The position numbers were made by a program, and so were the translations under genes. Source: Actinomycetospora lutea (GTDB taxonomy: Bacteria > Actinomycetota > Actinomycetes > Mycobacteriales > Pseudonocardiaceae). From it: a stretch of DNA of 64,000 bases. The notes under the pieces are model-generated. The model searched no databases. It saw only the letters and a program-made list of their open reading frames with translations, and had not been told where the DNA came from. The DNA lies in the NCBI RefSeq assembly GCF_028737205.1, contig NZ_JAQZAL010000011.1, positions 124,001-188,000 on the forward strand, read 5' to 3'. This document shows positions 1-64,000 of the stretch, piece after piece; the stretch's first letter is position 1, and each line of letters starts with the position of its first letter.

Positions 1-692
1 CGCGCCCGTCCGACGGCCGGATCGTGGAAGAACAGGAACGGCAGGGCGCCGAGCCGCAGGTGCTCCACCGCCCCCTCGGGCCCGGTCGTCCGCGCGGCAC
101 GGGCGCTGACGGTCGTGCCGGCCGCCCCGGGGGGTTCCGGCGCGGACCCGTCGTCGACCGCGACCCGCCGGCCGGTGGGCCCGCCGCGGTAGACGACCGC
201 GCGGCGCCCGGAGGACCGTTCCACGAAGAGGTGGAAGGCCTCCTCCCGGTCCTCCATGATCGCGACGGCCTCCGGCACCGAGGTGGGCACCGCCAGCACG
301 ACGTCGTGCCGGTCGATCGTGCCGTCCACGGCGGCGGGGTCCGGCGCGCCGGCGCGCCGGGGGTGCGCCCGGGCGTGGGCGTCGCCCACCTGGCGGCGCA
401 GCCGGTCGACGAGCAGGTCCACGGCCTCGCGGGGTGTCGCGGCCACGACGTGGGCGTGCAGGCGGCGACCGGCGAGGTCGACGTGGGCGATCGCCACCAC
501 CGGCCTCTCGCGGGCCGGGTCGTCGTGGCGCACGATGCGGACGCGGGCCGGTCCGACGGGGTGCACGCCGTGATCGAGGGCGTGCACCACCTTCTCCCGG
601 GCGTACTCGGCGAGGCCGGTGCCGATCATGCCGCGGAGCTCGACGACGGGCGGGGGGACGCGGGTGGCCGGCGGGCGGTGCGGCGAGGTCAT
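1..692 (-). CDS. hpf: Long-form ribosome hibernation promoting factor, RafH/Rv0079-like (3' end cut by window edge)
   Basis: Probable hibernation factor that binds and silences ribosomes. The N-terminal ~100 residues look like the S30AE/HPF fold. Residues ~125-170 match the HPF C-terminal dimerisation domain: PTSVPEAVAIMEDREEAFHL, then a VVYR motif. A second copy appears to begin near residue 215 (LGALPFLFFHDPAVGRA) just before the window ends. A duplicated C-terminal domain is a feature of the mycobacterial hypoxia factor RafH. The ATG at 690-692 overlaps the stop of the upstream DUF1876 gene (ATGA), so translation is probably coupled. At least 230 residues are visible and the true C-terminus lies outside. 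The HPF call rests on motif reading and the RafH subtype is inference. Confidence 0.75.
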   Translation of the reverse strand, partial: MTSPHRPPATRVPPPVVELRGMIGTGLAEYAREKVVHALDHGVHPVGPARVRIVRHDDPARERPVVAIAHVDLAGRRLHAHVVAATPREAVDLLVDRLRRQVGDAHARAHPRRAGAPDPAAVDGTIDRHDVVLAVPTSVPEAVAIMEDREEAFHLFVERSSGRRAVVYRGGPTGRRVAVDDGSAPEPPGAAGTTVSARAARTTGPEGAVEHLRLGALPFLFFHDPAVGRA

Positions 693-1051
693 GACGTCGA
701 CGCCGTGCCGCGCCCCGTGACCGGGGCCGGGTCCCCCGGCGGCCTCCCGCCGGCCGGGACCCCGCCGAGGGCGGGTCGTCCGTAGGCGTTCGCGAAGGCG
801 TCGTCGACGGCGTGGTCACCGAGACGGTGACCGAGCTCGACGAGCGCCCGCGCCGCGGCCATCTGCCGGCCGATGACCACCACGGAGGGGTGGTCGGGCC
901 AGCGCACGGCCCGCCCCTCGGCGGCGAGCACCTCCCCCGGCCCGAGGACGTCGTCGGGCCTGCTGTCGAGGACGGCGCGCGCCCAGGTCGCGCCGTCGTC
1001 CCCCGCCTCGTCCTCGAAGGTCACGGTGACCGTCCAGCTCCTCGTCGTCAT
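689..1051 (-). CDS. DUF1876 family protein, Rv1738-like
   Basis: A 120-residue protein. Its first ~85 residues follow the DUF1876 pattern: a W-x-V-x-V start, then GPGEVLAAEGRAVRWPDHPS, then an IG...AAARAL..LGHRL helix. The Mycobacterium tuberculosis member Rv1738 is a DosR-regulon protein whose fold resembles hibernation factors. Here the gene sits directly upstream of, and overlaps by ATGA, an HPF gene, which fits a shared role at the ribosome. The tail beyond residue 90 is Gly/Pro-rich and unlikely to be structured. A 14-bp DevR-like box lies 58 bp upstream. A divergent, partly degraded paralogue lies at 52253-52609. Confidence 0.8.
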   Translation of the reverse strand: MTTRSWTVTVTFEDEAGDDGATWARAVLDSRPDDVLGPGEVLAAEGRAVRWPDHPSVVVIGRQMAAARALVELGHRLGDHAVDDAFANAYGRPALGGVPAGGRPPGDPAPVTGRGTASTS

Positions 1052-1108
1052 GCCCCGACCGTGACTCCCTCGCGGCCGGGGCGGAGGGGGCTCCCGACCC
1101 CCGTGGCG

Positions 1109-1122
1109 GGGCCGGAGGTCCC
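1109..1122 (-). promoter_or_regulatory. DevR-like box upstream of DUF1876-hpf
   Basis: On the minus strand this reads GGGACCTCCGGCCC, an exact match to the GGGACNNNCGGCCC motif recurring through the window. It lies in the 85-bp gap between ppsA and the DUF1876 gene, correctly oriented to drive DUF1876-hpf. It shares the GGGAC half-site of the mycobacterial DevR box. The regulatory role is inferred. Confidence 0.6.
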
Positions 1123-1136
1123 CGCGACGCGATCGG

Positions 1137-3485
1137 TCACCGCGACCCGGACGGCGGGCCGAGCGCCGCGTCCAGCAGCACCCGCCGCTCGGCCCGGCCG
1201 ATGGCCGCGCGCACGGCGTCGACCGCGTGCGGGTCCACCGACACGGCGTCGATCCCCGCGCGGACCAGCAGCTCGGCGTACTGCGGGCGCCGGGTCGGCG
1301 CCTGGCCGCACAGCGACGAGGGCACGCCGTGGCGTCGCGCGGTCGCGATGATCCGCTCGATGGCGTCGACGACCGCGGCGTCGCCCTCGTCGTACACCTC
1401 GGCGCAGCGCTCGCTGTCGCGGTCGACCCCGAGCATCAGCTGGGTGAGGTCGTTGCTGCCGATCGAGACCCCGTCGATGCCGCAGCCGATGTACTCCGGC
1501 AGCCGGTGGACCACCGAGGGCACCTCGGCCGTCAGCCATCGCTGCAGCCCCCGCTGCCCGCCCAGCGGGCTCGCGTCCACCAGCTCGAGGCAGGCCTCGA
1601 GCTCCCAGCGGGTCCGGACGAACGGCAGCATCAGGTGCAGGTTCGGCGACCGCTCCCGGACCCGGGCCAGCGCACGCAGCTCGAGACCGAACACCTGGGG
1701 CTCGCGCAGGTACCGGTAGGCGCCACGGAAGCCGATCATCGGGTTGCTCTCGACCGGCTCGTGGAGCTCCCCCCCGGTCAGCCCCCGGAACTCGTTGCTG
1801 CGCAGATCGGTGGTCCGGTAGATCACCGGGCGGGGGGCGAAGGCCTTCGCGATGGTGGTCACCGCCGCGGCGACGCGGTCGACGAACCGCACCTGCTCCC
1901 CGCGGGCCACGACCTCGCGCGGGTGCACGCCGCCCAGCGCGGCGGTGAGCAGGAACTCCGCGCGCAGGAGACCCACGCCGTCGATGCCCGGTCGCGCCGC
2001 CACCCGCTCGGCCGCCTCGGGCAGCGCGAGGTTCACGTGGACCTCGGTGCCCAGCGCGGCGACCTCCGCCGGCGCGACCTGCGCCGGCGCCGCCGGCGTG
2101 GCGCGGATCGCGACCGGCGCCGCGGGCACGGTGGCGACCGCGGCGCCCGCAGGAGCGGTGGTCCGGTCACCGTCGAGCACCTCGCCGGTGCTGCCGTCGA
2201 CCGTGACCACGCGGCCGTCCGTGACGGTGGTGGTGGCCCGGCGCGTGCCGACCACGCAGGGCACCCCGAGCTCGCGGGCCGCGATCGCCGCGTGGCACGT
2301 CGCGCCCCCCGTGTCGGTGACGATCGCCGCGGCGCGGCGCAGTGTCGGCAGCCAGTCGGGGTTGGTCAGGGGGGCGACGAGCACCTCGCCGGGCTGCAGG
2401 GCGGCGCCCTGGTCGGGGGTGTGCAGGACGCGGACCGGGCCGGCCACCCGTCCCGGCGTCGCCGGGAGGCCGCGCAGCAGGACCGCGGCCGGACCACCCC
2501 CGCCGGGCCGCTCCTCGAGGGCCGTGGTGATCGGGCGGGCCTGGACCAGCCAGAGCTGCTCGCCGTCGTGCGCCCACTCGACGTCCTGCGGCCGGCCGTA
2601 GTGCTCCTCCACGCGCCGGGCCAGGGCGGCGACCTCGAGGATCCCGTCGAGGGACAGCACCGGTGCCGCGCCGCGCTCGGGATCGAGGGGCACGCGGACG
2701 TCCGCCCCGTCGGGGCCGCGGACGACCTCGTGGGTCTGCACCCCCACGCGCATCGACCGCAGGCGCAGGCCGTCGACGGCGACCTCGTAGGTGTCGGGCT
2801 CGACGGTGCCGCCCACCACCACCTCGCCCTGACCGAGGGCCGCCTCGATCAGCACGACGCCGCGCTCCCCGGTGCGCGGGTCGGCGGTGAACGCCACCCC
2901 GGCGCACCGGGCCGGCACCATCGTCTGCACGACCACGGCGATCGCGGGCTCGCCGGTGTACCCCCGGGCCGCGCGATAGGCCACGACCCGCTCGCCGAAG
3001 AGCGACGCCCAGCAGTCGACGATGCGGCGCACCAGCTCGTCGGCGGTGCGCACGGTGGTGAACGAGGCGTTCATGCCGGCGAACGAGGCCTGCGCGCCGT
3101 CCTCCCCCACCGCCGACGACCGGACCGCGACGACCGGACGCCCCAGTCCTTCCCAGGTGGCCCGGACGTGCTCCTCGAGGGCCGGCGGCATCCCCGCGGC
3201 ACGGACCTGGCCGGCGAGGGCGGCGCAGAGCTCCGCGAGGCGGTCGGGCGGGGCGGCCCGCGCCTCGTCGTGCCCGGCCGCGAGCGCCGCGCGGACCCCG
3301 GCGGCGTCCATCGCCGCCCGGTACGCCTCCGCCGGCAGCACGAACCCGTCGGGGACGGGGAACCCCGCGGCGATCAGCTCGCCGAGGTGGGCGGCCTTGC
3401 CCCCCACGTCGTCCGCGTCGGTCGCGCGGACGGCGGTCAGGGGCCGCACGGCACTCGCCGTCGGGCGCTCGGTGGTGGTGCTCAT
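1137..3485 (-). CDS. ppsA: Phosphoenolpyruvate synthase / pyruvate, water dikinase
   Basis: Makes PEP from pyruvate and ATP (AMP and phosphate released), the entry step of gluconeogenesis. The 782 residues contain the N-terminal ATP-grasp nucleotide domain (GGKAAHLGEL near residue 28), the central phospho-His swivel domain with TGGATCHAAIAARELGVPC, and a C-terminal PEP-binding barrel with SIGSNDLTQL and SLCGQAP. Length is normal for the family (~790). GGAGG sits 4 nt before the ATG. The start overlaps the stop of a 58-residue membrane peptide by ATGA. It is the last cistron of a four-gene unit starting at 4821, so it is probably induced from the box at 4858. In a dormancy setting it would recycle pyruvate when glycolytic flux stops, which is inference. 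Confidence 0.93.
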   Translation of the reverse strand: MSTTTERPTASAVRPLTAVRATDADDVGGKAAHLGELIAAGFPVPDGFVLPAEAYRAAMDAAGVRAALAAGHDEARAAPPDRLAELCAALAGQVRAAGMPPALEEHVRATWEGLGRPVVAVRSSAVGEDGAQASFAGMNASFTTVRTADELVRRIVDCWASLFGERVVAYRAARGYTGEPAIAVVVQTMVPARCAGVAFTADPRTGERGVVLIEAALGQGEVVVGGTVEPDTYEVAVDGLRLRSMRVGVQTHEVVRGPDGADVRVPLDPERGAAPVLSLDGILEVAALARRVEEHYGRPQDVEWAHDGEQLWLVQARPITTALEERPGGGGPAAVLLRGLPATPGRVAGPVRVLHTPDQGAALQPGEVLVAPLTNPDWLPTLRRAAAIVTDTGGATCHAAIAARELGVPCVVGTRRATTTVTDGRVVTVDGSTGEVLDGDRTTAPAGAAVATVPAAPVAIRATPAAPAQVAPAEVAALGTEVHVNLALPEAAERVAARPGIDGVGLLRAEFLLTAALGGVHPREVVARGEQVRFVDRVAAAVTTIAKAFAPRPVIYRTTDLRSNEFRGLTGGELHEPVESNPMIGFRGAYRYLREPQVFGLELRALARVRERSPNLHLMLPFVRTRWELEACLELVDASPLGGQRGLQRWLTAEVPSVVHRLPEYIGCGIDGVSIGSNDLTQLMLGVDRDSERCAEVYDEGDAAVVDAIERIIATARRHGVPSSLCGQAPTRRPQYAELLVRAGIDAVSVDPHAVDAVRAAIGRAERRVLLDAALGPPSGSR

Positions 3486-3658
3486 GGATCCTCCCGGCGG
3501 GACGGGACGGGCAGGGGGTGCCCCGGCTCGCGTCGAGGCCCACGGCCGCCGGGAGGACCGTCACCGCGGGTGACCCGGCGGTCGAGGGCGTCGAGCAGGA
3601 GCAGCAGGGCCATCAACGACACGGGGAGCCCCACCGGGACCCAGAGCCAGGCGATCAC
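3482..3658 (-). CDS. Small single-pass membrane protein coupled to ppsA
   Basis: A 58-residue protein starting with GTG at 3658, overlapping the upstream STAS gene (GTGA), and ending in an ATGA overlap with ppsA. Residues 2-25 (IAWLWVPVGLPVSLMALLLL and on) form one hydrophobic helix. The rest is Arg/Pro/Gly-rich and positively charged, so probably cytoplasmic. Overlaps at both ends strongly suggest it is translated. I recognise no family. Function unknown; it could anchor a neighbour to the membrane or simply mediate coupling. Confidence 0.6.
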   Translation of the reverse strand: MIAWLWVPVGLPVSLMALLLLLDALDRRVTRGDGPPGGRGPRREPGHPLPVPSRREDP

Positions 3659-4470
3659 GACTCGTCGCTCGGTGACGCCGGTCGTGTCCCGCGGACCGTG
3701 CCGGTCGCCCCGGCCGCACCGATCGGGACCCCGTCCTCGCCCGCCCAGTCGACGGCGGCGTCGAGGTCGTCGTGGGGGAAGTGCCGGACCTGGGGGTGCA
3801 GGGCGGCGTCGGCCAGGGTCGCCCCGGCGGCCGGGAGGACGCCGTCGATGGCGAGCGCGAGGCGCCGGATGCGGTGCTGGTGGCCCGCCACGAACCCGAG
3901 GTGGTGCCACAGAGCCGGGAGGTTCGCCCACCCCGGGATGCCCGGAGCGTGCACGACCAGCCCCCGGAGCTCGCGGGCGGTCCGCAGCTCCTCCTCCACC
4001 GCGGCCGTGAGGGCGTCGATGTCGTCGGTCCGCAGGGCGCGGTCGGCCTCCACCACCACGACGCCGCGCCCCAGGTCGGTGCGCGTCCGGATGCGCGGCC
4101 CCTCGTGGACCGCGAGGAGCCACGCGACGGCGTCGTCCCGCTCGGCGGTCGTGAACACCCGGAGGGGGTACGGCGTGGTCCACGCGGCGAGCCGGCAGGC
4201 CGTCCGCATCCACGCCAGGTCGGTCACCACCGCGAACGCGGCGAAGCGCCGGAGAGCGCGCAGACCGAGCCGCAGGTCCTCCCAGAGCGCGGCCGGGGTG
4301 ACGCCGGTGTAGTCGTCCTCGATCCGGCAGAGGACGCGCATCGTCCGGTCGGTGCGCTCGGCCTCCTGCAGGAGGGGCAGGACGACGGCGTCGTACTCGT
4401 CCCGGGTCAGCACGCCCCCCGCGCGGACGCCGTCGATCTCGGGCGGCAGGTCGGTCAGCTCCTCGATCAC
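3655..4470 (-). CDS. Tandem SpoIIAA/STAS-like (DUF3478-type) protein
   Basis: A 271-residue protein built of two related halves. Residues ~10-110 carry the pattern GVLTRDEYDAVVLPLLQEA, then VLCRIEDDYTGVTP, FAVVTDLAWMR and PLRVF. Residues ~125-245 carry GVVVVEADRALRTDDIDAL, then GLVVHAPGIPGW and RIRRLALAIDG. This matches the SpoIIAA-like fold, a lipid- or nucleotide-binding STAS relative. The same two-domain design recurs at 10114-10869, and a one-domain version at 29413-29856. It lies 12 nt downstream of the 112-residue membrane protein and overlaps the small gene after it. Biochemical role unknown; all three copies sit close to DevR-like boxes. Confidence 0.75.
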   Translation of the reverse strand: MIEELTDLPPEIDGVRAGGVLTRDEYDAVVLPLLQEAERTDRTMRVLCRIEDDYTGVTPAALWEDLRLGLRALRRFAAFAVVTDLAWMRTACRLAAWTTPYPLRVFTTAERDDAVAWLLAVHEGPRIRTRTDLGRGVVVVEADRALRTDDIDALTAAVEEELRTARELRGLVVHAPGIPGWANLPALWHHLGFVAGHQHRIRRLALAIDGVLPAAGATLADAALHPQVRHFPHDDLDAAVDWAGEDGVPIGAAGATGTVRGTRPASPSDES

Positions 4471-4482
4471 GATACCTCGCCG

Positions 4483-4821
4483 TCACCCTCGATCCGGCGT
4501 CGCCACCGGGTGGTGCGGCCCGCTGGGCCGCGGCTCCCAGTGTCGGAAGGCGGCGTACCCGCACCCCGCCGCGACCGCGACCGGCCAGCTCACGAGACCG
4601 GTGACCGCGAGCGCGGTGATCCCGAGGTAGATCGGGACCGGGTCCGCGGGCAGGCGGTCCCGGATCTGGTCGACCGCCGCCGCGCCCCGCCGCAGTCCCC
4701 GGTCGAGGACGTCGGCCACCCGGTCGCCGTCCCGGCTCCCGGGGGTCGGGTCGGTCGGGGCGCTCTCCGGGAGGTCCTCCGGCGCGGCCGGGGTGGTCGC
4801 GGAGTCCTGTGCTGTCGTCAT
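4483..4821 (-). CDS. Small predicted membrane protein, first gene of the ppsA unit
   Basis: A 112-residue protein. The N-terminal ~30 residues are Pro/Thr/Asp-rich and disordered. A charged helix follows (DRVADVLDRGLRRGAAAVDQ). Residues ~65-90 form a hydrophobic stretch (ITALAVTGLVSWPVAVAAGC), likely one long or two short membrane helices. The C-terminus is short and polar. The ATG at 4821 is the first good start after a promoter gap carrying a perfect 14-bp box. No family recognised. It leads the run membrane protein / STAS / small TM protein / ppsA on one strand with gaps of 12 nt or overlaps. Confidence 0.65.
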   Translation of the reverse strand: MTTAQDSATTPAAPEDLPESAPTDPTPGSRDGDRVADVLDRGLRRGAAAVDQIRDRLPADPVPIYLGITALAVTGLVSWPVAVAAGCGYAAFRHWEPRPSGPHHPVATPDRG

Positions 4822-4857
4822 ACCGGCGATGCTCGGGCGCGGCCACCGGCCCGACGA

Positions 4858-4871
4858 GGGCCGATGGTCCC
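4858..4871 (-). promoter_or_regulatory. DevR-like box of the ppsA operon
   Basis: On the minus strand: GGGACCATCGGCCC, an exact match to GGGACNNNCGGCCC, 37 bp before the ATG at 4821 of the four-gene ppsA unit and outside any gene. Confidence 0.6.
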
Positions 4872-4916
4872 GCCGTTCCCGGCGGAGGGCCGTCGGCTCG
4901 CACCGGGCCGGCCCCC

Positions 4917-5960
4917 TCACCGACGAGGCGCCGACGAGCGGCGTCGTCCGGCCGGGCTCCGGAGGACCGGCTCGAGCTCCCGGATCTCGGCCTCCGTCGC
5001 CTCGCGGAAGGGCGAGGCTCCCTCGGGAGGGGCGACGGCGGAGCCGACGAGCCCCCGCGTGGTCCACCAGCTGGCCCCGATCGAGACCGCGAGGATCACC
5101 GTGATGACGGCCAGGGAGATCGGGGTCGGGATGTAGGCCACGTCGACCTTGAGGGCCATCTTGATGCCCACCCACACCAGCACGAGGGCGAGCCCGAGCT
5201 TGAGGTAGACGAAGCGGTGGACCAGGTCGGCCAGCAGGAAGTACATCGCGCGCAGCCCGAGCAGGGCGAAGGCGTTGGCCGTGAAGACGAGGAACGGCTC
5301 GTCGGTGACCGCGAAGATGGCCGGGATCGAGTCGACGGCGAACACGACGTCGGTCGCCTCGACGAGCACGAGCACGGCGAGCAGCGGCGTGGCGAGCAGG
5401 ACGCCTCCGCGACGGATGAGCAGGCGCTGTCCGTGGTAGGCGTCGGTCATCGGGACGAGCCGGCGGAACAGGCGCAGGACCCGGGACCGCGACGGGTCGA
5501 CGTGCGTGTCGCGCTGCAGCGCCATGCGCACGCCGGTGACGACGAGGAACGCCGCGAACAGGTAGAGCACCCACGAGAAGTTCGCGATCAGCACCGCCCC
5601 GCCGGCGATGAACACCCCGCGCAGGACGAGGGCGCCGACGACACCGAGGAACAGCACGCGGTGCTGGTAGGCGCGGGGCACCCCGAAGAAGCTGAAGATG
5701 ACCGCCCACACGAAGACGTTGTCGACCGCCAGCGACTTCTCGATCAGGTAGCCCGCGAAGTACTGCTGGCCGAACTCGGCGCCCCAGACCCACCACACGA
5801 GGACGCCGAAGCCGACCCCGAGCGCGACCCACACCGTCGACCAGGCCGCCGCCTCGCGCACCCCGACGGCGTGGGCGCGCCGGTGCGCGACCAGGTCGAC
5901 CACGAGCATCACGATGATGCCGGCGAGCACCGCCGGCCACACCCACGTCGGAACGTCCAC
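4917..5960 (-). CDS. TerC/Alx family integral membrane protein
   Basis: A 347-residue polytopic membrane protein. Family marks are the GYLIEKSLAVDNVFVWAVIF segment and the VEATDVVFAVDSIPAIFAVT segment, whose acidic residues are thought to handle Mn2+ or other divalent ions. About eight or nine hydrophobic helices are visible. The GTG start at 5960 is chosen because GGAGG lies 5 nt upstream; the frame extends further but that part is Arg-rich and unconvincing. TerC proteins are linked to metal loading of exported proteins and tellurite resistance. No 14-bp box was seen in its 187-bp upstream gap, so it may not share the dormancy control. Confidence 0.88.
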   Translation of the reverse strand: MDVPTWVWPAVLAGIIVMLVVDLVAHRRAHAVGVREAAAWSTVWVALGVGFGVLVWWVWGAEFGQQYFAGYLIEKSLAVDNVFVWAVIFSFFGVPRAYQHRVLFLGVVGALVLRGVFIAGGAVLIANFSWVLYLFAAFLVVTGVRMALQRDTHVDPSRSRVLRLFRRLVPMTDAYHGQRLLIRRGGVLLATPLLAVLVLVEATDVVFAVDSIPAIFAVTDEPFLVFTANAFALLGLRAMYFLLADLVHRFVYLKLGLALVLVWVGIKMALKVDVAYIPTPISLAVITVILAVSIGASWWTTRGLVGSAVAPPEGASPFREATEAEIRELEPVLRSPAGRRRSSAPRR

Positions 5961-6147
5961 GGAAGCCTCCAAGTGATCACCACTCGGAGGTCTCTCCCGG
6001 CCCCGACTCCGAGGCCCGCCCCGCCGGGACCGGCACGCGGGCCGTGTCCGTGGTGACGACGAGGACGCGGGGGATACTCCCCTCCACCGACGCCACGAGT
6101 GAAGCACATTTCGTGTATTCCGACAACACCCATCCGCGCCCCCGCGG

Positions 6148-6462
6148 TCAGAGCGGCGCGAACACGCGGAGCAGCTCCCCGATGGCGTGCTCACGCTCGG
6201 CCGGGTGACGCAACGGGATCGTGGGGTCCACCTCGTAGCGGTTGCGCCGGCCGACCCGGACCCGGCGCACGTAACCCGCGCTCTCGAGGTCCGCGACGAT
6301 CGACTGGACCGACCGCTCGGTGATCCCCACCAGCAGCGCGACGTCCCGCAGTCGGATCCCGGGATCGCGGGCCAGCGCGACCATGACGTGCCCGTGGTTG
6401 GTCAGGAAGGTCCAGCCCTGGGGCTGCTCGGGTCCACCCCGCGCCGGCTCGTCCGGATTCAC
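6148..6462 (-). CDS. Small winged-helix transcriptional regulator (MarR/ArsR-like)
   Basis: A 104-residue protein. A helix-turn-helix is evident: IRLRDVALLVGITERSVQSI, followed by a recognition-wing segment LESAGYVRRVRVGRRNRYEV. The pattern NHGHVMVALARDP is typical of small actinobacterial one-domain winged-helix regulators. There are no Cys residues, so metal or thiol sensing through cysteine is unlikely. It is 43 bp downstream of the avidin-like gene on the same strand and may be co-transcribed with it. Target and ligand unknown. Confidence 0.75.
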   Translation of the reverse strand: MNPDEPARGGPEQPQGWTFLTNHGHVMVALARDPGIRLRDVALLVGITERSVQSIVADLESAGYVRRVRVGRRNRYEVDPTIPLRHPAEREHAIGELLRVFAPL

Positions 6463-6505
6463 GAGTCCAATCTCGCACGTCCGGACGACGCGGCGGACGG
6501 ACCCG

Positions 6506-6913
6506 TCACGTCGACGAGGCGGCGTCGGCCGAGGCGCTCCCCTCGTGCCGGGCCCGCGCGTCCAGGCGGACGAACAGGTCCTGCCCCACCCGCGTGGAGC
6601 ACCAGCCGGTGTGCTCCGCGCCCTCGGCGGTGAGCAGCCACGTCGCGTGCAGCAGGTCGGCGTCCGGGTCGTAGCGGCCGCACCACGTCGTGACCGAGTG
6701 GGCGTTCCCGAGCTCGTTGTTCCACACCACCGTCCACCCCACGGCCGCGTGCGCGTCCTCCGGAGGCGCAGGGTCGAATCGCCCGGCCAGCCGGTAACAG
6801 CCGGCGGCGCGGCCGACGTGCGACTCGTAGGTGCCGGTGAGCAGTCCGTCGGGCGACGCGATCAGGGTCATCGTCGCGCCGAGCTCGTTGCGCCAGGTGC
6901 CTTCCGGTCCCAT
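6506..6913 (-). CDS. Avidin/streptavidin-family protein, no signal peptide
   Basis: A 135-residue protein that aligns by eye with the whole core of streptavidin: GTWRNELGAT, LLTGTYES, GWTVVWNNELGNAHSVTTW, TWLLT and GWCSTRVGQD. Biotin-site equivalents kept are N9 (streptavidin N23), Y29 (Y43), S31 (S45), W64 (W79), S73 (S88), T75 (T90), W77 (W92), W92 (W108), W104 (W120) and D112 (D128). Two differ: S27 becomes A13 and N49 becomes R35. Streptavidin itself is secreted, but here there is no leader. The ATG at 6913 follows a clear AGGAG and starts within the first strand, so the product should be cytoplasmic. Three cysteines (39, 78, 105) are unusual for the family. It lies 17 bp after the Rv0571c-like gene, probably in its operon. 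Biotin binding is inferred. Confidence 0.85.
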   Translation of the reverse strand: MGPEGTWRNELGATMTLIASPDGLLTGTYESHVGRAAGCYRLAGRFDPAPPEDAHAAVGWTVVWNNELGNAHSVTTWCGRYDPDADLLHATWLLTAEGAEHTGWCSTRVGQDLFVRLDARARHEGSASADAASST

Positions 6914-6930
6914 GAGCTCCTCCTCTCCGG

Positions 6931-8274
6931 TCAGGACCCGACGCGGACGGCGGCCCGTGGGGCGGCGTCGTCGAGCGGTGCGGTCGCCCGCGGCAGGTGG
7001 CGGGCGAACCAGTCGCACGCCAGCTCGGCCGCCCGCGTCCGCGCCCCGTGCTCCCCGTCGATCGCGCCGGTGTCCATCACCACCAGGAGCCGGCTGGTCG
7101 TCGGCAACGTCTGCCGTGCGCGGCGGTTGAGCTCGACCAGCACCGGGTCCCGGTCGCCGACGACCAGCAGGACGGGTGCCGTGATCCGTGGGAGTTCCCG
7201 TGCCGCCAGGTCGGGCCGACCGTTGGCGGACACCACGGCGGCGACGTCGACGTGGGCGGCCACGGCGAGCGCCGCCGCGGCCGCGGTGCGCTCCGCGAGC
7301 AGGCCGATCAGCAGTCCGCGGCAGGCCGGGCGGCGACGGACGTCGGCGACGACCGCGGCGAGGCGGGTCGCGAGCGTCCCGGTGTCGAAGACGCGCTCGC
7401 GCACGATCTCCTCGCGGGGGGTCAGGAGGTCGACGACGAGCGTCGCCAGGCCGGCGGCGCGGAGACACCGTGCCGTCTCCCGGTGCCGGGGGTCGAAGCG
7501 GCTGCTCCCGCTCGCGTGGGCGAAAACGATCAGTCCGGTCGCCTCGACCGGCACCACGAGGTGGCCCGCGACGCTGGCCCGCTCGACCCGGATGTCGACG
7601 TGGGCCACCGGCTCGCCGTCGATCGGCCGCGTGGCGCGGACCGGCGCCCGCGAGCGCAGGACGGCGACGACCTCCTCGTCGTCGACGGGCGGGTGGACCG
7701 CGTATGCCTCGCCGACGGCGCGGCGCTCGCGGGTGACCTCGAGCGTGACGACCTCGTCGGCCACCTCCCGCAGTGCGGGCAGCGCATCCCGCGGACAGAC
7801 CGGGAGCGCCAGCACGATCCGTGACGCGCCGCGGGCACGGGCCGTCAGGCACGCCGCCCGGGCACTGCTGCCGGTGACCGCGCCGTCGTCCACGACCACG
7901 GCGGTCCGGCCCGCCAGCGGCTCCCGCGGCCGCACCGACCGGTAGCGCTCCACGATCCGTGTCACGGCCTCCCGTTCGCGGCGCTCGACCTCGGCCAGCT
8001 CCGCCTCGGTCGTGCCCACGGTGCACGCCAGGTCGTCGTCGACCACCCGGGCCCCGTGCTCGCCGACCGCCCCCAGGGCCGCGCCGGGCTGGAAGGGCAT
8101 GCCCAGCCTGCGGGTCACGACCACGTCCAGCGCGGCGTCGAGGGCCCGCGCCACGACGGCGGCGACGGGGACGCCGCTGCGCGCCACCCCGAGCACCACC
8201 AGGTCCCCACCCGCCTGCTCCCGCAGACGGTCGGCGAGCCGCCGCCCGGCGTCCTCGCGATCGTCGAAGATCAT
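6931..8274 (-). CDS. Phosphoribosyltransferase-alpha/beta hydrolase fusion, Rv0571c-like
   Basis: A 447-residue two-domain protein. Residues ~1-215 are a type I phosphoribosyltransferase fold: [20 protein letters not shown], and the PRPP loop [18 protein letters not shown]. Residues ~225-430 resemble a dienelactone-hydrolase-type alpha/beta hydrolase ([31 protein letters not shown]). Where the nucleophile elbow is expected ([15 protein letters not shown]) no clear G-x-S/C-x-G is present, so the hydrolase half may be inactive. M. tuberculosis Rv0571c, a DosR-regulon gene, has the same domain order and size (443 residues). The ATG at 8274 follows GGAGG. The gap to the divergent slipin gene carries two imperfect boxes. 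Substrate unknown. Confidence 0.82.
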
Positions 8275-8360
8275 GACCCCTCCCGTGGTCGGTCGACCCG
8301 AGATCCGGAGGCTCCTCCCGGCGCGGCGCGCGTCCCAGAAGCGATCGGTCCTCGTCGCAC

Positions 8361-8427
8361 GGGCCGTCCGACCCGGATCCGGTCCCGGGATCGGGACCTG
8401 TGCCGCGTGCGGGGTGACGTCCGGTCC
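8361..8427. promoter_or_regulatory. Two imperfect DevR-like boxes, divergent Rv0571c-like/slipin promoter
   Basis: The 234-bp gap between the divergent starts at 8274 and 8509 holds GGGCCGTCCGACCC (8361-8374; the reverse strand reads GGGTCGGACGGCCC) and GTGACGTCCGGTCC (8414-8427). Each differs from the window consensus at about two positions. Confidence 0.35.
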
Positions 8428-8508
8428 TGCCACGGGCCGGGGCCGGCGGGATGTGGTCGGGCGAGGTGGTCCGTGAGCGACGCGGACCCCGCACCGGGAG
8501 GACACGTC

Positions 8509-9318
8509 ATGAGCAGCGTCGGGATCTCGATCGTGCGCGAGTACGAGCGTGGGGTCGTCTTCCGGTTCGGGCGGTTGCGCGGGGTCCGCGAGCCCGGGCT
8601 GCGCTTCACCGTCCCGGTCGCCGACCGGCTCCGGAAGGTCACCCTCCGCACGGTGACCATGCCGATCGCGTCCCAACAGGTGATCACCCGGGACAACGTC
8701 TCGATCAACGTGGCCGCCGTGGCCTACTTCCGCCGCGTCGATGCGGTGAAGTGCATCGTGGAGATCGAGAACGTGGAGGCCGCGATCTCACAGATCGCGC
8801 AGACGACGGTGCGCAACGTCGTCGGCCGTTCCTCGCTCGACGCCGTGCTCTCCGACACCGAGACCCTCAACGAGTCGATCAAGGAGATCCTGGACCTGAC
8901 CACGGAACGGTGGGGGGTGCTCGTCGAGCTGGTGGAGCTCAAGGACATCGAGCTCCCCCAGTCGATGCAGCGGGCCATGGCCCGCGAGGCCGAGGCCGAA
9001 CGGGAGAAGCGCGGCAAGGTGATCGCCGCCGAGGGCGAGGCACTCAGCGCGGGGAAGCTCGCCGAGGCCGCCGACGTCATCACCGAGCACCCGGTGGCGC
9101 TGCAGCTGCGCAACCTCCAGGTGCTCTCCGAGATCGCCATCGAGCGCAACTCGACCATCGTCTTCCCGGCCCAGTTCCTCGACACCGTCCGTGACCTCGG
9201 CTCGTTCGTCGCCCGGGAGTCGGCGCCGCTCCGCGAGCCGGCCGATCACGCCGCCACCCACACCGCCTCGGACCACACCACCTCGGAGCGGACCGACGGC
9301 AGTGCCGTGCCGGCGTAG
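8509..9318 (+). CDS. SPFH/band-7 (slipin, stomatin-like) protein without a membrane anchor
   Basis: A 269-residue SPFH-domain protein: [20 protein letters not shown], then [20 protein letters not shown], then [21 protein letters not shown] charged coiled-coil region follows ([20 protein letters not shown]) and ends at a conserved [20 protein letters not shown]. Slipins normally begin with a membrane-inserted hydrophobic segment. Here the ATG at 8509, supported by GGAGG 7 nt upstream, starts right at the SPFH domain, and the upstream frame encodes nothing hydrophobic. The C-terminal 40 residues are His/Thr-rich and disordered. The family scaffolds membrane microdomains and proteases. No NfeD-type partner gene is adjacent. 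Confidence 0.87.
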
Positions 9319-9358
9319 CCCGGGCTCTCCCGGGCTCGGGGTGGGCGAGCAGACGACG

Positions 9359-9395
9359 GCCGCACACCGGCAGCTCCTGCGCTGCCGGGTGCGGC
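9359..9395. terminator. Hairpin between convergent slipin and DUF7144 genes
   Basis: Left arm GCCGCACACCGGCAGC pairs with right arm GCTGCCGGGTGCGGC around a TCCTGC loop, giving a ~15-bp GC stem with one bulged A. It lies between two convergent stops (9318 and 9418), the expected place for a bidirectional terminator. There is no U-tract, as usual in actinobacteria. Confidence 0.55.
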
Positions 9396-9417
9396 TCGTC
9401 GTGGTGGGCGGTCCGCG

Positions 9418-9900
9418 TCAGCGCCGGGCGCCCAGCGGCTCGCCCCAGGTCGTGATGAGCGCGTAGAGGATCACGATGTCCAGCGCGATCACGACGATCG
9501 ACCAGATCGGTGCGACCGGGATGACGATCAGGTGCACGATCGCGCTCAGCGCGACCAGCCCGATCCCCGCGCCCCGGGCCCAGCTCGGCGCCTCGCCGAG
9601 CAGGCTGGCCCCGACGATCGCGACCAGCGCGCCCAGGATCAGGTGGACCCACCCCCAGGTCGCCCACGACAGGACGAGCACCGTGCCCGTGGCGGTGACG
9701 AAGTACGTCGGGGTCAGGATGGCCGCCAGCCCCTCGATCACGCCGAAGATCCCCACGACCAGCATCACGACGGCGCCGAAGCGCACCCATCCGGTCCAGG
9801 CGCCCGCCTCCGGGGCCTGTGCGGGCGCGCTCGTCCCGTCCGACACCCCGGTCGGTCGCGCCCGCGTTCCGGGACGTGCGCCGGTGGTCTGCTCGCTCAT
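9418..9900 (-). CDS. Four-helix membrane protein (DUF7144-like)
   Basis: A 160-residue protein. The first ~35 residues are a disordered Thr/Pro-rich tail. Four membrane helices follow: around VRFGAVVMLVVGIFGVIEGL, a WGWVHLILGALVAIVGASLL helix, an IGLVALSAIVHLIVIPVAP helix, and a C-terminal WSIVVIALDIVILYALITTW helix. The WGW..LILG and P.W....IALD.. pattern resembles the actinobacterial family often annotated DUF7144. The divergent gap to the STAS gene carries two perfect 14-bp boxes, so this gene is probably part of the DevR-type regulon. Function unknown. Confidence 0.75.
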   Translation of the reverse strand: MSEQTTGARPGTRARPTGVSDGTSAPAQAPEAGAWTGWVRFGAVVMLVVGIFGVIEGLAAILTPTYFVTATGTVLVLSWATWGWVHLILGALVAIVGASLLGEAPSWARGAGIGLVALSAIVHLIVIPVAPIWSIVVIALDIVILYALITTWGEPLGARR

Positions 9901-9982
9901 GACTCCTCCGCTCAGCGGTCGAGATCGACCCGTCGAACGGCGGGCCCGACACGACCGTCACCCCGGCCACGGTGCGGGGTCA

Positions 9983-10056
9983 GGGACCAACGGCCCGTCT
10001 GCGTGCGACCCCGGTCCCCGGATCGGCGGGTTCGGGCACATCGGGACCAGCGGCCC
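9983..10056 (+). promoter_or_regulatory. Two perfect DevR-like boxes in the DUF7144/STAS divergent promoter
   Basis: GGGACCAACGGCCC (9983-9996) and GGGACCAGCGGCCC (10043-10056), both exact GGGACNNNCGGCCC and 60 bp apart. The second ends 57 bp before the STAS start at 10114. A spacing near six helical turns would place two dimers on the same DNA face. Confidence 0.6.
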
Positions 10057-10113
10057 GGCGCGCCGGGCCGTCCGGCCGGTGGCCGCGACGCCCGGTCCGG
10101 GTGGACTCGACGC

Positions 10114-10869
10114 ATGATCGAGACAGATCCGGACGTCCCGGCCGGGATCGACGCCGTCCGTGCGGTCGGCACCCTGAGCCGGGAGGACTACGACGCGGTC
10201 GTCGTGCCCATGCTCGACGCCGCTGCGCGGGAGGGCCGTCGCCTGCGCTTCCTGTGCGTCGTCGACGAGGACTTCCGCGGCCTCACCCCCGACGGCGCCT
10301 GGGCCGACGTCAAGCTCGGGCTCGCCGCGATGCGCAACCTCGAGGGCTGCGCCGTCGTCAGCGACCTGCACTGGGTCCGCGACATGACCCAGCTCGCCGG
10401 CTTCTTCCTCCCCGGGCACGTCCGGGTGTTCGGGGCCGGCGAGCGCGACGAGGCCCTGCGCTGGCTGGAGTCCCTGCCGGGCCGGCTGGCGACCGTCCGG
10501 GTCGACCCGGCCGCCGGCGTCGTCGTGGTCGACGTCGGCCAGCCGCTGCGTCGCGAGGACATCGAGTCCATCGCCTCGGCGGTGGACAGCTGGCTCGCCG
10601 ACCACACCGAGCTCCCCGGGCTCGTCCTGCACGCGCCGTCGTTCCCGGGCTGGGAGAACGTCGGCGCGCTCGTGCAGCACCTGCGTTTCGTGGGCGGTCA
10701 CCAGGGACGGATCGGCCGCGTCGCGCTGGCCGTCGACGGCCAGCCGGTCGGGATCGCCGCGCGGATCGCCGGCACCCTCCTGCATCCCGAGGTCCGGAAG
10801 TTCGCGTTCGCCCAGGTCGACGAGGCGAGCGCCTGGGCCGGGGCGGGGACCCACGCGAGGACCGCCTGA
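10114..10869 (+). CDS. Tandem SpoIIAA/STAS-like (DUF3478-type) protein, second copy
   Basis: A 251-residue paralogue of the protein at 3655-4470 with the same two-half design. First half: GTLSREDYDAVVVPMLDAAA, FLCVVDEDFRGLTP, CAVVSDLHWVRD, HVRVFGAGERDEAL. Second half: GVVVVDVGQPLRREDIESIA, LPGLVLHAPSFPGWENV, IGRVALAVDGQ. Ligand and partners unknown. It faces the DUF7144 gene across a promoter with two perfect boxes and is convergent with the devS-like gene. SpoIIAA-like proteins of this class are small soluble proteins; there is no signal peptide or membrane helix. Confidence 0.77.
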   Translation: MIETDPDVPAGIDAVRAVGTLSREDYDAVVVPMLDAAAREGRRLRFLCVVDEDFRGLTPDGAWADVKLGLAAMRNLEGCAVVSDLHWVRDMTQLAGFFLPGHVRVFGAGERDEALRWLESLPGRLATVRVDPAAGVVVVDVGQPLRREDIESIASAVDSWLADHTELPGLVLHAPSFPGWENVGALVQHLRFVGGHQGRIGRVALAVDGQPVGIAARIAGTLLHPEVRKFAFAQVDEASAWAGAGTHARTA

Positions 10870-10878
10870 GCAGGCGGG

Positions 10879-15482
<4,604 letters not shown>

Positions 15483-15561
15483 TTCGCGGTTCGCCCACTT
15501 GACACGCGATGCGGCCAGAGCACGATGAGATCCTGACGTCCGCAAGTACCAGCGAGGTGCT

Positions 15562-16896
15562 GTGCCTGACCGTTCCCCACCCGAGACGCCGTCGGGCGGG
15601 CTCGCCTTCCCGTCGGTCGCCCGGCTCGAGCTCGATGATCTCCTCGACCAGCTCATCGCCCGCGCGAGCGAGGTCAAGCTCACGCAGGGACGGCTGCGCG
15701 GGCTGCTCGACGCCGCGCACCACATCACGGCGGGGCTCGAGCTCGACACCCTGGCCCAGCGCATCGTCGAGAGCGCCCGGGCCCTGGTCGGCGCGCGCTA
15801 CGCCGCGCTGGGCATCGTGCGCGACAGCCGACTCATCCGCTTCGTCCACATCGGCATGGACCGGGCCACGGTCGCGCGCATCGGCGCGCTGCCGCAGGGC
15901 AAGGGCGTCCTGGGCAGCCTCATCGACAACCCGAAGGCGCTGCGTCTGGAGGATCTCGCCACCCACCCGGCGTCGGTGGGCTTCCCCGAGCACCACCCGC
16001 CGATGCACTCGTTCCTCGGGGTGCCGCTGCTGGCCGGCGGCACCGTCTACGGCAACCTCTACGTCACCGAGAGCACGCACGCGGGCGGCTTCACCCCCGA
16101 CGACGAGCAGTTGCTCACGGCGCTGGCCGGGGCGGCCGGGATCGCGGTGGAGAACGCCGTGCTGCTGGAGTCCGCCCGGCGCCGCGAACGCTGGCAGGCG
16201 GCGTCGGCGGAGCTGGCCCGCAGCCTGCTGTCGGGCGAGATGCGGCCCGAGGCGGAGCTCCAGCACCTGCTCGACACGGCGGTGGACGTGGCACGCGCGC
16301 ACGGCGCCGCCGTCACCGAGATCGCCGACAGCGACCCCGGGACCGCCCACGTCACCGCCGCGGCCGGCGGGGTCGCGGACTGGGCGGGGCGCTCGGCGGG
16401 CACCGCCGGCTCGATCACCCAGGCCGCCCTCGACGCGGGCGGTCCCGTGCTCATCGCGGACGCCGCGGCCGATCCCCGCACGACCACCGTCGTCGACCGC
16501 GCCCCCGAGGTCCGCTCCGTCCTCGCGGTGCCCCTGTCGACGTCGCTGGGGGGACCGGGCACGCGGTCCGTGCTCACCCTGACCCGGCCGGCGGGCGAGG
16601 AGGTGTTCGGGGCGCTCGAGGCGGAGATGCTCCACGGCTTCGCCGCCCACGCGACGACGGCCATCGAGCTGGCCCGCGGCCGGCGCGACCGCGAGGCCGT
16701 CCGGGACCTCGAGGAGCGGGAGCGGCTCGTGCTCGAGCTCTCCGAGCACGTGCTCCAGCGGGTGCAGCGGGTCGGGCTGGCGCTCACCAGCAGCGCCTCG
16801 GCCGCCGACGCACCGCTACGCGAGCAGCTGCTCGCGCAGGTCGCCGAGCTCGACGACGTGGTCCGCGCCGTGCGGAACACCGTCTTCCCGCGGTAG
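15562..16896 (+). CDS. DevS-like double-GAF protein with degenerate, truncated kinase region
   Basis: A 444-residue protein collinear with the first ~three quarters of DevS: an N-terminal helix, GAF-A (~60-205) with EHHPPMHSFLGVPL (H145 aligns with the DosS haem-ligand His), and GAF-B (~215-380). The HisKA_3-like helix reads ELSEHVLQRVQRVGLALT: the phospho-accepting His of DLHDH is Ser394, and the protein ends (VRAVRNTVFPR) exactly where the ATPase domain should begin. It cannot be a conventional kinase. It could dimerise with DevS, compete for a ligand, or act as a scaffold. GTG start at 15562. It begins 79 bp after the acyl-CoA synthetase and is convergent with the Rv1733c-like gene. Confidence 0.82.
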   Translation: MPDRSPPETPSGGLAFPSVARLELDDLLDQLIARASEVKLTQGRLRGLLDAAHHITAGLELDTLAQRIVESARALVGARYAALGIVRDSRLIRFVHIGMDRATVARIGALPQGKGVLGSLIDNPKALRLEDLATHPASVGFPEHHPPMHSFLGVPLLAGGTVYGNLYVTESTHAGGFTPDDEQLLTALAGAAGIAVENAVLLESARRRERWQAASAELARSLLSGEMRPEAELQHLLDTAVDVARAHGAAVTEIADSDPGTAHVTAAAGGVADWAGRSAGTAGSITQAALDAGGPVLIADAAADPRTTTVVDRAPEVRSVLAVPLSTSLGGPGTRSVLTLTRPAGEEVFGALEAEMLHGFAAHATTAIELARGRRDREAVRDLEERERLVLELSEHVLQRVQRVGLALTSSASAADAPLREQLLAQVAELDDVVRAVRNTVFPR

Positions 16897-16900
16897 GCGA

Positions 16901-17500
16901 TCAGCGGGTGCTCTCGTGGTCGGGCCCGGTGAACCGGCGCCACGCCGCCTCCCACTGCCGTCGGCGCACCCGGTCGAGCACCCGGCGCAGGCCCGTCAGC
17001 AGGACGAGGGACAGGACCAGGTCGCCGAGCAGGATCACCAGCGTCGCCAGGACGCCCTGCGCCGCGGGGTAGTCGGCCAGCCTCGGGGCGTCCGTGGCCC
17101 GGTCGCCGGCGTCCACCCAGAGCACGTGGGGATCGCCGGGCCGCGCCCCGGCCGACACCGGCACCAGGGCCTCCCGGGGCGTGCCGTCGGCCGCGATCCA
17201 GCGCACCGGCGCCCGCAGGGCGTCGGGGACGACGTCGGTGCGGTACGCGGTCGCCGGGTCGGGCGCCGCCAGCACCTCACCCGTGACCTGGTGACGCTCG
17301 GCGCGCTCGGCCGCGACCTGCGGAGCGAGGTCGGCGGTGACCTGCGTGCCGACCGTCAGCGCCACCGGCACGACGAGCAGGCCCACGATCAGGAGGACCC
17401 ACCGCGCGGCGACCTCGGCACGGTCGCTGCCCCGCCGCAGTGCCGAACGCTTCGGCACGAACAGGGCGAACGCCCGCTGCACCGCTCCCGTCGTACCCAT
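16901..17500 (-). CDS. Rv1733c-like two-helix membrane protein
   Basis: A 199-residue protein. The motif RSALRRGSDRAEVAARWVLL matches the N-terminal signature of M. tuberculosis Rv1733c (RNPLVRGTDRLE), a DosR-regulon membrane antigen. Helix 1 is ~33-52 (VLLIVGLLVVPVALTVGTQV), helix 2 ~150-172 (LATLVILLGDLVLSLVLLTG). The ~95-residue loop between them holds VRWIAADGTPREALVPVSAG and HVLWVDAGDRAT and should lie outside the membrane. The C-terminus (RRRQWEAAWRRF) matches the family tail. The ATG at 17500 has AGGAGG 6 nt upstream. Function unknown in any species. The box-bearing gap to the divergent USP gene supports co-regulation. Confidence 0.85.
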   Translation of the reverse strand: MGTTGAVQRAFALFVPKRSALRRGSDRAEVAARWVLLIVGLLVVPVALTVGTQVTADLAPQVAAERAERHQVTGEVLAAPDPATAYRTDVVPDALRAPVRWIAADGTPREALVPVSAGARPGDPHVLWVDAGDRATDAPRLADYPAAQGVLATLVILLGDLVLSLVLLTGLRRVLDRVRRRQWEAAWRRFTGPDHESTR

Positions 17501-17604
17501 CGTCGCCTCCTCGATCCGTGCCGAGGACGACCATCGCCCCGGGGGCCCGCGGAGCGGCACGGGCGCCGGGCCCCTGTCCCGCGCGACGCGCGGCCCAGCG
17601 CGAC

Positions 17605-17630
17605 GGGACCTCCGGAAGGACCTCCGGCCC
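17605..17630 (+). promoter_or_regulatory. Overlapping DevR-like boxes, Rv1733c-like/USP divergent promoter
   Basis: GGGACCTCCGGAAG (17605-17618) and AGGACCTCCGGCCC (17617-17630) overlap by 2 nt and share GGACCTCCGG as a 12-bp direct repeat. The second matches the consensus at 13 of 14 positions. They lie between starts at 17500 and 17749. Confidence 0.5.
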
Positions 17631-17748
17631 TGATCACGACGACGCGGGGTGCGGGATCGTCGTCGGCGCACCCCGCACGTCGCGAGGGTCGGGCGCGCCG
17701 GCACGGCGGCGCCCGCCGACGGCACACCCTCCGGAGAGGAGCACCACC

Positions 17749-18267
17749 GTGTCCACGTCCTCCGACGCCCAGCAGCGATCCGCGGCGACACGGCCGGAGC
17801 ACGGCCGCGTGGTCGTCGGCGTCGACGGCTCGCCCGGCTCGCGTGCCGCGCTGCGTGAGGCGGTCCTCGCGGCCGATCGCGCCGGGGACGTCCTCGAGGT
17901 CATCGCCGCTCCGCTCTCCGAGGCCGAGCTGGGAGCCTGGGGCACCGGGGCGTGGCCCGCCGTGCCCCTGCCCGCCCCCGACCGCATCCTCGAGGCCGCG
18001 CGGCGGTCGGCACGCGACGAGGTCGACGACGTGCTCGAGGAACTGCGCGACAGGCTGCGGTCCCGGCCCCACGTCGACGTCCGGGTCGTGCCCGGTCACC
18101 CCGCACAGGTGCTGGTCCGCGCCGCGCGAGGCGCCGATCGGCTGGTGGTCGGCCACCGGGGCCGCGGCGCGGTGGGCAGCCTGCTGCTGGGCTCGGTGGG
18201 GCTCCACTGCCTGGCCGCCGCACCCTGCCCGGTCACCGTCGTCCCGCCGCCCGACGACGCGTCCTGA
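17749..18267 (+). CDS. Single-domain universal stress protein
   Basis: A 172-residue UspA-type protein. The N-terminal strand-loop is RVVVGVDGSPGSRAAL. The C-terminal ATP-binding motif G-x2-G-x9-G-S is intact (VVGHRGRGAVGSLLLGSVG), and CPVTVVPP ends the domain. It is therefore of the nucleotide-binding class. The GTG start at 17749 has AGGAG 7 nt upstream; the longer open frame upstream is a non-coding leader. Divergent from the Rv1733c-like gene with boxes between. Convergent with the GH65 gene. USPs are abundant in the mycobacterial DosR regulon; individual roles are mostly unknown. Confidence 0.9.
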   Translation: MSTSSDAQQRSAATRPEHGRVVVGVDGSPGSRAALREAVLAADRAGDVLEVIAAPLSEAELGAWGTGAWPAVPLPAPDRILEAARRSARDEVDDVLEELRDRLRSRPHVDVRVVPGHPAQVLVRAARGADRLVVGHRGRGAVGSLLLGSVGLHCLAAAPCPVTVVPPPDDAS

Positions 18268-18292
18268 CGCCCAGCAGGACCCCGGGCTCGGC

Positions 18293-20812
18293 TCACGGCA
18301 CCGGCTGCCCGAGCGGCGGCTCGTCCTCCTCGAGCACGCCGACGGCGGTGAACCGGGCCGACTCGCCGGGCCGCAGTGCCCGCACGTCCTCGCCGCACCC
18401 GACCCGCACGGGCCCGCCCGGGCCCGGCTCCACCGCGACGTGCACGTCCCGGCCGGAGACCACGACCGCGAGCGCCCGCCCGCGGTACTGCAGCGCGAAC
18501 TCGAGACGTCCGAACCGGCGCGGCCAGTGCGGGTTGAACCACAACGCGTCGTGCCGGGTCTCCAGCCCGGCGAAGCAGCGCTGCAGGAGGTCGACGCAGC
18601 CCGCCATCGCGCCGAGGTGGATGCCCTCGGCCGTCGTGCCGCCCTGGATGTCCGCGATGTCGCTGCGCAGGGCCTGCTCGAAGTGGTCGAGAGCCCGGGC
18701 GCGGTGTGCCCGGGCGAGGACCCAGGCGTGCACGAGCGAGCTGAGCGTGGACCCGTGGCTGGTGCGGGCGACGTAGTACTCGATCGTCCGCGGGATCACC
18801 TCGGGCCGGAGCGCGTAGCCGAGACCGGCGAGCAACAGGCGCAGCTCGTCGGCGGAGAAGACGAAGAACAGCATGAGGACGTCGGCCTGCTTGGAGGCCT
18901 GGACCTCGTCGACCGACCGGCCCTCGGACTCGAGGATCCGGTCGAGCCGCCGGATGTCGCCGTAGCGGCGGCGGTAGCCCTCCCAGTCCAGCTCCGGCAG
19001 GTCCCGGTAGCCCTCGAACTGGCTGATGATGCCGTCCGGCGCGATCGGCACGTACATCCGGCGACCGATGTCGCGCCAGCGCACGAGCTCGGCCGCGGTG
19101 AGGCCGAGGCTCTCGACGAGCTCGTCGCGCCGGGTGCCCGGCAGCACGGCGAGCACGTCCTGCGCCCGCGCGAGCACCCAGACGGCCATGACGTTGGTGT
19201 AGGCGTTGTCGTCCACGCCTGGCGTGTCGGAGCCCGGGTAGCGGGTGCTGTACTCGTCGGGGCCCATCACACCCCTGATGCGGTACCGGTCCCGGGCCGG
19301 GTCGTAGGTCGTCACACCGGCGAAGAACCGGGCGATCTCGAGGACCACCTCGGCGCCGTGGTCGGCGAGGAACTCGAGGTCCGCGGTGGCCTGGTAGTAC
19401 TGCCAGATGTTGTAGGCGACGGCCAGTCCCACGTGGCGCTGGAGCGCGCTGGTGTCGGGCGTCCAGTGCCCGGACCGGGGATTGAGGTGCAGGCGCTGGC
19501 TCTCCTCGCGCCCGTCGCTCCCGGACTGCCACGGGTACATCGCCCCGGTGTGTCCGGCCTCGCGTGCCGCGCGGCGTGCCGCGTCGAGCCGCCGGGTCCG
19601 GTAGCGCAGGAGCGCCCGGGCGAGTCCGGGCGACCGCAGGGTCAACAGCGGGAAGACGAACAGCTCGTCCCAGAAGACGTGACCCCGGTAGGCCTCGCCG
19701 TGCAGCCCGCGCGCGGGGATCCCCGCATCGAGCTCGAGGTCGTGCGGCGACAGGGTCTGCAGCACGTGGAACAGGTTGAGGCGCACGCTGCGCACCGTCT
19801 CGATGCTGGTGCCGGTGCTCGGGGTGCCGTCGACGAGGTCGATCCGGAACCGCCGCCAGAGCTGGTCCCAGGCGAGCTCGTGGGTCTCGAGGAGCGCGTC
19901 GAAGGTCGGCGCCTCGCCCACCAGTGCCCGCGCCGCGGCCGACGGCTCCGCGATCGCCGGGTCGCGCGAGGTGACCACCGCGGCGATCTTCTCGATCGCG
20001 ACGGGCTCCCCGGCCCGCACCTCGCGGTCGAGCACCAGACGCACCCGGTCGGCGGTCTCGGACAGCTGCGGCGAGCCGTCCGACCCGGTCGTGCCGCCGG
20101 TGACCCGTACCCGGACCGCCTCCGCGATCAGGACCCGCGACCCGGTGCAGCGTGCCGTCAGCAGCAGGGTCTCCGGGTCGGCGCGGCCGGTCTCGACGGT
20201 CTCCAGGTGGCGGCCGGCCAGGTCGCGGTAGCGGGCCACCCCCGTGTTCGCCACCCGGCCGTCGATCCCGGCCTCGATGCGCAGCCGGCCGGACCATCCC
20301 TCGGCGGTGACCACGGTGTGGAGCCCGGCCAGGGAGGAGCGGGCCATGTGGACGAAGCGGCGCTGCCGCACGGTGAGCCGCCGTCCTCCCGGATCGACGA
20401 ACCGCAGGACGCGCACCAGCAGGCCCCGCCGCATGTCCAGCTCGACCCGTTGCTCGGACGCCGCCTCCGCACGGAGCTCGACGCGCTCCCCGTCGGCGAC
20501 CGCGATGCGCAGGTCGAGCCAGTCGGGCAGGTTGACCATGCTCTCGTTCTCGATCACGACGCCGTCGATCTCGTCGCGCAGCCGGTTGTAGCAGCCCGCG
20601 GCGTAGGTGCCCGGGTAGTGCACGCCGTCCGCGACCGCCTCCGGCGCCGCCCCGCGGGTGGCGAACCGCCCGTTGCCGAGGGTGGACAGCGCCTCGCGCC
20701 GGCCCTCGTCGTCGGGGTCGAAGCCCTCCCACACCACCGTCCAGGAATCCGGCACGTCGTCGACCGTCGAGTACGGCGACGCCGATGACCAGGGACGCTC
20801 GGCGCGGGTCAC
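18293..20812 (-). CDS. Glycoside hydrolase family 65 disaccharide phosphorylase
   Basis: An 839-residue protein with the GH65 layout: N-terminal beta-sandwich (DSWTVVWEGFD, ALSTLGNGRFATRG), helical linker, (alpha/alpha)6 barrel (GEAYRGHVFWDELFVFPLLT) and a small C-terminal sheet domain. The general acid is probably Glu520 in GVMGPDEYSTRYPG. KQADVLML and SHGSTLS form the phosphate pocket of trehalose, maltose and kojibiose phosphorylases. Substrate cannot be fixed. In M. tuberculosis a GH65 domain is part of the DosR-regulated Rv2006. The GTG at 20812, 13 nt after the hydrolase stop, is the best start. Likely co-transcribed with the upstream hydrolase. Role: release of sugar phosphate from a stored disaccharide. 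Confidence 0.88.
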   Translation of the reverse strand: MTRAERPWSSASPYSTVDDVPDSWTVVWEGFDPDDEGRREALSTLGNGRFATRGAAPEAVADGVHYPGTYAAGCYNRLRDEIDGVVIENESMVNLPDWLDLRIAVADGERVELRAEAASEQRVELDMRRGLLVRVLRFVDPGGRRLTVRQRRFVHMARSSLAGLHTVVTAEGWSGRLRIEAGIDGRVANTGVARYRDLAGRHLETVETGRADPETLLLTARCTGSRVLIAEAVRVRVTGGTTGSDGSPQLSETADRVRLVLDREVRAGEPVAIEKIAAVVTSRDPAIAEPSAAARALVGEAPTFDALLETHELAWDQLWRRFRIDLVDGTPSTGTSIETVRSVRLNLFHVLQTLSPHDLELDAGIPARGLHGEAYRGHVFWDELFVFPLLTLRSPGLARALLRYRTRRLDAARRAAREAGHTGAMYPWQSGSDGREESQRLHLNPRSGHWTPDTSALQRHVGLAVAYNIWQYYQATADLEFLADHGAEVVLEIARFFAGVTTYDPARDRYRIRGVMGPDEYSTRYPGSDTPGVDDNAYTNVMAVWVLARAQDVLAVLPGTRRDELVESLGLTAAELVRWRDIGRRMYVPIAPDGIISQFEGYRDLPELDWEGYRRRYGDIRRLDRILESEGRSVDEVQASKQADVLMLFFVFSADELRLLLAGLGYALRPEVIPRTIEYYVARTSHGSTLSSLVHAWVLARAHRARALDHFEQALRSDIADIQGGTTAEGIHLGAMAGCVDLLQRCFAGLETRHDALWFNPHWPRRFGRLEFALQYRGRALAVVVSGRDVHVAVEPGPGGPVRVGCGEDVRALRPGESARFTAVGVLEEDEPPLGQPVP

Positions 20813-20825
20813 CGGGACGATCGAC

Positions 20826-21731
20826 TCACCCGGCGGCGGTCGCCGGGCGTGGGCCAGTCGACGGGGCCTCGACGGTGGCGTTGGGCGGAGCCGGCGTCGG
20901 GTAGAGCCAGCGCAGGGCGGGCGGCGGCGAGAAGGGCCGCCACCGCCCCTCGGCGAGGGCGAGACGGTCGGCGACCACCCACAGCGCGGCCGGGTGCATC
21001 CCGAGCCCGAAATGACTGCCGAGCACCGCGACCGACTCCGCCTGCTCGCCGGGGGGTTCGAGACAGGCACGCCAGGCGACGATGCCGTCCCACGGCGAGA
21101 ACACCGAGGTGCACGGCACGGGCAGCGGCGGCAGCGCGGCCTCCGGCGGAGGCAGGTCCGTCGTCGGCACGTGCCGCGACGCCACCGCGAGGTAGAGCCC
21201 CGCCGCGCGGGTCTGGACGGGATGGGTGAGGCGGACCGGGCTCCCGAGCGTGATCACACCGCGGACGGCGTCCGGCCGCCGTCGCGCGGCGTCACGGGCG
21301 TAGAGACCGCCCAGGCTCCAGCCGACGATGCTCACCGTCCGTCCGTACCGCTCGGCCAGCTCGGCGACCCGCGCGGGGACGCCCCGCACGACCTGCGGCG
21401 TCGGCCCGAGATTGCGCCCGAGGTGCCACCCGTGGGCCCGGTAGCCGCGGTGCCGCAGGACCTGGCGCAGCACCCGGGTCGACCGGTCGCCGGCGGTCAG
21501 CCCGGGGATCACGAGGACGGGGTGGCCGTCGCCGGCGGGAGCCGCGCGCAGGATCGAGCGGCCGACGGCGCTGATCCCGGAGGCCCCGAGCGCCCGCCCG
21601 AGGTCGGTGGCGAACAGGGGCCAGGAGGGTGCCTCCTCCCCGGTCGCCGGGGAGCGGAACGAGATCGGCAGGCCGGGGCGCCACGGTTCCGGGCCCTCTT
21701 CCGGGTCCTGTCCCGGCACGGCCCTCGTCAC
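20826..21731 (-). CDS. Alpha/beta hydrolase (lipase/esterase-like)
   Basis: A 301-residue alpha/beta hydrolase. An oxyanion-type segment VLVIPGLTAGDRST is followed by the nucleophile elbow IVGWSLGGLYARDAAR (Ser in GWSLGG). A late LGSHFGLGMHPAALW segment supplies the probable catalytic His. SPWDGIVAW may carry the acid. No signal peptide or membrane helix. The GTG start at 21731 has GGAGG 7 nt upstream. It lies divergent from a wax ester synthase and upstream of GH65, so a role in lipid turnover, for example acylglycerol hydrolysis, is plausible but not shown. Confidence 0.8.
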   Translation of the reverse strand: MTRAVPGQDPEEGPEPWRPGLPISFRSPATGEEAPSWPLFATDLGRALGASGISAVGRSILRAAPAGDGHPVLVIPGLTAGDRSTRVLRQVLRHRGYRAHGWHLGRNLGPTPQVVRGVPARVAELAERYGRTVSIVGWSLGGLYARDAARRRPDAVRGVITLGSPVRLTHPVQTRAAGLYLAVASRHVPTTDLPPPEAALPPLPVPCTSVFSPWDGIVAWRACLEPPGEQAESVAVLGSHFGLGMHPAALWVVADRLALAEGRWRPFSPPPALRWLYPTPAPPNATVEAPSTGPRPATAAG

Positions 21732-21803
21732 GGGGCACCTCCACCAGTCGGTCCCCCGATCGCGGATGCTAGCCACGCCAGAGGGCCTCGGGAAGCCGGT
21801 TCC

Positions 21804-21817
21804 GGGCCGTTCGGACC
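21804..21817 (-). promoter_or_regulatory. Weak DevR-like box, hydrolase/WS-DGAT divergent promoter
   Basis: On the minus strand GGTCCGAACGGCCC: the CGGCCC half is perfect but the GGGAC half is altered. It lies in the 121-bp gap between starts at 21731 and 21853. Confidence 0.25.
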
Positions 21818-21852
21818 TGGTCCGGTGCCCGACGCGGGGCACGGTCGGTCCC

Positions 21853-23226
21853 ATGGCGAGGGACATCCCGATGTCGGGCGAGGACGGTCTGTGGCTCCGT
21901 CTCGATCGGTCGACCAACGTGCTCGGGGTCGTGTCGGTCCTGTGGACGGCCACGCCGGTGGACCTCGAGGCGCTGCGCCGCCTGCTCGCCGAGCGGGTCG
22001 TGGCCCGCTACCCCGTCTTCCGGTGCCGCCCGGTGTCCGGTGGCGCGTGGTTCCCCGTCGCCACCTGGGAGGACGACCCCGCCTTCGATCTCGACCGCCA
22101 CGTGCTCGCGGAGTCCCTGCCGCGCGAGCGCGCCGAGGCCGCCCTGCAGGAGCGCGTCGGCGAGCTGCGCAGCACACCCCTCGACCTCGCGCACCCGCCG
22201 TGGACGGTGCACCTGCTGCAGGGGCACGGCCCGGGCAGCGCCGTGGTCGTGCGCTCCCACCACGCCCTGGCCGACGGCGTCCGCATGACCCGGCTGCTGT
22301 TCGCGCTCCTCGACCCGCTGCCCGGCCAGGACGATGCGACGCGGCCCGTCGCCACCCACGGCATGGCCGACCCGCTCACGGACCTGCTCGCCGCACCGCG
22401 GCATCCGCTGCGCGCCCTGGCCGCCGGCGCGGGCGTCGTGACCTCCGGCCTCAACACCGTGGTCGACTCGCTGCAGATGCTCGGCTGGGCGAACCCGCGC
22501 ACCGCCTGGACCGGCCCGCCGGGCACGAGGAAGACCGCCGCCTGGAGCGACCCGGTGGCCCTCGAGCTCCTCGCCGGCCTCGCCCACGCCGAGGGCGCCA
22601 CGGTCAACGACGTCTGTCTCGCCCTGCTCGGCGGAGCCCTCGCCCGCGCCCACGCGGACGCCGCGCGTGCCCCCACCCCGTCCGACCTGGCCTGGATGGT
22701 GCCGGTCAACCTGGAACCGCTCGAGGCGGGCCCCCCGGAGCGCCTGGGCAACCGCTTCGCCCTCGTCCTCGTGGTGCTCCCGCTGCGCGGGCCGTTCCGG
22801 GCCCGGCTGGCCGAGGTGCACGCGCGGGTCGAGCGCCTGCGCCACAGCTGGGAACCGCTGCTCACGCGCGGGCTGCAGCAGCTCCTGGGCCGCCTCCCCG
22901 ACCCCGTCGCCACCACCGTCGGCGACTACTTCGCCGGCAAGGCGGTCGGCGTCCTGACCAACGTGCCCGGACCCCGCCGCCCGATGACCCTCGCCGGCGC
23001 GGAGGTCACCGGGATCGTCGGCTGGGCGCCCTGCAGCGGCGACCAGGTGATGACCGCCTGCATCGTCAGCTACGCCGGCCACGTCCGCGTCGGCTTCGGC
23101 GCCGACGACCACCGGGTCGGCGACGCGCAGCGGCTGGTGGCCGCCTTCCGCGACGAACTGCGAGCCGTCGTCGGGCAGTACCGGGCCGCGGCGACCCCGG
23201 ACCGGGTGCCGACACCGCGCCCGTGA
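21853..23226 (+). CDS. Wax ester synthase / diacylglycerol acyltransferase (WS/DGAT), copy 1
   Basis: Transfers fatty acyl-CoA to a long-chain alcohol or diacylglycerol to make wax ester or triacylglycerol. The 457 residues contain the catalytic HHxxxDG as HHALADG (His136-Gly142), the TVNDVCLALLGGALARA helix, the NRFALVLVVLPL segment and the late NVPGPRRPMTLAG motif. ATG at 21853 is used; ATG at 21871 (MSGEDGLW) has a better ribosome site (GAGGG 8-9 nt upstream) and may be the real start. It is followed 16 bp later by an acyl-CoA ligase and then another WS/DGAT, forming a neutral-lipid synthesis operon. Tgs1 of M. tuberculosis is the DosR-regulated counterpart. Confidence 0.88.
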   Translation: MARDIPMSGEDGLWLRLDRSTNVLGVVSVLWTATPVDLEALRRLLAERVVARYPVFRCRPVSGGAWFPVATWEDDPAFDLDRHVLAESLPRERAEAALQERVGELRSTPLDLAHPPWTVHLLQGHGPGSAVVVRSHHALADGVRMTRLLFALLDPLPGQDDATRPVATHGMADPLTDLLAAPRHPLRALAAGAGVVTSGLNTVVDSLQMLGWANPRTAWTGPPGTRKTAAWSDPVALELLAGLAHAEGATVNDVCLALLGGALARAHADAARAPTPSDLAWMVPVNLEPLEAGPPERLGNRFALVLVVLPLRGPFRARLAEVHARVERLRHSWEPLLTRGLQQLLGRLPDPVATTVGDYFAGKAVGVLTNVPGPRRPMTLAGAEVTGIVGWAPCSGDQVMTACIVSYAGHVRVGFGADDHRVGDAQRLVAAFRDELRAVVGQYRAAATPDRVPTPRP

Positions 23227-23242
23227 CCACGAGGAGGAGTGC

Positions 23243-24745
23243 ATGTCCCTGAACCTGGCCGTCCTGCTGCGGGAGTCCGCACGGCGCCACCCGGATCGCA
23301 CCGCGATCATCGCCGACGACCAGCGCATGAGCTGGGGAGAGCTCGACCGGGCCGCGGACCGGCTGGCCGAGGGCCTGCGCCGCCGCGGGCTGCACCCCGG
23401 CGACACCGTGGCGCTCCAGCTGCCCAACGTGCCCCAGTTCCCGATCGCCTGGTTCGGGATCCTCAAGGCCGGGCTCGTCGCGGTCCCGATGAACGTGCTG
23501 CTCAAGGACCGCGAGATGACCGACCTGCTCGCCGACTCGGGAGCGCGCGCCCTGCTGACCTGGGAAGGGTGCGCCCCCACGGCGGCCGGGGCCGCCTCGG
23601 CGGTCGGGATCGACGAGGTGTTCGTGCTGGGCGAGGGACCGGGCCGGCCGTTCGACGAGCTGCTCGCGCACGCGCCCGCCGACCGTGACGGGGTGCTCGT
23701 GCCGCGCGACCCCGGCGACGTCGCCGCCGTGGTGTACACCGCCGGGACCACCGGTCGCCCCAAGGGTGCGGAGCTCACCCACTTCCAGCTGTTCATGAAC
23801 GCCGACACCCCGGGGCGGTTGTTCGGGATCCGCGAGGACGACGTCGTGCTGGTGGCGCTGCCGCTGTTCCACGTCTTCGCCCTGTCCAGCCAGCTCGACG
23901 TCTGCACGCGGTTCGGGGCCACGATGTCGCTGGTGCCCCGGTTCGAGGCGGGCCGCGCGCTCGAGGTGATGGAGCGCGACCGGGTCACCGTCTTCGAGGG
24001 CGTCCCCACGATGTACGTCGCGCTGCTGGAGCACCCCGACCGCACCAAGCGCGACCTCGGGCCGCTGCGCGTGGGCATCTCGGGGGGCGACCACCTGCCC
24101 GCGGACGTGCTCGACGCCGTCGAGGAGGCGTTCGGCATCGTCGTGCTCGAGGGCTACGGACTCTCCGAGACCGCCTCGACCACCACCTTCAACGTCAGCG
24201 CCGAGGAGCGGCGCGTCTACAGCGTCGGCAAGCCCATCTACGGCGTCGACGTCCAGGTCCGCGACACCGACGGGCGCCGTCTGCCCGACGGCATCGACCA
24301 CGTCGGCGAGCTGGTGGTGCGCGGGGTCAACGTGATGCGCGGCTACCGCGGGAACCCCGAGGCCACGGCGGCCGCGCTGGTCGACGGGTGGCTGTCCACC
24401 GGGGACCGGGGCTACATCGACCACGACGGTTACGTCTTCGTCGTCGGACGGACCTCGGAGCTGATCATCAGGGGCGGGTACAACATCCATCCCCGCGAGG
24501 TCGAGGACGTGCTCTACGCCCACCCCGCGGTCCGCGAGGCCGCCGTGATCGGGGTGCCGGACGAGCGGCTCGGCCAGGAGGTGCACGCGGTCGTCGCCCT
24601 GCGGCCGGGAGCGTCCGCCGACGAGCAGGAACTGATCGAGTACGTCCGCGAACGGGTCGCGTCCTACAAGTACCCGCGGTCGGTGGAGTTCCGCGAGGAG
24701 ATGCCGGTCGGGGCCAGCGGGAAGATCCTGAAGCGGGCCCTGTGA
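23243..24745 (+). CDS. Long-chain fatty-acid-CoA ligase (FadD-type)
   Basis: Activates fatty acids to acyl-CoA via acyl-adenylate. A 500-residue ANL-superfamily enzyme with the P-loop motif VYTAGTTGRPKGAELTH, the LEGYGLSETASTTTFN motif, the hinge GDRGYIDHDGYVFVVGRTSE, and the C-terminal catalytic Lys in PVGASGKILKRAL. GGAGG is 5-6 nt before the ATG. The stop overlaps the GTG of the next WS/DGAT (GTGA), so supply of acyl-CoA and its esterification are translationally linked. Length is typical for short FadD enzymes. Confidence 0.93.
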   Translation: MSLNLAVLLRESARRHPDRTAIIADDQRMSWGELDRAADRLAEGLRRRGLHPGDTVALQLPNVPQFPIAWFGILKAGLVAVPMNVLLKDREMTDLLADSGARALLTWEGCAPTAAGAASAVGIDEVFVLGEGPGRPFDELLAHAPADRDGVLVPRDPGDVAAVVYTAGTTGRPKGAELTHFQLFMNADTPGRLFGIREDDVVLVALPLFHVFALSSQLDVCTRFGATMSLVPRFEAGRALEVMERDRVTVFEGVPTMYVALLEHPDRTKRDLGPLRVGISGGDHLPADVLDAVEEAFGIVVLEGYGLSETASTTTFNVSAEERRVYSVGKPIYGVDVQVRDTDGRRLPDGIDHVGELVVRGVNVMRGYRGNPEATAAALVDGWLSTGDRGYIDHDGYVFVVGRTSELIIRGGYNIHPREVEDVLYAHPAVREAAVIGVPDERLGQEVHAVVALRPGASADEQELIEYVRERVASYKYPRSVEFREEMPVGASGKILKRAL

Positions 24746-26127
24746 ACGCCGTCGCGATGAGCCCGCTCGACGCGGCCTTCCTGGAGCTCGAGGACGCCGA
24801 GCCCGGGACGTCGATGGCCATCGCCTCGATCGCCGTCTTCACCGGACCGGCCCCGACCACCGACGCGTTCGCCCGCCACCTCGCCGGACGTCTCCCGCTG
24901 ATCCCCCGCTACCGCCAGAAGGTCCGCCGGGTGCCGTTCGACCTGGGGCCGCCGGTGTGGGTGGACGATCCCGGGTTCGCGCTGGAGCACCACCTGGTGC
25001 GGGTGGCCCTGCCGGCCCCGGGCGGGGACGCCGAGCTGGCCGCGCTCACCGGACGCATCATGGCGGCCCGCCTGGACCGGGACCGGCCGCTCTGGCGCTA
25101 CTGGCTCGTCGAGGGGCTCGCGGACGGGCGCTGGGCGCTCATCTCCCAGGTGCACCACTGCATGGTGGACGGGGTCTCGGGCACCGACCTCTACCGCGTC
25201 GTGCTCGACACCGAGCCGGACCCCCGGCCCGCGGCCCCCGCCGCGGGCGGGCCCGGGCCGGAACCCTCGTCGGGAGCGCTCGCGCTGGGCGCGGCCGGGC
25301 GCCTCGCCGGGCTCCCGGTCGCGATCGCCCGCGCCCTCGGGTCGCTGGCCGTCGCCCCGGGCCGGGGCGCCCGACGGGTCGCCGCGGGTCTGCAGGGCGC
25401 CGTGGCCCTGCTCGGGAGCCTGCGTCCCGCGGGTCCCTCGTCCCTCTCCGGCCCCCTGCACCGCCCCCGGGTGTTCGCCATCGCCCGGGGGAGCGTGGCG
25501 GACGTCCGGGCCGCCCGGCAGCGCGCCGGCGGCACGTTCAATGACGTGGTCCTCGCGGCCGTGACCGCCGGTTTCCGGGCGCTGCTGCTGGCCCGCGGCG
25601 AGGAGCCCGCGCCCGACCTGGTCCGGACCCTGGTGCCCGTGTCGGTCCGGGCGCCCGGCGACGAGGGCTCGCGCGGCAACCAGGTCTCGCTGCTGCTCCC
25701 CCGGCTCCCCGTCCACGTCGCCGACCCCGACGAGCGGCTCGCGGCCACGATCGCCGAGCTGCGCCGGTGCAAGGCCGAGCACGAGGCCGAGGCGGGGGCG
25801 CTGCTCACCGACCTGGCCCGCTTCCCGCCCTACACCCTGGTGGGCGGTGGTGTCCGGTGGGCGGCGCGGACCGCGCAGCACGCGGTGGTGACGGTGACCA
25901 CCGACGTGCCCGGGCCCCGGACGACGCTCTACGGCCTCGGCCGCGAGCTGCAGGAGATCATCCCGTACGTCCCGGTCGGGAGCACCCTGCGGATCGGGGT
26001 CGCGGTCCTGAGCTACCGCGACGCCCTCGCCATCGGGCTCACCGGTGACGAGACGGCCGGGGACCTCGACGTCCTCGCCCGGGAGATCGAGGCCGAGCTC
26101 GGACGCCTCGCGGCGGGACCGGGGTGA
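24742..26127 (+). CDS. Wax ester synthase / diacylglycerol acyltransferase, copy 2
   Basis: A 461-residue WS/DGAT with a canonical N-terminus (MSPLDAAFLELE) and the catalytic HHCMVDG (His138, His139, Asp143). Other family marks are GTFNDVVLAAVTAGFR, RGNQVSLLLPRLPV and TDVPGPRTTLYG. The GTG at 24742 overlaps the ligase stop; the in-frame ATG at 24757 gives the textbook N-terminus and may be the true start. Third gene of the lipid-storage operon. A 16-bp perfect palindrome follows its stop. Substrate preference (alcohol or diacylglycerol) cannot be read from sequence. Confidence 0.92.
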   Translation: MNAVAMSPLDAAFLELEDAEPGTSMAIASIAVFTGPAPTTDAFARHLAGRLPLIPRYRQKVRRVPFDLGPPVWVDDPGFALEHHLVRVALPAPGGDAELAALTGRIMAARLDRDRPLWRYWLVEGLADGRWALISQVHHCMVDGVSGTDLYRVVLDTEPDPRPAAPAAGGPGPEPSSGALALGAAGRLAGLPVAIARALGSLAVAPGRGARRVAAGLQGAVALLGSLRPAGPSSLSGPLHRPRVFAIARGSVADVRAARQRAGGTFNDVVLAAVTAGFRALLLARGEEPAPDLVRTLVPVSVRAPGDEGSRGNQVSLLLPRLPVHVADPDERLAATIAELRRCKAEHEAEAGALLTDLARFPPYTLVGGGVRWAARTAQHAVVTVTTDVPGPRTTLYGLGRELQEIIPYVPVGSTLRIGVAVLSYRDALAIGLTGDETAGDLDVLAREIEAELGRLAAGPG

Positions 26128-26143
26128 GGCCGGCGCGCCGGCC
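26128..26143. terminator. GC palindrome between convergent WS/DGAT and USP genes
   Basis: GGCCGGCGCGCCGGCC is a perfect 16-bp palindrome directly after the WS/DGAT stop (26125-26127) and 8 bp before the USP stop at 26152. Its position suits a bidirectional terminator, though the loop would have to open part of the stem. Confidence 0.4.
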
Positions 26144-26151
26144 GTGGCCGG

Positions 26152-26916
26152 TCACTGCTCCTGCCCGGCCGTCGCCGCCCGCCCGGGGCCGACGCCGGCG
26201 AGCGGGGTCGGCGGGACGATGACCACGGGACACGCGGCGTGCCGCACGACGCCCGGCGTGGCGCGGTGGTGGAACCACGCGTCGTCCACCCCGAGCACGA
26301 GGATCTCCGCGCCCCTGGCCCGGTCCACGAGGGCGCGATCGACGTGGTCGCCGCCGGCGACCCGGACCGCGACCATTGCGGCGCCCCGCCGCTGGGCGTG
26401 GTCGGCGGCGTAGCGCCAGGCGCCCGTGCAGCCGGGCGTGCCGTCGTCGCCGACGACCACGGGCGCGTGGTCCCCGTGGGGGGCGAAGGGGTCGTAGTCG
26501 ACGGGCACCACGGCGAGGGGCACGTCGATGTGGCCCGCCAGCCCGCGGACCACGCCCCCGAGCAGGCGGTCGCCCACACGACCCAGGCCGTCACTGCCGA
26601 CGACGACCAGGTCGGCGTCACGCGCCTGCCGACGCAGCACCGGGACCGGCCCGCCGCGCACCACCCGGGTCTCGATCGGGGTGTCGGGCGCGACCTCGCG
26701 CGCGATCGCCGCGGCGGCGAGCAGCGCGTCGTGGGCCCGGCCCCGCAGCGCGGGGGCGACGACCAGGCCCCAGCCGGGGTGGTGGCCGACCGGCAGGACC
26801 AGCGCGTGCACCAGCCGGACGTCGAGCTCGCCGTCCCGGGCCTCGGCCGCCGCCCAGCGCACCGCGCGCTCGTCGGGCTCGATGCCGACCCCCACGACCA
26901 CCACACCACGGCCCAC
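26152..26916 (-). CDS. Tandem-domain universal stress protein
   Basis: A 254-residue protein with two USP-like halves. First half (1-145): VVVVGVGIEPDERAVRWAA, then VVVGSDGLGRVGDRLLGGVV with the nucleotide-loop spacing but G-G replacing G-S. Second half (150-240): VVVGDDGTPGCTGAWRYAAD and HAACPVVIVPP, shorter and without the Gly-rich loop. The second domain is probably degenerate. Convergent with the WS/DGAT operon. A box lies 88 bp upstream of its ATG. Similar two-domain USPs (such as Rv2005c and Rv2623) belong to the mycobacterial DosR regulon; Rv2623 binds ATP. Confidence 0.82.
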   Translation of the reverse strand: MGRGVVVVGVGIEPDERAVRWAAAEARDGELDVRLVHALVLPVGHHPGWGLVVAPALRGRAHDALLAAAAIAREVAPDTPIETRVVRGGPVPVLRRQARDADLVVVGSDGLGRVGDRLLGGVVRGLAGHIDVPLAVVPVDYDPFAPHGDHAPVVVGDDGTPGCTGAWRYAADHAQRRGAAMVAVRVAGGDHVDRALVDRARGAEILVLGVDDAWFHHRATPGVVRHAACPVVIVPPTPLAGVGPGRAATAGQEQ

Positions 26917-27003
26917 GACCCACCTCCGCGCCTCCGACCGGAACGGTTCCGACCGTGCCCTCTGCGAGCGCCTCCCGGTCAGGGGCGCACGCCCCGGAGG
27001 GCC

Positions 27004-27017
27004 GGGACGTCCGACCC
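27004..27017 (+). promoter_or_regulatory. DevR-like box upstream of USP at 26152
   Basis: GGGACGTCCGACCC, with an intact GGGAC half and one change (CGACCC) in the other half, in the 163-bp gap between the USP start (26916) and the hydrolase stop (27080). A separate small inverted repeat GGAACGGTTCC lies at 26940-26950 nearer the USP. Confidence 0.42.
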
Positions 27018-27079
27018 CCGACCGGTGACACCGTGCCGCCCGCGGATCATCGGATGCCCGCGGGTGGGTCGGGTGGCGG

Positions 27080-27967
27080 TCACGACGCCGGGGCGTCGGG
27101 CTCGGGGAGCCCGTCCTCCCGCCCGCTCTCGACCAACGGCTGGAGCGCGCTGGTGGACAGGACGTTGGTGAGGACCTCGGTGAAGGCGTCGGGGTCGGAG
27201 ATGAGCCAGCTGTGCGAGCCCTCGACGGTGTGGACGACCGCGTCGCCCAGGGCGAGCCGGAGGGCCGCGAAGGACGCCGCGGGCAGGACGCGGTCCTGCC
27301 GTCCCCAGACGACGACCACCGGGAGCCGGCGGCGCCTCAGCTCCTCCAGTTCGTCCCGGAGGTCGGCGGTCCGCGCCAGCTCGGCGACCTTCCAGACCGC
27401 GAACGGGTTGCGCAGGGCGTTGGTGGCCGCATCCGAGACGATCACGGGGACGACCCGGCTCGCCGACCAGCCGGAGCCCAGGTCGGCCTGCAGGTGGAGG
27501 CCCCAGTCCCACCACGGCCGCTCCGACATCAGCCGGTCACCGCGGGGGCCGGCCGCCCAGACCGCGCCACCGATGCTGTTGACCAGCACGAGGCGGGACA
27601 CGACGTCCACCGAGTCGTGGGCGAGGCGCACCGCGACCCCGCCGCCGAAGGAGTGGCCCACGACGGTGACCGGGCCGTCGACCCCGACCTCCTCGAGGAA
27701 CCGCACGACCCAGCGCGCGTAGCCCTCGAGCGTGTGCGCGGCGGCCGGCAGCTCGCCGGTCCCGCCGAAGCCGGGCAGGGCCGGCGCCACCACGCGGCCG
27801 CCGCGGGCGGCCAGCTGCGCGAGCCCGGCGCGGTAGGACGCGGGGCTCAACGCCCAGCCGTGCAGGAACAGCACGACGGGTCCGTCCCCGGCGGTCCACC
27901 ACACGGCGCGCCGCCCGTCCACACGCCCCTCGTGCCGGCGACCGATCGGGCCGCGCCGCTCGGTCAT
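27080..27967 (-). CDS. Alpha/beta hydrolase
   Basis: A 295-residue serine hydrolase of the classic alpha/beta fold: oxyanion loop VLFLHGWALSPASYRAGL, nucleophile elbow VTVVGHSFGGGVAVRLA, acid in VVVVWGRQDRVLPA and catalytic His in VEGSHSWLISDP. The triad is complete. A WWDWGLHLQADLGSGWSASR cap segment sits between strands 6 and 7. The ATG at 27967 is 20 bp after the stop of a tandem USP on the same strand, so the two are likely one transcript. It could be an esterase, haloperoxidase-like or epoxide-type enzyme; substrate not inferable. Confidence 0.85.
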   Translation of the reverse strand: MTERRGPIGRRHEGRVDGRRAVWWTAGDGPVVLFLHGWALSPASYRAGLAQLAARGGRVVAPALPGFGGTGELPAAAHTLEGYARWVVRFLEEVGVDGPVTVVGHSFGGGVAVRLAHDSVDVVSRLVLVNSIGGAVWAAGPRGDRLMSERPWWDWGLHLQADLGSGWSASRVVPVIVSDAATNALRNPFAVWKVAELARTADLRDELEELRRRRLPVVVVWGRQDRVLPAASFAALRLALGDAVVHTVEGSHSWLISDPDAFTEVLTNVLSTSALQPLVESGREDGLPEPDAPAS

Positions 27968-27987
27968 GACGGTCGGTCCCCGGTCCG

Positions 27988-28956
27988 TCAGGTCGACGCG
28001 GCGTGGGCACGAGCGCCCGCGTGCCCCCGCGCTCGCACGCCGGGCGGCGGCACGACCGCGACCGGGCACGGCGCCCGGTGCACCAGCCCACGGCTCACCG
28101 AGCCCAGCAGCAGCCCGGCGAAACCGCCGCGGCCCCGCGTCCCCACCACCAGCAGGCGCGCCCCCTGCGCCTGCTCGAGCAGGGCCCGCACCGCCCGGGA
28201 CCGGGTGACCACCATCGACACCTTCAGGTCGGGGTGGATCGCGGACCGCCCCGCGAGCTGCTCGGCGAGCACCCGTCGCTCGTCCTCGGTGATCGCGTCG
28301 AGACTGACGAACGCCTCGGGCACCGAGTCGACCAGGGGGTCCCACCAGGTGTGCACCGCGACGAGCGGGCACCCGTCGGCGTCGGCGACCGCCGCGGCGA
28401 AGTCGATGGCCGCTTCGCTCGCCGGCGACCCGTCGACCCCGACCACGACCGGGGCGGCGGCCTCCGTGGCGACCTCCCCGCGCACCACGACGACCGGGCC
28501 CGTGGCGTGGGCGGCCACCGTCGAGGCGACCGACCCGAGGAGCGCCCCGCCCAGGCCGCCCGCGCCCTGCTCGCCGACCACCAGCAGCCCGTCCCCGGCC
28601 CGCTCCAGCAGCGCCGGCGCCGCCGGTCCGTCCACGACCTCCTGGGTGACCTCCAGTGATGGCACCTCGGCCTCGGCGATCTCCGCGGCCCGCCCGGCCA
28701 GCGCCCGGGCCTGGTCGGACAGCTCCTGCTGGTAGCGGCGCCACATCGCGGCGTCGGCGACCAGGCTGGGGTCGACGCCGCCGTAGGCGGACACCACGAG
28801 CAGGCCCCGTCCGGTGGACCGCGCGGCACGAGCCGCCCAGCGCACGGCCCGCAACGCCGACTCCGAACCGTCGGCACCGACCACCACCGGCCGGCCGGGC
28901 CCGGCTCCCTCGGCCGTCGTCGCGGTTCCCGAGTCCCTGTCGGCTTCCTCGTCCAT
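27988..28956 (-). CDS. Tandem-domain universal stress protein, both nucleotide loops intact
   Basis: A 322-residue protein with two complete USP domains. Domain 1 (~25-170): PVVVGADGSESALRAVRWAA and VVGEQGAGGLGGALLGSVA. Domain 2 (~175-305): PVVVGVDGSPASEAAIDFAA and VVGTRGRGGFAGLLLGSVS, then CPVAVVPPPG. Both keep G-x2-G-x9-G-S, so each could bind ATP. The ATG at 28956 has GGAGG 9 nt upstream; a longer reading to 28998 is less likely. Probably operonic with the hydrolase downstream. The C-terminal Ala/Arg/His tail is disordered. Confidence 0.9.
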   Translation of the reverse strand: MDEEADRDSGTATTAEGAGPGRPVVVGADGSESALRAVRWAARAARSTGRGLLVVSAYGGVDPSLVADAAMWRRYQQELSDQARALAGRAAEIAEAEVPSLEVTQEVVDGPAAPALLERAGDGLLVVGEQGAGGLGGALLGSVASTVAAHATGPVVVVRGEVATEAAAPVVVGVDGSPASEAAIDFAAAVADADGCPLVAVHTWWDPLVDSVPEAFVSLDAITEDERRVLAEQLAGRSAIHPDLKVSMVVTRSRAVRALLEQAQGARLLVVGTRGRGGFAGLLLGSVSRGLVHRAPCPVAVVPPPGVRARGHAGARAHAAST

Positions 28957-29023
28957 CGCGCTGTCCCTCCGTCCCGCGGTCACGTCCCCGCCGAGCATGG
29001 CGGCGCGGGGGCCTCGCTCGCCC

Positions 29024-29037
29024 GGGTCATCCGGCCC
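29024..29037 (+). promoter_or_regulatory. DevR-like box upstream of USP-hydrolase unit
   Basis: GGGTCATCCGGCCC, 67 bp before the USP ATG at 28956. The CGGCCC half is intact and one base of GGGAC is changed. Confidence 0.35.
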
Positions 29038-29088
29038 CGACGCCCGGGGCGATGGTCGCGAGATCGGCGAGCCGCCGAGGGCCCTCCG

Positions 29089-29319
29089 TCAGGACCGCCC
29101 CGGCCCCGCTCCGCCCGGCGTGTCGTGGTGCACGGGGTGCGCCTCGACCCGCGCGTCGGGGCCGGGGAAGACCAGGCTGCTGTGGTCGTCGCCCAGCCAC
29201 TGGACCCAGTACGGCGGGCTGCCGTCCGCGTGGTCGACCGTGACGATCTGCCCCTGCCGCCGGGACGACGCGTCGGTCAGCCCCTCGACGATCAGCCAGT
29301 CACCCACCTGTGCCCGCAT
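29089..29319 (-). CDS. DUF1918 family small protein
   Basis: A 76-residue protein with the complete DUF1918 signature: MRAQVGDWLIVEG at the start, then GQIVTVDHADGSPPYWVQWL and SLVFPGPDARVE. The fold is thought to be a small SH3-like barrel. Function unknown; these genes are common in actinobacteria near stress genes. The ATG at 29319 was chosen because it begins the domain and has GGAGG 8 nt upstream; the open frame to 29397 adds only a non-conserved leader. The ~90-bp gap upstream shows only a weak match to the box motif. Confidence 0.85.
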   Translation of the reverse strand: MRAQVGDWLIVEGLTDASSRRQGQIVTVDHADGSPPYWVQWLGDDHSSLVFPGPDARVEAHPVHHDTPGGAGPGRS

Positions 29320-29412
29320 GCCGCACCCCTCCTCCGTTCCGGCCCGTGGGGCTGCAGCGTCGGGCCGGACGGCGCCCCGGACCAGGGCCGCCCGCACCCC
29401 CGGGCCCGGGTC

Positions 29413-29856
29413 CTACGGCTCCCGACCGGGGGCCGAGCGGCTCCTGGCCGACCCGGACGCGACCCCGTCCCCCGGGTGCTCGGGCAGCGACTCCAGCCAG
29501 GCGACGGCCTCGTCGAACGCGTCATCGCCGAAGACGCGCATCGGGAAGGGCAGGAGGACCCCGGCGAGGTGGACGAGATCGCCGACCCACCGGATGTCGC
29601 TCACGAGGGCGTAGGCCGCGATCTCGTGCCACAGGCCCGGGTGGCGCATCCACACCCCGGCCTTCTCCCACACCGCGCCGGCGGTGAAGCCCTCGTACCG
29701 CGGGCCGAGGTGCAGCAGGATGCGCAGCCGGCGCCCCTCCGCGTGGGCGTCCTCGAGCAGCGGGCCGACGATCTCCGCGTAGTCCTCCGCGGTGATCGTG
29801 CCGACCGCCTCGATCGCCGTGATGCCGGCGGGCACGTCCGGGACCGTCTCGAGCAT
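29413..29856 (-). CDS. Single-domain SpoIIAA/STAS-like protein
   Basis: A 147-residue protein homologous to the first half of the proteins at 3655 and 10114: IEAVGTITAEDYAEIVGPLL, LRILLHLGPRYEGFTAGAVW, YALVSDIRWVGD, MRVFGDDAFDEAVAWL. Unlike those it has one domain followed by a short Ser/Arg tail, matching the usual SpoIIAA-like length of ~125. ATG at 29856 with AGGAGG upstream. It is divergent from the 2TM gene, with a box in the gap. Function unknown. Confidence 0.78.
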   Translation of the reverse strand: MLETVPDVPAGITAIEAVGTITAEDYAEIVGPLLEDAHAEGRRLRILLHLGPRYEGFTAGAVWEKAGVWMRHPGLWHEIAAYALVSDIRWVGDLVHLAGVLLPFPMRVFGDDAFDEAVAWLESLPEHPGDGVASGSARSRSAPGREP

Positions 29857-29914
29857 CGTCTCCTCCTCGGTTCGTCGCGGAGCCAGGGTCACGCGGCCCG
29901 TCCGCGCGCGGTCA

Positions 29915-29928
29915 GGGTCGAGGGTCCC
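29915..29928 (-). promoter_or_regulatory. DevR-like box, STAS/2TM divergent promoter
   Basis: On the minus strand GGGACCCTCGACCC: intact GGGAC half, one change in the second half. It sits 59 bp upstream of the STAS start (29856) and 100 bp before the 2TM start (30028). Confidence 0.45.
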
Positions 29929-30027
29929 GTCCGTCCGAGGCGTTCGGCGACGGCACCGGCTCCACGTGGCCCTTCTCCGTCCCCCGGCGGCGTCGGACCG
30001 TCCGGGACGACCCGAGAGGAGGTCCCC

Positions 30028-30345
30028 ATGACCACCGACGACCAGGAACGCACCGCACCCACCGCCGACGAGGAACCGAAGTCGCCCGAGGACGAGCTGC
30101 GCGTACGCGCCGTCACCCGCCTGCGCAAGCGCGCCGACTTCCGTACCCACGTGCTCGTCTACCTGCTCGTGAACACGATGCTCGTGATCATGTGGGTGGT
30201 GATCGGCACGACGATGTTCTTCTGGCCGATCTTCCCCATCCTGGGGTGGGGCGTCGGGCTGGCCGCGAACGCCTGGGACGTCTACCGCCCGGACCCGGTG
30301 ACCGAGGACCGGATCCGGCGGGAGATGGGGCGCCTGCGCCCGTGA
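30028..30345 (+). CDS. 2TM-domain small membrane protein
   Basis: A 105-residue protein matching the 2TM-domain pattern: RVRAVTRLRKRADFRTHVLV, helix 1 YLLVNTMLVIMWVVIG, helix 2 FWPIFPILGWGVGLAANAWD, then a short basic tail (RIRREMGRL). In other bacteria the domain is often found fused to or beside LytTR or histidine-kinase regulators; here it stands alone. The ATG at 30028 has AGGAGG 5 nt upstream. The N-terminal 25 residues are acidic and disordered. Confidence 0.85.
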   Translation: MTTDDQERTAPTADEEPKSPEDELRVRAVTRLRKRADFRTHVLVYLLVNTMLVIMWVVIGTTMFFWPIFPILGWGVGLAANAWDVYRPDPVTEDRIRREMGRLRP

Positions 30346-30391
30346 CGCGGCGTGCGGCACGGGCCGGGGAGCACGATCGAGGGGTCGGTCG

Positions 30392-30922
30392 TCAGCGAGC
30401 CGGCCCGGGCCGCATCCGTCCCGCGACGAGGATCGTCGCGCCCTCGACCACGATCTGGATGCCCAGCAGCAGCCCCAGCAGCGACGGCACCGCGATCGTG
30501 AGGTTGAACAGCACGATGAGTCCCAGCAGGATCGACAGGATCCCGCTGACCACCAGGACCACCCGCGCCGACGGCACCTGCGACGCCGCGAAGAGCCGCG
30601 TCAGCCCGACGGCCAGGAACAGCGCGCCCGCCAGCAACGTCAGGCCGGCCGCGCCCGCGAGCGGGTCGCGGACCATGATCACGCCCAGCACGATGAGCAC
30701 CGCGCCCCCGAGGGCGGCCGACCACGAGACGCCGGACTCGCGGCGGACGAACGCGCCGACGAGCGTGACCACGCCGGCACCGATCGCGAACCATCCGAGG
30801 AGCAGGACGGACAGGAAGGTCGCGACCACGGCGTTGGCCAGCACGACCAACCCGGCCAGCAGCAGCAGGATGCCCAGGACCACGTCCCAGCCGGTCCTGC
30901 GTCGTTCCATGACGGTCGTCAT
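30392..30922 (-). CDS. HdeD/DUF308 family six-helix membrane protein
   Basis: A 176-residue protein with three repeated helix pairs: WDVVLGILLLLAGLVVLANA, SVLLLGWFAIGAGVVTLVGA, then WSAALGGAVLIVLGVIMVRD, AGLTLLAGALFLAVGLTRLF, then VLVVSGILSILLGLIVLFN and LLGLLLGIQIVVEGATILVA. This is the HdeD/DUF308 pattern, linked in enterobacteria to acid resistance. ATG at 30922 with GGAGG 9 nt upstream. The divergent gap to the CheB-like gene has three box-like sites, the highest density in the window. Confidence 0.85.
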   Translation of the reverse strand: MTTVMERRRTGWDVVLGILLLLAGLVVLANAVVATFLSVLLLGWFAIGAGVVTLVGAFVRRESGVSWSAALGGAVLIVLGVIMVRDPLAGAAGLTLLAGALFLAVGLTRLFAASQVPSARVVLVVSGILSILLGLIVLFNLTIAVPSLLGLLLGIQIVVEGATILVAGRMRPGPAR

Positions 30923-30986
30923 CTCGACCCGCCTCCTTCGTCTGGATGATGAGCAGACGCTGCCCGCCCGGAGGCCGTGGCGGGCA

Positions 30987-31081
30987 GGGGCGAGGGTCCC
31001 GGTCGGGAGGGGCCTCGGTCCCGGCCCGCCGTCCCGGTCGCCCGTCGTGCCGGATCCGGAACGGCCAGAGCCGGAGGTCCC
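30987..31081 (-). promoter_or_regulatory. Cluster of three DevR-like boxes, HdeD/CheB divergent promoter
   Basis: Minus-strand readings: GGGACCCTCGCCCC (30987-31000), GGGACCGAGGCCCC (31009-31022) and GGGACCTCCGGCTC (31068-31081). All three keep GGGACC and differ in one or two bases of the other half. The first two are 22 bp apart start to start, about two helical turns. The region is the 255-bp gap between starts at 30922 and 31178. Confidence 0.5.
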
Positions 31082-31177
31082 GCGACGGCGGGGCCGGCGG
31101 CCGTGGTCCGTGGGGGCCCGTCCGCGCCACCGTGGTCGTGTCCCCCGCGGACGCGCACACGCCCCGAGGAGGACCCC

Positions 31178-31771
31178 GTGATCGCTCCGGTGATCGTCAT
31201 CGTCGGCTCGGCCGGTGGCCTGGAGGCCGTGGTCGCGGTGCTCGATCCGCTTCCGTCGACGATCCCCGCCTCGATCCTGGTCCTGCTGCACCAGGACCCG
31301 CGGACCGGCAACGTCCTCGCGCCGGTCCTCGAGCACCGTTGCCACCGTGCGGTCCGCGAGATCCGCAGCGGCGAGCCGGTGGCCCCGGGCACGGTCCTCG
31401 TCGTCCCGGCCGGACGGCACGCGCTCGCGACCGCGCGCGGCACGGTGGTCCTGGTCGACTCGGACGGGCCCCCGCCCTACCGCCCCTCGGCCGACCTCCT
31501 GCTCAGTACCCTGGCCGTCACCGCCGGCCCTCACGTGATCGCGGTCGTGGTGTCCGGGCGTGGCAACGACGGGGCGACGGGCGCGGTCGCGGTCCACGAC
31601 CTCGGCGGCATCGTCCTCGCGGCCGACCGGGCGTCCTCGGCCCACTTCGCGATGCCGGAGGCCGCGATCGGGCGTGACGACGCGGTCGACCTCGTCCTGC
31701 CCGTCGGGGAGATCGCGGCGGCCCTGGTCGACCTGGTGGACCGGGCGGTCGGCACGGAGCCGGTCGTCTGA
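31178..31771 (+). CDS. Stand-alone CheB-type methylesterase domain
   Basis: A 197-residue protein covering only the CheB catalytic domain. The triad is recognisable: Ser in IVIVGSAGGLEAVVAVL, His in LVLLHQDP and Asp in VVSGRGNDGATGAVAVHDLG; AMPEAAIGRDDAVDLVLPV matches the domain end. There is no receiver domain and no chemotaxis gene (CheA, CheR, MCP) nearby. GTG start with GGAGG upstream. In chemotaxis CheB removes methyl groups from receptor glutamates. In non-motile actinobacteria the substrate of such orphan domains is unknown. It shares a three-box promoter with the HdeD gene. Confidence 0.85.
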   Translation: MIAPVIVIVGSAGGLEAVVAVLDPLPSTIPASILVLLHQDPRTGNVLAPVLEHRCHRAVREIRSGEPVAPGTVLVVPAGRHALATARGTVVLVDSDGPPPYRPSADLLLSTLAVTAGPHVIAVVVSGRGNDGATGAVAVHDLGGIVLAADRASSAHFAMPEAAIGRDDAVDLVLPVGEIAAALVDLVDRAVGTEPVV

Positions 31772-31838
31772 CGTCGGTGTCGGCCGGTGCCACGCCGACG
31801 TCCCGCCGGTCCGGGCTCGTCGTCGCCGCGCGGGCGGT

Positions 31839-32486
31839 TCAGCCCGGGCCCGCGCCCTCGGACTTGACCTTGTTGGCCAGCACCGCGGCCTGGACCCGAC
31901 GCTGCATCCCCAGCTTCGCCAGCAGCGCCGACACGTAGTTCTTGACGGTCTTCTCCGCCAGGAACATGCGCTCGCCGATCTCCCGGTTGGTCAGGCCCTC
32001 CCCGATGTAGCCCAGGACCTCCCGCTCCTTGACCGTCAGCTCCGCCAGGGGGTCCGGGGTCTCGGCCCGTGTCCGCAGGCGCGACATCAGCGCCGACGCC
32101 GCCCGGCCGTCGAGCAACGAGCCCCCCGACCCCACCTCCCGCACCGCGTTGACGATGTCGTTGCCCCGCACGTCCTTGATCACGTAGCCCGACGCCCCCG
32201 CCAGCACCGCGTCGAACATCGCCTGCTCGTCGGTGAACGAGGTCAGCATCAGGCAGGCCAGCTCGGGCATCCGGGACCGCAGCTCGCGACACAGCTCGAT
32301 CCCCGTGCCGTCGGGCAGGCGCACGTCGAGCACGGCCACCTGCGGCCGCGCCGCGGGCACGCGCGCGAGCGCCTCGGCCACCGATCCCGCTCCACCCACG
32401 ACCTCGAGATCGTCCTGCGCGTCCAGCAGCGCCGCGACCCCCTCCCGTACGACCTCGTGGTCGTCGACCAGGAACACCGAGATCAC
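31839..32486 (-). CDS. devR: DevR/DosR-like NarL-family response regulator
   Basis: A 215-residue regulator (M. tuberculosis DevR is 217) that reads as a close homologue along its whole length. Receiver residues: Asp8-Asp9, phospho-acceptor Asp54 in VLDVRLPDG, Thr82 and Lys104, all at DevR numbering. The LuxR-type HTH holds [20 protein letters not shown] with Lys179, Lys182 and Asn183, the DevR DNA contacts, followed by [12 protein letters not shown]. Identity of these contacts predicts a GGGAC-type half-site, which is what recurs through the window. The GTG start at 32486 has GGAGG 5 nt upstream. A box lies 83 bp upstream (autoregulation). The kinase gene is separate, at 10879, unlike the mycobacterial devR-devS operon. 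Confidence 0.94.
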
Positions 32487-32568
32487 GGCGTCCTCCTCTG
32501 CTCCCTCGGCGGGCGTGGTCCGGCGGGTTCCACCGGCCCAGCATGGGTCCTCGCGGCGACGGCGGGCA

Positions 32569-32582
32569 GGGTCGAACGTCCC
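32569..32582 (-). promoter_or_regulatory. DevR-like box upstream of devR
   Basis: On the minus strand GGGACGTTCGACCC, in the 102-bp gap between the devR start (32486) and the USP stop (32589). Both half-sites are recognisable (GGGAC, GACCC). It implies autoregulation, as in mycobacteria. Confidence 0.5.
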
Positions 32583-32588
32583 GGGTGA

Positions 32589-33083
32589 TCAGGACCCCGT
32601 CGGCGCCGGTGCCGGGTACCCGTCGGGCACGACCCGCACCGGGCAGGGGGCGTGCAGGACGCAGCCCCATCCCACCGAGCCGAGCAGCGCGCTGGCCACC
32701 GCCCCGCGGCCGCGGTGCCCGACGACGAGCTCGTCGGCGCCACGGGCCGCGGCGACCAGGACCTCGGCGGCGTCGCCGGGCTCGACGTCGACGGAGATCA
32801 CGGGACGGACGAGGTGCTCGCCCCCGAGCTCGTAGGCGACGTCGGAGACCATCTCCCCGACGGCCCCGCGCAGCGACTCCTCGATCTCGGCGCGACTCGG
32901 CAGCGGTGTCGGCGGTGCCGGCAGGCGCCACTCGGGCGGCTCGTAGACCGCGACCACCCGGAGCCGGGCGCCCCGCTCGGCGGCCGACCGCATGGCGTCG
33001 ACCAGGGCGGCTCGCGAGCCGGGCGAGCCGTCGACACCCACCACGACGGTCGGGCGGTGGTCCTCGTCCGCGGACGTCCTCAT
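32589..33083 (-). CDS. Single-domain universal stress protein upstream of devR
   Basis: A 164-residue UspA protein: TVVVGVDGSPGSRAALVDAM at the start and an intact nucleotide loop VVGHRGRGAVASALLGSVG near the end, then CPVRVVPDG. Predicted ATP-binding class. ATG at 33083 with AGGAG 5 nt upstream. It lies 102 bp upstream of devR on the same strand and 23 bp after a membrane-protein gene, so it may be read through from either promoter. It resembles the USPs at 17749 and 50950 closely in its loop sequence. Confidence 0.9.
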   Translation of the reverse strand: MRTSADEDHRPTVVVGVDGSPGSRAALVDAMRSAAERGARLRVVAVYEPPEWRLPAPPTPLPSRAEIEESLRGAVGEMVSDVAYELGGEHLVRPVISVDVEPGDAAEVLVAAARGADELVVGHRGRGAVASALLGSVGWGCVLHAPCPVRVVPDGYPAPAPTGS

Positions 33084-33106
33084 GAGCGCTCCTCCTCGCG
33101 CACCGG

Positions 33107-33829
33107 TCACCCCGGTGATCCTCGGGGAGGCGTCCCGTCGTCCCCAGGGCCGAACGGCACCGCGAGGGTCCCGGCGTGCCCGGGGTCCCGGGCGAGCAGC
33201 CGGACGAGCCCGATCCCGGTGACCGCGGCCATCGCGACCGCCATCAGCGCGCCGGCGCCGAGACCGATCGCCACGGCCACGACGGCCGACTGCCCCGGGT
33301 GCCAGAGCGGGGTGGCGACGGCGAGGAAGACGCTCAGTCCGAGCAGCCACGCGAGCGCCGTGACCCCGATCCAGGTCGCGGCGCGGGAGACGTGGCGGCG
33401 CAGCTCCAGCCACTGCGCGAGGCCGAGCACCAGGAGCACCAGGACGGCGAGCACGGCGACCAGGACCACCACGACCGGGACCGGCCAGGTCGCGAGCACC
33501 GGCGCCGCCGCCGACGGCAGGAGCGCGAGCAGGTAGGCCAGCGCCGCCGCGACGGCGGTGGCGCCCACCCAGCGGACCGCCGAGACCGCGGGCAGGACGC
33601 GGCGCATGACGGCCATCTGCCCCGCGCCCAGCACCGCCCCCTCCACCGCGCCGGCCGCCACCAGCAGGGGCAGCGACACCGTCGTCGGCGCCCCGGCCGT
33701 CAGCACACCCACCACCGCCGGCAGGGCGAACCCGGCCAGCTCGGCGAGGGCGACGACGGGGATCCACGCCCGCAGCAGCGCCGGTGCCCACGTCGGCACG
33801 CGCCCGTGCCGACGTCCGTCCTCGTCCAC
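33107..33829 (-). CDS. Polytopic membrane protein of unknown family
   Basis: A 240-residue protein with about six hydrophobic helices, including LLVAAGAVEGAVLGAGQMAV, VGATAVAAALAYLLALLPSA, VPVVVVLVAVLAVLVLLVLG, WIGVTALAWLLGLSVFLAVA and IGLGAGALMAVAMAAVTGIG. No signature motif I can place in a family. The GTG at 33829 is the likely start; an internal GTG 10 codons later is possible. It is divergent from the cation-ATPase gene across a gap with box-like sites, and its 3' end contains an imperfect box that may serve the USP downstream. Confidence 0.65.
   Translation of the reverse strand: MDEDGRRHGRVPTWAPALLRAWIPVVALAELAGFALPAVVGVLTAGAPTTVSLPLLVAAGAVEGAVLGAGQMAVMRRVLPAVSAVRWVGATAVAAALAYLLALLPSAAAPVLATWPVPVVVVLVAVLAVLVLLVLGLAQWLELRRHVSRAATWIGVTALAWLLGLSVFLAVATPLWHPGQSAVVAVAIGLGAGALMAVAMAAVTGIGLVRLLARDPGHAGTLAVPFGPGDDGTPPRGSPG
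33147..33160 (-). promoter_or_regulatory. Imperfect box inside the 3' end of the membrane-protein gene
   Basis: On the minus strand GTGCCGTTCGGCCC, 64 bp upstream of the USP start at 33083. Two differences from consensus, and within coding sequence, so weak. Confidence 0.25.
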
Positions 33830-33865
33830 GCGCTCACGGTCCGCGGAGCGGTTCGCCCCGCACCA

Positions 33866-33902
33866 GGGACCCGAGGTCGGTGCGCGCGGTGACCTCCGGC
33901 CC
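33866..33902 (+). promoter_or_regulatory. Two DevR-like boxes, membrane protein/cation ATPase divergent promoter
   Basis: GGGACCCGAGGTCG (33866-33879) and GTGACCTCCGGCCC (33889-33902; one change from consensus) in the 111-bp gap between starts at 33829 and 33941. The second ends 38 bp before the ATPase start, which has no obvious Shine-Dalgarno. Confidence 0.42.
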
Positions 33903-33940
33903 TGCCGGTCGGAACCGCCGGCCCCGCACCGTCGGACCTC

Positions 33941-36406
<2,466 letters not shown>

Positions 36407-36464
36407 CGCCGCCGTGGTCGGGCATTGGGCCTCCCGGGGGCGGTCCCGGCGGGCCCCGGCGCCA

Positions 36465-36478
36465 CGGACGTTCGTCCC
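36465..36478 (-). promoter_or_regulatory. DevR-like box upstream of membrane protein-WS/DGAT pair
   Basis: On the minus strand GGGACGAACGTCCG: both GGGAC and GTCC arms present, 66 bp before the ATG at 36545. Confidence 0.4.
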
Positions 36479-36544
36479 TGGACCACGCCGCTCCCCCGCG
36501 ATGCCCTCCAGGGACGAGGTCGACGACCCGGGGAGGAGAACGAC

Positions 36545-37051
36545 ATGGAGGACAACCCGCTGTTCATCGGGCTGTGGATCGTGTGCGGGGTCGCCACCGT
36601 CGGGGCGGCCGCGCTGGCGCACCGGAGCAGGACCGCGCTCCTCGTCGGGCGCGGGGCGGTCGGGGTGCTGTTCGTCGTCGGCGGGGCGCTGCTGCACGTG
36701 ATCAACCTCGCGTCCGGCGCGACCTACACCGGCTTCGCCGACCCGGCGTTCTTCCCGTGGGTCACCAGCACGTGGCAGCTGGTCGTCGTACCGGCCGCCG
36801 CCGTCCTCATCGGGCTGCTGGCGCTGTTCGAGGCCGTCGTCGGCATCCTCGCGCTCAGCGGAGGGCTCGCCACGCAGATCGGCTACGCCGGTGTGATCGC
36901 GTTCTACGTCCTGCTGTGGCCGTTCGGGTGGATGGAGCTCGTCTGGGTGCTGGTGATGATCGTGCCCATGCTCGTGCTGCTGCGCGCCGAGCGCCGCGCG
37001 TCGTCGTCCCGCAGCCTCGCACCGAGCGCCGCGCCCGGCGTCGGCGCGTGA
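36545..37051 (+). CDS. Four-helix membrane protein of unknown family
   Basis: A 168-residue protein. Hydrophobic helices: FIGLWIVCGVATVGAAALAH, LLVGRGAVGVLFVVGGALLH, VVVPAAAVLIGLLALFEAVV and VLLWPFGWMELVWVLVMIVP, with a polar Ser/Arg tail. A conserved-looking stretch ASGATYTGFADPAFFPWVTS lies between helices 2 and 3. Good GGAG ribosome site. The stop shares one base with the next gene's ATG (TGATG), coupling it to a WS/DGAT. It may assist acyltransferase placement at the membrane, but that is guesswork from position. Confidence 0.72.
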   Translation: MEDNPLFIGLWIVCGVATVGAAALAHRSRTALLVGRGAVGVLFVVGGALLHVINLASGATYTGFADPAFFPWVTSTWQLVVVPAAAVLIGLLALFEAVVGILALSGGLATQIGYAGVIAFYVLLWPFGWMELVWVLVMIVPMLVLLRAERRASSSRSLAPSAAPGVGA

Positions 37052-38412
37052 TGCGCGGCCCCGGTGCCCGCGGAGTCGATGACGTCCCGCTGCTGGATCG
37101 CGCGAGCGCGAGCGACCGCGCGTTCCTCGCCATGGACGGTGGCCGGTTCCCCGAGCAGTTCGGCGTCGTGCTGCGGCTCGACCCCGACCGCTCGGTGGAC
37201 CCGGAGTGGCTCCGGGACCTGCTCGCCGAGCGGGTCCCCGCGGTGGCCCGCCTGCGGCGTCGGCTCGTGCGCACGCCCTGGGGGTGCGGCGGGCCGATCT
37301 GGGTGGACGACCCCGCCTTCGACATCCGGCGCCACGTGCTGCACGCGACGTGCCCGGACCCCGGGGACCGTGCGGCCCTGGCGGACCTGGCGTGGCGCCT
37401 CGTCGCCCGACGGCTTCCTCGCGAGGCCCCGCTGTGGTCCGCGGTCCTGGTGACCGGTCTGGAGGAGGGCGGGGCGGCGATCGTGATCGTGCTGCACCAC
37501 GCCCTGGCGGACGGGGTCGGCGGTCTCGCCGTGCTCACCGACCTGGTCGATCCGGGCACGGACGCTCCGGCTCCCGGCTTCCCCGCGAGGCCACCGCGCC
37601 CCCGGGACCTCGCGCGCGACGCGGCGCGGCGCCGGTGGCGGACCCTGCGGGATCTGCGGGTCGAGGCGCGCCTGCTGCGCGCCTCCCTCACCGCGGGTGG
37701 CGGGCTGCGCCCGGCCCCGGCGGCGCCGTGCTCGCTGCTCGCCCCGACCGGCCCGCGGCGACGGGTCCTGGTCCTGCACCACGAGCTCGCCGGCCTGCGC
37801 GAGGCCGTCCACGCCCGCGGCGCCACCGTCAACGACGCCCTGCTCGCCGCGGTCGCCGCAGCGCTGCAGCAGGTGCTGGCCCGACGCGGTGAGGAGCTCG
37901 ACAGCATCGCGATCGCCGTGCCGGTCTCCGGGCGAGCGGGCACGCAGCGCCGCGAGCTCGGGAACCTGGTCAGCCCGCTCCTCATCCGGGTGCCCGCCGG
38001 TGGCCGGCGGGACGACCGGCTGGCCGCCGTGTCCCTCCGGGTCCGCGCCGGGCGGGGCGACGCCCTCGGTCCCCCGCCGATCGCCCTGCTCGGCGGGCTG
38101 TTCCGTCCCCTCGCGGCCCTCGGGGGCTTCCGGTTCTACATGCGCCACCAGCGCCGGATGCACACCCTGGTCAGCCATGTCCGCGGCCCCCGATCGGCGG
38201 TCGCCCTCGGCGGCGTCCCCGTGACCGCCGCCTTCCCGGTCGGGGCCGGGGAGGAGGGCCTCACCGTCTGTGTGGAGGCCCTGAGCTACGCCGGGAACCT
38301 GGCCATCACCGTGCTCGTCGACCCCGATCACGTCGCGGACGGCGACGACCTCGTCGAGGCGCTCGAGCACGAGCTGCGGGCCCTGGGCGAGCTCACCCCC
38401 CTCGGACACTGA
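37051..38412 (+). CDS. Wax ester synthase / diacylglycerol acyltransferase, copy 3
   Basis: A 453-residue WS/DGAT with catalytic HHALADG (His149, His150, Asp154), the N-terminal LLDRASASDRAFLAMDGGRF pattern, GATVNDALLAAVAAALQQVL and the late HVRGPRSAVALGGVPV. Fused translationally to the upstream membrane protein by TGATG. It is more divergent from copies 1 and 2 than they are from the family norm (for example its LVSPLLIRVPAGG segment). Three WS/DGATs within 17 kb indicate a strong commitment to neutral-lipid storage. Confidence 0.9.
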   Translation: MRGPGARGVDDVPLLDRASASDRAFLAMDGGRFPEQFGVVLRLDPDRSVDPEWLRDLLAERVPAVARLRRRLVRTPWGCGGPIWVDDPAFDIRRHVLHATCPDPGDRAALADLAWRLVARRLPREAPLWSAVLVTGLEEGGAAIVIVLHHALADGVGGLAVLTDLVDPGTDAPAPGFPARPPRPRDLARDAARRRWRTLRDLRVEARLLRASLTAGGGLRPAPAAPCSLLAPTGPRRRVLVLHHELAGLREAVHARGATVNDALLAAVAAALQQVLARRGEELDSIAIAVPVSGRAGTQRRELGNLVSPLLIRVPAGGRRDDRLAAVSLRVRAGRGDALGPPPIALLGGLFRPLAALGGFRFYMRHQRRMHTLVSHVRGPRSAVALGGVPVTAAFPVGAGEEGLTVCVEALSYAGNLAITVLVDPDHVADGDDLVEALEHELRALGELTPLGH

Positions 38413-38776
<364 letters not shown>

Positions 38777-38812
38777 CCCGTCCGCGAGAACCCGATCGAC
38801 CCAGCGACGGTA

Positions 38813-38832
38813 GATACCCTACCGGGTAGGGA
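38813..38832. promoter_or_regulatory. CstR-type operator overlapping the dioxygenase leader
   Basis: GATACCCTACCGGGTAGGGA contains inverted CCCTAC/GTAGGG arms. It ends 7 bp before the ATG at 38840 and includes the AGGGA that would serve as ribosome site, so repressor binding would block both promoter clearance and the leader. Similar arms occur in the 38422 operator. Confidence 0.6.
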
Positions 38833-38839
38833 ACCCATC

Positions 38840-40237
38840 ATGATCGACGTGCAGACCATCGCCACCACCAGCCTCGGCGACCGCAGCTACCTCGCCCACG
38901 ACGGCCGGACCGCGCTGGTGATCGACCCGCAACGCGACGTCGACCGCGTCCTGGCCCGCGCCGACCAGCTCGGCGTGCAGATCACCCACGTCGCCGAGAC
39001 GCACATCCACAACGACTACGTCAGCGGCGGTCTCGAGCTCGCCGCACGCACCGGCGCGACCTACCTCGTCGACGCCCGCGACCACGTCGGCTTCGACCGC
39101 ACCGCGGCACGCGACGGCGACGACATCGTCGTCGGGGCGATGCGGTTGCGGCCGCTCGCGACCCCGGGCCACACCCACCACCACCTGTCCTACGCCCTGG
39201 CCGACGAGTCGGGTGTCGTGCGGGCGGTGTTCACCGGCGGGTCGATGCTGTACGGCACCACCGGACGCACCGACCTCGTCTCCCCCGCCGACACCGTCGA
39301 GCTGACCCACGCCCAGTACCACTCGGTGCGCCGGCTGGTCGACGAGCTCCCGGCCGACGCCGTCGTCTACCCGACCCACGGCTTCGGCAGCTTCTGCTCC
39401 GCGACCCCACCCTCGGAGGAGGCCTCGACCGTCGGCGACCAGCGCACGATGAACCCGGCACTGACCCAGGACGAGGAGGCGTTCGTCGACACCCTCATCG
39501 CCGGGCTGGGCGCCTACCCCGCCTACTACGCGCGGATGGGTCCGACCAACGCCGCCGGACCCGCCCCGATCGACCTGTCCACCCCGGAACCGGTCGAGCC
39601 CGGGGAGCTGCGTGGGCGCCTCGCGGCCGGGATCGCGGCCGGTCACTGGGTGGTCGACCTGCGCGAGCGCACCGCGTTCGCCGCCGGGCACCTGGTCGGC
39701 TCGCTCTCCTTCGAGCTCGCCCAACCGTTCGTCACCTACCTCGGCTGGCTGCTCCCCGACGATGCCGAGCTGACCCTGATCGGGGAGTCCGCCGGTCAGG
39801 TCGCCGACGCCCGCCGTGACCTCGCGCGGATCGGCATCGATCGCCTCGCCGGCGCGGCCACCGGTCCGCTCGGCTCCCTCGCGGACGGCGCGCCGCAGGC
39901 CTCCTACCGGGTCTCGGACTTCGCGGGGCTGCTCGCCCGCGACCCGGCGGCGGTGACCGTCGTCGACACCCGCACCGAGATCGAGCGTGCCGGCGGCGGC
40001 GTCGCGGGCTCCCTCCACATCCCGCTGCACGAGCTGCTCGCCCGCCGCGACGAGATCCCCGACGGCGAGGTGTGGATCCACTGCGGGTCCGGCTACCGCG
40101 CCTCGGTCGCGGCCTCGCTGCTCGCCACCGAGCCCGGCCGGGACCGCGAGCTGATCGTGATCGACGACGACTGGCCCCACGCCGCGGACGCCGGACTGGC
40201 CATCGCGTACGACCAGACACCCGCCCTCGCGCGCTGA
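38840..40237 (+). CDS. Metallo-beta-lactamase-fold persulfide dioxygenase fused to two rhodanese domains (CstB/ETHE1-like)
   Basis: A 465-residue fusion. Residues ~1-240 are an ETHE1-type metallo-beta-lactamase fold with HIHNDYVSG, ATPGHTHHHLSYAL and VYPTHGFGSFC for Fe(II) binding. Residues ~260-345 are a rhodanese domain lacking the active Cys (LTLIGES). Residues ~355-460 are a second rhodanese with Cys415 in WIHCGSGYRASVA. Expected chemistry: oxidation of persulfide to sulfite or thiosulfate, with sulfur passed by the rhodanese. In S. aureus CstB the dioxygenase, pseudo-rhodanese and rhodanese are in the same order. Under the CstR-like operator. No DevR-like box found here. Confidence 0.92.
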   Translation: MIDVQTIATTSLGDRSYLAHDGRTALVIDPQRDVDRVLARADQLGVQITHVAETHIHNDYVSGGLELAARTGATYLVDARDHVGFDRTAARDGDDIVVGAMRLRPLATPGHTHHHLSYALADESGVVRAVFTGGSMLYGTTGRTDLVSPADTVELTHAQYHSVRRLVDELPADAVVYPTHGFGSFCSATPPSEEASTVGDQRTMNPALTQDEEAFVDTLIAGLGAYPAYYARMGPTNAAGPAPIDLSTPEPVEPGELRGRLAAGIAAGHWVVDLRERTAFAAGHLVGSLSFELAQPFVTYLGWLLPDDAELTLIGESAGQVADARRDLARIGIDRLAGAATGPLGSLADGAPQASYRVSDFAGLLARDPAAVTVVDTRTEIERAGGGVAGSLHIPLHELLARRDEIPDGEVWIHCGSGYRASVAASLLATEPGRDRELIVIDDDWPHAADAGLAIAYDQTPALAR

Positions 40238-40253
40238 GCCGGAGCACTGAGCG

Positions 40254-41033
40254 ATGCTCGGCCTCGCCGCCCTGTTCGGCGCGGTCATCGGCGCCCTGCT
40301 CGGGCTGGTCGGCGGGGGCGGCGGCATCCTCGCCGTCCCCGCCCTGGTCCACGGGCTCGGGCTCCCGTTGTCCACCGCCGTCCCCGCCTCGCTCGTGGTC
40401 GTCGGGCTGGCCTCGGCGGTCGCGGTCGCTCCCCGCGCACGCCGGGACGTCAACTGGCGCCTGGCCGGGATCATCGGGGCCGCCGGGGTCCCCGCCGCGG
40501 TGCTCGGAGGCGTGGTCCACCACCACCTCGACCCGGACGTCCTGCTGCTCGCCTTCTCCGCGCTCATGATCGTGGCCGCGGTCCGGATGCTGCGCGCCAC
40601 CGGTGAGGCCGGCGGGGTGTGCGACCTCCCCGACGGCGGGGTGGCCTGGCGACGCTGCCTGCCCCGGGCGGTCGCCACGGGGCTGCTGGTCGGCTTCCTG
40701 ACCGGACTGCTCGGCGTCGGCGGTGGGTTCCTGCTCGTGCCGGCGATGATCATCGCCCTCGGCCTGCGCACCCGCGTCGCCGTGGCGACCACGCTGGTCG
40801 TCATCGTCGTCAACTCCGCCGCCGGACTCGTGCCCCACCTCGCCGGCCCGGCCCCGGGGATGGATCTGCCGGTCGTCGCGACCTTCGCCCTCGCCGCCGT
40901 CGCCGTCGCCCTCCCCGCCGGCCGGCTCGCCCGCCGGGTCCCCGCCGCCGTGCTGCGTCGCGGCTTCGCCGTGCTGGTCCTGCTCGTCGCCGCCGGCGTC
41001 CTCGCCCAGGCCCTCGCCGCCCTGACCCCCTGA
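40254..41033 (+). CDS. TauE/SafE-family transporter (probable sulfite or organosulfonate exporter)
   Basis: A 259-residue membrane protein with the two-fold TauE/SafE repeat: ALLGLVGGGGGILAVPALVH in the first half and GLLGVGGGFLLVPAMIIALG in the second, about eight helices in all. Sixteen bp after the dioxygenase gene with GGAG 9 nt before the ATG. In the cst operon a TauE partner is thought to export sulfite made by the dioxygenase. The role is inferred from context; the family also carries other anions. Confidence 0.9.
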   Translation: MLGLAALFGAVIGALLGLVGGGGGILAVPALVHGLGLPLSTAVPASLVVVGLASAVAVAPRARRDVNWRLAGIIGAAGVPAAVLGGVVHHHLDPDVLLLAFSALMIVAAVRMLRATGEAGGVCDLPDGGVAWRRCLPRAVATGLLVGFLTGLLGVGGGFLLVPAMIIALGLRTRVAVATTLVVIVVNSAAGLVPHLAGPAPGMDLPVVATFALAAVAVALPAGRLARRVPAAVLRRGFAVLVLLVAAGVLAQALAALTP

Positions 41034-41049
41034 ACCCCGAGCCGCTCAC

Positions 41050-41110
<61 letters not shown>

Positions 41111-41119
41111 GGAGCGTCG

Positions 41120-41440
41120 ATGACCACCGTTCGCGAGATCACCGTGGACCAGCTCGCCGCGGTCCGCCAGGACACCGACCCCCCGCTCGTGCTCGACGTG
41201 CGCGGACGTAGCGAGTACGCCACCGGCCATGTGCCCGGCGCTCGCAACATCCCGCTCGACGAGCTCCCCGACCGTCTCGACGAGCTGCGGGGCAGCCGGC
41301 GCGTCGCGGCGATCTGCCGGTCCGGGAGGCGGAGCATCGAGGCCGCCGAGACCCTCGTCGCCGCCGGCATCGACGCCGTCTCGGTGGCCGGCGGCACGCA
41401 CGCGTGGACGGCGGCGGGCCGGCCGACCCGGGTCGGCTGA
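41120..41440 (+). CDS. Single-domain rhodanese sulfurtransferase
   Basis: A 106-residue rhodanese: LVLDVRGRSEYATGHVPGAR, the active loop CRSGRRS with Cys67, and AGGTHAWTAAGRP at the end. Moves sulfane sulfur between thiols. Last gene of the persulfide unit. The ATG at 41120 has GGAG 6 nt upstream. An in-frame extension through the Thr-Asp microsatellite is possible but lacks a start with a ribosome site. Confidence 0.92.
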   Translation: MTTVREITVDQLAAVRQDTDPPLVLDVRGRSEYATGHVPGARNIPLDELPDRLDELRGSRRVAAICRSGRRSIEAAETLVAAGIDAVSVAGGTHAWTAAGRPTRVG

Positions 41441-41485
41441 CACCCGGTGTCCACGCCTCCCCGGAGCGGGGCGACGCGGGTGCCC

Positions 41486-41499
41486 GGGACGTTGGGCCG
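41486..41499 (+). promoter_or_regulatory. Imperfect DevR-like box upstream of the ion-channel gene
   Basis: GGGACGTTGGGCCG: intact GGGAC half, two changes in the other. It lies 64 bp before the GTG at 41563. Confidence 0.3.
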
Positions 41500-41562
41500 T
41501 GGACGAGCCGGGCGTCGGGGCAGAACGATGACCAGGGTGACCCCCCTCCCACCGGGTGCGCG

Positions 41563-42492
41563 GTGAACCCCGCGGCCGCCGTGCTCGTCTCCGCCCTCGG
41601 CGCGGCGTTGATCGCCGTCGCCCTCTTCGACGTGTTCGCCACCCTGTTCTCGCACCCGCGGCGGCACTCGCTGAGCCGGACGGTGATCAGCGTGACGTGG
41701 TCGGCGTGTCACCACGTGCCCGGAGCGCGCGCCCTGGCCCTCGCCGGACCCCTCGCGTTCATCGTCGTCGTGGCGAGCTGGGCGACGTTCCTCGGAGGAG
41801 GCTGGGCGCTGCTGTACTGGCCCTGGATGCCGGGCGGCTTCCTGCACGCCGCGGAGCTCACCGGTGCCGGTACGGGACTGCTCGACGCCCTCTACTTCTC
41901 GCTGGTCACCCTCACCACGCTCGGCTACGGCGACGTCTCGCCCGCCCACGGCCTGTTGCGCGTGGCCGCTCCCCTGGAGTCCCTGCTCGGGCTCGGACTG
42001 CTCACCGCGAGCGTGTCCTGGCTCCTCTCGATCTTCCCCGTCCTGTCCCGGCGGCGGGCCCTCGCCTACGAGATCCGGCTGCTCGAGGAGGTCGGCGCCG
42101 ACGATTCCGACCCCGGCCCGCCCTCGCCGCTACCGGCGAGCGTGTACGCCGACCTGACCTCACGGTTGGTGGCCTGCGAGCGCGACCTGGTCACCTTCCC
42201 CATCACCTACTACTTCCACGACGACGACCCACGGTTCGCGCTCCCGGCGGTCATGGGTCATCTGCTGGACCTCGCCGAGCAGGCCCGACGACACGGCACC
42301 GCCACCGACGCGCACTTCCACGGCGGGCTGCTCATCCGCGCGATCGACGACTTCGCGGCGAGCATCGTCGGCCGCTTCCGGGTCCTGGGCGGTGGTTCCA
42401 CGCGGGACGTGCTCGAGGCCTACGCCCACGACCACGCGGTCGGACGCCCGGCCGCCGGTCGCCACCTCCGGCCAGGGGAGGCGAGAACGTGA
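41563..42492 (+). CDS. Two-pore-domain-type potassium channel with cytoplasmic domain
   Basis: A 309-residue protein. Residues ~1-160 hold four hydrophobic segments and a K+ selectivity filter TLGYGD in YFSLVTLTTLGYGDVSPAHG, one filter per chain, so a tetramer is expected. Residues ~175-309 are soluble and rich in His/Asp (ITYYFHDDDPRFALPAVMGH), with no RCK/TrkA nucleotide motif seen. It may be gated by an unrecognised ligand. GTG start. The stop overlaps the next gene (GTGA), linking it to an oxidoreductase. Confidence 0.82.
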   Translation: MNPAAAVLVSALGAALIAVALFDVFATLFSHPRRHSLSRTVISVTWSACHHVPGARALALAGPLAFIVVVASWATFLGGGWALLYWPWMPGGFLHAAELTGAGTGLLDALYFSLVTLTTLGYGDVSPAHGLLRVAAPLESLLGLGLLTASVSWLLSIFPVLSRRRALAYEIRLLEEVGADDSDPGPPSPLPASVYADLTSRLVACERDLVTFPITYYFHDDDPRFALPAVMGHLLDLAEQARRHGTATDAHFHGGLLIRAIDDFAASIVGRFRVLGGGSTRDVLEAYAHDHAVGRPAAGRHLRPGEART

Positions 42493-43571
42493 ACGACCAG
42501 GCCACGATGACGGCCGCGGTCCTCACCGCGTTCGGGGGACCGGAGGTCCTCGCCGTCCGGCACGACGTCCCGGTACCCGTCCCGGGTCGGGAGCAGGTCC
42601 GGGTCCGGGTGGGCGCCGCGGCGCTGAACAACACCGACATCTGGACACGTGAGGGTGCCTACGGCACCGCCGACGACCCGGACGCCCGGGCGGGCTGGCT
42701 CGGGCCGATCGCGTTCCCGCGCATCCAGGGCGGAGACGTCGCGGGGGTCGTCGACGCCGTCGGTGCCGGCGTGACGTCGGAGCTGCTGGGGCGCCGCGTG
42801 CTCGTCGACCCGGCCCGCTACGCCCACGACGGGCCCGACGCACCGATCACGGCCGTGCTGGGCAGCGAGTTCGACGGCGGGTTCGCCGAGTACACCGTCG
42901 TCGACGCCGCACGCGTCCACGACGTCACCGGGTCGCCCCTCACCGACGAGCAGCTGGCGTGCCTGCCCATCGCGTCCGGGACCGCCATGGGGATGCTGGA
43001 ACGCGCGGGGATCGTCGCCGGCGAGACGGTGGTGGTGACCGGTGCCGCCGGCGGCGTGGGACTCGCTGCGGTCGGGCTCGCCGCGGCCCGCGGGGCCCGG
43101 GTCACCGCCGTCACCGAACAGGCCAAGGCGGCCCTGGTCGAGCAGGCCGGGGCCCGGCGGACCATCGACCGCTCCGGGCCGGTCGAGGACGTGGTCGCGG
43201 CGGTGCGCGCGGCCCATCCGGGCGGGGTCGACGCGGTGGTCGACGTCGTCGGCGGTGACCAGCTGGCGCGACTGATCGACGTCCTCGTGCCCGGAGGACG
43301 GGCCGTGGTGGCCGGAGCCGTGGCCGGCCCGGTGCCCGCGATCGACCTCCGTCGGCTCTACCTGCACAACCGGGTGCTCATCGGGTCGACGATGCACACG
43401 GCGGCGCACTTCGCGAAGCTGGTGGACCACGCCCGCGCCGGGGACATCCGTCCGCGCGTCGCGGCGCGGTACGCCCTGCGTGCGATCCACGAGGCCCAGC
43501 AGCAGTTCCTGCGCCGTGAGCACGTGGGCAAGATCGTCGTCGTTCCCGCCGACACGACCCCGGGCGAGTAG
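42489..43571 (+). CDS. Zinc-independent MDR oxidoreductase (NADPH:quinone reductase-like)
   Basis: A 360-residue medium-chain dehydrogenase/reductase. GroES-like N-terminal half (VRVGAAALNNTDIWTREG, FPRIQGGDVAGVVDAVGAGV) and a Rossmann half with VVVTGAAGGVGLAAVGLAAA, the AxxGxxG type of quinone reductases that prefers NADPH. No structural or catalytic Zn cysteine cluster. It keeps VGKIVVVP at the C-terminus. Start GTG at 42489 overlapping the channel stop; an ATG at 42507 is the alternative. Coupling to a K+ channel suggests redox-linked gating, as in oxidoreductase-type channel beta subunits, but that is speculative. Confidence 0.87.
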   Translation: MNDQATMTAAVLTAFGGPEVLAVRHDVPVPVPGREQVRVRVGAAALNNTDIWTREGAYGTADDPDARAGWLGPIAFPRIQGGDVAGVVDAVGAGVTSELLGRRVLVDPARYAHDGPDAPITAVLGSEFDGGFAEYTVVDAARVHDVTGSPLTDEQLACLPIASGTAMGMLERAGIVAGETVVVTGAAGGVGLAAVGLAAARGARVTAVTEQAKAALVEQAGARRTIDRSGPVEDVVAAVRAAHPGGVDAVVDVVGGDQLARLIDVLVPGGRAVVAGAVAGPVPAIDLRRLYLHNRVLIGSTMHTAAHFAKLVDHARAGDIRPRVAARYALRAIHEAQQQFLRREHVGKIVVVPADTTPGE

Positions 43572-43582
43572 CGGTCGCGCGC

Positions 43583-44800
43583 CTACGCGCGGGCGAGCAC
43601 CGTCCCCAGTGCCTCGCGCAGGGCCACGTCACGGGGGTCACCGTGGAGCTGCGTGCCCATCCGGTCGGTCACGTAGCCGTAGCCGAGCCGCCGCCCGGGG
43701 TCGGCGAACCCCATCGATCCGCCCGCTCCCGGTGCCCCGAACGCGGCATCGGACCCGAAGTCGAACCCCGCGCTGGGCTTCATGAAACCGAGCGAGAACC
43801 TCACCGGCCCGTGCAGGCACTCGTCGTACCAGCCCCGCCGCGCGGGTGTCGCCGGGGCCGCGAGTGCCTCGAGCGTCTCCGTGTCCAGATCGAGTGGACC
43901 CCCCGGCGCGGCGAAGGCCCCGTAGACCGTGGCCAGGGCCCGGGCGGTCGCCACGGCCCCACCGGACGGGACCTCGAGCCCACGGACGATCACGTGCTCG
44001 GGATCGACGTAGAAGCCGGTGCCCGGGTTGGCCACCAGCGAGCGGTGGAGCACCGAGCGCCGCCGCATCGCGTCGACCGTCAGCCGCAGCGGCATCCCGG
44101 TCAGACGCGCCCACACCGACGGCGGGACCAGGGCCGCGAGCCGCTCGTCGGGGACCGACGCCGGCGTCCCGAGGTAGACCTCCTCCCCCACGCCCAGCGG
44201 GCCGGCGATGTCGTCCGCGAGCACCGTCCCGATGGTGCGGTGACCGGCGTCGAGGCGTCGCACCAGCTCGTTCTCGTAGAAGCCGAGCGTGATCGCGTGG
44301 TAGGCCTGCCGCTCGCCCGGCGGCCAGACGGGGCGCTGGCGCTCCATGACCCCCGCCAGACGGTCCAGGTCGGCCACGACATCCCGGTCGACCCGCTCGT
44401 CGAAGGCGAACAGCCCGGCCTGGTGGGCCAGGAGGCAGCGGACGGTGACGTCGTGCTTGCCGGCGCGGGCGAACCCGGGCCAGTACGTGGCGACGCGCTC
44501 GTCGTGGTCGAGGAGACCGCGGGAGTGCATCAGGGCGAGGACACAGGCCGACAGGCCCTTGGTGGTCGAGTGGACCAAGGTCATCGTGTCGGCGCGCCAC
44601 GGCGCGCCGGTCACCCGGTCCCGCAGCCCGCCCCAGAGGTCGACGACCACTTCGCCGTCGACGACCACGCACACCGCCCCACCCAGTTCGTGCCGTTCGG
44701 TCAGGTTCGCCACGAACGCGTCGCGCACCGGCTCGAAGCCGGCCGCCACCGTCCCCTCGGCCGTGGCGTCCGGCGCCCGGTGCCTCGTCCGCTGCTCCAT
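43583..44800 (-). CDS. Serine beta-lactamase-fold hydrolase (family VIII esterase / EstB-like)
   Basis: A 405-residue protein of the class C beta-lactamase superfamily. The S-x-x-K motif is HSTTKGLSACVLALM, and the Tyr motif is probably in ERQAYHAITLGFYENELVRR. The third KTG-like box is replaced by GAPGAGGSMGFADP, usual for esterases rather than true lactamases. FEPVRDAFVANL and GGAVCVVVDGEVVVDLWGG are family marks. No signal peptide, so cytoplasmic, making antibiotic resistance unlikely. ATG at 44800. A box-like inverted repeat lies 60 bp upstream. Confidence 0.87.
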   Translation of the reverse strand: MEQRTRHRAPDATAEGTVAAGFEPVRDAFVANLTERHELGGAVCVVVDGEVVVDLWGGLRDRVTGAPWRADTMTLVHSTTKGLSACVLALMHSRGLLDHDERVATYWPGFARAGKHDVTVRCLLAHQAGLFAFDERVDRDVVADLDRLAGVMERQRPVWPPGERQAYHAITLGFYENELVRRLDAGHRTIGTVLADDIAGPLGVGEEVYLGTPASVPDERLAALVPPSVWARLTGMPLRLTVDAMRRRSVLHRSLVANPGTGFYVDPEHVIVRGLEVPSGGAVATARALATVYGAFAAPGGPLDLDTETLEALAAPATPARRGWYDECLHGPVRFSLGFMKPSAGFDFGSDAAFGAPGAGGSMGFADPGRRLGYGYVTDRMGTQLHGDPRDVALREALGTVLARA

Positions 44801-44859
44801 CTGCTGCTCCGTCCCCTCCGGCGGAGCCCGAGGGTGCGCCGCGTCGCCGCCGCCGGGGA

Positions 44860-44873
44860 GGGTCGGACGACCC
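44860..44873 (-). promoter_or_regulatory. Box-like inverted repeat upstream of the serine hydrolase
   Basis: On the minus strand GGGTCGTCCGACCC: arms GGGTCG/CGACCC around TC, 12 of 14 positions fitting the window consensus. It lies 60 bp before the ATG at 44800. Confidence 0.35.
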
Positions 44874-44907
44874 GCACAGCCCGGCCGCCCGGCACCGACC
44901 GAGCGCG

Positions 44908-45447
44908 TCAGCGGCCGGCGGCGGCGTGCAGCGGGACCACCAGGACGGGCCGATGGGTGCGGGCGATCAGTCCGTGCGACACCGACGGGCTGGGCCCGAG
45001 GAGGCGACTCACCACGCTCCCGGCGCCTTCGCCGCGGCTCCCGACGACGATCAGCAGCGCGTCGTAGTGGTCGGCCACCCGGCGGAGCAGCGCCACCGGA
45101 TCGCCCCGCCCGGTGCGATAGGTCCACGGTCCCGGCAGATCGGCCAGGAACGACTCCACCTCCTGCTGCTCGGCGGCCAGGGCCTCCTGTGCCTGCTCCT
45201 CCCAGTCCGCCGCGTCCGGGTCGACGGGATGGTCGGAGAGATCGACGGCATGGACGACGTGCAGGGCGGCCCCCAGTCGTCCGGCGAGGTCGGCGCCGTG
45301 GTGGAGCACCGTCCGGCCCTGGGGGCCGCGGCGGTGGCCCAGCACCACGTGGGTGGTCACCGGGTCCGCGCGAGCCCGCTCCGTGCGTGCCCGGTGCGCG
45401 GCCGCCGGCGGCCCGTGGCTCTCGGCTCGGAACGGCGCGGGAGTCAT
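44908..45447 (-). CDS. Divergent universal stress protein
   Basis: A 179-residue USP-fold protein: THVVLGHRRGPQGRTVLHHG, LHVVHAVDLSDHPVDPD, LLIVVGSRGEGAGSVVSRLL, RPVLVVPL. The nucleotide loop is one or two residues out of register with G-x2-G-x9-G-S, so ATP binding is doubtful. The N-terminal ~28 residues are Arg/Ala-rich, and a GTG at residue 30 (VTTHVVLG) may be the real start. Located 107 bp upstream of the serine hydrolase on the same strand. Confidence 0.72.
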   Translation of the reverse strand: MTPAPFRAESHGPPAAAHRARTERARADPVTTHVVLGHRRGPQGRTVLHHGADLAGRLGAALHVVHAVDLSDHPVDPDAADWEEQAQEALAAEQQEVESFLADLPGPWTYRTGRGDPVALLRRVADHYDALLIVVGSRGEGAGSVVSRLLGPSPSVSHGLIARTHRPVLVVPLHAAAGR

Positions 45448-45688
45448 CGGGTGCTCCTTCCGGCCCCGGGGCCCGGCCGGCGCCTCGCGGCCCCGTCGTC
45501 ACGTCGACGCTCGGACGCCCCGGCCGTGCGGGGCCAGGGCACTCCGACCCCCGAGCAGGGGGTCGTCGGGCGCCCCCGGGTGGCCATGGCGGACGACGAC
45601 GTGGCGGCCGGCCGCTGCCCCCGAGGCGATGCGGCGCGTGGCTCCGCCACTGGCGCCCGTCACGACCCGGTGACGGGGCAGGTCGGAC

Positions 45689-47917
45689 GTGGTACACCCG
45701 GAGCACCGGGCCCGGGTGCGCCGGTCAGGTGGGAGGACCGGCGTGGTGGGTCCGTGGCCGGAGAGCAGGTGCCGCGTGCCGGTGCGCCGGCCCGGAGCGG
45801 TTCGTCGTGCACGCCTGACCGGGGCCCTCGCCGGTGCCCTGCGCGCCGGGCTGACGCTCGTGTCGGCGCCGGCCGGGTTCGGGAAGTCGACGTTGCTCGT
45901 CGAGTGGCTCGCGACGAGGCCCGGCGAGGTGGCGGCGGCGTGGGTCTCGCTGGACCGGCACGACGACGACACCGGCCGCTTCTGGACCTCCGCGCTCACC
46001 GCCGTGCAGACGGCGGCGGGCGCCGGCGACGCGGCCTCGGCGCTGCTGACCGCGGGAGCGCCGTCCTCGACCGAGGCCGCGCTCGTCGCTCTCCTCGACG
46101 ACGTCGGTGCGCTGTCCCGGGATCTGGTGCTCGTCCTCGACGACGTGCACCTCGTGACGGCGCCCGAGGTGTACGAGGGCATCACCTTCCTGCTCGAGCA
46201 CCGACCGCCGCAGCTCCACCTCGTGCTGTCCACCCGGGTCGACCCGCCGTTGCCCCTGGCGCGGTGGCGGGCGCGGGGCGAGCTGCTCGAGGTACGGGCC
46301 GCCGACCTCCGGTTCTCCGAGCAGGAGGCGAGCGCCTACCTCAACGGTCCGATGGGCCTGTCGCTGTCCGAGCACGAGGTCGCCGCCCTCGACGAACGGG
46401 CCGAGGGCTGGATCGCGGCACTGCAGCTGGCCGCGCTGTCGATGCGGGGACGCGACGACGTCGGCGCGTTCATCGCGGGCTTCGCGGGCGACGACCGCCA
46501 CGTGCTCGACTTCCTGACCGAGGAGGTCCTGGCCCACCAGCCGCCGGAGGTCCGGGACTTCCTGCTCGGGACCTCGATCCTCGAGCGGCTCTCCGGCCCG
46601 CGGTGCGACGCCGTCACCGGACGTGAGCGGGGACGCGCGACGCTCGCGGCCCTCGAGCGCGCCAACCTGTTCCTGGTCCCGCTCGACGACCGGCGACAGT
46701 GGTACCGCTACCACCACCTGTTCGCCGACGTCCTGCGCACGCACCTCGTCGACGAGCGCGCGGACGCGGTGCCGGAGCTGCATCGACGCGCGAGTCGGTG
46801 GTTCGCCGACCACGGCGACACCCCGCCGCGGTCGACCACGCCCTCGCCGGCGGCCACGTCGACCGCGCGGCCGACCTGATGGAACGAGCGGTGCCCGCCA
46901 CGCGTCGCGAGCGGCGCGAGGCCGAGCTCGGGCGCTGGGCGCGATCGCTGCCGGACGAGGTCGTCCGGACCCGGCCGGTCCTCGGGATGGCGTTCGTGGG
47001 AGCACTCGCCCAGGTCTCGGAGTTCGGGACGATGGCGCAGCGCCTGGCGGACATCGAGCACGCCGTCCGGCCGGGCGGCGGCGAGTGGCCCGTGCAGGCC
47101 CCGCCCGGTCTCGTCGTGGTCGACGAGGAGGGATACCGCTCGATACCGGCCGGGCTCGAGGTCTACCGCGCAGCGCTCGCACTGTCGCGCGGCGACCTCG
47201 AGGCCGCGTCGGCACACGCGCGGTCGGCGCTGGCGTCGGCCCCGGCGTCCGACGACCTCACCCGGGCCGCCGCCGGCGCCCTCGGCGGGCTCGCCGCCTG
47301 GTCGCGGGGCGACCTGGCCGCGGCCGAGGCCGCGTACGTCGAGGCGATCGCGGGGCTGCACCGGGTCGGCTTCGTCCCCGACGTCCTGGGCTGCTGCCTC
47401 GCCCTCGGCGACATCCGCCGGACCCTCGGGCGTGCGGGCGACGCCGAGCGCCTCCTGCGGTGGGCACTCGATCTCGGCGACCCCGCGGCACCGGCGCGCG
47501 GCACGGTCGACATGCACGTCGCCCTGGCCGGGATCCTGATCGATCGCGACGCCCGCACCGCGGCCGCGGAGCACCTCGAGACGGCCCGACGCCTGGGCGA
47601 GCACCGGGGGCTGCCGCAGAACCCGTACCGCTCACGGGTCACCGAGGCGCGGCTCCTCGAGACCCACGGGGACCTCGACGCCGCACTCGCCCTGCTCGAC
47701 GAGGCCGAGCGCGTGTACGACGGCGACTACTCGCCGGACGTGGCGCCCGTGCCGGCGGTGCGCGCCCGGCTCCGCATCCGGCGCGGCGAGCTCCACCTGG
47801 CCGACGCCTGGGCCCGGCGGCGGCACCTCTCGCCCGACGACGAGCTGACCTACCTCCACGAGTACGAGCACCTCACCGTGGCCCGGCTCCTCCTCGCGCG
47901 CCGGGCCGACGCCGCGG
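45689..47917 (+). pseudogene. Broken MalT/LAL-type LuxR regulator (frameshift, no DNA-binding domain)
   Basis: The first frame (45689-~46833) encodes the ATPase part of a large LuxR-family regulator: Walker A LVSAPAGFGKSTLLVEWLA, Walker B LVLVLDDVHLV, then RYHHLFADVLRTHL. At ~46830 the reading leaves frame: after WFADHGDTP the expected AAVDHALAGGHVDRAADLME continues in another frame, consistent with loss of one base in a CCCC run. The second frame runs through TPR-like helices (ALGDIRRTLGRAGDAERLLR) to ~47917, then is cut off before the C-terminal LuxR HTH that defines the family. Two independent lesions argue for a true pseudogene rather than only a sequencing error. Confidence 0.8.
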
Positions 47918-48151
47918 CTCCTCGGCTACGTGATGTACCGATCGCGGCTGGTCCCCCGCGTCATCCCGACGGTCGGCCTCCTCGGCGCACCGTTGATCAT
48001 CATGTCCGCGACCGTGACGATGCTCGGCGGCTGGGACCAGGTCTCGATCGCCGGCAGCCTCTGCGCGCTGCCCATCGCGCTGTGGGAGTTCTCCCTCGGC
48101 GTCTGGCTGACCGTGAAGGGCTTCCGCCCCACGACGCCGGACATCGACTGA
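47918..48151 (+). pseudogene. C-terminal remnant of a DUF4386-type membrane protein
   Basis: The frame reads LLGYVMYRSRLVPRVIPTVG, then an AGSLCALPIALWEFSLGVWL segment and VKGFRP, which match the last ~75 residues of DUF4386 membrane proteins. The N-terminal four or five helices are absent; upstream is the MalT-like pseudogene with no gap. The join at ~47911-47918 looks like a deletion that removed the 3' end of one gene and the 5' end of the next. A GTG/ATG at 47930/47933 exists but there is no ribosome site. Confidence 0.75.
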
Positions 48152-48209
48152 CCTCGACCGGTCGCGCCCGTCCCGCCATGTCAGCCCCGAGACCGCGGAC
48201 AGGAACCGG

Positions 48210-48596
48210 TCAGCGTCCTCGCGCTCCTCGATATCGCGCGGCCATGCCGTCCTCGAGGGCGTCGTCGCGGAGCCGGCTCCGCGCTCTCGTCAACGCCAGC
48301 ACGGTCAGCCCGTACACGCCGCCGAGGAGCAGGAGAACGATCCCGGTCCTCGTGATGATCAGCTGGATGCCGTCGAGGCCTCTCGGGTTCACCGTCGACA
48401 CGAGGCACAGCGATCCCAGGGCGATCAGGTGGAACAGCGTGACGAGCAGGCGGTTCAACGACGCCGCCACCGTCAGATCGTCGTAGACCTCGGCGAGGAA
48501 GTCGTATCCCACCCGCCGCAGCAGCTGCCCCACCACGAGGGTGACCACCACCCCGACGACGACCGTCGTCACGTAGCTGGATGTCGAGACCTCCAC
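48210..48596 (-). CDS. Small membrane protein of unknown family
   Basis: A 128-residue protein with three or four hydrophobic segments: YVTTVVVGVVVTLVVGQLL, SLNRLLVTLFHLIALGSLCL and IITRTGIVLLLLGGVYGLTV, and a basic tail. The GTG at 48596 is chosen because AGGA lies 8 nt upstream; the frame stays open to 48665 with an unconvincing Cys/His-rich leader. No family recognised. It is convergent with the DUF4386 remnant and divergent from the cupin gene. No DevR-like box in the gap. Confidence 0.6.
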   Translation of the reverse strand: MEVSTSSYVTTVVVGVVVTLVVGQLLRRVGYDFLAEVYDDLTVAASLNRLLVTLFHLIALGSLCLVSTVNPRGLDGIQLIITRTGIVLLLLGGVYGLTVLALTRARSRLRDDALEDGMAARYRGARGR

Positions 48597-48715
48597 GGTC
48601 ACCGTCCTGGCGAGGAAGGAGTGGCGATGGGTCCAGCATGCCCGGGCAGCCCCGTCCGACGACACCCCGGCCGATCAGCAGCACCCCGCGTGGACACGCG
48701 CAGTACCGTCCGGTC

Positions 48716-49195
48716 ATGTTCGAGGGAGACGAGATCGTGCTGGGGCCCCTGCCCAAGGGCATCGTGCGCGCCGGTGAAGGTCAGCACCGTCGGGTGTGGA
48801 ACGTGCTCGGCCACACCTACTGGGCGAAGGCGATCAGCGAGTCCAGCTTCGCGTTCGAGACCCTCGACCCGCCGCAGACCGGCGTGCCGCCCCACGTCCA
48901 TCCCACGCAGGACGAGCACATCCACGTCCTCGGGGGTGTCTTCACGCTCTACCTCGACGGGGCGTGGGAGAAGGCCGGTCCCGGCGACACGGTGCTCATG
49001 CCGCGCGGCCTCCCCCACGCCTACTACAACCGCACCGAGGACGACGCCCGCGCCCTGTTCTGGGTGAGCCCCGCCGGCAAGCTGGCCCACCTGTTCGACC
49101 AGCTGCACGACCTCCAGGACCCCGACGAGGTCGTGCGGCAGTCCGCGCTGCACGACGTCGAGTTCCTCCCGCCCGGCTCCGTCCCCGGCGCCTGA
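48716..49195 (+). CDS. Cupin-domain protein
   Basis: A 159-residue single-domain cupin. Motif 1 GVPPHVHPTQDEHIHVLGG supplies two His and a Glu for a metal, motif 2 LMPRGLPHAYYN the last His, so the metal site is complete. AGEGQHRRVWNVLGHTYWAK precedes it and FWVSPAGKLAHLFDQLHDL follows. This subclass resembles quercetinase/oxidoreductase-type small cupins of unknown substrate. The last 30 residues include a helical extension. No clear ribosome site upstream of the ATG at 48716. Confidence 0.83.
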   Translation: MFEGDEIVLGPLPKGIVRAGEGQHRRVWNVLGHTYWAKAISESSFAFETLDPPQTGVPPHVHPTQDEHIHVLGGVFTLYLDGAWEKAGPGDTVLMPRGLPHAYYNRTEDDARALFWVSPAGKLAHLFDQLHDLQDPDEVVRQSALHDVEFLPPGSVPGA

Positions 49196-49270
49196 GCCCG
49201 CAGCACCTGCCCGTGGGGGTCGAGGAGACGACCCTTCGGTGGTGGTCGCCGCCGTGGTCGGGGCGTCGGG

Positions 49271-50068
49271 TCAGGGGATGCCGGACGTGGGCGCGAGCGC
49301 GGTGAGGCGGAAGCGGAAGAACTCACGTCGCCGGGCGTCGGGTCCGTCGGGGTACCAGCCCACCGCGCCGGAGGCGGGCGCCATCGAGGTCCCGAAGAGC
49401 CGGGTCGCCGTGATCGTCCCGCCGAAGGGGTGCCAGTCCCATCGACCGGTGCCGTCCGGGTCGCCCCAGCGCATCGTCCGGAACGCCCGCAGGTGACCGG
49501 CTCCATCGAGCCGGTACTCCAGGTCGACCGGCGTGTCGCCGACCGCGAACCGCACGCGCAGGGTCCGGTCGTCGAGCGCCGACCAGGAGACGCCCGGACC
49601 CGGCAGGACGGCGGCCGGCGCCCAGATCGCCTCGGCGCCGCAGCGCCCGGCGGCGCTGCGGCTCACGTCCGGCCCGTGGGCGTCCACGAGGCTGATCCGC
49701 GGCCCCAGCGCCCAGTGCATCCGCCCGGGCCCGGCGCCCCCGCTGTCGGCGCCGCTGATGAGCCCGGCCACCCTCGCCGACCAGCGGAAGGCGCACCGCG
49801 GGGCGAGGTCCTCCTCCGCGCGGAACGGGAGCCACAGCCGCCCCAGCCGCAGCCGCCCGCGCATCCGCAGGCGCACGCCGGGGACCACCGGGGCGCCCGG
49901 GAGGAGCGAGTGCGCGAAGTACCGGACGACCGGCGCGGGAACCCGGTCGCGCAGGTCGCACGGCCAGAACCCTACGGGGCCGGCGTCGGCGACGGGCCCG
50001 GACGGCAGCGCCGCCGGCGCGGCACCGACGGCGCCGAACATCGTGTCCAGCTCGCGGCTGGTGATCAT
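49271..50068 (-). CDS. DUF6544-like protein
   Basis: A 265-residue protein matching the pattern of the DUF6544 family: LPAPVVRYFAHSL-type opening (VPAPVVRYFAHSLLPG), RLRMRGRLRLGRLWLPFRAE, FRWSARVAGL, then GRCGAEAIWAPAAVLPGPGV and WDWHPFGGTITATRLFGTSM with a final FRFRLTAL. No signal peptide. Function unknown. The ATG at 50068 overlaps the stop of a 103-residue upstream gene (ATGA). Confidence 0.78.
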   Translation of the reverse strand: MITSRELDTMFGAVGAAPAALPSGPVADAGPVGFWPCDLRDRVPAPVVRYFAHSLLPGAPVVPGVRLRMRGRLRLGRLWLPFRAEEDLAPRCAFRWSARVAGLISGADSGGAGPGRMHWALGPRISLVDAHGPDVSRSAAGRCGAEAIWAPAAVLPGPGVSWSALDDRTLRVRFAVGDTPVDLEYRLDGAGHLRAFRTMRWGDPDGTGRWDWHPFGGTITATRLFGTSMAPASGAVGWYPDGPDARRREFFRFRLTALAPTSGIP

Positions 50069-50376
50069 GTCCGCACCTCCGGCCGGTCGGGCACGTGCGG
50101 GGCGTCGACGACCCGGCGGACGTCGCGGTCGAGCGGCCCGACCTCCGGGAGCTCGGCGTCGCGCGGCAGCTCGAGGACGGTCGACCGGCGGGGCGGGCGC
50201 ACCCGGACGTCCTCGCGCTCGGGGAGCGCCGACTGGGCGCGGACCCCGCCCTCCGTCCGTCCCGTGGCCCCGCGCAGGTCCGGGCCGCCGGGCCCGGCGC
50301 GGGCGACGAGCTCCTCGTCGACCAGACCCCGCAGCACCCTCGCCTCGCCGTCCATCCCCGTCTCCCCCGCCGTCAT
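50065..50376 (-). CDS. Hypothetical 103-residue protein upstream of the DUF6544-like gene
   Basis: A soluble, charged protein with no recognised domain. Its stop overlaps the next start as ATGA, the same arrangement seen at genuine couplings in the window, and a DevR-like box lies 87 bp before the ATG. Composition is Arg/Glu/Asp/Pro-rich, which in GC-rich DNA can also come from a chance frame. Two Met codons (1 and 8) are possible starts. Confidence 0.45.
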   Translation of the reverse strand: MTAGETGMDGEARVLRGLVDEELVARAGPGGPDLRGATGRTEGGVRAQSALPEREDVRVRPPRRSTVLELPRDAELPEVGPLDRDVRRVVDAPHVPDRPEVRT

Positions 50377-50462
50377 CGCCGTCGTCGCCTGCCGTGTCGT
50401 CGCTGCGCGGTCGTCACCGTCCGCATCCGTGGAGGCTCGTCGACGGAGCCCGCGGGTCGCCA

Positions 50463-50476
50463 GGGTCGTTGGTCCC
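50463..50476 (-). promoter_or_regulatory. DevR-like box upstream of the 50065/49271 pair
   Basis: Minus strand GGGACCAACGACCC, 13 of 14 positions as the perfect site at 9983, and 87 bp before the ATG at 50376. Confidence 0.5.
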
Positions 50477-50805
50477 CGGGGTCGCGCCGGGGGCGGATCA
50501 CCTCAGCGCCCGGCCGCCGATGCGCTCACGCAGCTGTCACCCGCCGGCGCCGCGCGGCGTCCGCGCGTCGGGGTGGCGCGCGTGCGGTTCTGAGCGAAGG
50601 GCACCTTCGATCGCATCGACGGGCCAGGGGCGCCCCTCGCCGGCCTCGACCGGGCGTCGTCCGGGGCGAGCGGCACGTTCGGCAGGTCGGCGGGCGCTCC
50701 GGTCATGCGCGACGTGCCGCTCGCGGTCGCTCGCGCCGTGCCCGGCGTGCCGTGGAGATCAGGAGCGCGTGTGCACCGTCTCTCGGACCTCGACGACCGT
50801 CCGAT

Positions 50806-50832
50806 GGCCGTGGGGGCCGTGGGGGCCGTGGG
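50806..50832 (+). repeat. Three 9-bp tandem repeats (GGCCGTGGG)
   Basis: GGCCGTGGG three times head to tail in an apparently non-coding stretch; slippage-type repeat. Confidence 0.85.
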
Positions 50833-50949
50833 GCCGCGCGACGGCACGGCCTCGAGACCGTCGAGGACGACCGAGCCCTCCGGCGGCAGCACACGTCCTC
50901 GGCGGGCAGGTCGCGGTCTCCGTCCGCGACCCCGCTGGGTAGTCGGTGG

Positions 50950-51480
50950 TCAGGCGATCGGCCCGACCGGGAGCGGTCCCGCCACGATCGCGGCCTCGTC
51001 CGCCGTGGGCTCCTCCACCCGCTGCGGCGTCGGCACCACGGTCACCGGGCACGGAGCCCGCAGGACGACCGAGAGCCCGACCGAGCCGAGCAGCCTGCTG
51101 CGCAGTGCCCCGCGTCCGCGGTGACCCACGACCAGCAGCTCGGCGCCGGTCGCTTCCTGCTCGAGCACCCACGCGGCGGGTCCGGTCACGGCCACCACCT
51201 CGAGCGGCACGGCACGATCGTCGGCGGCCAGCTCGCGAAGCACAGCCTCCACCCGCGTCCGCATCGCGTCCTCGACGCTCTGCCGGATCTCGTCGCTGTC
51301 GGCCAGCAGGGGCACGCCGTAGGACGACATCCAGGCGTCGGGCGGCTCGTACGCGACGACGGCCCGCACCGCCAGACCCCGCCGCCGCGCCTCGGTCACC
51401 GCGTAGCGGAGGGCGTCCTCGGCCGCGAGCGAGCCGTCGACCCCAACCACGATCCGTCCTCGCTCCTGCGCTGCGTCCAT
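50950..51480 (-). CDS. Single-domain universal stress protein
   Basis: A 176-residue UspA protein: RIVVGVDGSLAAEDALRYAV at the start, intact nucleotide loop VVGHRGRGALRSRLLGSVG, then CPVTVVPTP. The C-terminal ~20 residues are an extension. AWMSSYGVPLLADSDEIRQS resembles the insertion helix of the USP at 32589. ATG at 51480. A perfect 14-bp box lies 95 bp upstream. Predicted ATP-binding class. Confidence 0.9.
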   Translation of the reverse strand: MDAAQERGRIVVGVDGSLAAEDALRYAVTEARRRGLAVRAVVAYEPPDAWMSSYGVPLLADSDEIRQSVEDAMRTRVEAVLRELAADDRAVPLEVVAVTGPAAWVLEQEATGAELLVVGHRGRGALRSRLLGSVGLSVVLRAPCPVTVVPTPQRVEEPTADEAAIVAGPLPVGPIA

Positions 51481-51574
51481 GTCCTGCTCCTCGGCATCGG
51501 TTCGTCCAGGTCTCGGGGAACCAGCATCGCGAGGACGCCGCCGCCGCACGGGAGTCGGAGGGTCCCCGGACGCC

Positions 51575-51588
51575 GGGCCGTCGGTCCC
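51575..51588 (-). promoter_or_regulatory. DevR-like box upstream of USP at 50950
   Basis: Minus strand GGGACCGACGGCCC, exact GGGACNNNCGGCCC, in the 215-bp gap before the USP ATG at 51480. Confidence 0.6.
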
Positions 51589-51695
51589 GGGTGGTGGGGA
51601 CGCGGCGTCCACACGGCCCGGAGTCGCGGCCGGACCCCGGCAGAGCCGGCGAACCCGCGCGAGGGTGCGCGCCGACCGGTCGGAACCCTCCCGGG

Positions 51696-52256
51696 TCAGG
51701 ACCGGGAGGGAGCGGATCGCGTCCGGTTCCGGCGGCCGCTCGGGGCGGGCAGGGTGGTCAGCACGCGGGCCACCCCGTCGGTCCAGGTGTCGATGCGGTC
51801 CCAGTCGCGGTAGTCGCCGGCCCCGCGGGTGAGGGCGAGCATCACGAGCCGCCCGAGCAGCGGCAGGTGGTCGTCGCGGATCACCCCGCTGACGACGAGG
51901 TGGTCGCGGAAGGTCACCCGGTCGGCGAGCTCCTCGACGAGCAGCGCCGGCTGCATGCCCGCGAGCAGGGACCACGGGTACCGCAGCGCGGCCGGCATGC
52001 CCACGCTGAGGAGCCAGACCGGCTTGGCGGCCAGTTCCGGGGCGTGCTCGGCGACGAAGGCGCGGGCCTCGGGGAGCCAGCGCTGGCCGTGCACGGCGCT
52101 GGCGATGACGAAGGCGTCGAAGGATTCCGGGGCGGCCGGGTGGGCGAGCTGCTGGACCTCGACGTCGAGGCCGTACCGTCCCAACCGGGCGCCGACGTGC
52201 TCCGCGATCTCGCGGGTCGAGCCGTGCGCGGTGGCGTAGCCGACCAGGACCTTCAT
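51696..52256 (-). CDS. Flavodoxin-domain protein (protoporphyrinogen oxidase HemG-like)
   Basis: A 186-residue flavodoxin-fold protein. The FMN phosphate loop is GYATAHGSTREIAEHVGARL and the second FMN loop FVIASAVHGQRWLPEARAFV. PVWLLSVGMPAAL and the C-terminal DYRDWDRIDTWTDGVARVL match the menaquinone-dependent HemG/flavodoxin_5 class. Likely carries electrons to or from the quinone pool. Its ATG overlaps the stop of a DUF1876 paralogue (ATGA), echoing the DUF1876-hpf pair at the window start. Confidence 0.85.
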   Translation of the reverse strand: MKVLVGYATAHGSTREIAEHVGARLGRYGLDVEVQQLAHPAAPESFDAFVIASAVHGQRWLPEARAFVAEHAPELAAKPVWLLSVGMPAALRYPWSLLAGMQPALLVEELADRVTFRDHLVVSGVIRDDHLPLLGRLVMLALTRGAGDYRDWDRIDTWTDGVARVLTTLPAPSGRRNRTRSAPSRS

Positions 52257-52609
52257 CGTCGGCCTCCTCCGGGTGCGGTGGCGCCGGGCACGAGAGTGGA
52301 GGCACCCGCTGAGCGAGCGGTCGTCCCGAGCACGGCGTCACGGACGCGCTCGCGGCGAGCACGAGCGTCCTCCTCGATCGGCGGCAGTGCGGGGGTGCCG
52401 GTCAGCACCGTCACCGTGCACGGCAGCCGCAGGCCGACCGCGCTCACCGCGGCCACCGGGCGGCCGATGGCCGCCACCGCGGGGTGGTCGGGCCGCAGGA
52501 CCGCTCCGCCCTCGCCGGCGAGCACCTCGCCCGGGCCGGACACCTCGTCGGATGTGCTGGTCGCGGCGCCGCCGAACGTCTCCGTGACCATCCAGGTGCA
52601 GATCGCCAT
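52253..52609 (-). CDS. Divergent, partly degraded DUF1876 paralogue
   Basis: A 118-residue protein whose residues ~5-60 match DUF1876: TWMVTETF, GPGEVLAGEGGAVLRPDHPA, AAIGRPVAAV. Compared with the copy at 689-1051 it lacks about 12 residues in the first helix, and after AIGRPVAAVSAVG the sequence departs (LPCTVTVLTGTPALPPIEED) where the second helix should be. It may be evolving a new role or decaying. ATG at 52609, a perfect box 58 bp upstream, the same spacing as the intact copy. Overlaps the flavodoxin gene by ATGA. Confidence 0.68.
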   Translation of the reverse strand: MAICTWMVTETFGGAATSTSDEVSGPGEVLAGEGGAVLRPDHPAVAAIGRPVAAVSAVGLRLPCTVTVLTGTPALPPIEEDARARRERVRDAVLGTTARSAGASTLVPGATAPGGGRR

Positions 52610-52666
52610 GGGCCGACCCTGATCCGCTCCGCGCTCGCCGACACGGGGCGCGCGGACCCGTCTCGC

Positions 52667-52680
52667 GGGCCGAAGGTCCC
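52667..52680 (-). promoter_or_regulatory. DevR-like box upstream of DUF1876 paralogue-flavodoxin
   Basis: Minus strand GGGACCTTCGGCCC, exact GGGACNNNCGGCCC, 58 bp before the ATG at 52609. Confidence 0.6.
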
Positions 52681-52722
52681 CGCCCGGGCGACCGAACCCT
52701 CGGCCACACGGGTCCTGGGTGG

Positions 52723-53838
52723 TCACCGGCCGGCGAGGACCGCGCGCACCTGGCGGGCGATCACCAGGTCCTCGCGGACGTGCACGACCACCGTGCGCGC
52801 CCGCGCGTCCGCCGCCGACACGTCGGCCTCCACCCCACCGACCGCGAGCGCATCGGCGCCGGGGTCGACGGCGACCCCGAGGAACCCGAGACCGGCGGCC
52901 ACGCGTCGGCGCAGCACCGGGGAGTTCTCCCCCACCCCGCCGCTGAACGCCAGCACGTCGAGGCCCCCGCACGCCGCCGCCATCGCGGCGAGCTGCGCGC
53001 ACGCGCGGTGCACCCACACGTCGACAGCCAGGCGAGCGTCCGCGTCCCCGCCGTCGGCGGCGTCGAGGACGTGGCGCATGTCGGCGTCACCGGCCAGCGC
53101 GAGCAGCCCGGACCCGTGGTCCAGGGCGTGGTCGACCTCGTCGACGGGCCGCCCGGCCCGCCGCACCAACCAGGTCACCGCCGAGGGGTCGAGGTCGCCG
53201 CAGCGCGTGCCCATGACCAGCCCCGCGGTGGGCGTGAAGCCCATCGTCGTGTCCACCGACCGTCCGTCGCGGACGGCGCACGCGGACGCACCCGACCCGA
53301 GGTGCGCCACCACCACCCGCAGCCGCTCCAGCGGCCGGTCCACCAGCTCGGCGGCCCGCGCCGAGGCCCAGTCGTGGGCCAGGCCGTGGAAGCCGTAGCG
53401 GCGCAACCCGAGCTCGGAGCGCCACCACCGCGGCACCGCGTAGGTGCGCGCCGCCTCCGGCATCGTCGCGTGGAACGCCGTGTCGAAGCACGCCACCGAC
53501 GGCGCGTCCGGCAGCGCCGCGATCATCGCCCGGACCCCGGCGACGGCCGGAGGCTGGTGCAGCGGGGCGAGGGCGGTCAGCCGATCGATCCGGTCCAGGA
53601 CGTGCGCGTCGACCACGGTGGCCGTCGTGAGGTCGGCGCCACCGTGCACGACGCGGTGACCGACCGCGTCGACGCCGCCGGCCTCCCGCGCCAGCCGGAG
53701 CGCCGTGGCCTCCAGCTCTCCGGCGGCGGGTCGACCGCGCGGCGCGTCGAGATCCCGCCGGTGGACCACCCGGTCGTCGGGCTCGACCACCCGCAGCTTG
53801 ACGCTGCTCGACCCCGCGTTGAGGACGAGGACCCGCAT
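52723..53838 (-). CDS. ackA: Acetate kinase
   Basis: Converts acetyl phosphate and ADP to acetate and ATP. 371 residues, slightly short for the family (~400). Motifs: VLVLNAGSSSVKLRV, HRVVHGGADL, CFDTAFHATMPEAARTYAVP, RYGFHGLAHDW, VAHLGSGASACAVRDGRSVD and FSGGVGENSPVLR. The ATG at 53838 shares one base with the phosphoketolase stop (TGATG), so the acetyl phosphate made by that enzyme is turned into ATP by a coupled partner. No phosphotransacetylase gene is in the window. Confidence 0.95.
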   Translation of the reverse strand: MRVLVLNAGSSSVKLRVVEPDDRVVHRRDLDAPRGRPAAGELEATALRLAREAGGVDAVGHRVVHGGADLTTATVVDAHVLDRIDRLTALAPLHQPPAVAGVRAMIAALPDAPSVACFDTAFHATMPEAARTYAVPRWWRSELGLRRYGFHGLAHDWASARAAELVDRPLERLRVVVAHLGSGASACAVRDGRSVDTTMGFTPTAGLVMGTRCGDLDPSAVTWLVRRAGRPVDEVDHALDHGSGLLALAGDADMRHVLDAADGGDADARLAVDVWVHRACAQLAAMAAACGGLDVLAFSGGVGENSPVLRRRVAAGLGFLGVAVDPGADALAVGGVEADVSAADARARTVVVHVREDLVIARQVRAVLAGR

Positions 53839-56357
53839 CACCGCCCCTGAGCCGGTCGAGCCCCGCCGCGCTCCGTCTCCCGGACGTCGGCGAGGGGATC
53901 GTGCTGATCGGGGCCGGTACGGACGGGGCCGGTACGGACGTCGTCCGGGAGGTCGGGCGCGGTGTCCTCCCCGGTCCCCGCCGGGCGGCCGCTGCCCTCC
54001 CACGCCCAATCGCGGACGTCGGGCCGGTCCTCGCCGTGGCGACGGGTGTACTCGCGGCAGGCGAGCCGCTCGTCGGCCATCCGCTGGCGCAGCCCGGCGT
54101 GCCGCACCGCCAGTCCGGGGACCCGGTCGATCACGTCCATCACGAGGTGGAAGCGGTCGAGGTCGTTGAGCATGACCATGTCGAAGGGCGTGGTCGTCGT
54201 GCCCTCCTCCTTGTAGCCGCGCACGTGGACGTTCGGGTGGTTGGTGCGCCGGTAGGTCAGGCGGTGGATCAGCCAGGGGTAGCCGTGGTAGGCGAAGATC
54301 ACCGGCTTGTCCGGGGTGAACAGGGCGTCGAACTCGCGGTCGGGCAGCCCGTGCGGGTGCTCGGTCGGGTCCTGCAGCCGCATGAGGTCGACGACGTTGA
54401 CCACGCGGACGCGCAGGTCGGGCAGGTGCCGGCGCAGCAGGTCGACCGCGGCGAGCGTCTCCAGCGTCGGGACGTCGCCGGCGCACGCGAGGACGACGTC
54501 GGGCTCACCGTCGGTGTCGCTGGACGCCCACTCCCACACGCCCAGCCCGCGGGTGCAGTGCGCGACCGCGGCGTCCGTGTCGAGCCACTGCGGGGCGGGC
54601 TGCTTGCCCGCGACGATCACGTTGACGTAGTCGCGGCTGCGCAGGCAGTGGTCGGCGGTGGAGAGCAGCGTGTTCGCGTCCGGCGGCAGGTAGACGCGCA
54701 CGACCTCGGCCTTCTTGTTCACCACGTGGTCGATGAACCCGGGGTCCTGGTGGGAGAAGCCGTTGTGGTCCTGGCGCCACACGTGCGAGGTGAGCAGGTA
54801 GGTCAGCGACGCGATCGGGCGCCGCCACGCGATGCCGCGGGTGACCTTCAGCCACTTCGCGTGCTGGTTGAGCATCGAGTCGACGATGTGGATGAACGCC
54901 TCGTAGCAGGTGAACAGACCATGCCGGCCGGTGAGCAGGTAGCCCTCGAGCCAGCCCTGGCACATGTGCTCCGAGAGCATCTCGACGGTGCGGCCGTGCG
55001 GCGCGAGGTGGTCGTCGCCCTCGGCGATCCGGCCGAGGAACTGGCGGTCGGTGACGGCGAAGACGTCCTGCAGACGGTTCGACGCGACCTCGTCGGGCCC
55101 GAACAGCCGGAAGTTCTCCGGATTGCGCCGCACCACCTCACGGATCCAGCCGCCGAGCACGCGCGTGGACTCCGCGACCGGCCCACCCGGGCGGTCCACG
55201 GCGACCGCGTGCGCGCGGAAGTCGGGCAGTCGCAGGTCGCGCAGCAGCTCGCCGCCGTTGGTGTGGGGCGTGGCGCTCATCCGCCGGTCCCCGCCCGGGT
55301 GCAGGTCGGCGAGCTCGGGGCGCGGGCGGCCGGCGTCGTCGAAGAGCTCCTCGGGCCGGTAGGAGCGCATCCAGCGCTCGAGCTCCGCGCGGTGCTCCGC
55401 GTTCTCCCGGGTGCCGGACAGCGGCACCTGGTGGGCGCGGTACGTGCCCTCCACCCGCACGCCGTCCACGTCGCGGGGGCCGGTCCAGCCCTTCGGCGTG
55501 CGCAGGACCAGCATCGGCCAGCGGGGACGCCCGACCTCCTGCCCGGCCGCGGACGCCTCCGCGGCCTCCCGCCGCAGGCGGGCGATCTCCTCGACGATCT
55601 CGTCCATCGTGTCCGCCATCCGCCGGTGGACGGCTGCGTGGTCCTCGTCGATGCCCGCCTCGACGACGTAGGGACGGTGGCCGTAGCCGGTGAGCAGCGC
55701 GAGCAGCTCCTCCTCCGGGATGCGCGCGAGGACGGTCGGGTTGGCGATCTTGTAGCCGTTGAGGTGCAGGATCGGCAGCACCGTGCCGTCCTGCACCGGG
55801 TGGCAGAACTTGTTGGCGTGCCAGGCGGTGGCCAGCGGGCCGGTCTCGGCCTCGCCGTCGCCGACGACGCAGGCCACCAGCAGGTCGGGGTTGTCGAAGG
55901 CGGCGCCGTACGCGTGCGCCAGCGCATAGCCCAGCTCACCGCCCTCGTGGATGGAGCCCGGCGTCTCGGGGGCGACGTGGCTGGGGATGCCCCCGGGGAA
56001 GGAGAACTGGCGGAACAGCGTCCGCATCCCCTCCTCGTCGGCGGTCACGTGGGAGTACCGCTCGGAGTAGGTGCCCTCCAGCCACGTCGCGGCCACGACC
56101 GCCGGGCCGCCGTGACCCGGGCCGGACACGTAGAGCGGGTCGAAGCCGCCGCGCCGGGCCACGCGGTTGAGGTGGGCCCACACGAACGTCTGGCCGGGCG
56201 TGGTCCCCCAGTGCCCCAGCAGGCGGGGCTTGACGTGCTCCGCGGCGAGCGGCTCGCGCAGCAGCGGGTTGTCCTGCAGGTAGATCTGGCCGACCGACAG
56301 GTAGTTCGCCGCGCGCCACCAGGCGTCGAGGAGGGTCAGGTCGTCGTGGGCACACAC
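53838..56357 (-). CDS. xfp: Phosphoketolase (xylulose-5-P / fructose-6-P)
   Basis: Thiamine-diphosphate enzyme cleaving xylulose 5-phosphate (and often fructose 6-phosphate) with phosphate to acetyl phosphate. 839 residues, normal length. Marks: [51 protein letters not shown], the ThDP motif [25 protein letters not shown]-type [46 protein letters not shown] and [17 protein letters not shown]. The GTG at 56357 has GAGGAG 5 nt upstream and the start overlaps the DUF1579-like gene by 22 nt; the open frame further upstream is a shadow. With acetate kinase it gives a redox-neutral ATP route usable without respiration. Confidence 0.96.
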
Positions 56358-56848
56358 CGGTACTCCTCGACGAGCGACCAGGGCCCGCCCGACACCGAGA
56401 CCTCGTTGCGCCAGCGCAGGACGTCCGGATCGCTGATGTCCCAGACCAGCCGGAGGCGCACCGGGGGGTCGCCGGTCGACTCGAAGACCAGCCGGTCCCC
56501 GTCGATGCGCCCCCGCATGACCTCGGCGTGCCCGTAGCAGTCGGCGACGGTCGCCCGGTACTCGCCGAGCACCGGGTCCCACCCGGCGACCCAGTGCAGT
56601 TGCCAGGTCAGGACGTGCGTCCCGTCGTGCAGGTACTGGTCCTGCACGTAGGTGCCGACCACCCAGCGGCCGTCCTGGATCACCTCGTGGGTGCCCCGCC
56701 CCGCGGCGGTCATCTCCGGGGTGCCCGGCCCCATGCCGCCCTCGGCGATCGTGCCGGTCCAGGTCGTGTCGCGGTGGAAGCGCCGCAGCGCCGCCATCTC
56801 GGGGCCCGGCGCGACGGGTCGGGGTACGTGCTCGACGGCGGTGGACAC
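56336..56848 (-). CDS. DUF1579-like protein leading the phosphoketolase operon
   Basis: A 170-residue protein: [60 protein letters not shown] and [20 protein letters not shown]. This beta-rich pattern fits DUF1579/lipocalin-like domains. GTG start at 56848 with AGGAG 6 nt upstream. It is the promoter-proximal gene of DUF1579-xfp-ackA and overlaps xfp by 22 nt. Function unknown; its placement suggests a small ligand-binding or folding role in the phosphoketolase pathway. Confidence 0.75.
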
Positions 56849-56921
56849 GGCGTCTCCTCTCGACGGTCCCTCCCTACGGGTCCTGGTCCTGCGGGCCCAG
56901 GCGCACCCGTCCCTCCGGACC

Positions 56922-56935
56922 GGGACCCTCGGGCC
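56922..56935 (+). promoter_or_regulatory. DevR-like box, phosphoketolase operon / membrane hydrolase divergent promoter
   Basis: GGGACCCTCGGGCC: intact GGGACC half, one extra G in the other. It lies 74 bp upstream of the DUF1579 start (56848) and 142 bp before the hydrolase start (57077). Confidence 0.42.
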
Positions 56936-57076
56936 GTCGACCGGGCCGGCCGGCCCTGCCGCGACGGCCGGTGCCGGCCCGACCCTCGGACCCATGAGGA
57001 ACGCGGAGGGCGCGCAGCACCCGCTGGCGCCGGCCGTCGTGCGACGGGCGCAGGGCCGCGCGCCGGCGGGCGTGCG

Positions 57077-58621
57077 GTGACCGGCACCCTCACCCCCGCG
57101 GATCCCCACCGGAGCCCGGTCGACGGCCGCGGGCGGCGCCGGGCCCGGACCGCGGCCGTCGTCGCCCTCGCCGCGCTCGCCGGCTGGCTGACCGCGCTGA
57201 CGATGCCGCGGGGGCCCATCACACCGCCGGGCGTGGTGGTGGCGATGGCCGTCGGGCTCGCGGTGGGGGCGGCCGCGGGGTTCGTGCTGCGGTCGCGGTG
57301 GGCGATGCTCCTCGCGCCGGTGGTGTTCGCGCTGGCCGTCGAGCTCGGCCGGGTCGGCGTCGTCGGCCCGACCGTGGACCGGCCCGAGATCTCGACGTTC
57401 TTCGGGGTGCTCACCCTGGTCCTCGGCCGCGGGTTCCACGCGCTGGTCCAGCTCGTGCCGATGGTGCTGGGCGCGGCGGTGGGGGCGGGGATCGCCCGCC
57501 GGCACGCCGGGTCGCCCGCCGCCCACGGCTGGGGGCGGGCGGCGCGGTGGGCTCGTCGCGGTGTCGCGGCGGTCGTGGCGGTCGCCCTCGTCGCCCTGGC
57601 CGTCGTCATGACCCGTCCGGGGACGACCGCGCCGATCGTCGACGCGGCCGGCCGCCCGGTGCCGGGCAGCATCGCCGAGCTGGCCACCGTGCGCCTCGGG
57701 GGCCACGACCAGACGGTCATGATCCGGGGGCGCGACGTCACGGCGCCGGTGGTGCTCTACCTCGCGGGCGGTCCCGGTCAGAGCGACCTGGGCTACGCGC
57801 GGGCCTACATGACCGAGTTCGAGGACGACGTCGTGTTCGCGGTGTGGGACCAGCGCGGGACCGGCACCTCCTACGCCGAGCTCGACCCGACCGCGACGTG
57901 GACGCTCGACCGGGCGGTGGCCGACACCGTCGAGCTCGCGACCTATCTGCGCGACCGCTTCGGCGGGCGGCCGATCGTCCTGGTCGGCAACTCGTGGGGC
58001 AGCACGTTGGGGGTGCTGGCCGCGCAGCGTCGCCCCGAGCTGTTCGCCGCCTACGTCGGCCTCGGCCAGATGGCCAGCCAGCTCGAGGCCGACCGCATCA
58101 TCCACCGCCAGGTCCTCGACCTCGCCGCCCGCACCGGCGACGTCGCGCTCGCCGAGCGGATGCGCGCCGTCGGGCCCCCGCCCTACCGCGACGTCTACGT
58201 CAACGCCCTGCTGATCGAGTACTACGACGCCCTCGAGCCCTACGAGCGCACCGAGTACTTCCGGACCCAGGGTCCGGCCGGCATCGACGGCACCGGGGCG
58301 TCCGAGTACGGCCCGCTCGACAAGGTCAACAAGCTGAAGGCGATGATCGACATGGGTGCGGTGATGTACCCGCAGCTGCAGGGCGTCGACTTCCGCACCC
58401 AGGTACCGCGGCTGGACGTCCCGGTCCACGTCCTCGCCGGGACCCACGAGCTCACCGCCCGCTCCGGCCCCGCACGGGAGTGGTTCGACCGCCTGGTGGC
58501 GCCCACCAAGGAGTGGATCCCGTTCGAGCGCTCGGGGCACGTCCCGCAGTTCGAGGAGTTCGAGCGCTTCCGCGCGGTCGTGCGCGACATCGTGGCGCGG
58601 GACGGGGTGGAGAGCCCGTGA
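57077..58621 (+). CDS. Membrane-anchored alpha/beta hydrolase (proline iminopeptidase-like)
   Basis: A 514-residue fusion. Residues ~25-185 hold five hydrophobic helices (AAVVALAALAGWLTALTM, VVVAMAVGLAVGAAAGFVL, MLLAPVVFALAVELGRVGVV, VQLVPMVLGAAVGAGIA, VAAVVAVALVALAVVM). The hydrolase follows: VVLYLAGGPGQSDLGYARAY oxyanion loop, AVWDQRGTGTSYAELDP, nucleophile VLVGNSWGSTLGVLAAQRRP, acid near VHVLAGTHE and His in ERSGHVPQFEEFERF. GGPG and DQRGTG are prolyl-aminopeptidase (S33) marks. The active site probably faces the outside. GTG start. Divergent from the phosphoketolase operon. Confidence 0.82.
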   Translation: MTGTLTPADPHRSPVDGRGRRRARTAAVVALAALAGWLTALTMPRGPITPPGVVVAMAVGLAVGAAAGFVLRSRWAMLLAPVVFALAVELGRVGVVGPTVDRPEISTFFGVLTLVLGRGFHALVQLVPMVLGAAVGAGIARRHAGSPAAHGWGRAARWARRGVAAVVAVALVALAVVMTRPGTTAPIVDAAGRPVPGSIAELATVRLGGHDQTVMIRGRDVTAPVVLYLAGGPGQSDLGYARAYMTEFEDDVVFAVWDQRGTGTSYAELDPTATWTLDRAVADTVELATYLRDRFGGRPIVLVGNSWGSTLGVLAAQRRPELFAAYVGLGQMASQLEADRIIHRQVLDLAARTGDVALAERMRAVGPPPYRDVYVNALLIEYYDALEPYERTEYFRTQGPAGIDGTGASEYGPLDKVNKLKAMIDMGAVMYPQLQGVDFRTQVPRLDVPVHVLAGTHELTARSGPAREWFDRLVAPTKEWIPFERSGHVPQFEEFERFRAVVRDIVARDGVESP

Positions 58622-58738
58622 CGACGACGCGTCTCGCGGCTCGCGGGCGTCGGGGGCTCCCGGGAGGGCGGCGACCGACGAGCGCCGGGCGGCGCGTCGC
58701 CGTGCCCGCGCGTGGCGGGCGTGCCCGGACGACGCCCG

Positions 58739-59743
58739 CTACCGCTCCTCCGGCGGGACGGGGACGACGCGGAAGACCGGGAACGACGGTGCGATGCGCT
58801 CGAACTCCTCGAGCGGGGCCCGGCGGTCGACCGGGACGTGGGCGCGCGCCCCCGGCGCGAGGGCCAGGTAGCGGCGCAGCACGGGGCCCCGCTCACCCGG
58901 TTCGATCTCCTCGAGACGGACCTCCTCGCGTCCCCGCCGTCGCAGGACGGCGCGGCCGCCCGCGGCCCGGACGTTCTGCACCCACTGGGCCCGCTCGCCG
59001 AGCATCGCCACCAGGTACCGCTGCCCGTCGTGGTCGGCGACGACGACGGGCAGCGATACCGTCCGCCCCGACCGGCGTCCCCGGACCTCGAGCGTCACCG
59101 CCCGGGCCGGCGAGAGCACCCCGGCAGCGAACTGCGCCGCCGAGAGCCGGTTGAGCAGTCGCGCCGTCCAGTGCGGCCGTCGCCCGCGGTACCACCACCG
59201 ACGCAGGCGTCCCCCGTGGCGGGCTCCCGGGGCACGGCCGGTCGGGTGCGCCTCGAGGTCGACCCGCACGACGCGCAGGGCGGTGCCGAAGCGTCGCACG
59301 CCGGCGGCGTGCACGGGCCGGTCCCAGCGGGCCAGGAGGCGCTCCGGGTCGACCTCCGGTGCGAGTCGCGCGACCCCGTCGTACCAGCACCCGTCGAGAC
59401 ACAGCCGCACGCGGGGCTCGGTGACGAGGTTGCGCACGTATCCGGCGTACGGACCCTGCTCGGCGACGATCCAGACCGTGTCGCCCTCGAGCTCGGCGCC
59501 GACGACGGTCCGGCGCGGGCGGCCGGTCGTGCGCCCGACGGTCTCCACCAGCACGTGCCCGGGCACCCACCCGCACCGGGTCGCGAGCCGGACCGGGGGG
59601 TTGAGCACGTAGCGCTGCAGCAGCCGCGTCCGCCGTCGCCGCCGGGCGGCGCCGTCCTGATCGCCGCGGGACCGGGGCCCGCCGTCGTCGCTCGGGACCA
59701 TCTCGCCACCCACCCCTTCCGGCGCCTCCGTGCCGTCCACCAC
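58739..59743 (-). CDS. Tandem deazaflavin (F420)-dependent nitroreductase-like protein
   Basis: A 334-residue protein with two DUF385/Ddn-type split-barrel domains. Domain 1 (~40-170): VLVETVGRTTGRPRRTVVGA, VWIVAEQGPYAGYVRNLVTE, RVRLCLDGCWYDGVARLAP. Domain 2 (~195-330): LEVRGRRSGRTVSLPVVVAD, YLVAMLGERAQWVQNVRAAG, GRAVLRRRGREEVRLEEI. Single-domain Ddn enzymes of mycobacteria reduce quinones or nitro-compounds with F420H2. Two fused domains in one chain are unusual, as most such proteins are ~150 residues. It lies 63 bp after the HTH_42 gene, probably the end of the USP operon. Confidence 0.82.
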   Translation of the reverse strand: MVDGTEAPEGVGGEMVPSDDGGPRSRGDQDGAARRRRRTRLLQRYVLNPPVRLATRCGWVPGHVLVETVGRTTGRPRRTVVGAELEGDTVWIVAEQGPYAGYVRNLVTEPRVRLCLDGCWYDGVARLAPEVDPERLLARWDRPVHAAGVRRFGTALRVVRVDLEAHPTGRAPGARHGGRLRRWWYRGRRPHWTARLLNRLSAAQFAAGVLSPARAVTLEVRGRRSGRTVSLPVVVADHDGQRYLVAMLGERAQWVQNVRAAGGRAVLRRRGREEVRLEEIEPGERGPVLRRYLALAPGARAHVPVDRRAPLEEFERIAPSFPVFRVVPVPPEER

Positions 59744-59806
59744 CGTGCGCCCGCGTGCGCGCCCGCACCAGGCCCCCGGTCCCCGCCGGGGAGGACGTCC
59801 GCTCGA

Positions 59807-61015
59807 TCATGGCGCCGCGGAGGACGTTGCGGAGGACGTTGCGGAGGACACCGCGAACGACACCGACGAGCAGCCGCGCAGGGCCGCGATCGCGGCGGCC
59901 TCGGCCTCCACACGGTCGCGGGCCGCCGGGGGCAGCGGCGCGAACGGCTCGACGTCGACGAGCAGCCGGTCACCCCGCGTGCGGGCGCGCCACAGGGCGA
60001 CCGGCCGACCGTCGAGCAGGACCACGCCGGGGGCGCCCGTGGCCCGCCACACGCGACCGTGCAGCTCACGCGGCAGGAGGGTCGTGCGGTCGCGCAGCCC
60101 GAGCAGCGGGTCGTGCGGCGGCAGGAGGCGCACGCCGGCGGCCCGCGGGGGTGCGGACAGGGCGTCGAGATCCTCGTCGAGCACCCATCGCGGCTGCCCG
60201 TCGACGTGCACCTCGCGGATCTCGTCCTCGACCGCGGACCACCACGGTCCCGCGTCGCGGGGCGCGACGCCCAGCCACGCCGCCATCTCCGCGCGGGTGG
60301 AGGGGCCGTAACAGTGCAGGTGGCGCCGTGCGATCGCCCGGCGCGCGGCCGCCGCGCCGACGGCGGGCGGCCGCCGCCCGAGCCACTGCTCGAACAGCAC
60401 GAACGGCAGCGTGGCGCCCTCGCGGGGCGCGAAGCACACCACCTGCTCGAGGGCGAGGAGGCGCAGACCGAAGTGCACGACCGCCTCGCCCCACGTCTGC
60501 CCGGGCGCGTACGGGCCCTCCGCCGCCCAGGTCCGGCGGCTCGCCGCGGGCAGGTCGTCCGCGACCGCACCGGCCAGCTCCCGGCCCAGAGGGGTGATCG
60601 CCAGCCGGCGGTCCCGCAGGACCTCGTCGATGCGGGACCGGAGGTGCGCGACGGCCTCGTCCATGCCCAGGTCCAGCCGCTCGAGCGCCGGCTCGATCCC
60701 GACGACGAACCGGCGGCGTGCCGCCTCGTCGGGGGGCAGGACCCCGGTGGTGAACACGGCGAGGTCGGCGGTGGGCAGGACGAACGGCGCGCCGCGCATC
60801 GCCCAGGTGTGGACCAGGCTGCGGTCCTCGACGGCGTCCCGGACCCACCCGGGGTCCAGGTCGGCCACCCGGGCGTGCAGGGCGATCACGGCCGACCTCG
60901 GAGGGCTGTCCTGCACCGCGCAGGCGCCGGCCGCGGCGTGCGCCTGCCCCGGGTCGAGGCGACGGTCGAGGTGGTGCGCCCGGAGCCGGTGGGCGGTCAC
61001 CCGGTCGGCACCCAT
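59807..61015 (-). CDS. Winged-helix DNA-binding (HTH_42 / AlkZ-like) protein
   Basis: A 402-residue protein of the HTH_42 family, some members of which (AlkZ/YcaQ) are DNA glycosylases that unhook crosslinks. Marks: VTAHRLRAHHLDRRL at the start, VEDRSLVHTWAMRGAPFVLP, FEQWLGRRPP, HLHCYGPSTRAEMAAWLGVA, VRLLPPHDPLLGLRDRTTLL and GVVLLDGRPVALWRARTRGD. The start at 61015 restores the conserved N-terminal helix. The Gln-x-Gln motif of AlkZ is not obvious (AVQDSPPRSA at the expected site), so glycosylase activity is uncertain. The Ser/Ala-rich C-terminus is encoded by a 12-bp repeat. Confidence 0.82.
   Translation of the reverse strand: MGADRVTAHRLRAHHLDRRLDPGQAHAAAGACAVQDSPPRSAVIALHARVADLDPGWVRDAVEDRSLVHTWAMRGAPFVLPTADLAVFTTGVLPPDEAARRRFVVGIEPALERLDLGMDEAVAHLRSRIDEVLRDRRLAITPLGRELAGAVADDLPAASRRTWAAEGPYAPGQTWGEAVVHFGLRLLALEQVVCFAPREGATLPFVLFEQWLGRRPPAVGAAAARRAIARRHLHCYGPSTRAEMAAWLGVAPRDAGPWWSAVEDEIREVHVDGQPRWVLDEDLDALSAPPRAAGVRLLPPHDPLLGLRDRTTLLPRELHGRVWRATGAPGVVLLDGRPVALWRARTRGDRLLVDVEPFAPLPPAARDRVEAEAAAIAALRGCSSVSFAVSSATSSATSSAAP
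59817..59864 (+). repeat. Four 12-bp tandem repeats in the 3' end of the HTH_42 gene
   Basis: GCGGAGGACGTT twice exactly, then two diverged units (GCGGAGGACACC, GCGAACGACACC). It encodes the low-complexity Ser/Ala/Thr tail of the protein on the minus strand; copy-number change would keep frame. Confidence 0.85.
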
Positions 61016-61041
61016 CTCGACCCGACGGGGGTGCCGGGACG

Positions 61042-61563
61042 TCACGAGGACGTCGAACCGGAGCCCGGGACCGACACCGGGGCCGGCACCGGGGCGAGAC
61101 GGTGCGGGATCACCAGGACCGGGCACGTGGCCTCCCGCACGCAGCGGGCGCTGACCGATCCGAGGAGCGCGGCCCGGGCCCGGCCACGACCCCGGGAGCC
61201 GACCACGAGGACGTCGGCGTCGTGCGCGGCGCGCAGGAGGATGCCCGCGGCGTCGGGCCCCTGGGTCAGGTGGAGGTCGACGTCCGGGACCTCCTCGCCC
61301 ACGAGCGCCTCGACGACCTCGGTGAGCCGGCGTCGGGCGACGGCCTCCATCTCGGCGAGGTGCGGCGTGCCCGTCTCCTGGTCCGCCACGGCGGTGTCCC
61401 AGACGTCGCGCAGCTTCCAGGCCCACACCACGCGCAGCGCGCCGCCCGTGAGCCGGGCGAGGGAGGCCGCCCAGCGCACCGCCTCGGCGGCCTCGTCGGA
61501 GCCGTCGAAGCCGGCCACGACCAGCGCGATGCCCCGGGCCCCGGCGGAACCCGGCGCGGTCAT
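61042..61563 (-). CDS. Single-domain universal stress protein
   Basis: A 173-residue UspA protein: LVVAGFDGSDEAAEAVRWAA, HDADVLVVGSRGRGRARAAL and an intact G-x2-G-x9-G-S loop, then CPVLVIPH and a Pro/Val tail. ATG at 61563 overlaps the stop of the upstream tandem USP (ATGA). It is followed 26 bp later by the HTH_42 gene. Predicted ATP-binding class. Confidence 0.9.
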   Translation of the reverse strand: MTAPGSAGARGIALVVAGFDGSDEAAEAVRWAASLARLTGGALRVVWAWKLRDVWDTAVADQETGTPHLAEMEAVARRRLTEVVEALVGEEVPDVDLHLTQGPDAAGILLRAAHDADVLVVGSRGRGRARAALLGSVSARCVREATCPVLVIPHRLAPVPAPVSVPGSGSTSS

Positions 61564-62456
61564 CGGCCCGCTCCCGCGACGGGGCCGCCCACGGTGATCG
61601 CCGGGCCCAGCACGAGGACGGGGCAGGGCGCGGCGAGGAGCACCGAGCGCGTGGTGGACCCGACACCCACGAGGTGCCCGGCCGTGTGGCCGCGGTGACC
61701 GAGGACGACCAGGTCGGCACCGGCCGCGCGCGCCAGCAGCAGCCGCGCCGCGCGGTCCTCGGCGATCACCACCTCCACCGGGACGTCGGGGACCCGCTCG
61801 CGGGCCGCGGCGACGAGGGCGTCGACCGGGGCCGGGTCGATCTCGTCCTCCTCCCGGCGGGTGATCCCGCCGGCGCCGTACCCGACCTCGCTGACCGCCC
61901 GGACCACCTCGACGGACTCGCCGAGCGTCTCGGCGGCGCGCAGGGCGGTGAGCAGCACCTCCGCGGCGCCCGGGGCGTCGTCGACCCCGACGACGACCCC
62001 CGCCCGGCGCGTGCCGGCAGGCGTGGGCCCGCGGTACTCCGGGACCACGAGCACCGGGCACGGCGCGATGGTGATCAGCTCCTCGGTGGTCCGGCCGGCG
62101 TCGCTGCCCAGGCGACGCCGCCGGTCGCCGACGACGAGCACCGACGTGGCGTCGCCGGCCCCCGCCAGCGCCGTCGCCGGATCGGCCGGGTCGCAGGTGC
62201 GCCGGACCTCGAGGTCGGGTGCGGTGCGCCGCAGGTAGGCCTCGGCCCGCGCGCCGGCGTCGTCGTCCCCGGGCGTGTCGGGCGGACCGGCCGCCTCCGC
62301 GGGGTGCGCGTGGACGATCCGCACCGTCCGGTCCCGGCGCCGCGCCTCGGCCACGGCCCGGTCGAGCACCCGCGTCCGGAGCAGCCCGTCGTCCACCCCG
62401 ACGACCACGGACGGGGCCTGCGGGAGCACCCGCGCTCCCATCGAGGTCACGGTCAC
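61560..62456 (-). CDS. Tandem-domain universal stress protein with degenerate loops
   Basis: A 298-residue protein of two USP domains. Domain 1 (~15-150): SVVVGVDDGLLRTRVLDRAV, VLVVGDRRRRLGSDAGRTTE, CPVLVVPEY; its Gly-rich loop is lost. Domain 2 (~160-290): GVVVGVDDAPGAAEVLLTAL, VVLGHRGHTAGHLVGVGSTT, CPVLVLGP; its loop is partly kept. GTG start at 62456 overlaps the upstream USP stop (GTGA). Middle member of three translationally coupled USP genes. Confidence 0.87.
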   Translation of the reverse strand: MTVTSMGARVLPQAPSVVVGVDDGLLRTRVLDRAVAEARRRDRTVRIVHAHPAEAAGPPDTPGDDDAGARAEAYLRRTAPDLEVRRTCDPADPATALAGAGDATSVLVVGDRRRRLGSDAGRTTEELITIAPCPVLVVPEYRGPTPAGTRRAGVVVGVDDAPGAAEVLLTALRAAETLGESVEVVRAVSEVGYGAGGITRREEDEIDPAPVDALVAAARERVPDVPVEVVIAEDRAARLLLARAAGADLVVLGHRGHTAGHLVGVGSTTRSVLLAAPCPVLVLGPAITVGGPVAGAGR

Positions 62457-63334
62457 GTCGCCTCCCCGGCGCCGGAGTGCTCGCGCGCCCAGGCCGCGGC
62501 CGCGGGCGGGGACAGGACCGCCACCGGGCACGGAGCGCCGCGCACGACCCGCTGGCTCGTCGAGCCGATCAGCACGCCACCGATCGCCCCGTGCCCCCGC
62601 GAGCCCACCGCCACCAGCGCCGCACCCGCGCGGGCCTCGGCGAGGATCTCCTCGGCCGGCTGGCCCTGGCGCACCACCTCGTGCAGGGGCAGGTCCGGGC
62701 GGCTGCTGGTGATGCCCGTCGTGGCCTCGGCGAGGTGGCGCCGGGCGTCCTCGTCGCTCTCCTCGCCGCTACCGGCGGTGACGGTGACCGCCGTCAGCGA
62801 GGCCCCGTCCCGGTCGGCGACGTCGGCGCCGAACGCCAGCGCGCCCGCCGCCTCCGGGGAGCCGTCGACACCCACGAGCACTCCCGGAGCGGTCTCGGCG
62901 CCGGGGTCCCAGTGCGACGGGACGATCACCACGGGGCAGGCGGCGTGACCCATCGCGTGGGCCGCGGTGCGCCCGACGCCCGCGTCGATCACCGCGCCAC
63001 GGGGACGGGCACCGAGGACGAGCAGGTCGGCCCGGGCCGCGGTCGCCGCGAGGGCGGGGCCGACCACACCGTCGACCACCGCGAAGTGCACCGGGAGGTG
63101 GGGGGCCGCAGCGTGGGCGGCGTTCCGGGCCCGCCCGAGCAGGGCGAGCGCGCGACCCGACGGGCCGCGGGTCTCGTCGTGCGGCCGGTCCGACGGGGGC
63201 AGCACCTGGATGAGGACGAGCGTCGACCGGCGGCGGGCGGCCTCGCGCGCGGCCCAGGCCACGGCATTGTGCGTCGCGGGACTGCCGTCCACGCCGACGA
63301 GGACGCCCGTCGGCGGCACCGAGTGGTCGATCAC
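62453..63334 (-). CDS. Tandem-domain universal stress protein, first gene of the USP operon
   Basis: A 293-residue protein. Domain 1 (~5-145): GVLVGVDGSPATHNAVAWAA, LLVLGARPRGAVIDAGVGRT (loop degenerate), CPVVIVPSHWDPG. Domain 2 (~150-280): GVLVGVDGSPEAAGALAFGA, AVGSRGHGAIGGVLIGSTS (loop intact), CPVAVLSPP. The GTG at 63334 has GGAGG 6 nt upstream. A box lies 80 bp upstream. It begins a run USP-USP-USP-HTH_42-Ddn on the minus strand with overlaps or short gaps. Confidence 0.9.
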   Translation of the reverse strand: MIDHSVPPTGVLVGVDGSPATHNAVAWAAREAARRRSTLVLIQVLPPSDRPHDETRGPSGRALALLGRARNAAHAAAPHLPVHFAVVDGVVGPALAATAARADLLVLGARPRGAVIDAGVGRTAAHAMGHAACPVVIVPSHWDPGAETAPGVLVGVDGSPEAAGALAFGADVADRDGASLTAVTVTAGSGEESDEDARRHLAEATTGITSSRPDLPLHEVVRQGQPAEEILAEARAGAALVAVGSRGHGAIGGVLIGSTSQRVVRGAPCPVAVLSPPAAAAWAREHSGAGEAT

Positions 63335-63413
63335 GTGGGGCCTCCTCGAGGGTGTCGCCTCCACGCTCGCGTCCGGACGCCCCGTGGACCAGGGCCCGAC
63401 GGCACCGCGGGCC

Positions 63414-63427
63414 GGGACCTCCGGCCG
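63414..63427 (+). promoter_or_regulatory. DevR-like box upstream of the USP operon
   Basis: GGGACCTCCGGCCG, 13 of 14 positions as the perfect site at 1109, in the 176-bp gap before the USP start at 63334. Confidence 0.52.
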
Positions 63428-63510
63428 GGGCGACCCGGTCGACCTGCGTCGGGCGCGATCACCATCAGCACCCGCCCCCCACGTCGCAGGGTCGGGACCC
63501 GACCGATCGC

Positions 63511-63753
63511 TCACCGCACGGAGCGGAGCGACCCGATGTCGCGGCGCATCCGGGCGACGACGGCCTGCGCGGTCGGGTCGACCGAGGTCCAGCCGCGCAG
63601 CCGGCCCGCCGCCGCTGCGTCGCCGTGCTCCGCGAGCACCAGGAGGTCGACCAGCGCGTCCCGCCAGGCCTCGCTGATCGGTGCCGCGGTCGGCGGTGGC
63701 GCCGCGACGGCCCCGTGGTCGCTCGCGGGCGGGGCCGGGTCGGTGATCGTCAA
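63511..63753 (-). CDS. Small hypothetical protein (80 residues)
   Basis: An 80-residue soluble protein. The first 25 residues are Pro/Ala-rich; residues ~28-75 form a helical, well-composed region (EAWRDALVDLLVLAEHGDAA, AQAVVARMRRDIGSLRSVR). No family recognised. ATG at 63753 with AGGAGG about 9 nt upstream and a near-perfect box 79 bp upstream, which makes it more credible than its length alone would. Confidence 0.6.
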   Translation of the reverse strand: MTITDPAPPASDHGAVAAPPPTAAPISEAWRDALVDLLVLAEHGDAAAAGRLRGWTSVDPTAQAVVARMRRDIGSLRSVR

Positions 63754-63831
63754 GGGTCCTCCTCGGGCGGCGTCCCGCCCATCCCATCGGCGTGTCCGTG
63801 GCGCGGCGAGGTGCCGACCGGGCCGCGCCCG

Positions 63832-63845
63832 CTGCCGAAGGTCCC
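63832..63845 (-). promoter_or_regulatory. DevR-like box upstream of the 80-residue gene
   Basis: Minus strand GGGACCTTCGGCAG; first 12 positions identical to the perfect site at 52667. 79 bp before the ATG at 63753. Confidence 0.45.
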
Positions 63846-63950
63846 GACCCGTCCGCGAGCCCTCGGTGCGCCTGCCGTCGCGGTGTTCGCGGCGGGCTCC
63901 TGCTCGGTCGGTGGCTCCCGGTCCCGGGTGGCGGGGTCGGCGCGCGCGGG

Positions 63951-64000
63951 TCAGCGTCGCGCGCTGAGGTGGTGCACGGTCGCGAGCAGCCAGAGCACCA
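63951..64000 (-). CDS. C-terminal end of a further minus-strand gene (cut by window edge)
   Basis: The last 50 bp on the minus strand read VLWLLATVHHLSARR followed by a TGA at 63951-63953. The hydrophobic-then-basic ending suits a small membrane protein. Only the tail is visible, so the call is tentative. Confidence 0.35.
   Translation of the reverse strand, partial: VLWLLATVHHLSARR

Follow-up and report, generated by a model that had tools for sequence, protein, structure and literature searches.

A DevR/OsdR-type gene island of at least 118 kb in Actinomycetospora lutea and its order-scrambled relatives in the genus

Genes for a DevR-like regulator, a DevS-like kinase and numerous stress and energy proteins lie together in a 64,000-nucleotide stretch of Actinomycetospora lutea DNA (contig positions 124,001 to 188,000; hereafter the window). 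This raises the question of whether these genes form one regulon, how far it extends and how it came to stay in one place. The reading favored here, with a probability of roughly 0.8, is that the window is part of a DevR/OsdR-type island in which signaling runs from DevS through DevR to the boxes, which is gained and lost as a block, and whose genes are reshuffled by duplication and loss.

Our own gene calling, based on codon usage, gave 64 genes in the window, which has a GC content of ~76% and 11.8% intergenic DNA. The Pfam scan covered 60 of these 64 proteins and 40 of the 57 other island proteins. The DevR-type gene block that an earlier note had proposed from the letters of the window is real, and the families named there were found by Pfam and NCBIfam among the window proteins scanned. 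As had been suspected, the block runs past both edges, ~49 kb further to the left and rightward to the contig end. It is therefore larger than noted, reaching from approximately C9:75.4 kb to 194 kb with 121 called genes, and since it reaches the end of the contig, its size is a lower bound (at least 118 kb). The features of the window are listed below (window coordinates, strand, description).

1..692, minus: HPF/RafH-type S30AE ribosome-hibernation protein (PF16321 30 bits; PF02482 22.5 bits, under the cut-off of 23.7), cut by the window edge; whole gene C9:123913-124692
689..1051, minus: Rv2632c-like/DUF1876 protein (PF08962 46 bits)
1087..1122, unstranded: predicted DevR box pair (1087 and 1109, spaced 22 bp)
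1137..3485, minus: phosphoenolpyruvate synthase, ppsA (Pfam PPDK_N etc.; NCBIfam NF005057 700 bits)
3655..4470, minus: SpoIIAA/STAS-like protein, two stretches (PF11964), one of three such window genes
4858..4871, unstranded: predicted DevR box
6931..8274, minus: phosphoribosyltransferase, presumably Rv0571c-like (PF00156 42.8 bits; weak dienelactone hydrolase PF01738 17.9 bits, under cut-off)
8361..8374, unstranded: predicted DevR box
9983..9996, unstranded: predicted DevR box
10043..10056, unstranded: predicted DevR box
10879..12627, minus: DevS/DosT-like heme-GAF sensor histidine kinase (GAF-GAF-HisKA_3-HATPase; PDB matches 2vzw, 2y8h)
12680..12693, unstranded: predicted DevR box between the devS-like and acyl-CoA synthetase genes
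12798..15482, plus: GNAT and ADP-forming acyl-CoA synthetase fusion (Pfam)
15562..16896, plus: pseudo-kinase with heme-type GAF, GAF and DHp stub (His to Ser, no ATPase domain)
16901..17500, minus: Rv1733c family protein (NCBIfam NF050032 111.6 bits, cut-off 80; no Pfam match)
17749..18267, plus: universal stress protein, USP (PF00582)
18293..20812, minus: GH65 phosphorylase/hydrolase (Pfam)
21853..23226, plus: WS/DGAT acyltransferase (PF03007); others at 24742-26127 and 37048-38412
26152..26916, minus: USP (Pfam)
26982..27017, unstranded: predicted DevR box pair, spaced 22 bp
27988..28998, minus: tandem-domain USP (Pfam, two stretches)
29024..29037, unstranded: predicted DevR box
29886..29928, unstranded: predicted DevR box pair, spaced 29 bp
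30987..31022, unstranded: predicted DevR box pair, spaced 22 bp
31839..32486, minus: DevR/OsdR-like LuxR-type response regulator (PDB match 3c3w)
32569..32582, unstranded: predicted DevR box upstream of the devR-like gene
32589..33083, minus: USP (Pfam)
33941..36406, plus: P-ATPase, which we take to be of CtpF type (Pfam; NCBIfam Ca-type ATPase models under cut-off)
38485..41440, plus: interruption with CsoR-type repressor, MBL-rhodanese, TauE-like protein (by eye) and rhodanese
44860..44873, unstranded: predicted DevR box
44908..50355, unstranded: interruption with USP, MalT-like fragment (by eye), DUF4386 fragment, cupin and others
50463..50476, unstranded: predicted DevR box
50950..51480, minus: USP (Pfam)
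51575..51588, unstranded: predicted DevR box
52667..52680, unstranded: predicted DevR box flanked by minus-strand genes 54 and 55
52723..56357, minus: acetate kinase and phosphoketolase, ack-xfp (Pfam)
56943..56956, unstranded: predicted DevR box
61042..63334, minus: three consecutive USP genes with five domains (Pfam)

According to Pfam, the window holds nine USP genes (12 domains) and three WS/DGAT genes. Outside the window the island further encodes a nitrate transporter-like MFS protein, NarGHI-like proteins, Hsp20, an Acg-type oxidoreductase, PfkB and a second P-ATPase, so that the earlier claim of a near-complete regulon within the window was too strong. USP, Rv1733c, Acg, Hsp20, Nar and CtpF are characteristic target families of DevR regulons, and all of them are found in the island. 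Among the three families counted genome-wide only the USPs are concentrated here (24 of 43 domains), compared with 3 of the 11 WS/DGAT genes (12 matches, two counted as one gene) and one of the two DUF1876 genes. The earlier note had held that equal numbers elsewhere in the chromosome would speak against such a block, and for WS/DGAT and DUF1876 the genome holds at least as many genes elsewhere. The two interruptions it named hold in the main: a reciprocal-best relative of ≥45% in nine other regions was found for one of the four genes of the persulfide operon at 38.5-41.4 kb (53%, G006) and for one of the eight genes (whole-contig calling) at 44.9-50.4 kb.

The regulator has its best PDB match in Mycobacterium tuberculosis DevR (3c3w, 298.7 bits), followed by VraR at 138.3 bits; a stretch of 12 residues is identical to M. 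tuberculosis DevR and the DNA-binding part matches it. The best PDB matches of the kinase, 2vzw (174.6 bits; labeled as a probable histidine kinase, presumably DosT) and DevS 2y8h (162.2 bits), agree with the DevR/DevS identity first proposed. The heme-ligand His, which we take to be His149, is kept in AHHPPM, and the HDHVLQR phospho-acceptor and the ATPase domain are present. Judged from its sequence, the kinase is a heme-GAF sensor of the DevS/DosT type.

The pseudo-kinase had also been recognized correctly. In all nine islands aligned, Ser or Asn replaces the phospho-acceptor His and the protein ends before the ATPase domain, and for the window's own copy Pfam shows GAF-GAF with no ATPase domain. 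A protein devoid of both parts cannot be a kinase. All 28 relatives outside the genus, among the matches listed, are full kinases, and a pseudo-kinase-like match that beats the kinase occurs in only one of 80 public actinobacterial loci, that of A. soli. No kinase-dead DevS partner was apparent among the open-access literature matches listed.

The full 20-bp mycobacterial consensus gave no intergenic window site at ≥14/20 (0.18 expected) and the DevR/OsdR-type core GGGNC-N4-GNCCC was used in its place. In the window it occurs 25 times, with 20 intergenic sites against 2.9 expected, and the enrichment is limited to the 4-bp spacing (spacings of 0-3 and 5-12 bp gave 0-6 intergenic matches each). 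The whole island has 59 boxes in 118 kb, a density 5.2-fold above that of control stretches from the same genome (56 in 587 kb); the respective numbers for the tighter motif GGGNCSNNSGTCCC are 36 and 12. Intergenic boxes make up 41 of the 59 (2.9 per kb vs 0.5 in the left flank). A box lies ≤250 bp upstream of 22 of the 45 first-of-unit genes in the window and of 45 of 85 in the island, the other 40 having none by the core pattern; on the same contig, the left flank has 5 of 54. The boxes are concentrated 40-120 bp before start codons with a peak at 60-80 bp, and 10 of the 41 box pairs that are 14-100 bp apart are spaced 21-24 bp, three of them being the window's own. Orthologous gene pairs carry a box on both sides in 77 of 274 cases (49.4 expected, odds 5.9); the same test at other spacings gave 0-12 pairs with odds up to 4.3, indicating that general similarity of upstream DNA contributes. 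These patterns bear out a single contiguous block with shared boxes, which is recognizable in related species, and many island genes appear to be DevR-controlled. In the 80 public loci, DevR neighborhoods show a mild box excess (186 vs a control-spacing mean of 80.5, 1.49 Mb); per base, two of the three Actinomycetospora loci rank 2nd and 3rd, and the other (L105) is outside the best 30. Counting the tighter motif over whole genomes was rejected as a marker of DevR, the background being too high (85 forward matches in G003, which has no DevR, and 75 in G000).

Two other accounts of the boxes were considered. They may reflect the base composition of GC-rich intergenic DNA around clustered stress genes with no common regulator. 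Composition does play a part, since the backward control CCCNG-N4-CNGGG also reaches a 2.5-fold higher density in the island (32 matches vs 64 in the controls). The window is ~76% GC, and genome-wide the loose motif is matched 693 times and its backward control 1010 times. It is, however, difficult to reconcile with an enrichment confined to one spacing, with 41 boxes in 13.9 kb of intergenic island DNA against 17 in 66 kb of intergenic control DNA, with boxes common to orthologues and with their peak before starts, and a purely compositional origin is very improbable. Alternatively, another NarL-type regulator would mainly read the boxes, the DevR-like gene here being one of several inputs. 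Examples would be a second DevR-like gene of G000 on contig C51 (75% identical, with its own box at C51:93407) or the partner of a CHASE3-HAMP-HisKA_3 kinase encoded inside the island at C9:188.4 kb, and the genome has 63 regulator matches in total. This is unlikely given that the DevR-like gene lies inside the island with a box upstream, that its DNA-binding part resembles that of M. tuberculosis DevR, and that in near-complete genomes USP number tracks its presence (7, 5 and 7 without it, 8-62 with it). The counts of 8 and 9 in two DevR-carrying genomes are close to the 7 of genomes lacking it.

Under the DevS-DevR reading, the kinase would sense O2, NO, CO or redox state through the heme of its first GAF domain and then phosphorylate the DevR-like regulator, which would place the island under hypoxia/NO control. 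DevR~P would bind the GGGNC-N4-GNCCC palindromes, which in several places form pairs spaced 21-24 bp and mostly lie 40-120 bp ahead of a start codon; roughly every second transcription unit of the island has such a box. The bound regulator would turn on ribosome hibernation, USPs, storage-lipid synthesis and nitrate respiration, together with fermentative ATP supply by phosphoketolase-acetate kinase and ADP-forming acyl-CoA synthetase. The pseudo-kinase probably modulates the kinase, for instance in heterodimers through the DHp stub.

Within the genus, the DevR locus is absent in 3 of the 15 near-complete genomes, with empty sites, and in carriers it ranges from modules of a few to ~50 kb up to more than 100 kb; the island is middle-sized in G017 (A. 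callitridis DSM 101857) and small in G016 (A. soli SF1). Gene content differs strongly between islands. Empty sites were identified for the G014/G016, G011 and G017 modules and none for the G000 island; pfkA was discarded as an empty-site marker, being matched only at 36-42% in the DevR-less G001, G003 and G007. Among the open-access literature matches listed, no link between Actinomycetospora and DosR was found. In some lineages the whole DevR module was presumably acquired or lost in one piece, and in one clade it would have grown past 100 kb.

The earlier suggestion of inheritance or exchange as one unit stands in part. A rival reading is that of a mobile element, ICE or plasmid-derived, moving between strains as one unit. 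Presence and absence within the genus point in this direction, as do the empty sites of G001, G003 and G007 where G014 and G016 carry a module bounded on each side by a 19-bp sequence, the different sites in G017 vs G002 and in G011 vs G000, the conflict of the DevR tree with rpoB for G000/G011 (rpoB compared in 15 of 18 genomes, with no match in G004, G008 and G013), and 25 plasmid records that carry DevR relatives with 60-80% identity. On the contrary, the proteins scanned, 60 from the window and 40 from the rest of the island, include no integrase, relaxase, transposase or transfer protein, there is no tRNA within the window, and the 19-bp repeat does not occur in 705 kb of G000 sequence that includes the island. 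Furthermore, the islands differ widely in content and size, and no obvious direct repeat is seen at the G002/G017 junction. A mobile element is improbable.

The five large islands have 53-73 reciprocal-best genes common to each pair. Their order is scrambled, with orientation kept at 92-100%. In the nine non-collinear pairs, orientation is kept in 64/65, 61/66, 71/73, 68/70, 51/53, 68/68, 65/66, 61/62 and 72/73 genes, with 10-17 breaks of order. The longest increasing run comprises 29-42 of the 53-73 genes, against shuffle means of 11.6-14.1. Four flank controls are fully collinear; for the most part, the strain pairs they represent are not those whose islands are scrambled. Genes that relocate with hardly any change of orientation speak less for inversion than for repeated rounds of tandem duplication and reciprocal loss, or for unequal exchange between direct repeats. 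Transposition of single genes or blocks, or recombination between the island versions of different strains, would be a serious competitor, only somewhat less probable than an even chance. It is consistent with the discordant DevR tree and with the little trace of recent duplicates or remnants. In detail, recent duplicates are few (DevR of G006 at 89%, one pair of G002 at 100%), and homologous rows outside called genes number 3, 2, 7 and 4 in four islands examined, some being genes missed by the caller. Within islands, the closest paralogue pairs mostly share 30-66% identity and thus look older than the reshuffling. Blocks that transpose freely, nevertheless, should end up inverted in about half of the cases, unless selection acts against inverted insertions. 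Orientation agreement in G000/G005 drops to 34/39 once genes with in-region paralogues are removed. A TGA was noted in or near the second DevR of G006; a pseudogene was considered and is not claimed.

As a tentative extension, which we hold to be possible and rather doubtful, the island may be a self-renewing dormancy supercluster, in which a compact module of pseudo-kinase, devS and devR grew past 100 kb in one clade under continual reshuffling by orientation-preserving duplication and loss, and is tuned by its kinase-dead partner. With a DevR box of its own for each unit, gene order would be irrelevant. Among the loci examined the kinase-dead heme-GAF partner is confined to this genus. One soil genus offers a natural series of DevR regulons, from none through a minimal module to more than 100 kb, and makes it testable which genes the dormancy response needs as its functional core, and by what route a large regulon is built up and kept together at a single locus. 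Scrambled order with conserved strand is an unusual pattern, and the kinase-dead heme sensor hints at a further level at which DevS-type kinases are controlled.

The DosR/DevR regulon of M. tuberculosis is dispersed over several loci, has two full kinases, is not known to have an ATPase-less partner, and includes Rv1733c, DUF1876, Acg, USP, CtpF, Hsp20, PfkB, WS/DGAT and nitrate genes. The regulator, the heme-GAF kinase, the box spacing and these target families are alike in the Actinomycetospora island, whose genes, unlike those of M. tuberculosis, lie in one block with an ATPase-less kinase relative.

An analogue by content, in another phylum, is the low-oxygen-activated (lxa) locus of Burkholderia cenocepacia. 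In the extract of its description (PMC6127331), the locus comprises 50 genes (BCAM0275-BCAM0323), is tied to low oxygen and includes six USPs, an alpha-crystallin and a phosphofructokinase; FixK is discussed there as a possible regulator and DosR is named only for comparison.

Clustering of this sort is already known from the OsdR/OsdK region of Streptomyces coelicolor (SCO0167-SCO0219), for which the extract of Urem et al. 2016 (PMC5069765) gives the box consensus AGGGCCGATCGGCCCT, 8 of 11 USPs and the Nar operon around the regulator, and 27 boxes at a low cut-off. The Actinomycetospora island resembles it, as far as that extract goes, in the DevR orthologue, the same box, the USP and Nar genes around the regulator and the many boxes, and a regulator amid densely boxed stress genes is likewise found here (41 boxes in 13.9 kb of intergenic DNA). 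It differs in its extent (at least 118 kb, 121 called genes, 59 boxes and 24 of 43 USP domains), in its conserved pseudo-kinase, and in the strong variation between congeners, with order reshuffled and orientation kept. Clustering itself is not new; the box evidence for this island is.

The A. lutea assembly (G000) is a 6.53-Mb draft of 106 contigs, and the window spans positions 124001-188000 of contig C9 (194,082 bases). With 64 genes called and 60 of them scanned with Pfam, the dormancy-related gene families that the earlier note had listed for the window were upheld. The closest solved relative of the regulator is M. tuberculosis DevR (3c3w, 298.7 bits), followed by VraR (138.3). For the first GAF domain of the DevS-like kinase, the nearest matches are DevS and 2vzw, which we take to be DosT. 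The histidine preceding PPM, which is the heme ligand in DevS, is retained.

The limits given for the islands in all genomes were drawn by eye, guided by box density and gene sharing. In A. lutea, orthologues shared with other islands begin at gene 79 (C9:75.5 kb), with few further left, and boxes are dense from about C9:77 kb through to the contig end. Of the island genes outside the window, 40 out of 57 were scanned. Features inside the window (window coordinates) and outside it are as follows.

6506-6913, Avidin-family protein (PF01382, 76.7 bits); relatives 78-88% identical in three other islands
10879-12627, minus strand, DevS-like kinase
12798-15482, fusion of a GNAT acetyltransferase and an ADP-forming acyl-CoA synthetase, divergent to the devS-like gene with one DevR box between
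15562-16896, plus strand, pseudo-kinase
33083-33781 (C9:157083-157781), 5′ of a P-ATPase, no called gene; translation 69-76% identical to genes of other islands, either a gene overlooked by gene calling or a remnant
45776-46879, MalT-like ATPase fragment (assigned by eye; AAA matches weak), absent from other islands
47930-48151, C-terminal DUF4386 fragment, absent from other islands
Left of the window, Acg-type FMN oxidoreductase
Left of the window, MFS transporter adjoining NarG-, NarH- and NarI-like genes
Left of the window, second P-ATPase
Left of the window, PfkB
Left of the window, proteasome activator
Left of the window, Hsp20
Left of the window, pyruvate-dehydrogenase-like E1/E2 set
Left of the window, CBS proteins
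Right of the window, CHASE3 kinase
Right of the window, M23 peptidase
Right of the window, PspC

The motif used for DevR boxes, GGGNC-N4-GNCCC, is consistent with the OsdR consensus of Streptomyces, reported as AGGGCCGATCGGCCCT (PMC5069765). The window contains 25 boxes, 20 of them intergenic against 2.9 expected from length, and all other spacings from 0 to 12 gave just 0-6 intergenic matches apiece. The island has 59 boxes in 118 kb versus 56 in 587 kb of other genome stretches. The excess is partly compositional, since the backward pattern (CCCNG-N4-CNGGG) is matched 32 versus 64 times in the same comparison. In the island, 41 of the 59 boxes are intergenic, with a density of 2.95 per kb of intergenic DNA versus 0.49 in C9:1-75.4 kb; 26 other stretches of the genome hold 17 boxes in 66 kb of intergenic DNA. 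In the island, 45 of the 85 first-of-unit genes have a box within 250 bp upstream; in the left flank, 5 of 54 do.

Across 10 islands, intergenic boxes (337 sites) are most frequent 60-80 bp ahead of the start; of the 41 pairs of boxes separated by 14-100 bp, 10 have a spacing of 21-24 bp. Between A. lutea and four other large islands, both members of 77 out of 274 orthologous pairs carry a box (49.4 expected, odds 5.9); control spacings gave 0-12 pairs of this kind and odds between 0.2 and 4.3.

Among three families counted genome-wide, only the USPs are concentrated in the block, with 24 of their 43 domain matches at C9:76.8-187.3 kb (12 in the window). WS/DGAT is not, with 3 of 12 matches (two look like one gene) on C9, nor is DUF1876, with one of two.

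A DevR match of at least 82% identity was found in 12 of the 18 Actinomycetospora genomes (G000-G017), A. lutea included. In G013 (59% complete), residues 1-88 are matched at 80%. No match above 44% was among those listed for G001, G003 (assembled as one contig) and G007, nor for G004 and G008, both incomplete. USP domains number 7, 5 and 7 in G001, G003 and G007, 6 in G004, 7 in G013, and, with up to 74 candidates scored, from 8 to at least 62 in genomes with DevR, where G014 (8) and G011 (9) hardly exceed those without it. G008, 84% complete with 26 USP domains and no DevR match, contradicts a USP-DevR correlation unless its DevR falls in a gap.

The rpoB tree (15 of the 18 genomes) splits the genus in two clades with a support of 1.000. 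The one is formed by G000, G002, G005, G006, G009, G012, G017 and G011, and the other by G001, G003, G007, G010, G014, G015 and G016. Large islands of about 108-125 kb or more are found in G000, G002, G005, G006 and G009; those of G000, G006 and G009 run to a contig end. The island of G012 is spread over several contigs. Smaller ones occur in G017 (~53 kb), G010 (~45 kb), G014 (33 kb) and G016 (8 kb), and those of G015 and G011 measure a few kb.

The genes bordering the DevR module of G014 and G016 are neighbors in G003, where the alignments join at 1,838,391-1,838,426. This empty site has a single copy of the 19-bp sequence GGGTGGAGACGGGGTGGAG (locus L210:3407). In G016 the sequence stands at both ends of the 8-kb module, one end with one mismatch (locus L098:8773 and 17119), and in G014 with one mismatch at one end and three, by our own count, at the other. 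Allowing up to two mismatches, it occurs eight times in 1.53 Mb, and seven of these occurrences, from six genomes, are at this site. The site is also present in G001 and G007 but lacks the module, and in G007 other genes lie close by. In G010 the alignment spans the site, its own DevR being ~50 kb off.

Elsewhere, the G017 island sits between pfkA and an anti-sigma-like gene, which adjoin in G002, whose island is in another place. The G011 module lies between homologues of two adjacent C9 genes (15 and 16). In rpoB, G011 is the sister of G000 (1.000), whereas the DevR tree joins G000 with G006 (0.949) within a group leaving out G011 (0.957). Either hidden paralogy or an exchange would account for the conflict.

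Between the five large islands, nine pairs keep 24-39 of 52-72 adjacencies, and the close pair G005/G009 is collinear throughout (71/71). With the G005 island flipped as a whole, strand agreement in the nine pairs is 64/65, 61/66, 71/73, 68/70, 51/53, 68/68, 65/66, 61/62 and 72/73, and both strands are in use (74 of the 121 A. lutea island genes on the minus). The longest increasing runs comprise 29-42 of 53-73 genes (shuffle means 11.6-14.1), with 10-17 breaks. Without genes having in-region paralogues the pattern persists but is weaker (34/39 for G000/G005). Flank controls, drawn from G010, G014, G016 and G002/G017, which are other pairs than the scrambled ones, gave 25/25, 43/43, 25/25 and 32/32 for orientation and order.

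Inversions alone do not give a scrambled order with the strand kept. Tandem duplication and then loss of alternate copies can reshuffle the order in the same orientation; transposition filtered by selection, or exchange between different versions of the island, could do so as well. Best in-island paralogue pairs are on the same strand in 49 of 63 cases (six regions summed), and look old, being mostly 30-66% identical. One island of G006 carries two DevR copies, 89% identical, on the same strand and 87 kb apart (C13:10138-10776 and 97469-98110). Two in-island genes of G002 (C11:278898 and 297654; same strand, 18 kb apart) encode 100% identical proteins, explained by either a recent duplication in direct orientation or an artefact of the assembly.

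In nine islands the pseudo-kinase has 426-456 residues and retains two GAF domains and the DHp region. Its phospho-acceptor histidine is replaced by Ser or Asn, and the protein stops at the expected start of the ATPase domain. The heme-ligand motif is kept in 6/6 of the A. lutea clade and lost in 3/3 of the other. Likely relatives lie near DevR of G011 and G015, and the G012 stretches examined showed none. A search of 120 Pseudonocardiaceae genomes (five Actinomycetospora) gave a match in 118; all 28 loci examined from other genera are full kinases, and a few of the other matches are in short open frames (e.g., 464 residues in G112). Its conservation suggests that the pseudo-kinase has a function, and it may form a heterodimer with the kinase through the DHp region.

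A second pseudo-kinase-like sequence of A. lutea, 71-78% identical, is located at C43:39702-40849 in two pieces with separate matches and own open frames, near a USP match at C43:41071. At C51:86-95 kb (locus L224) there is a second DevR-like gene (75% identical, box at C51:93407), adjoined by homologues of four island genes; the same block is found in G011 (C7, locus L223).

Among the papers listed in the literature search, no account was found of an island of this size, of such within-genus variation, of the reshuffling or of the pseudo-kinase. In S. coelicolor, OsdR binds M. tuberculosis DevR targets and controls the region SCO0167-SCO0219, which includes most USPs and a Nar operon (PMC5069765). 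The lxa locus of B. cenocepacia is an analogous system (PMC6127331). On the basis of these two cases, a clustered dormancy regulon is already known and not new.
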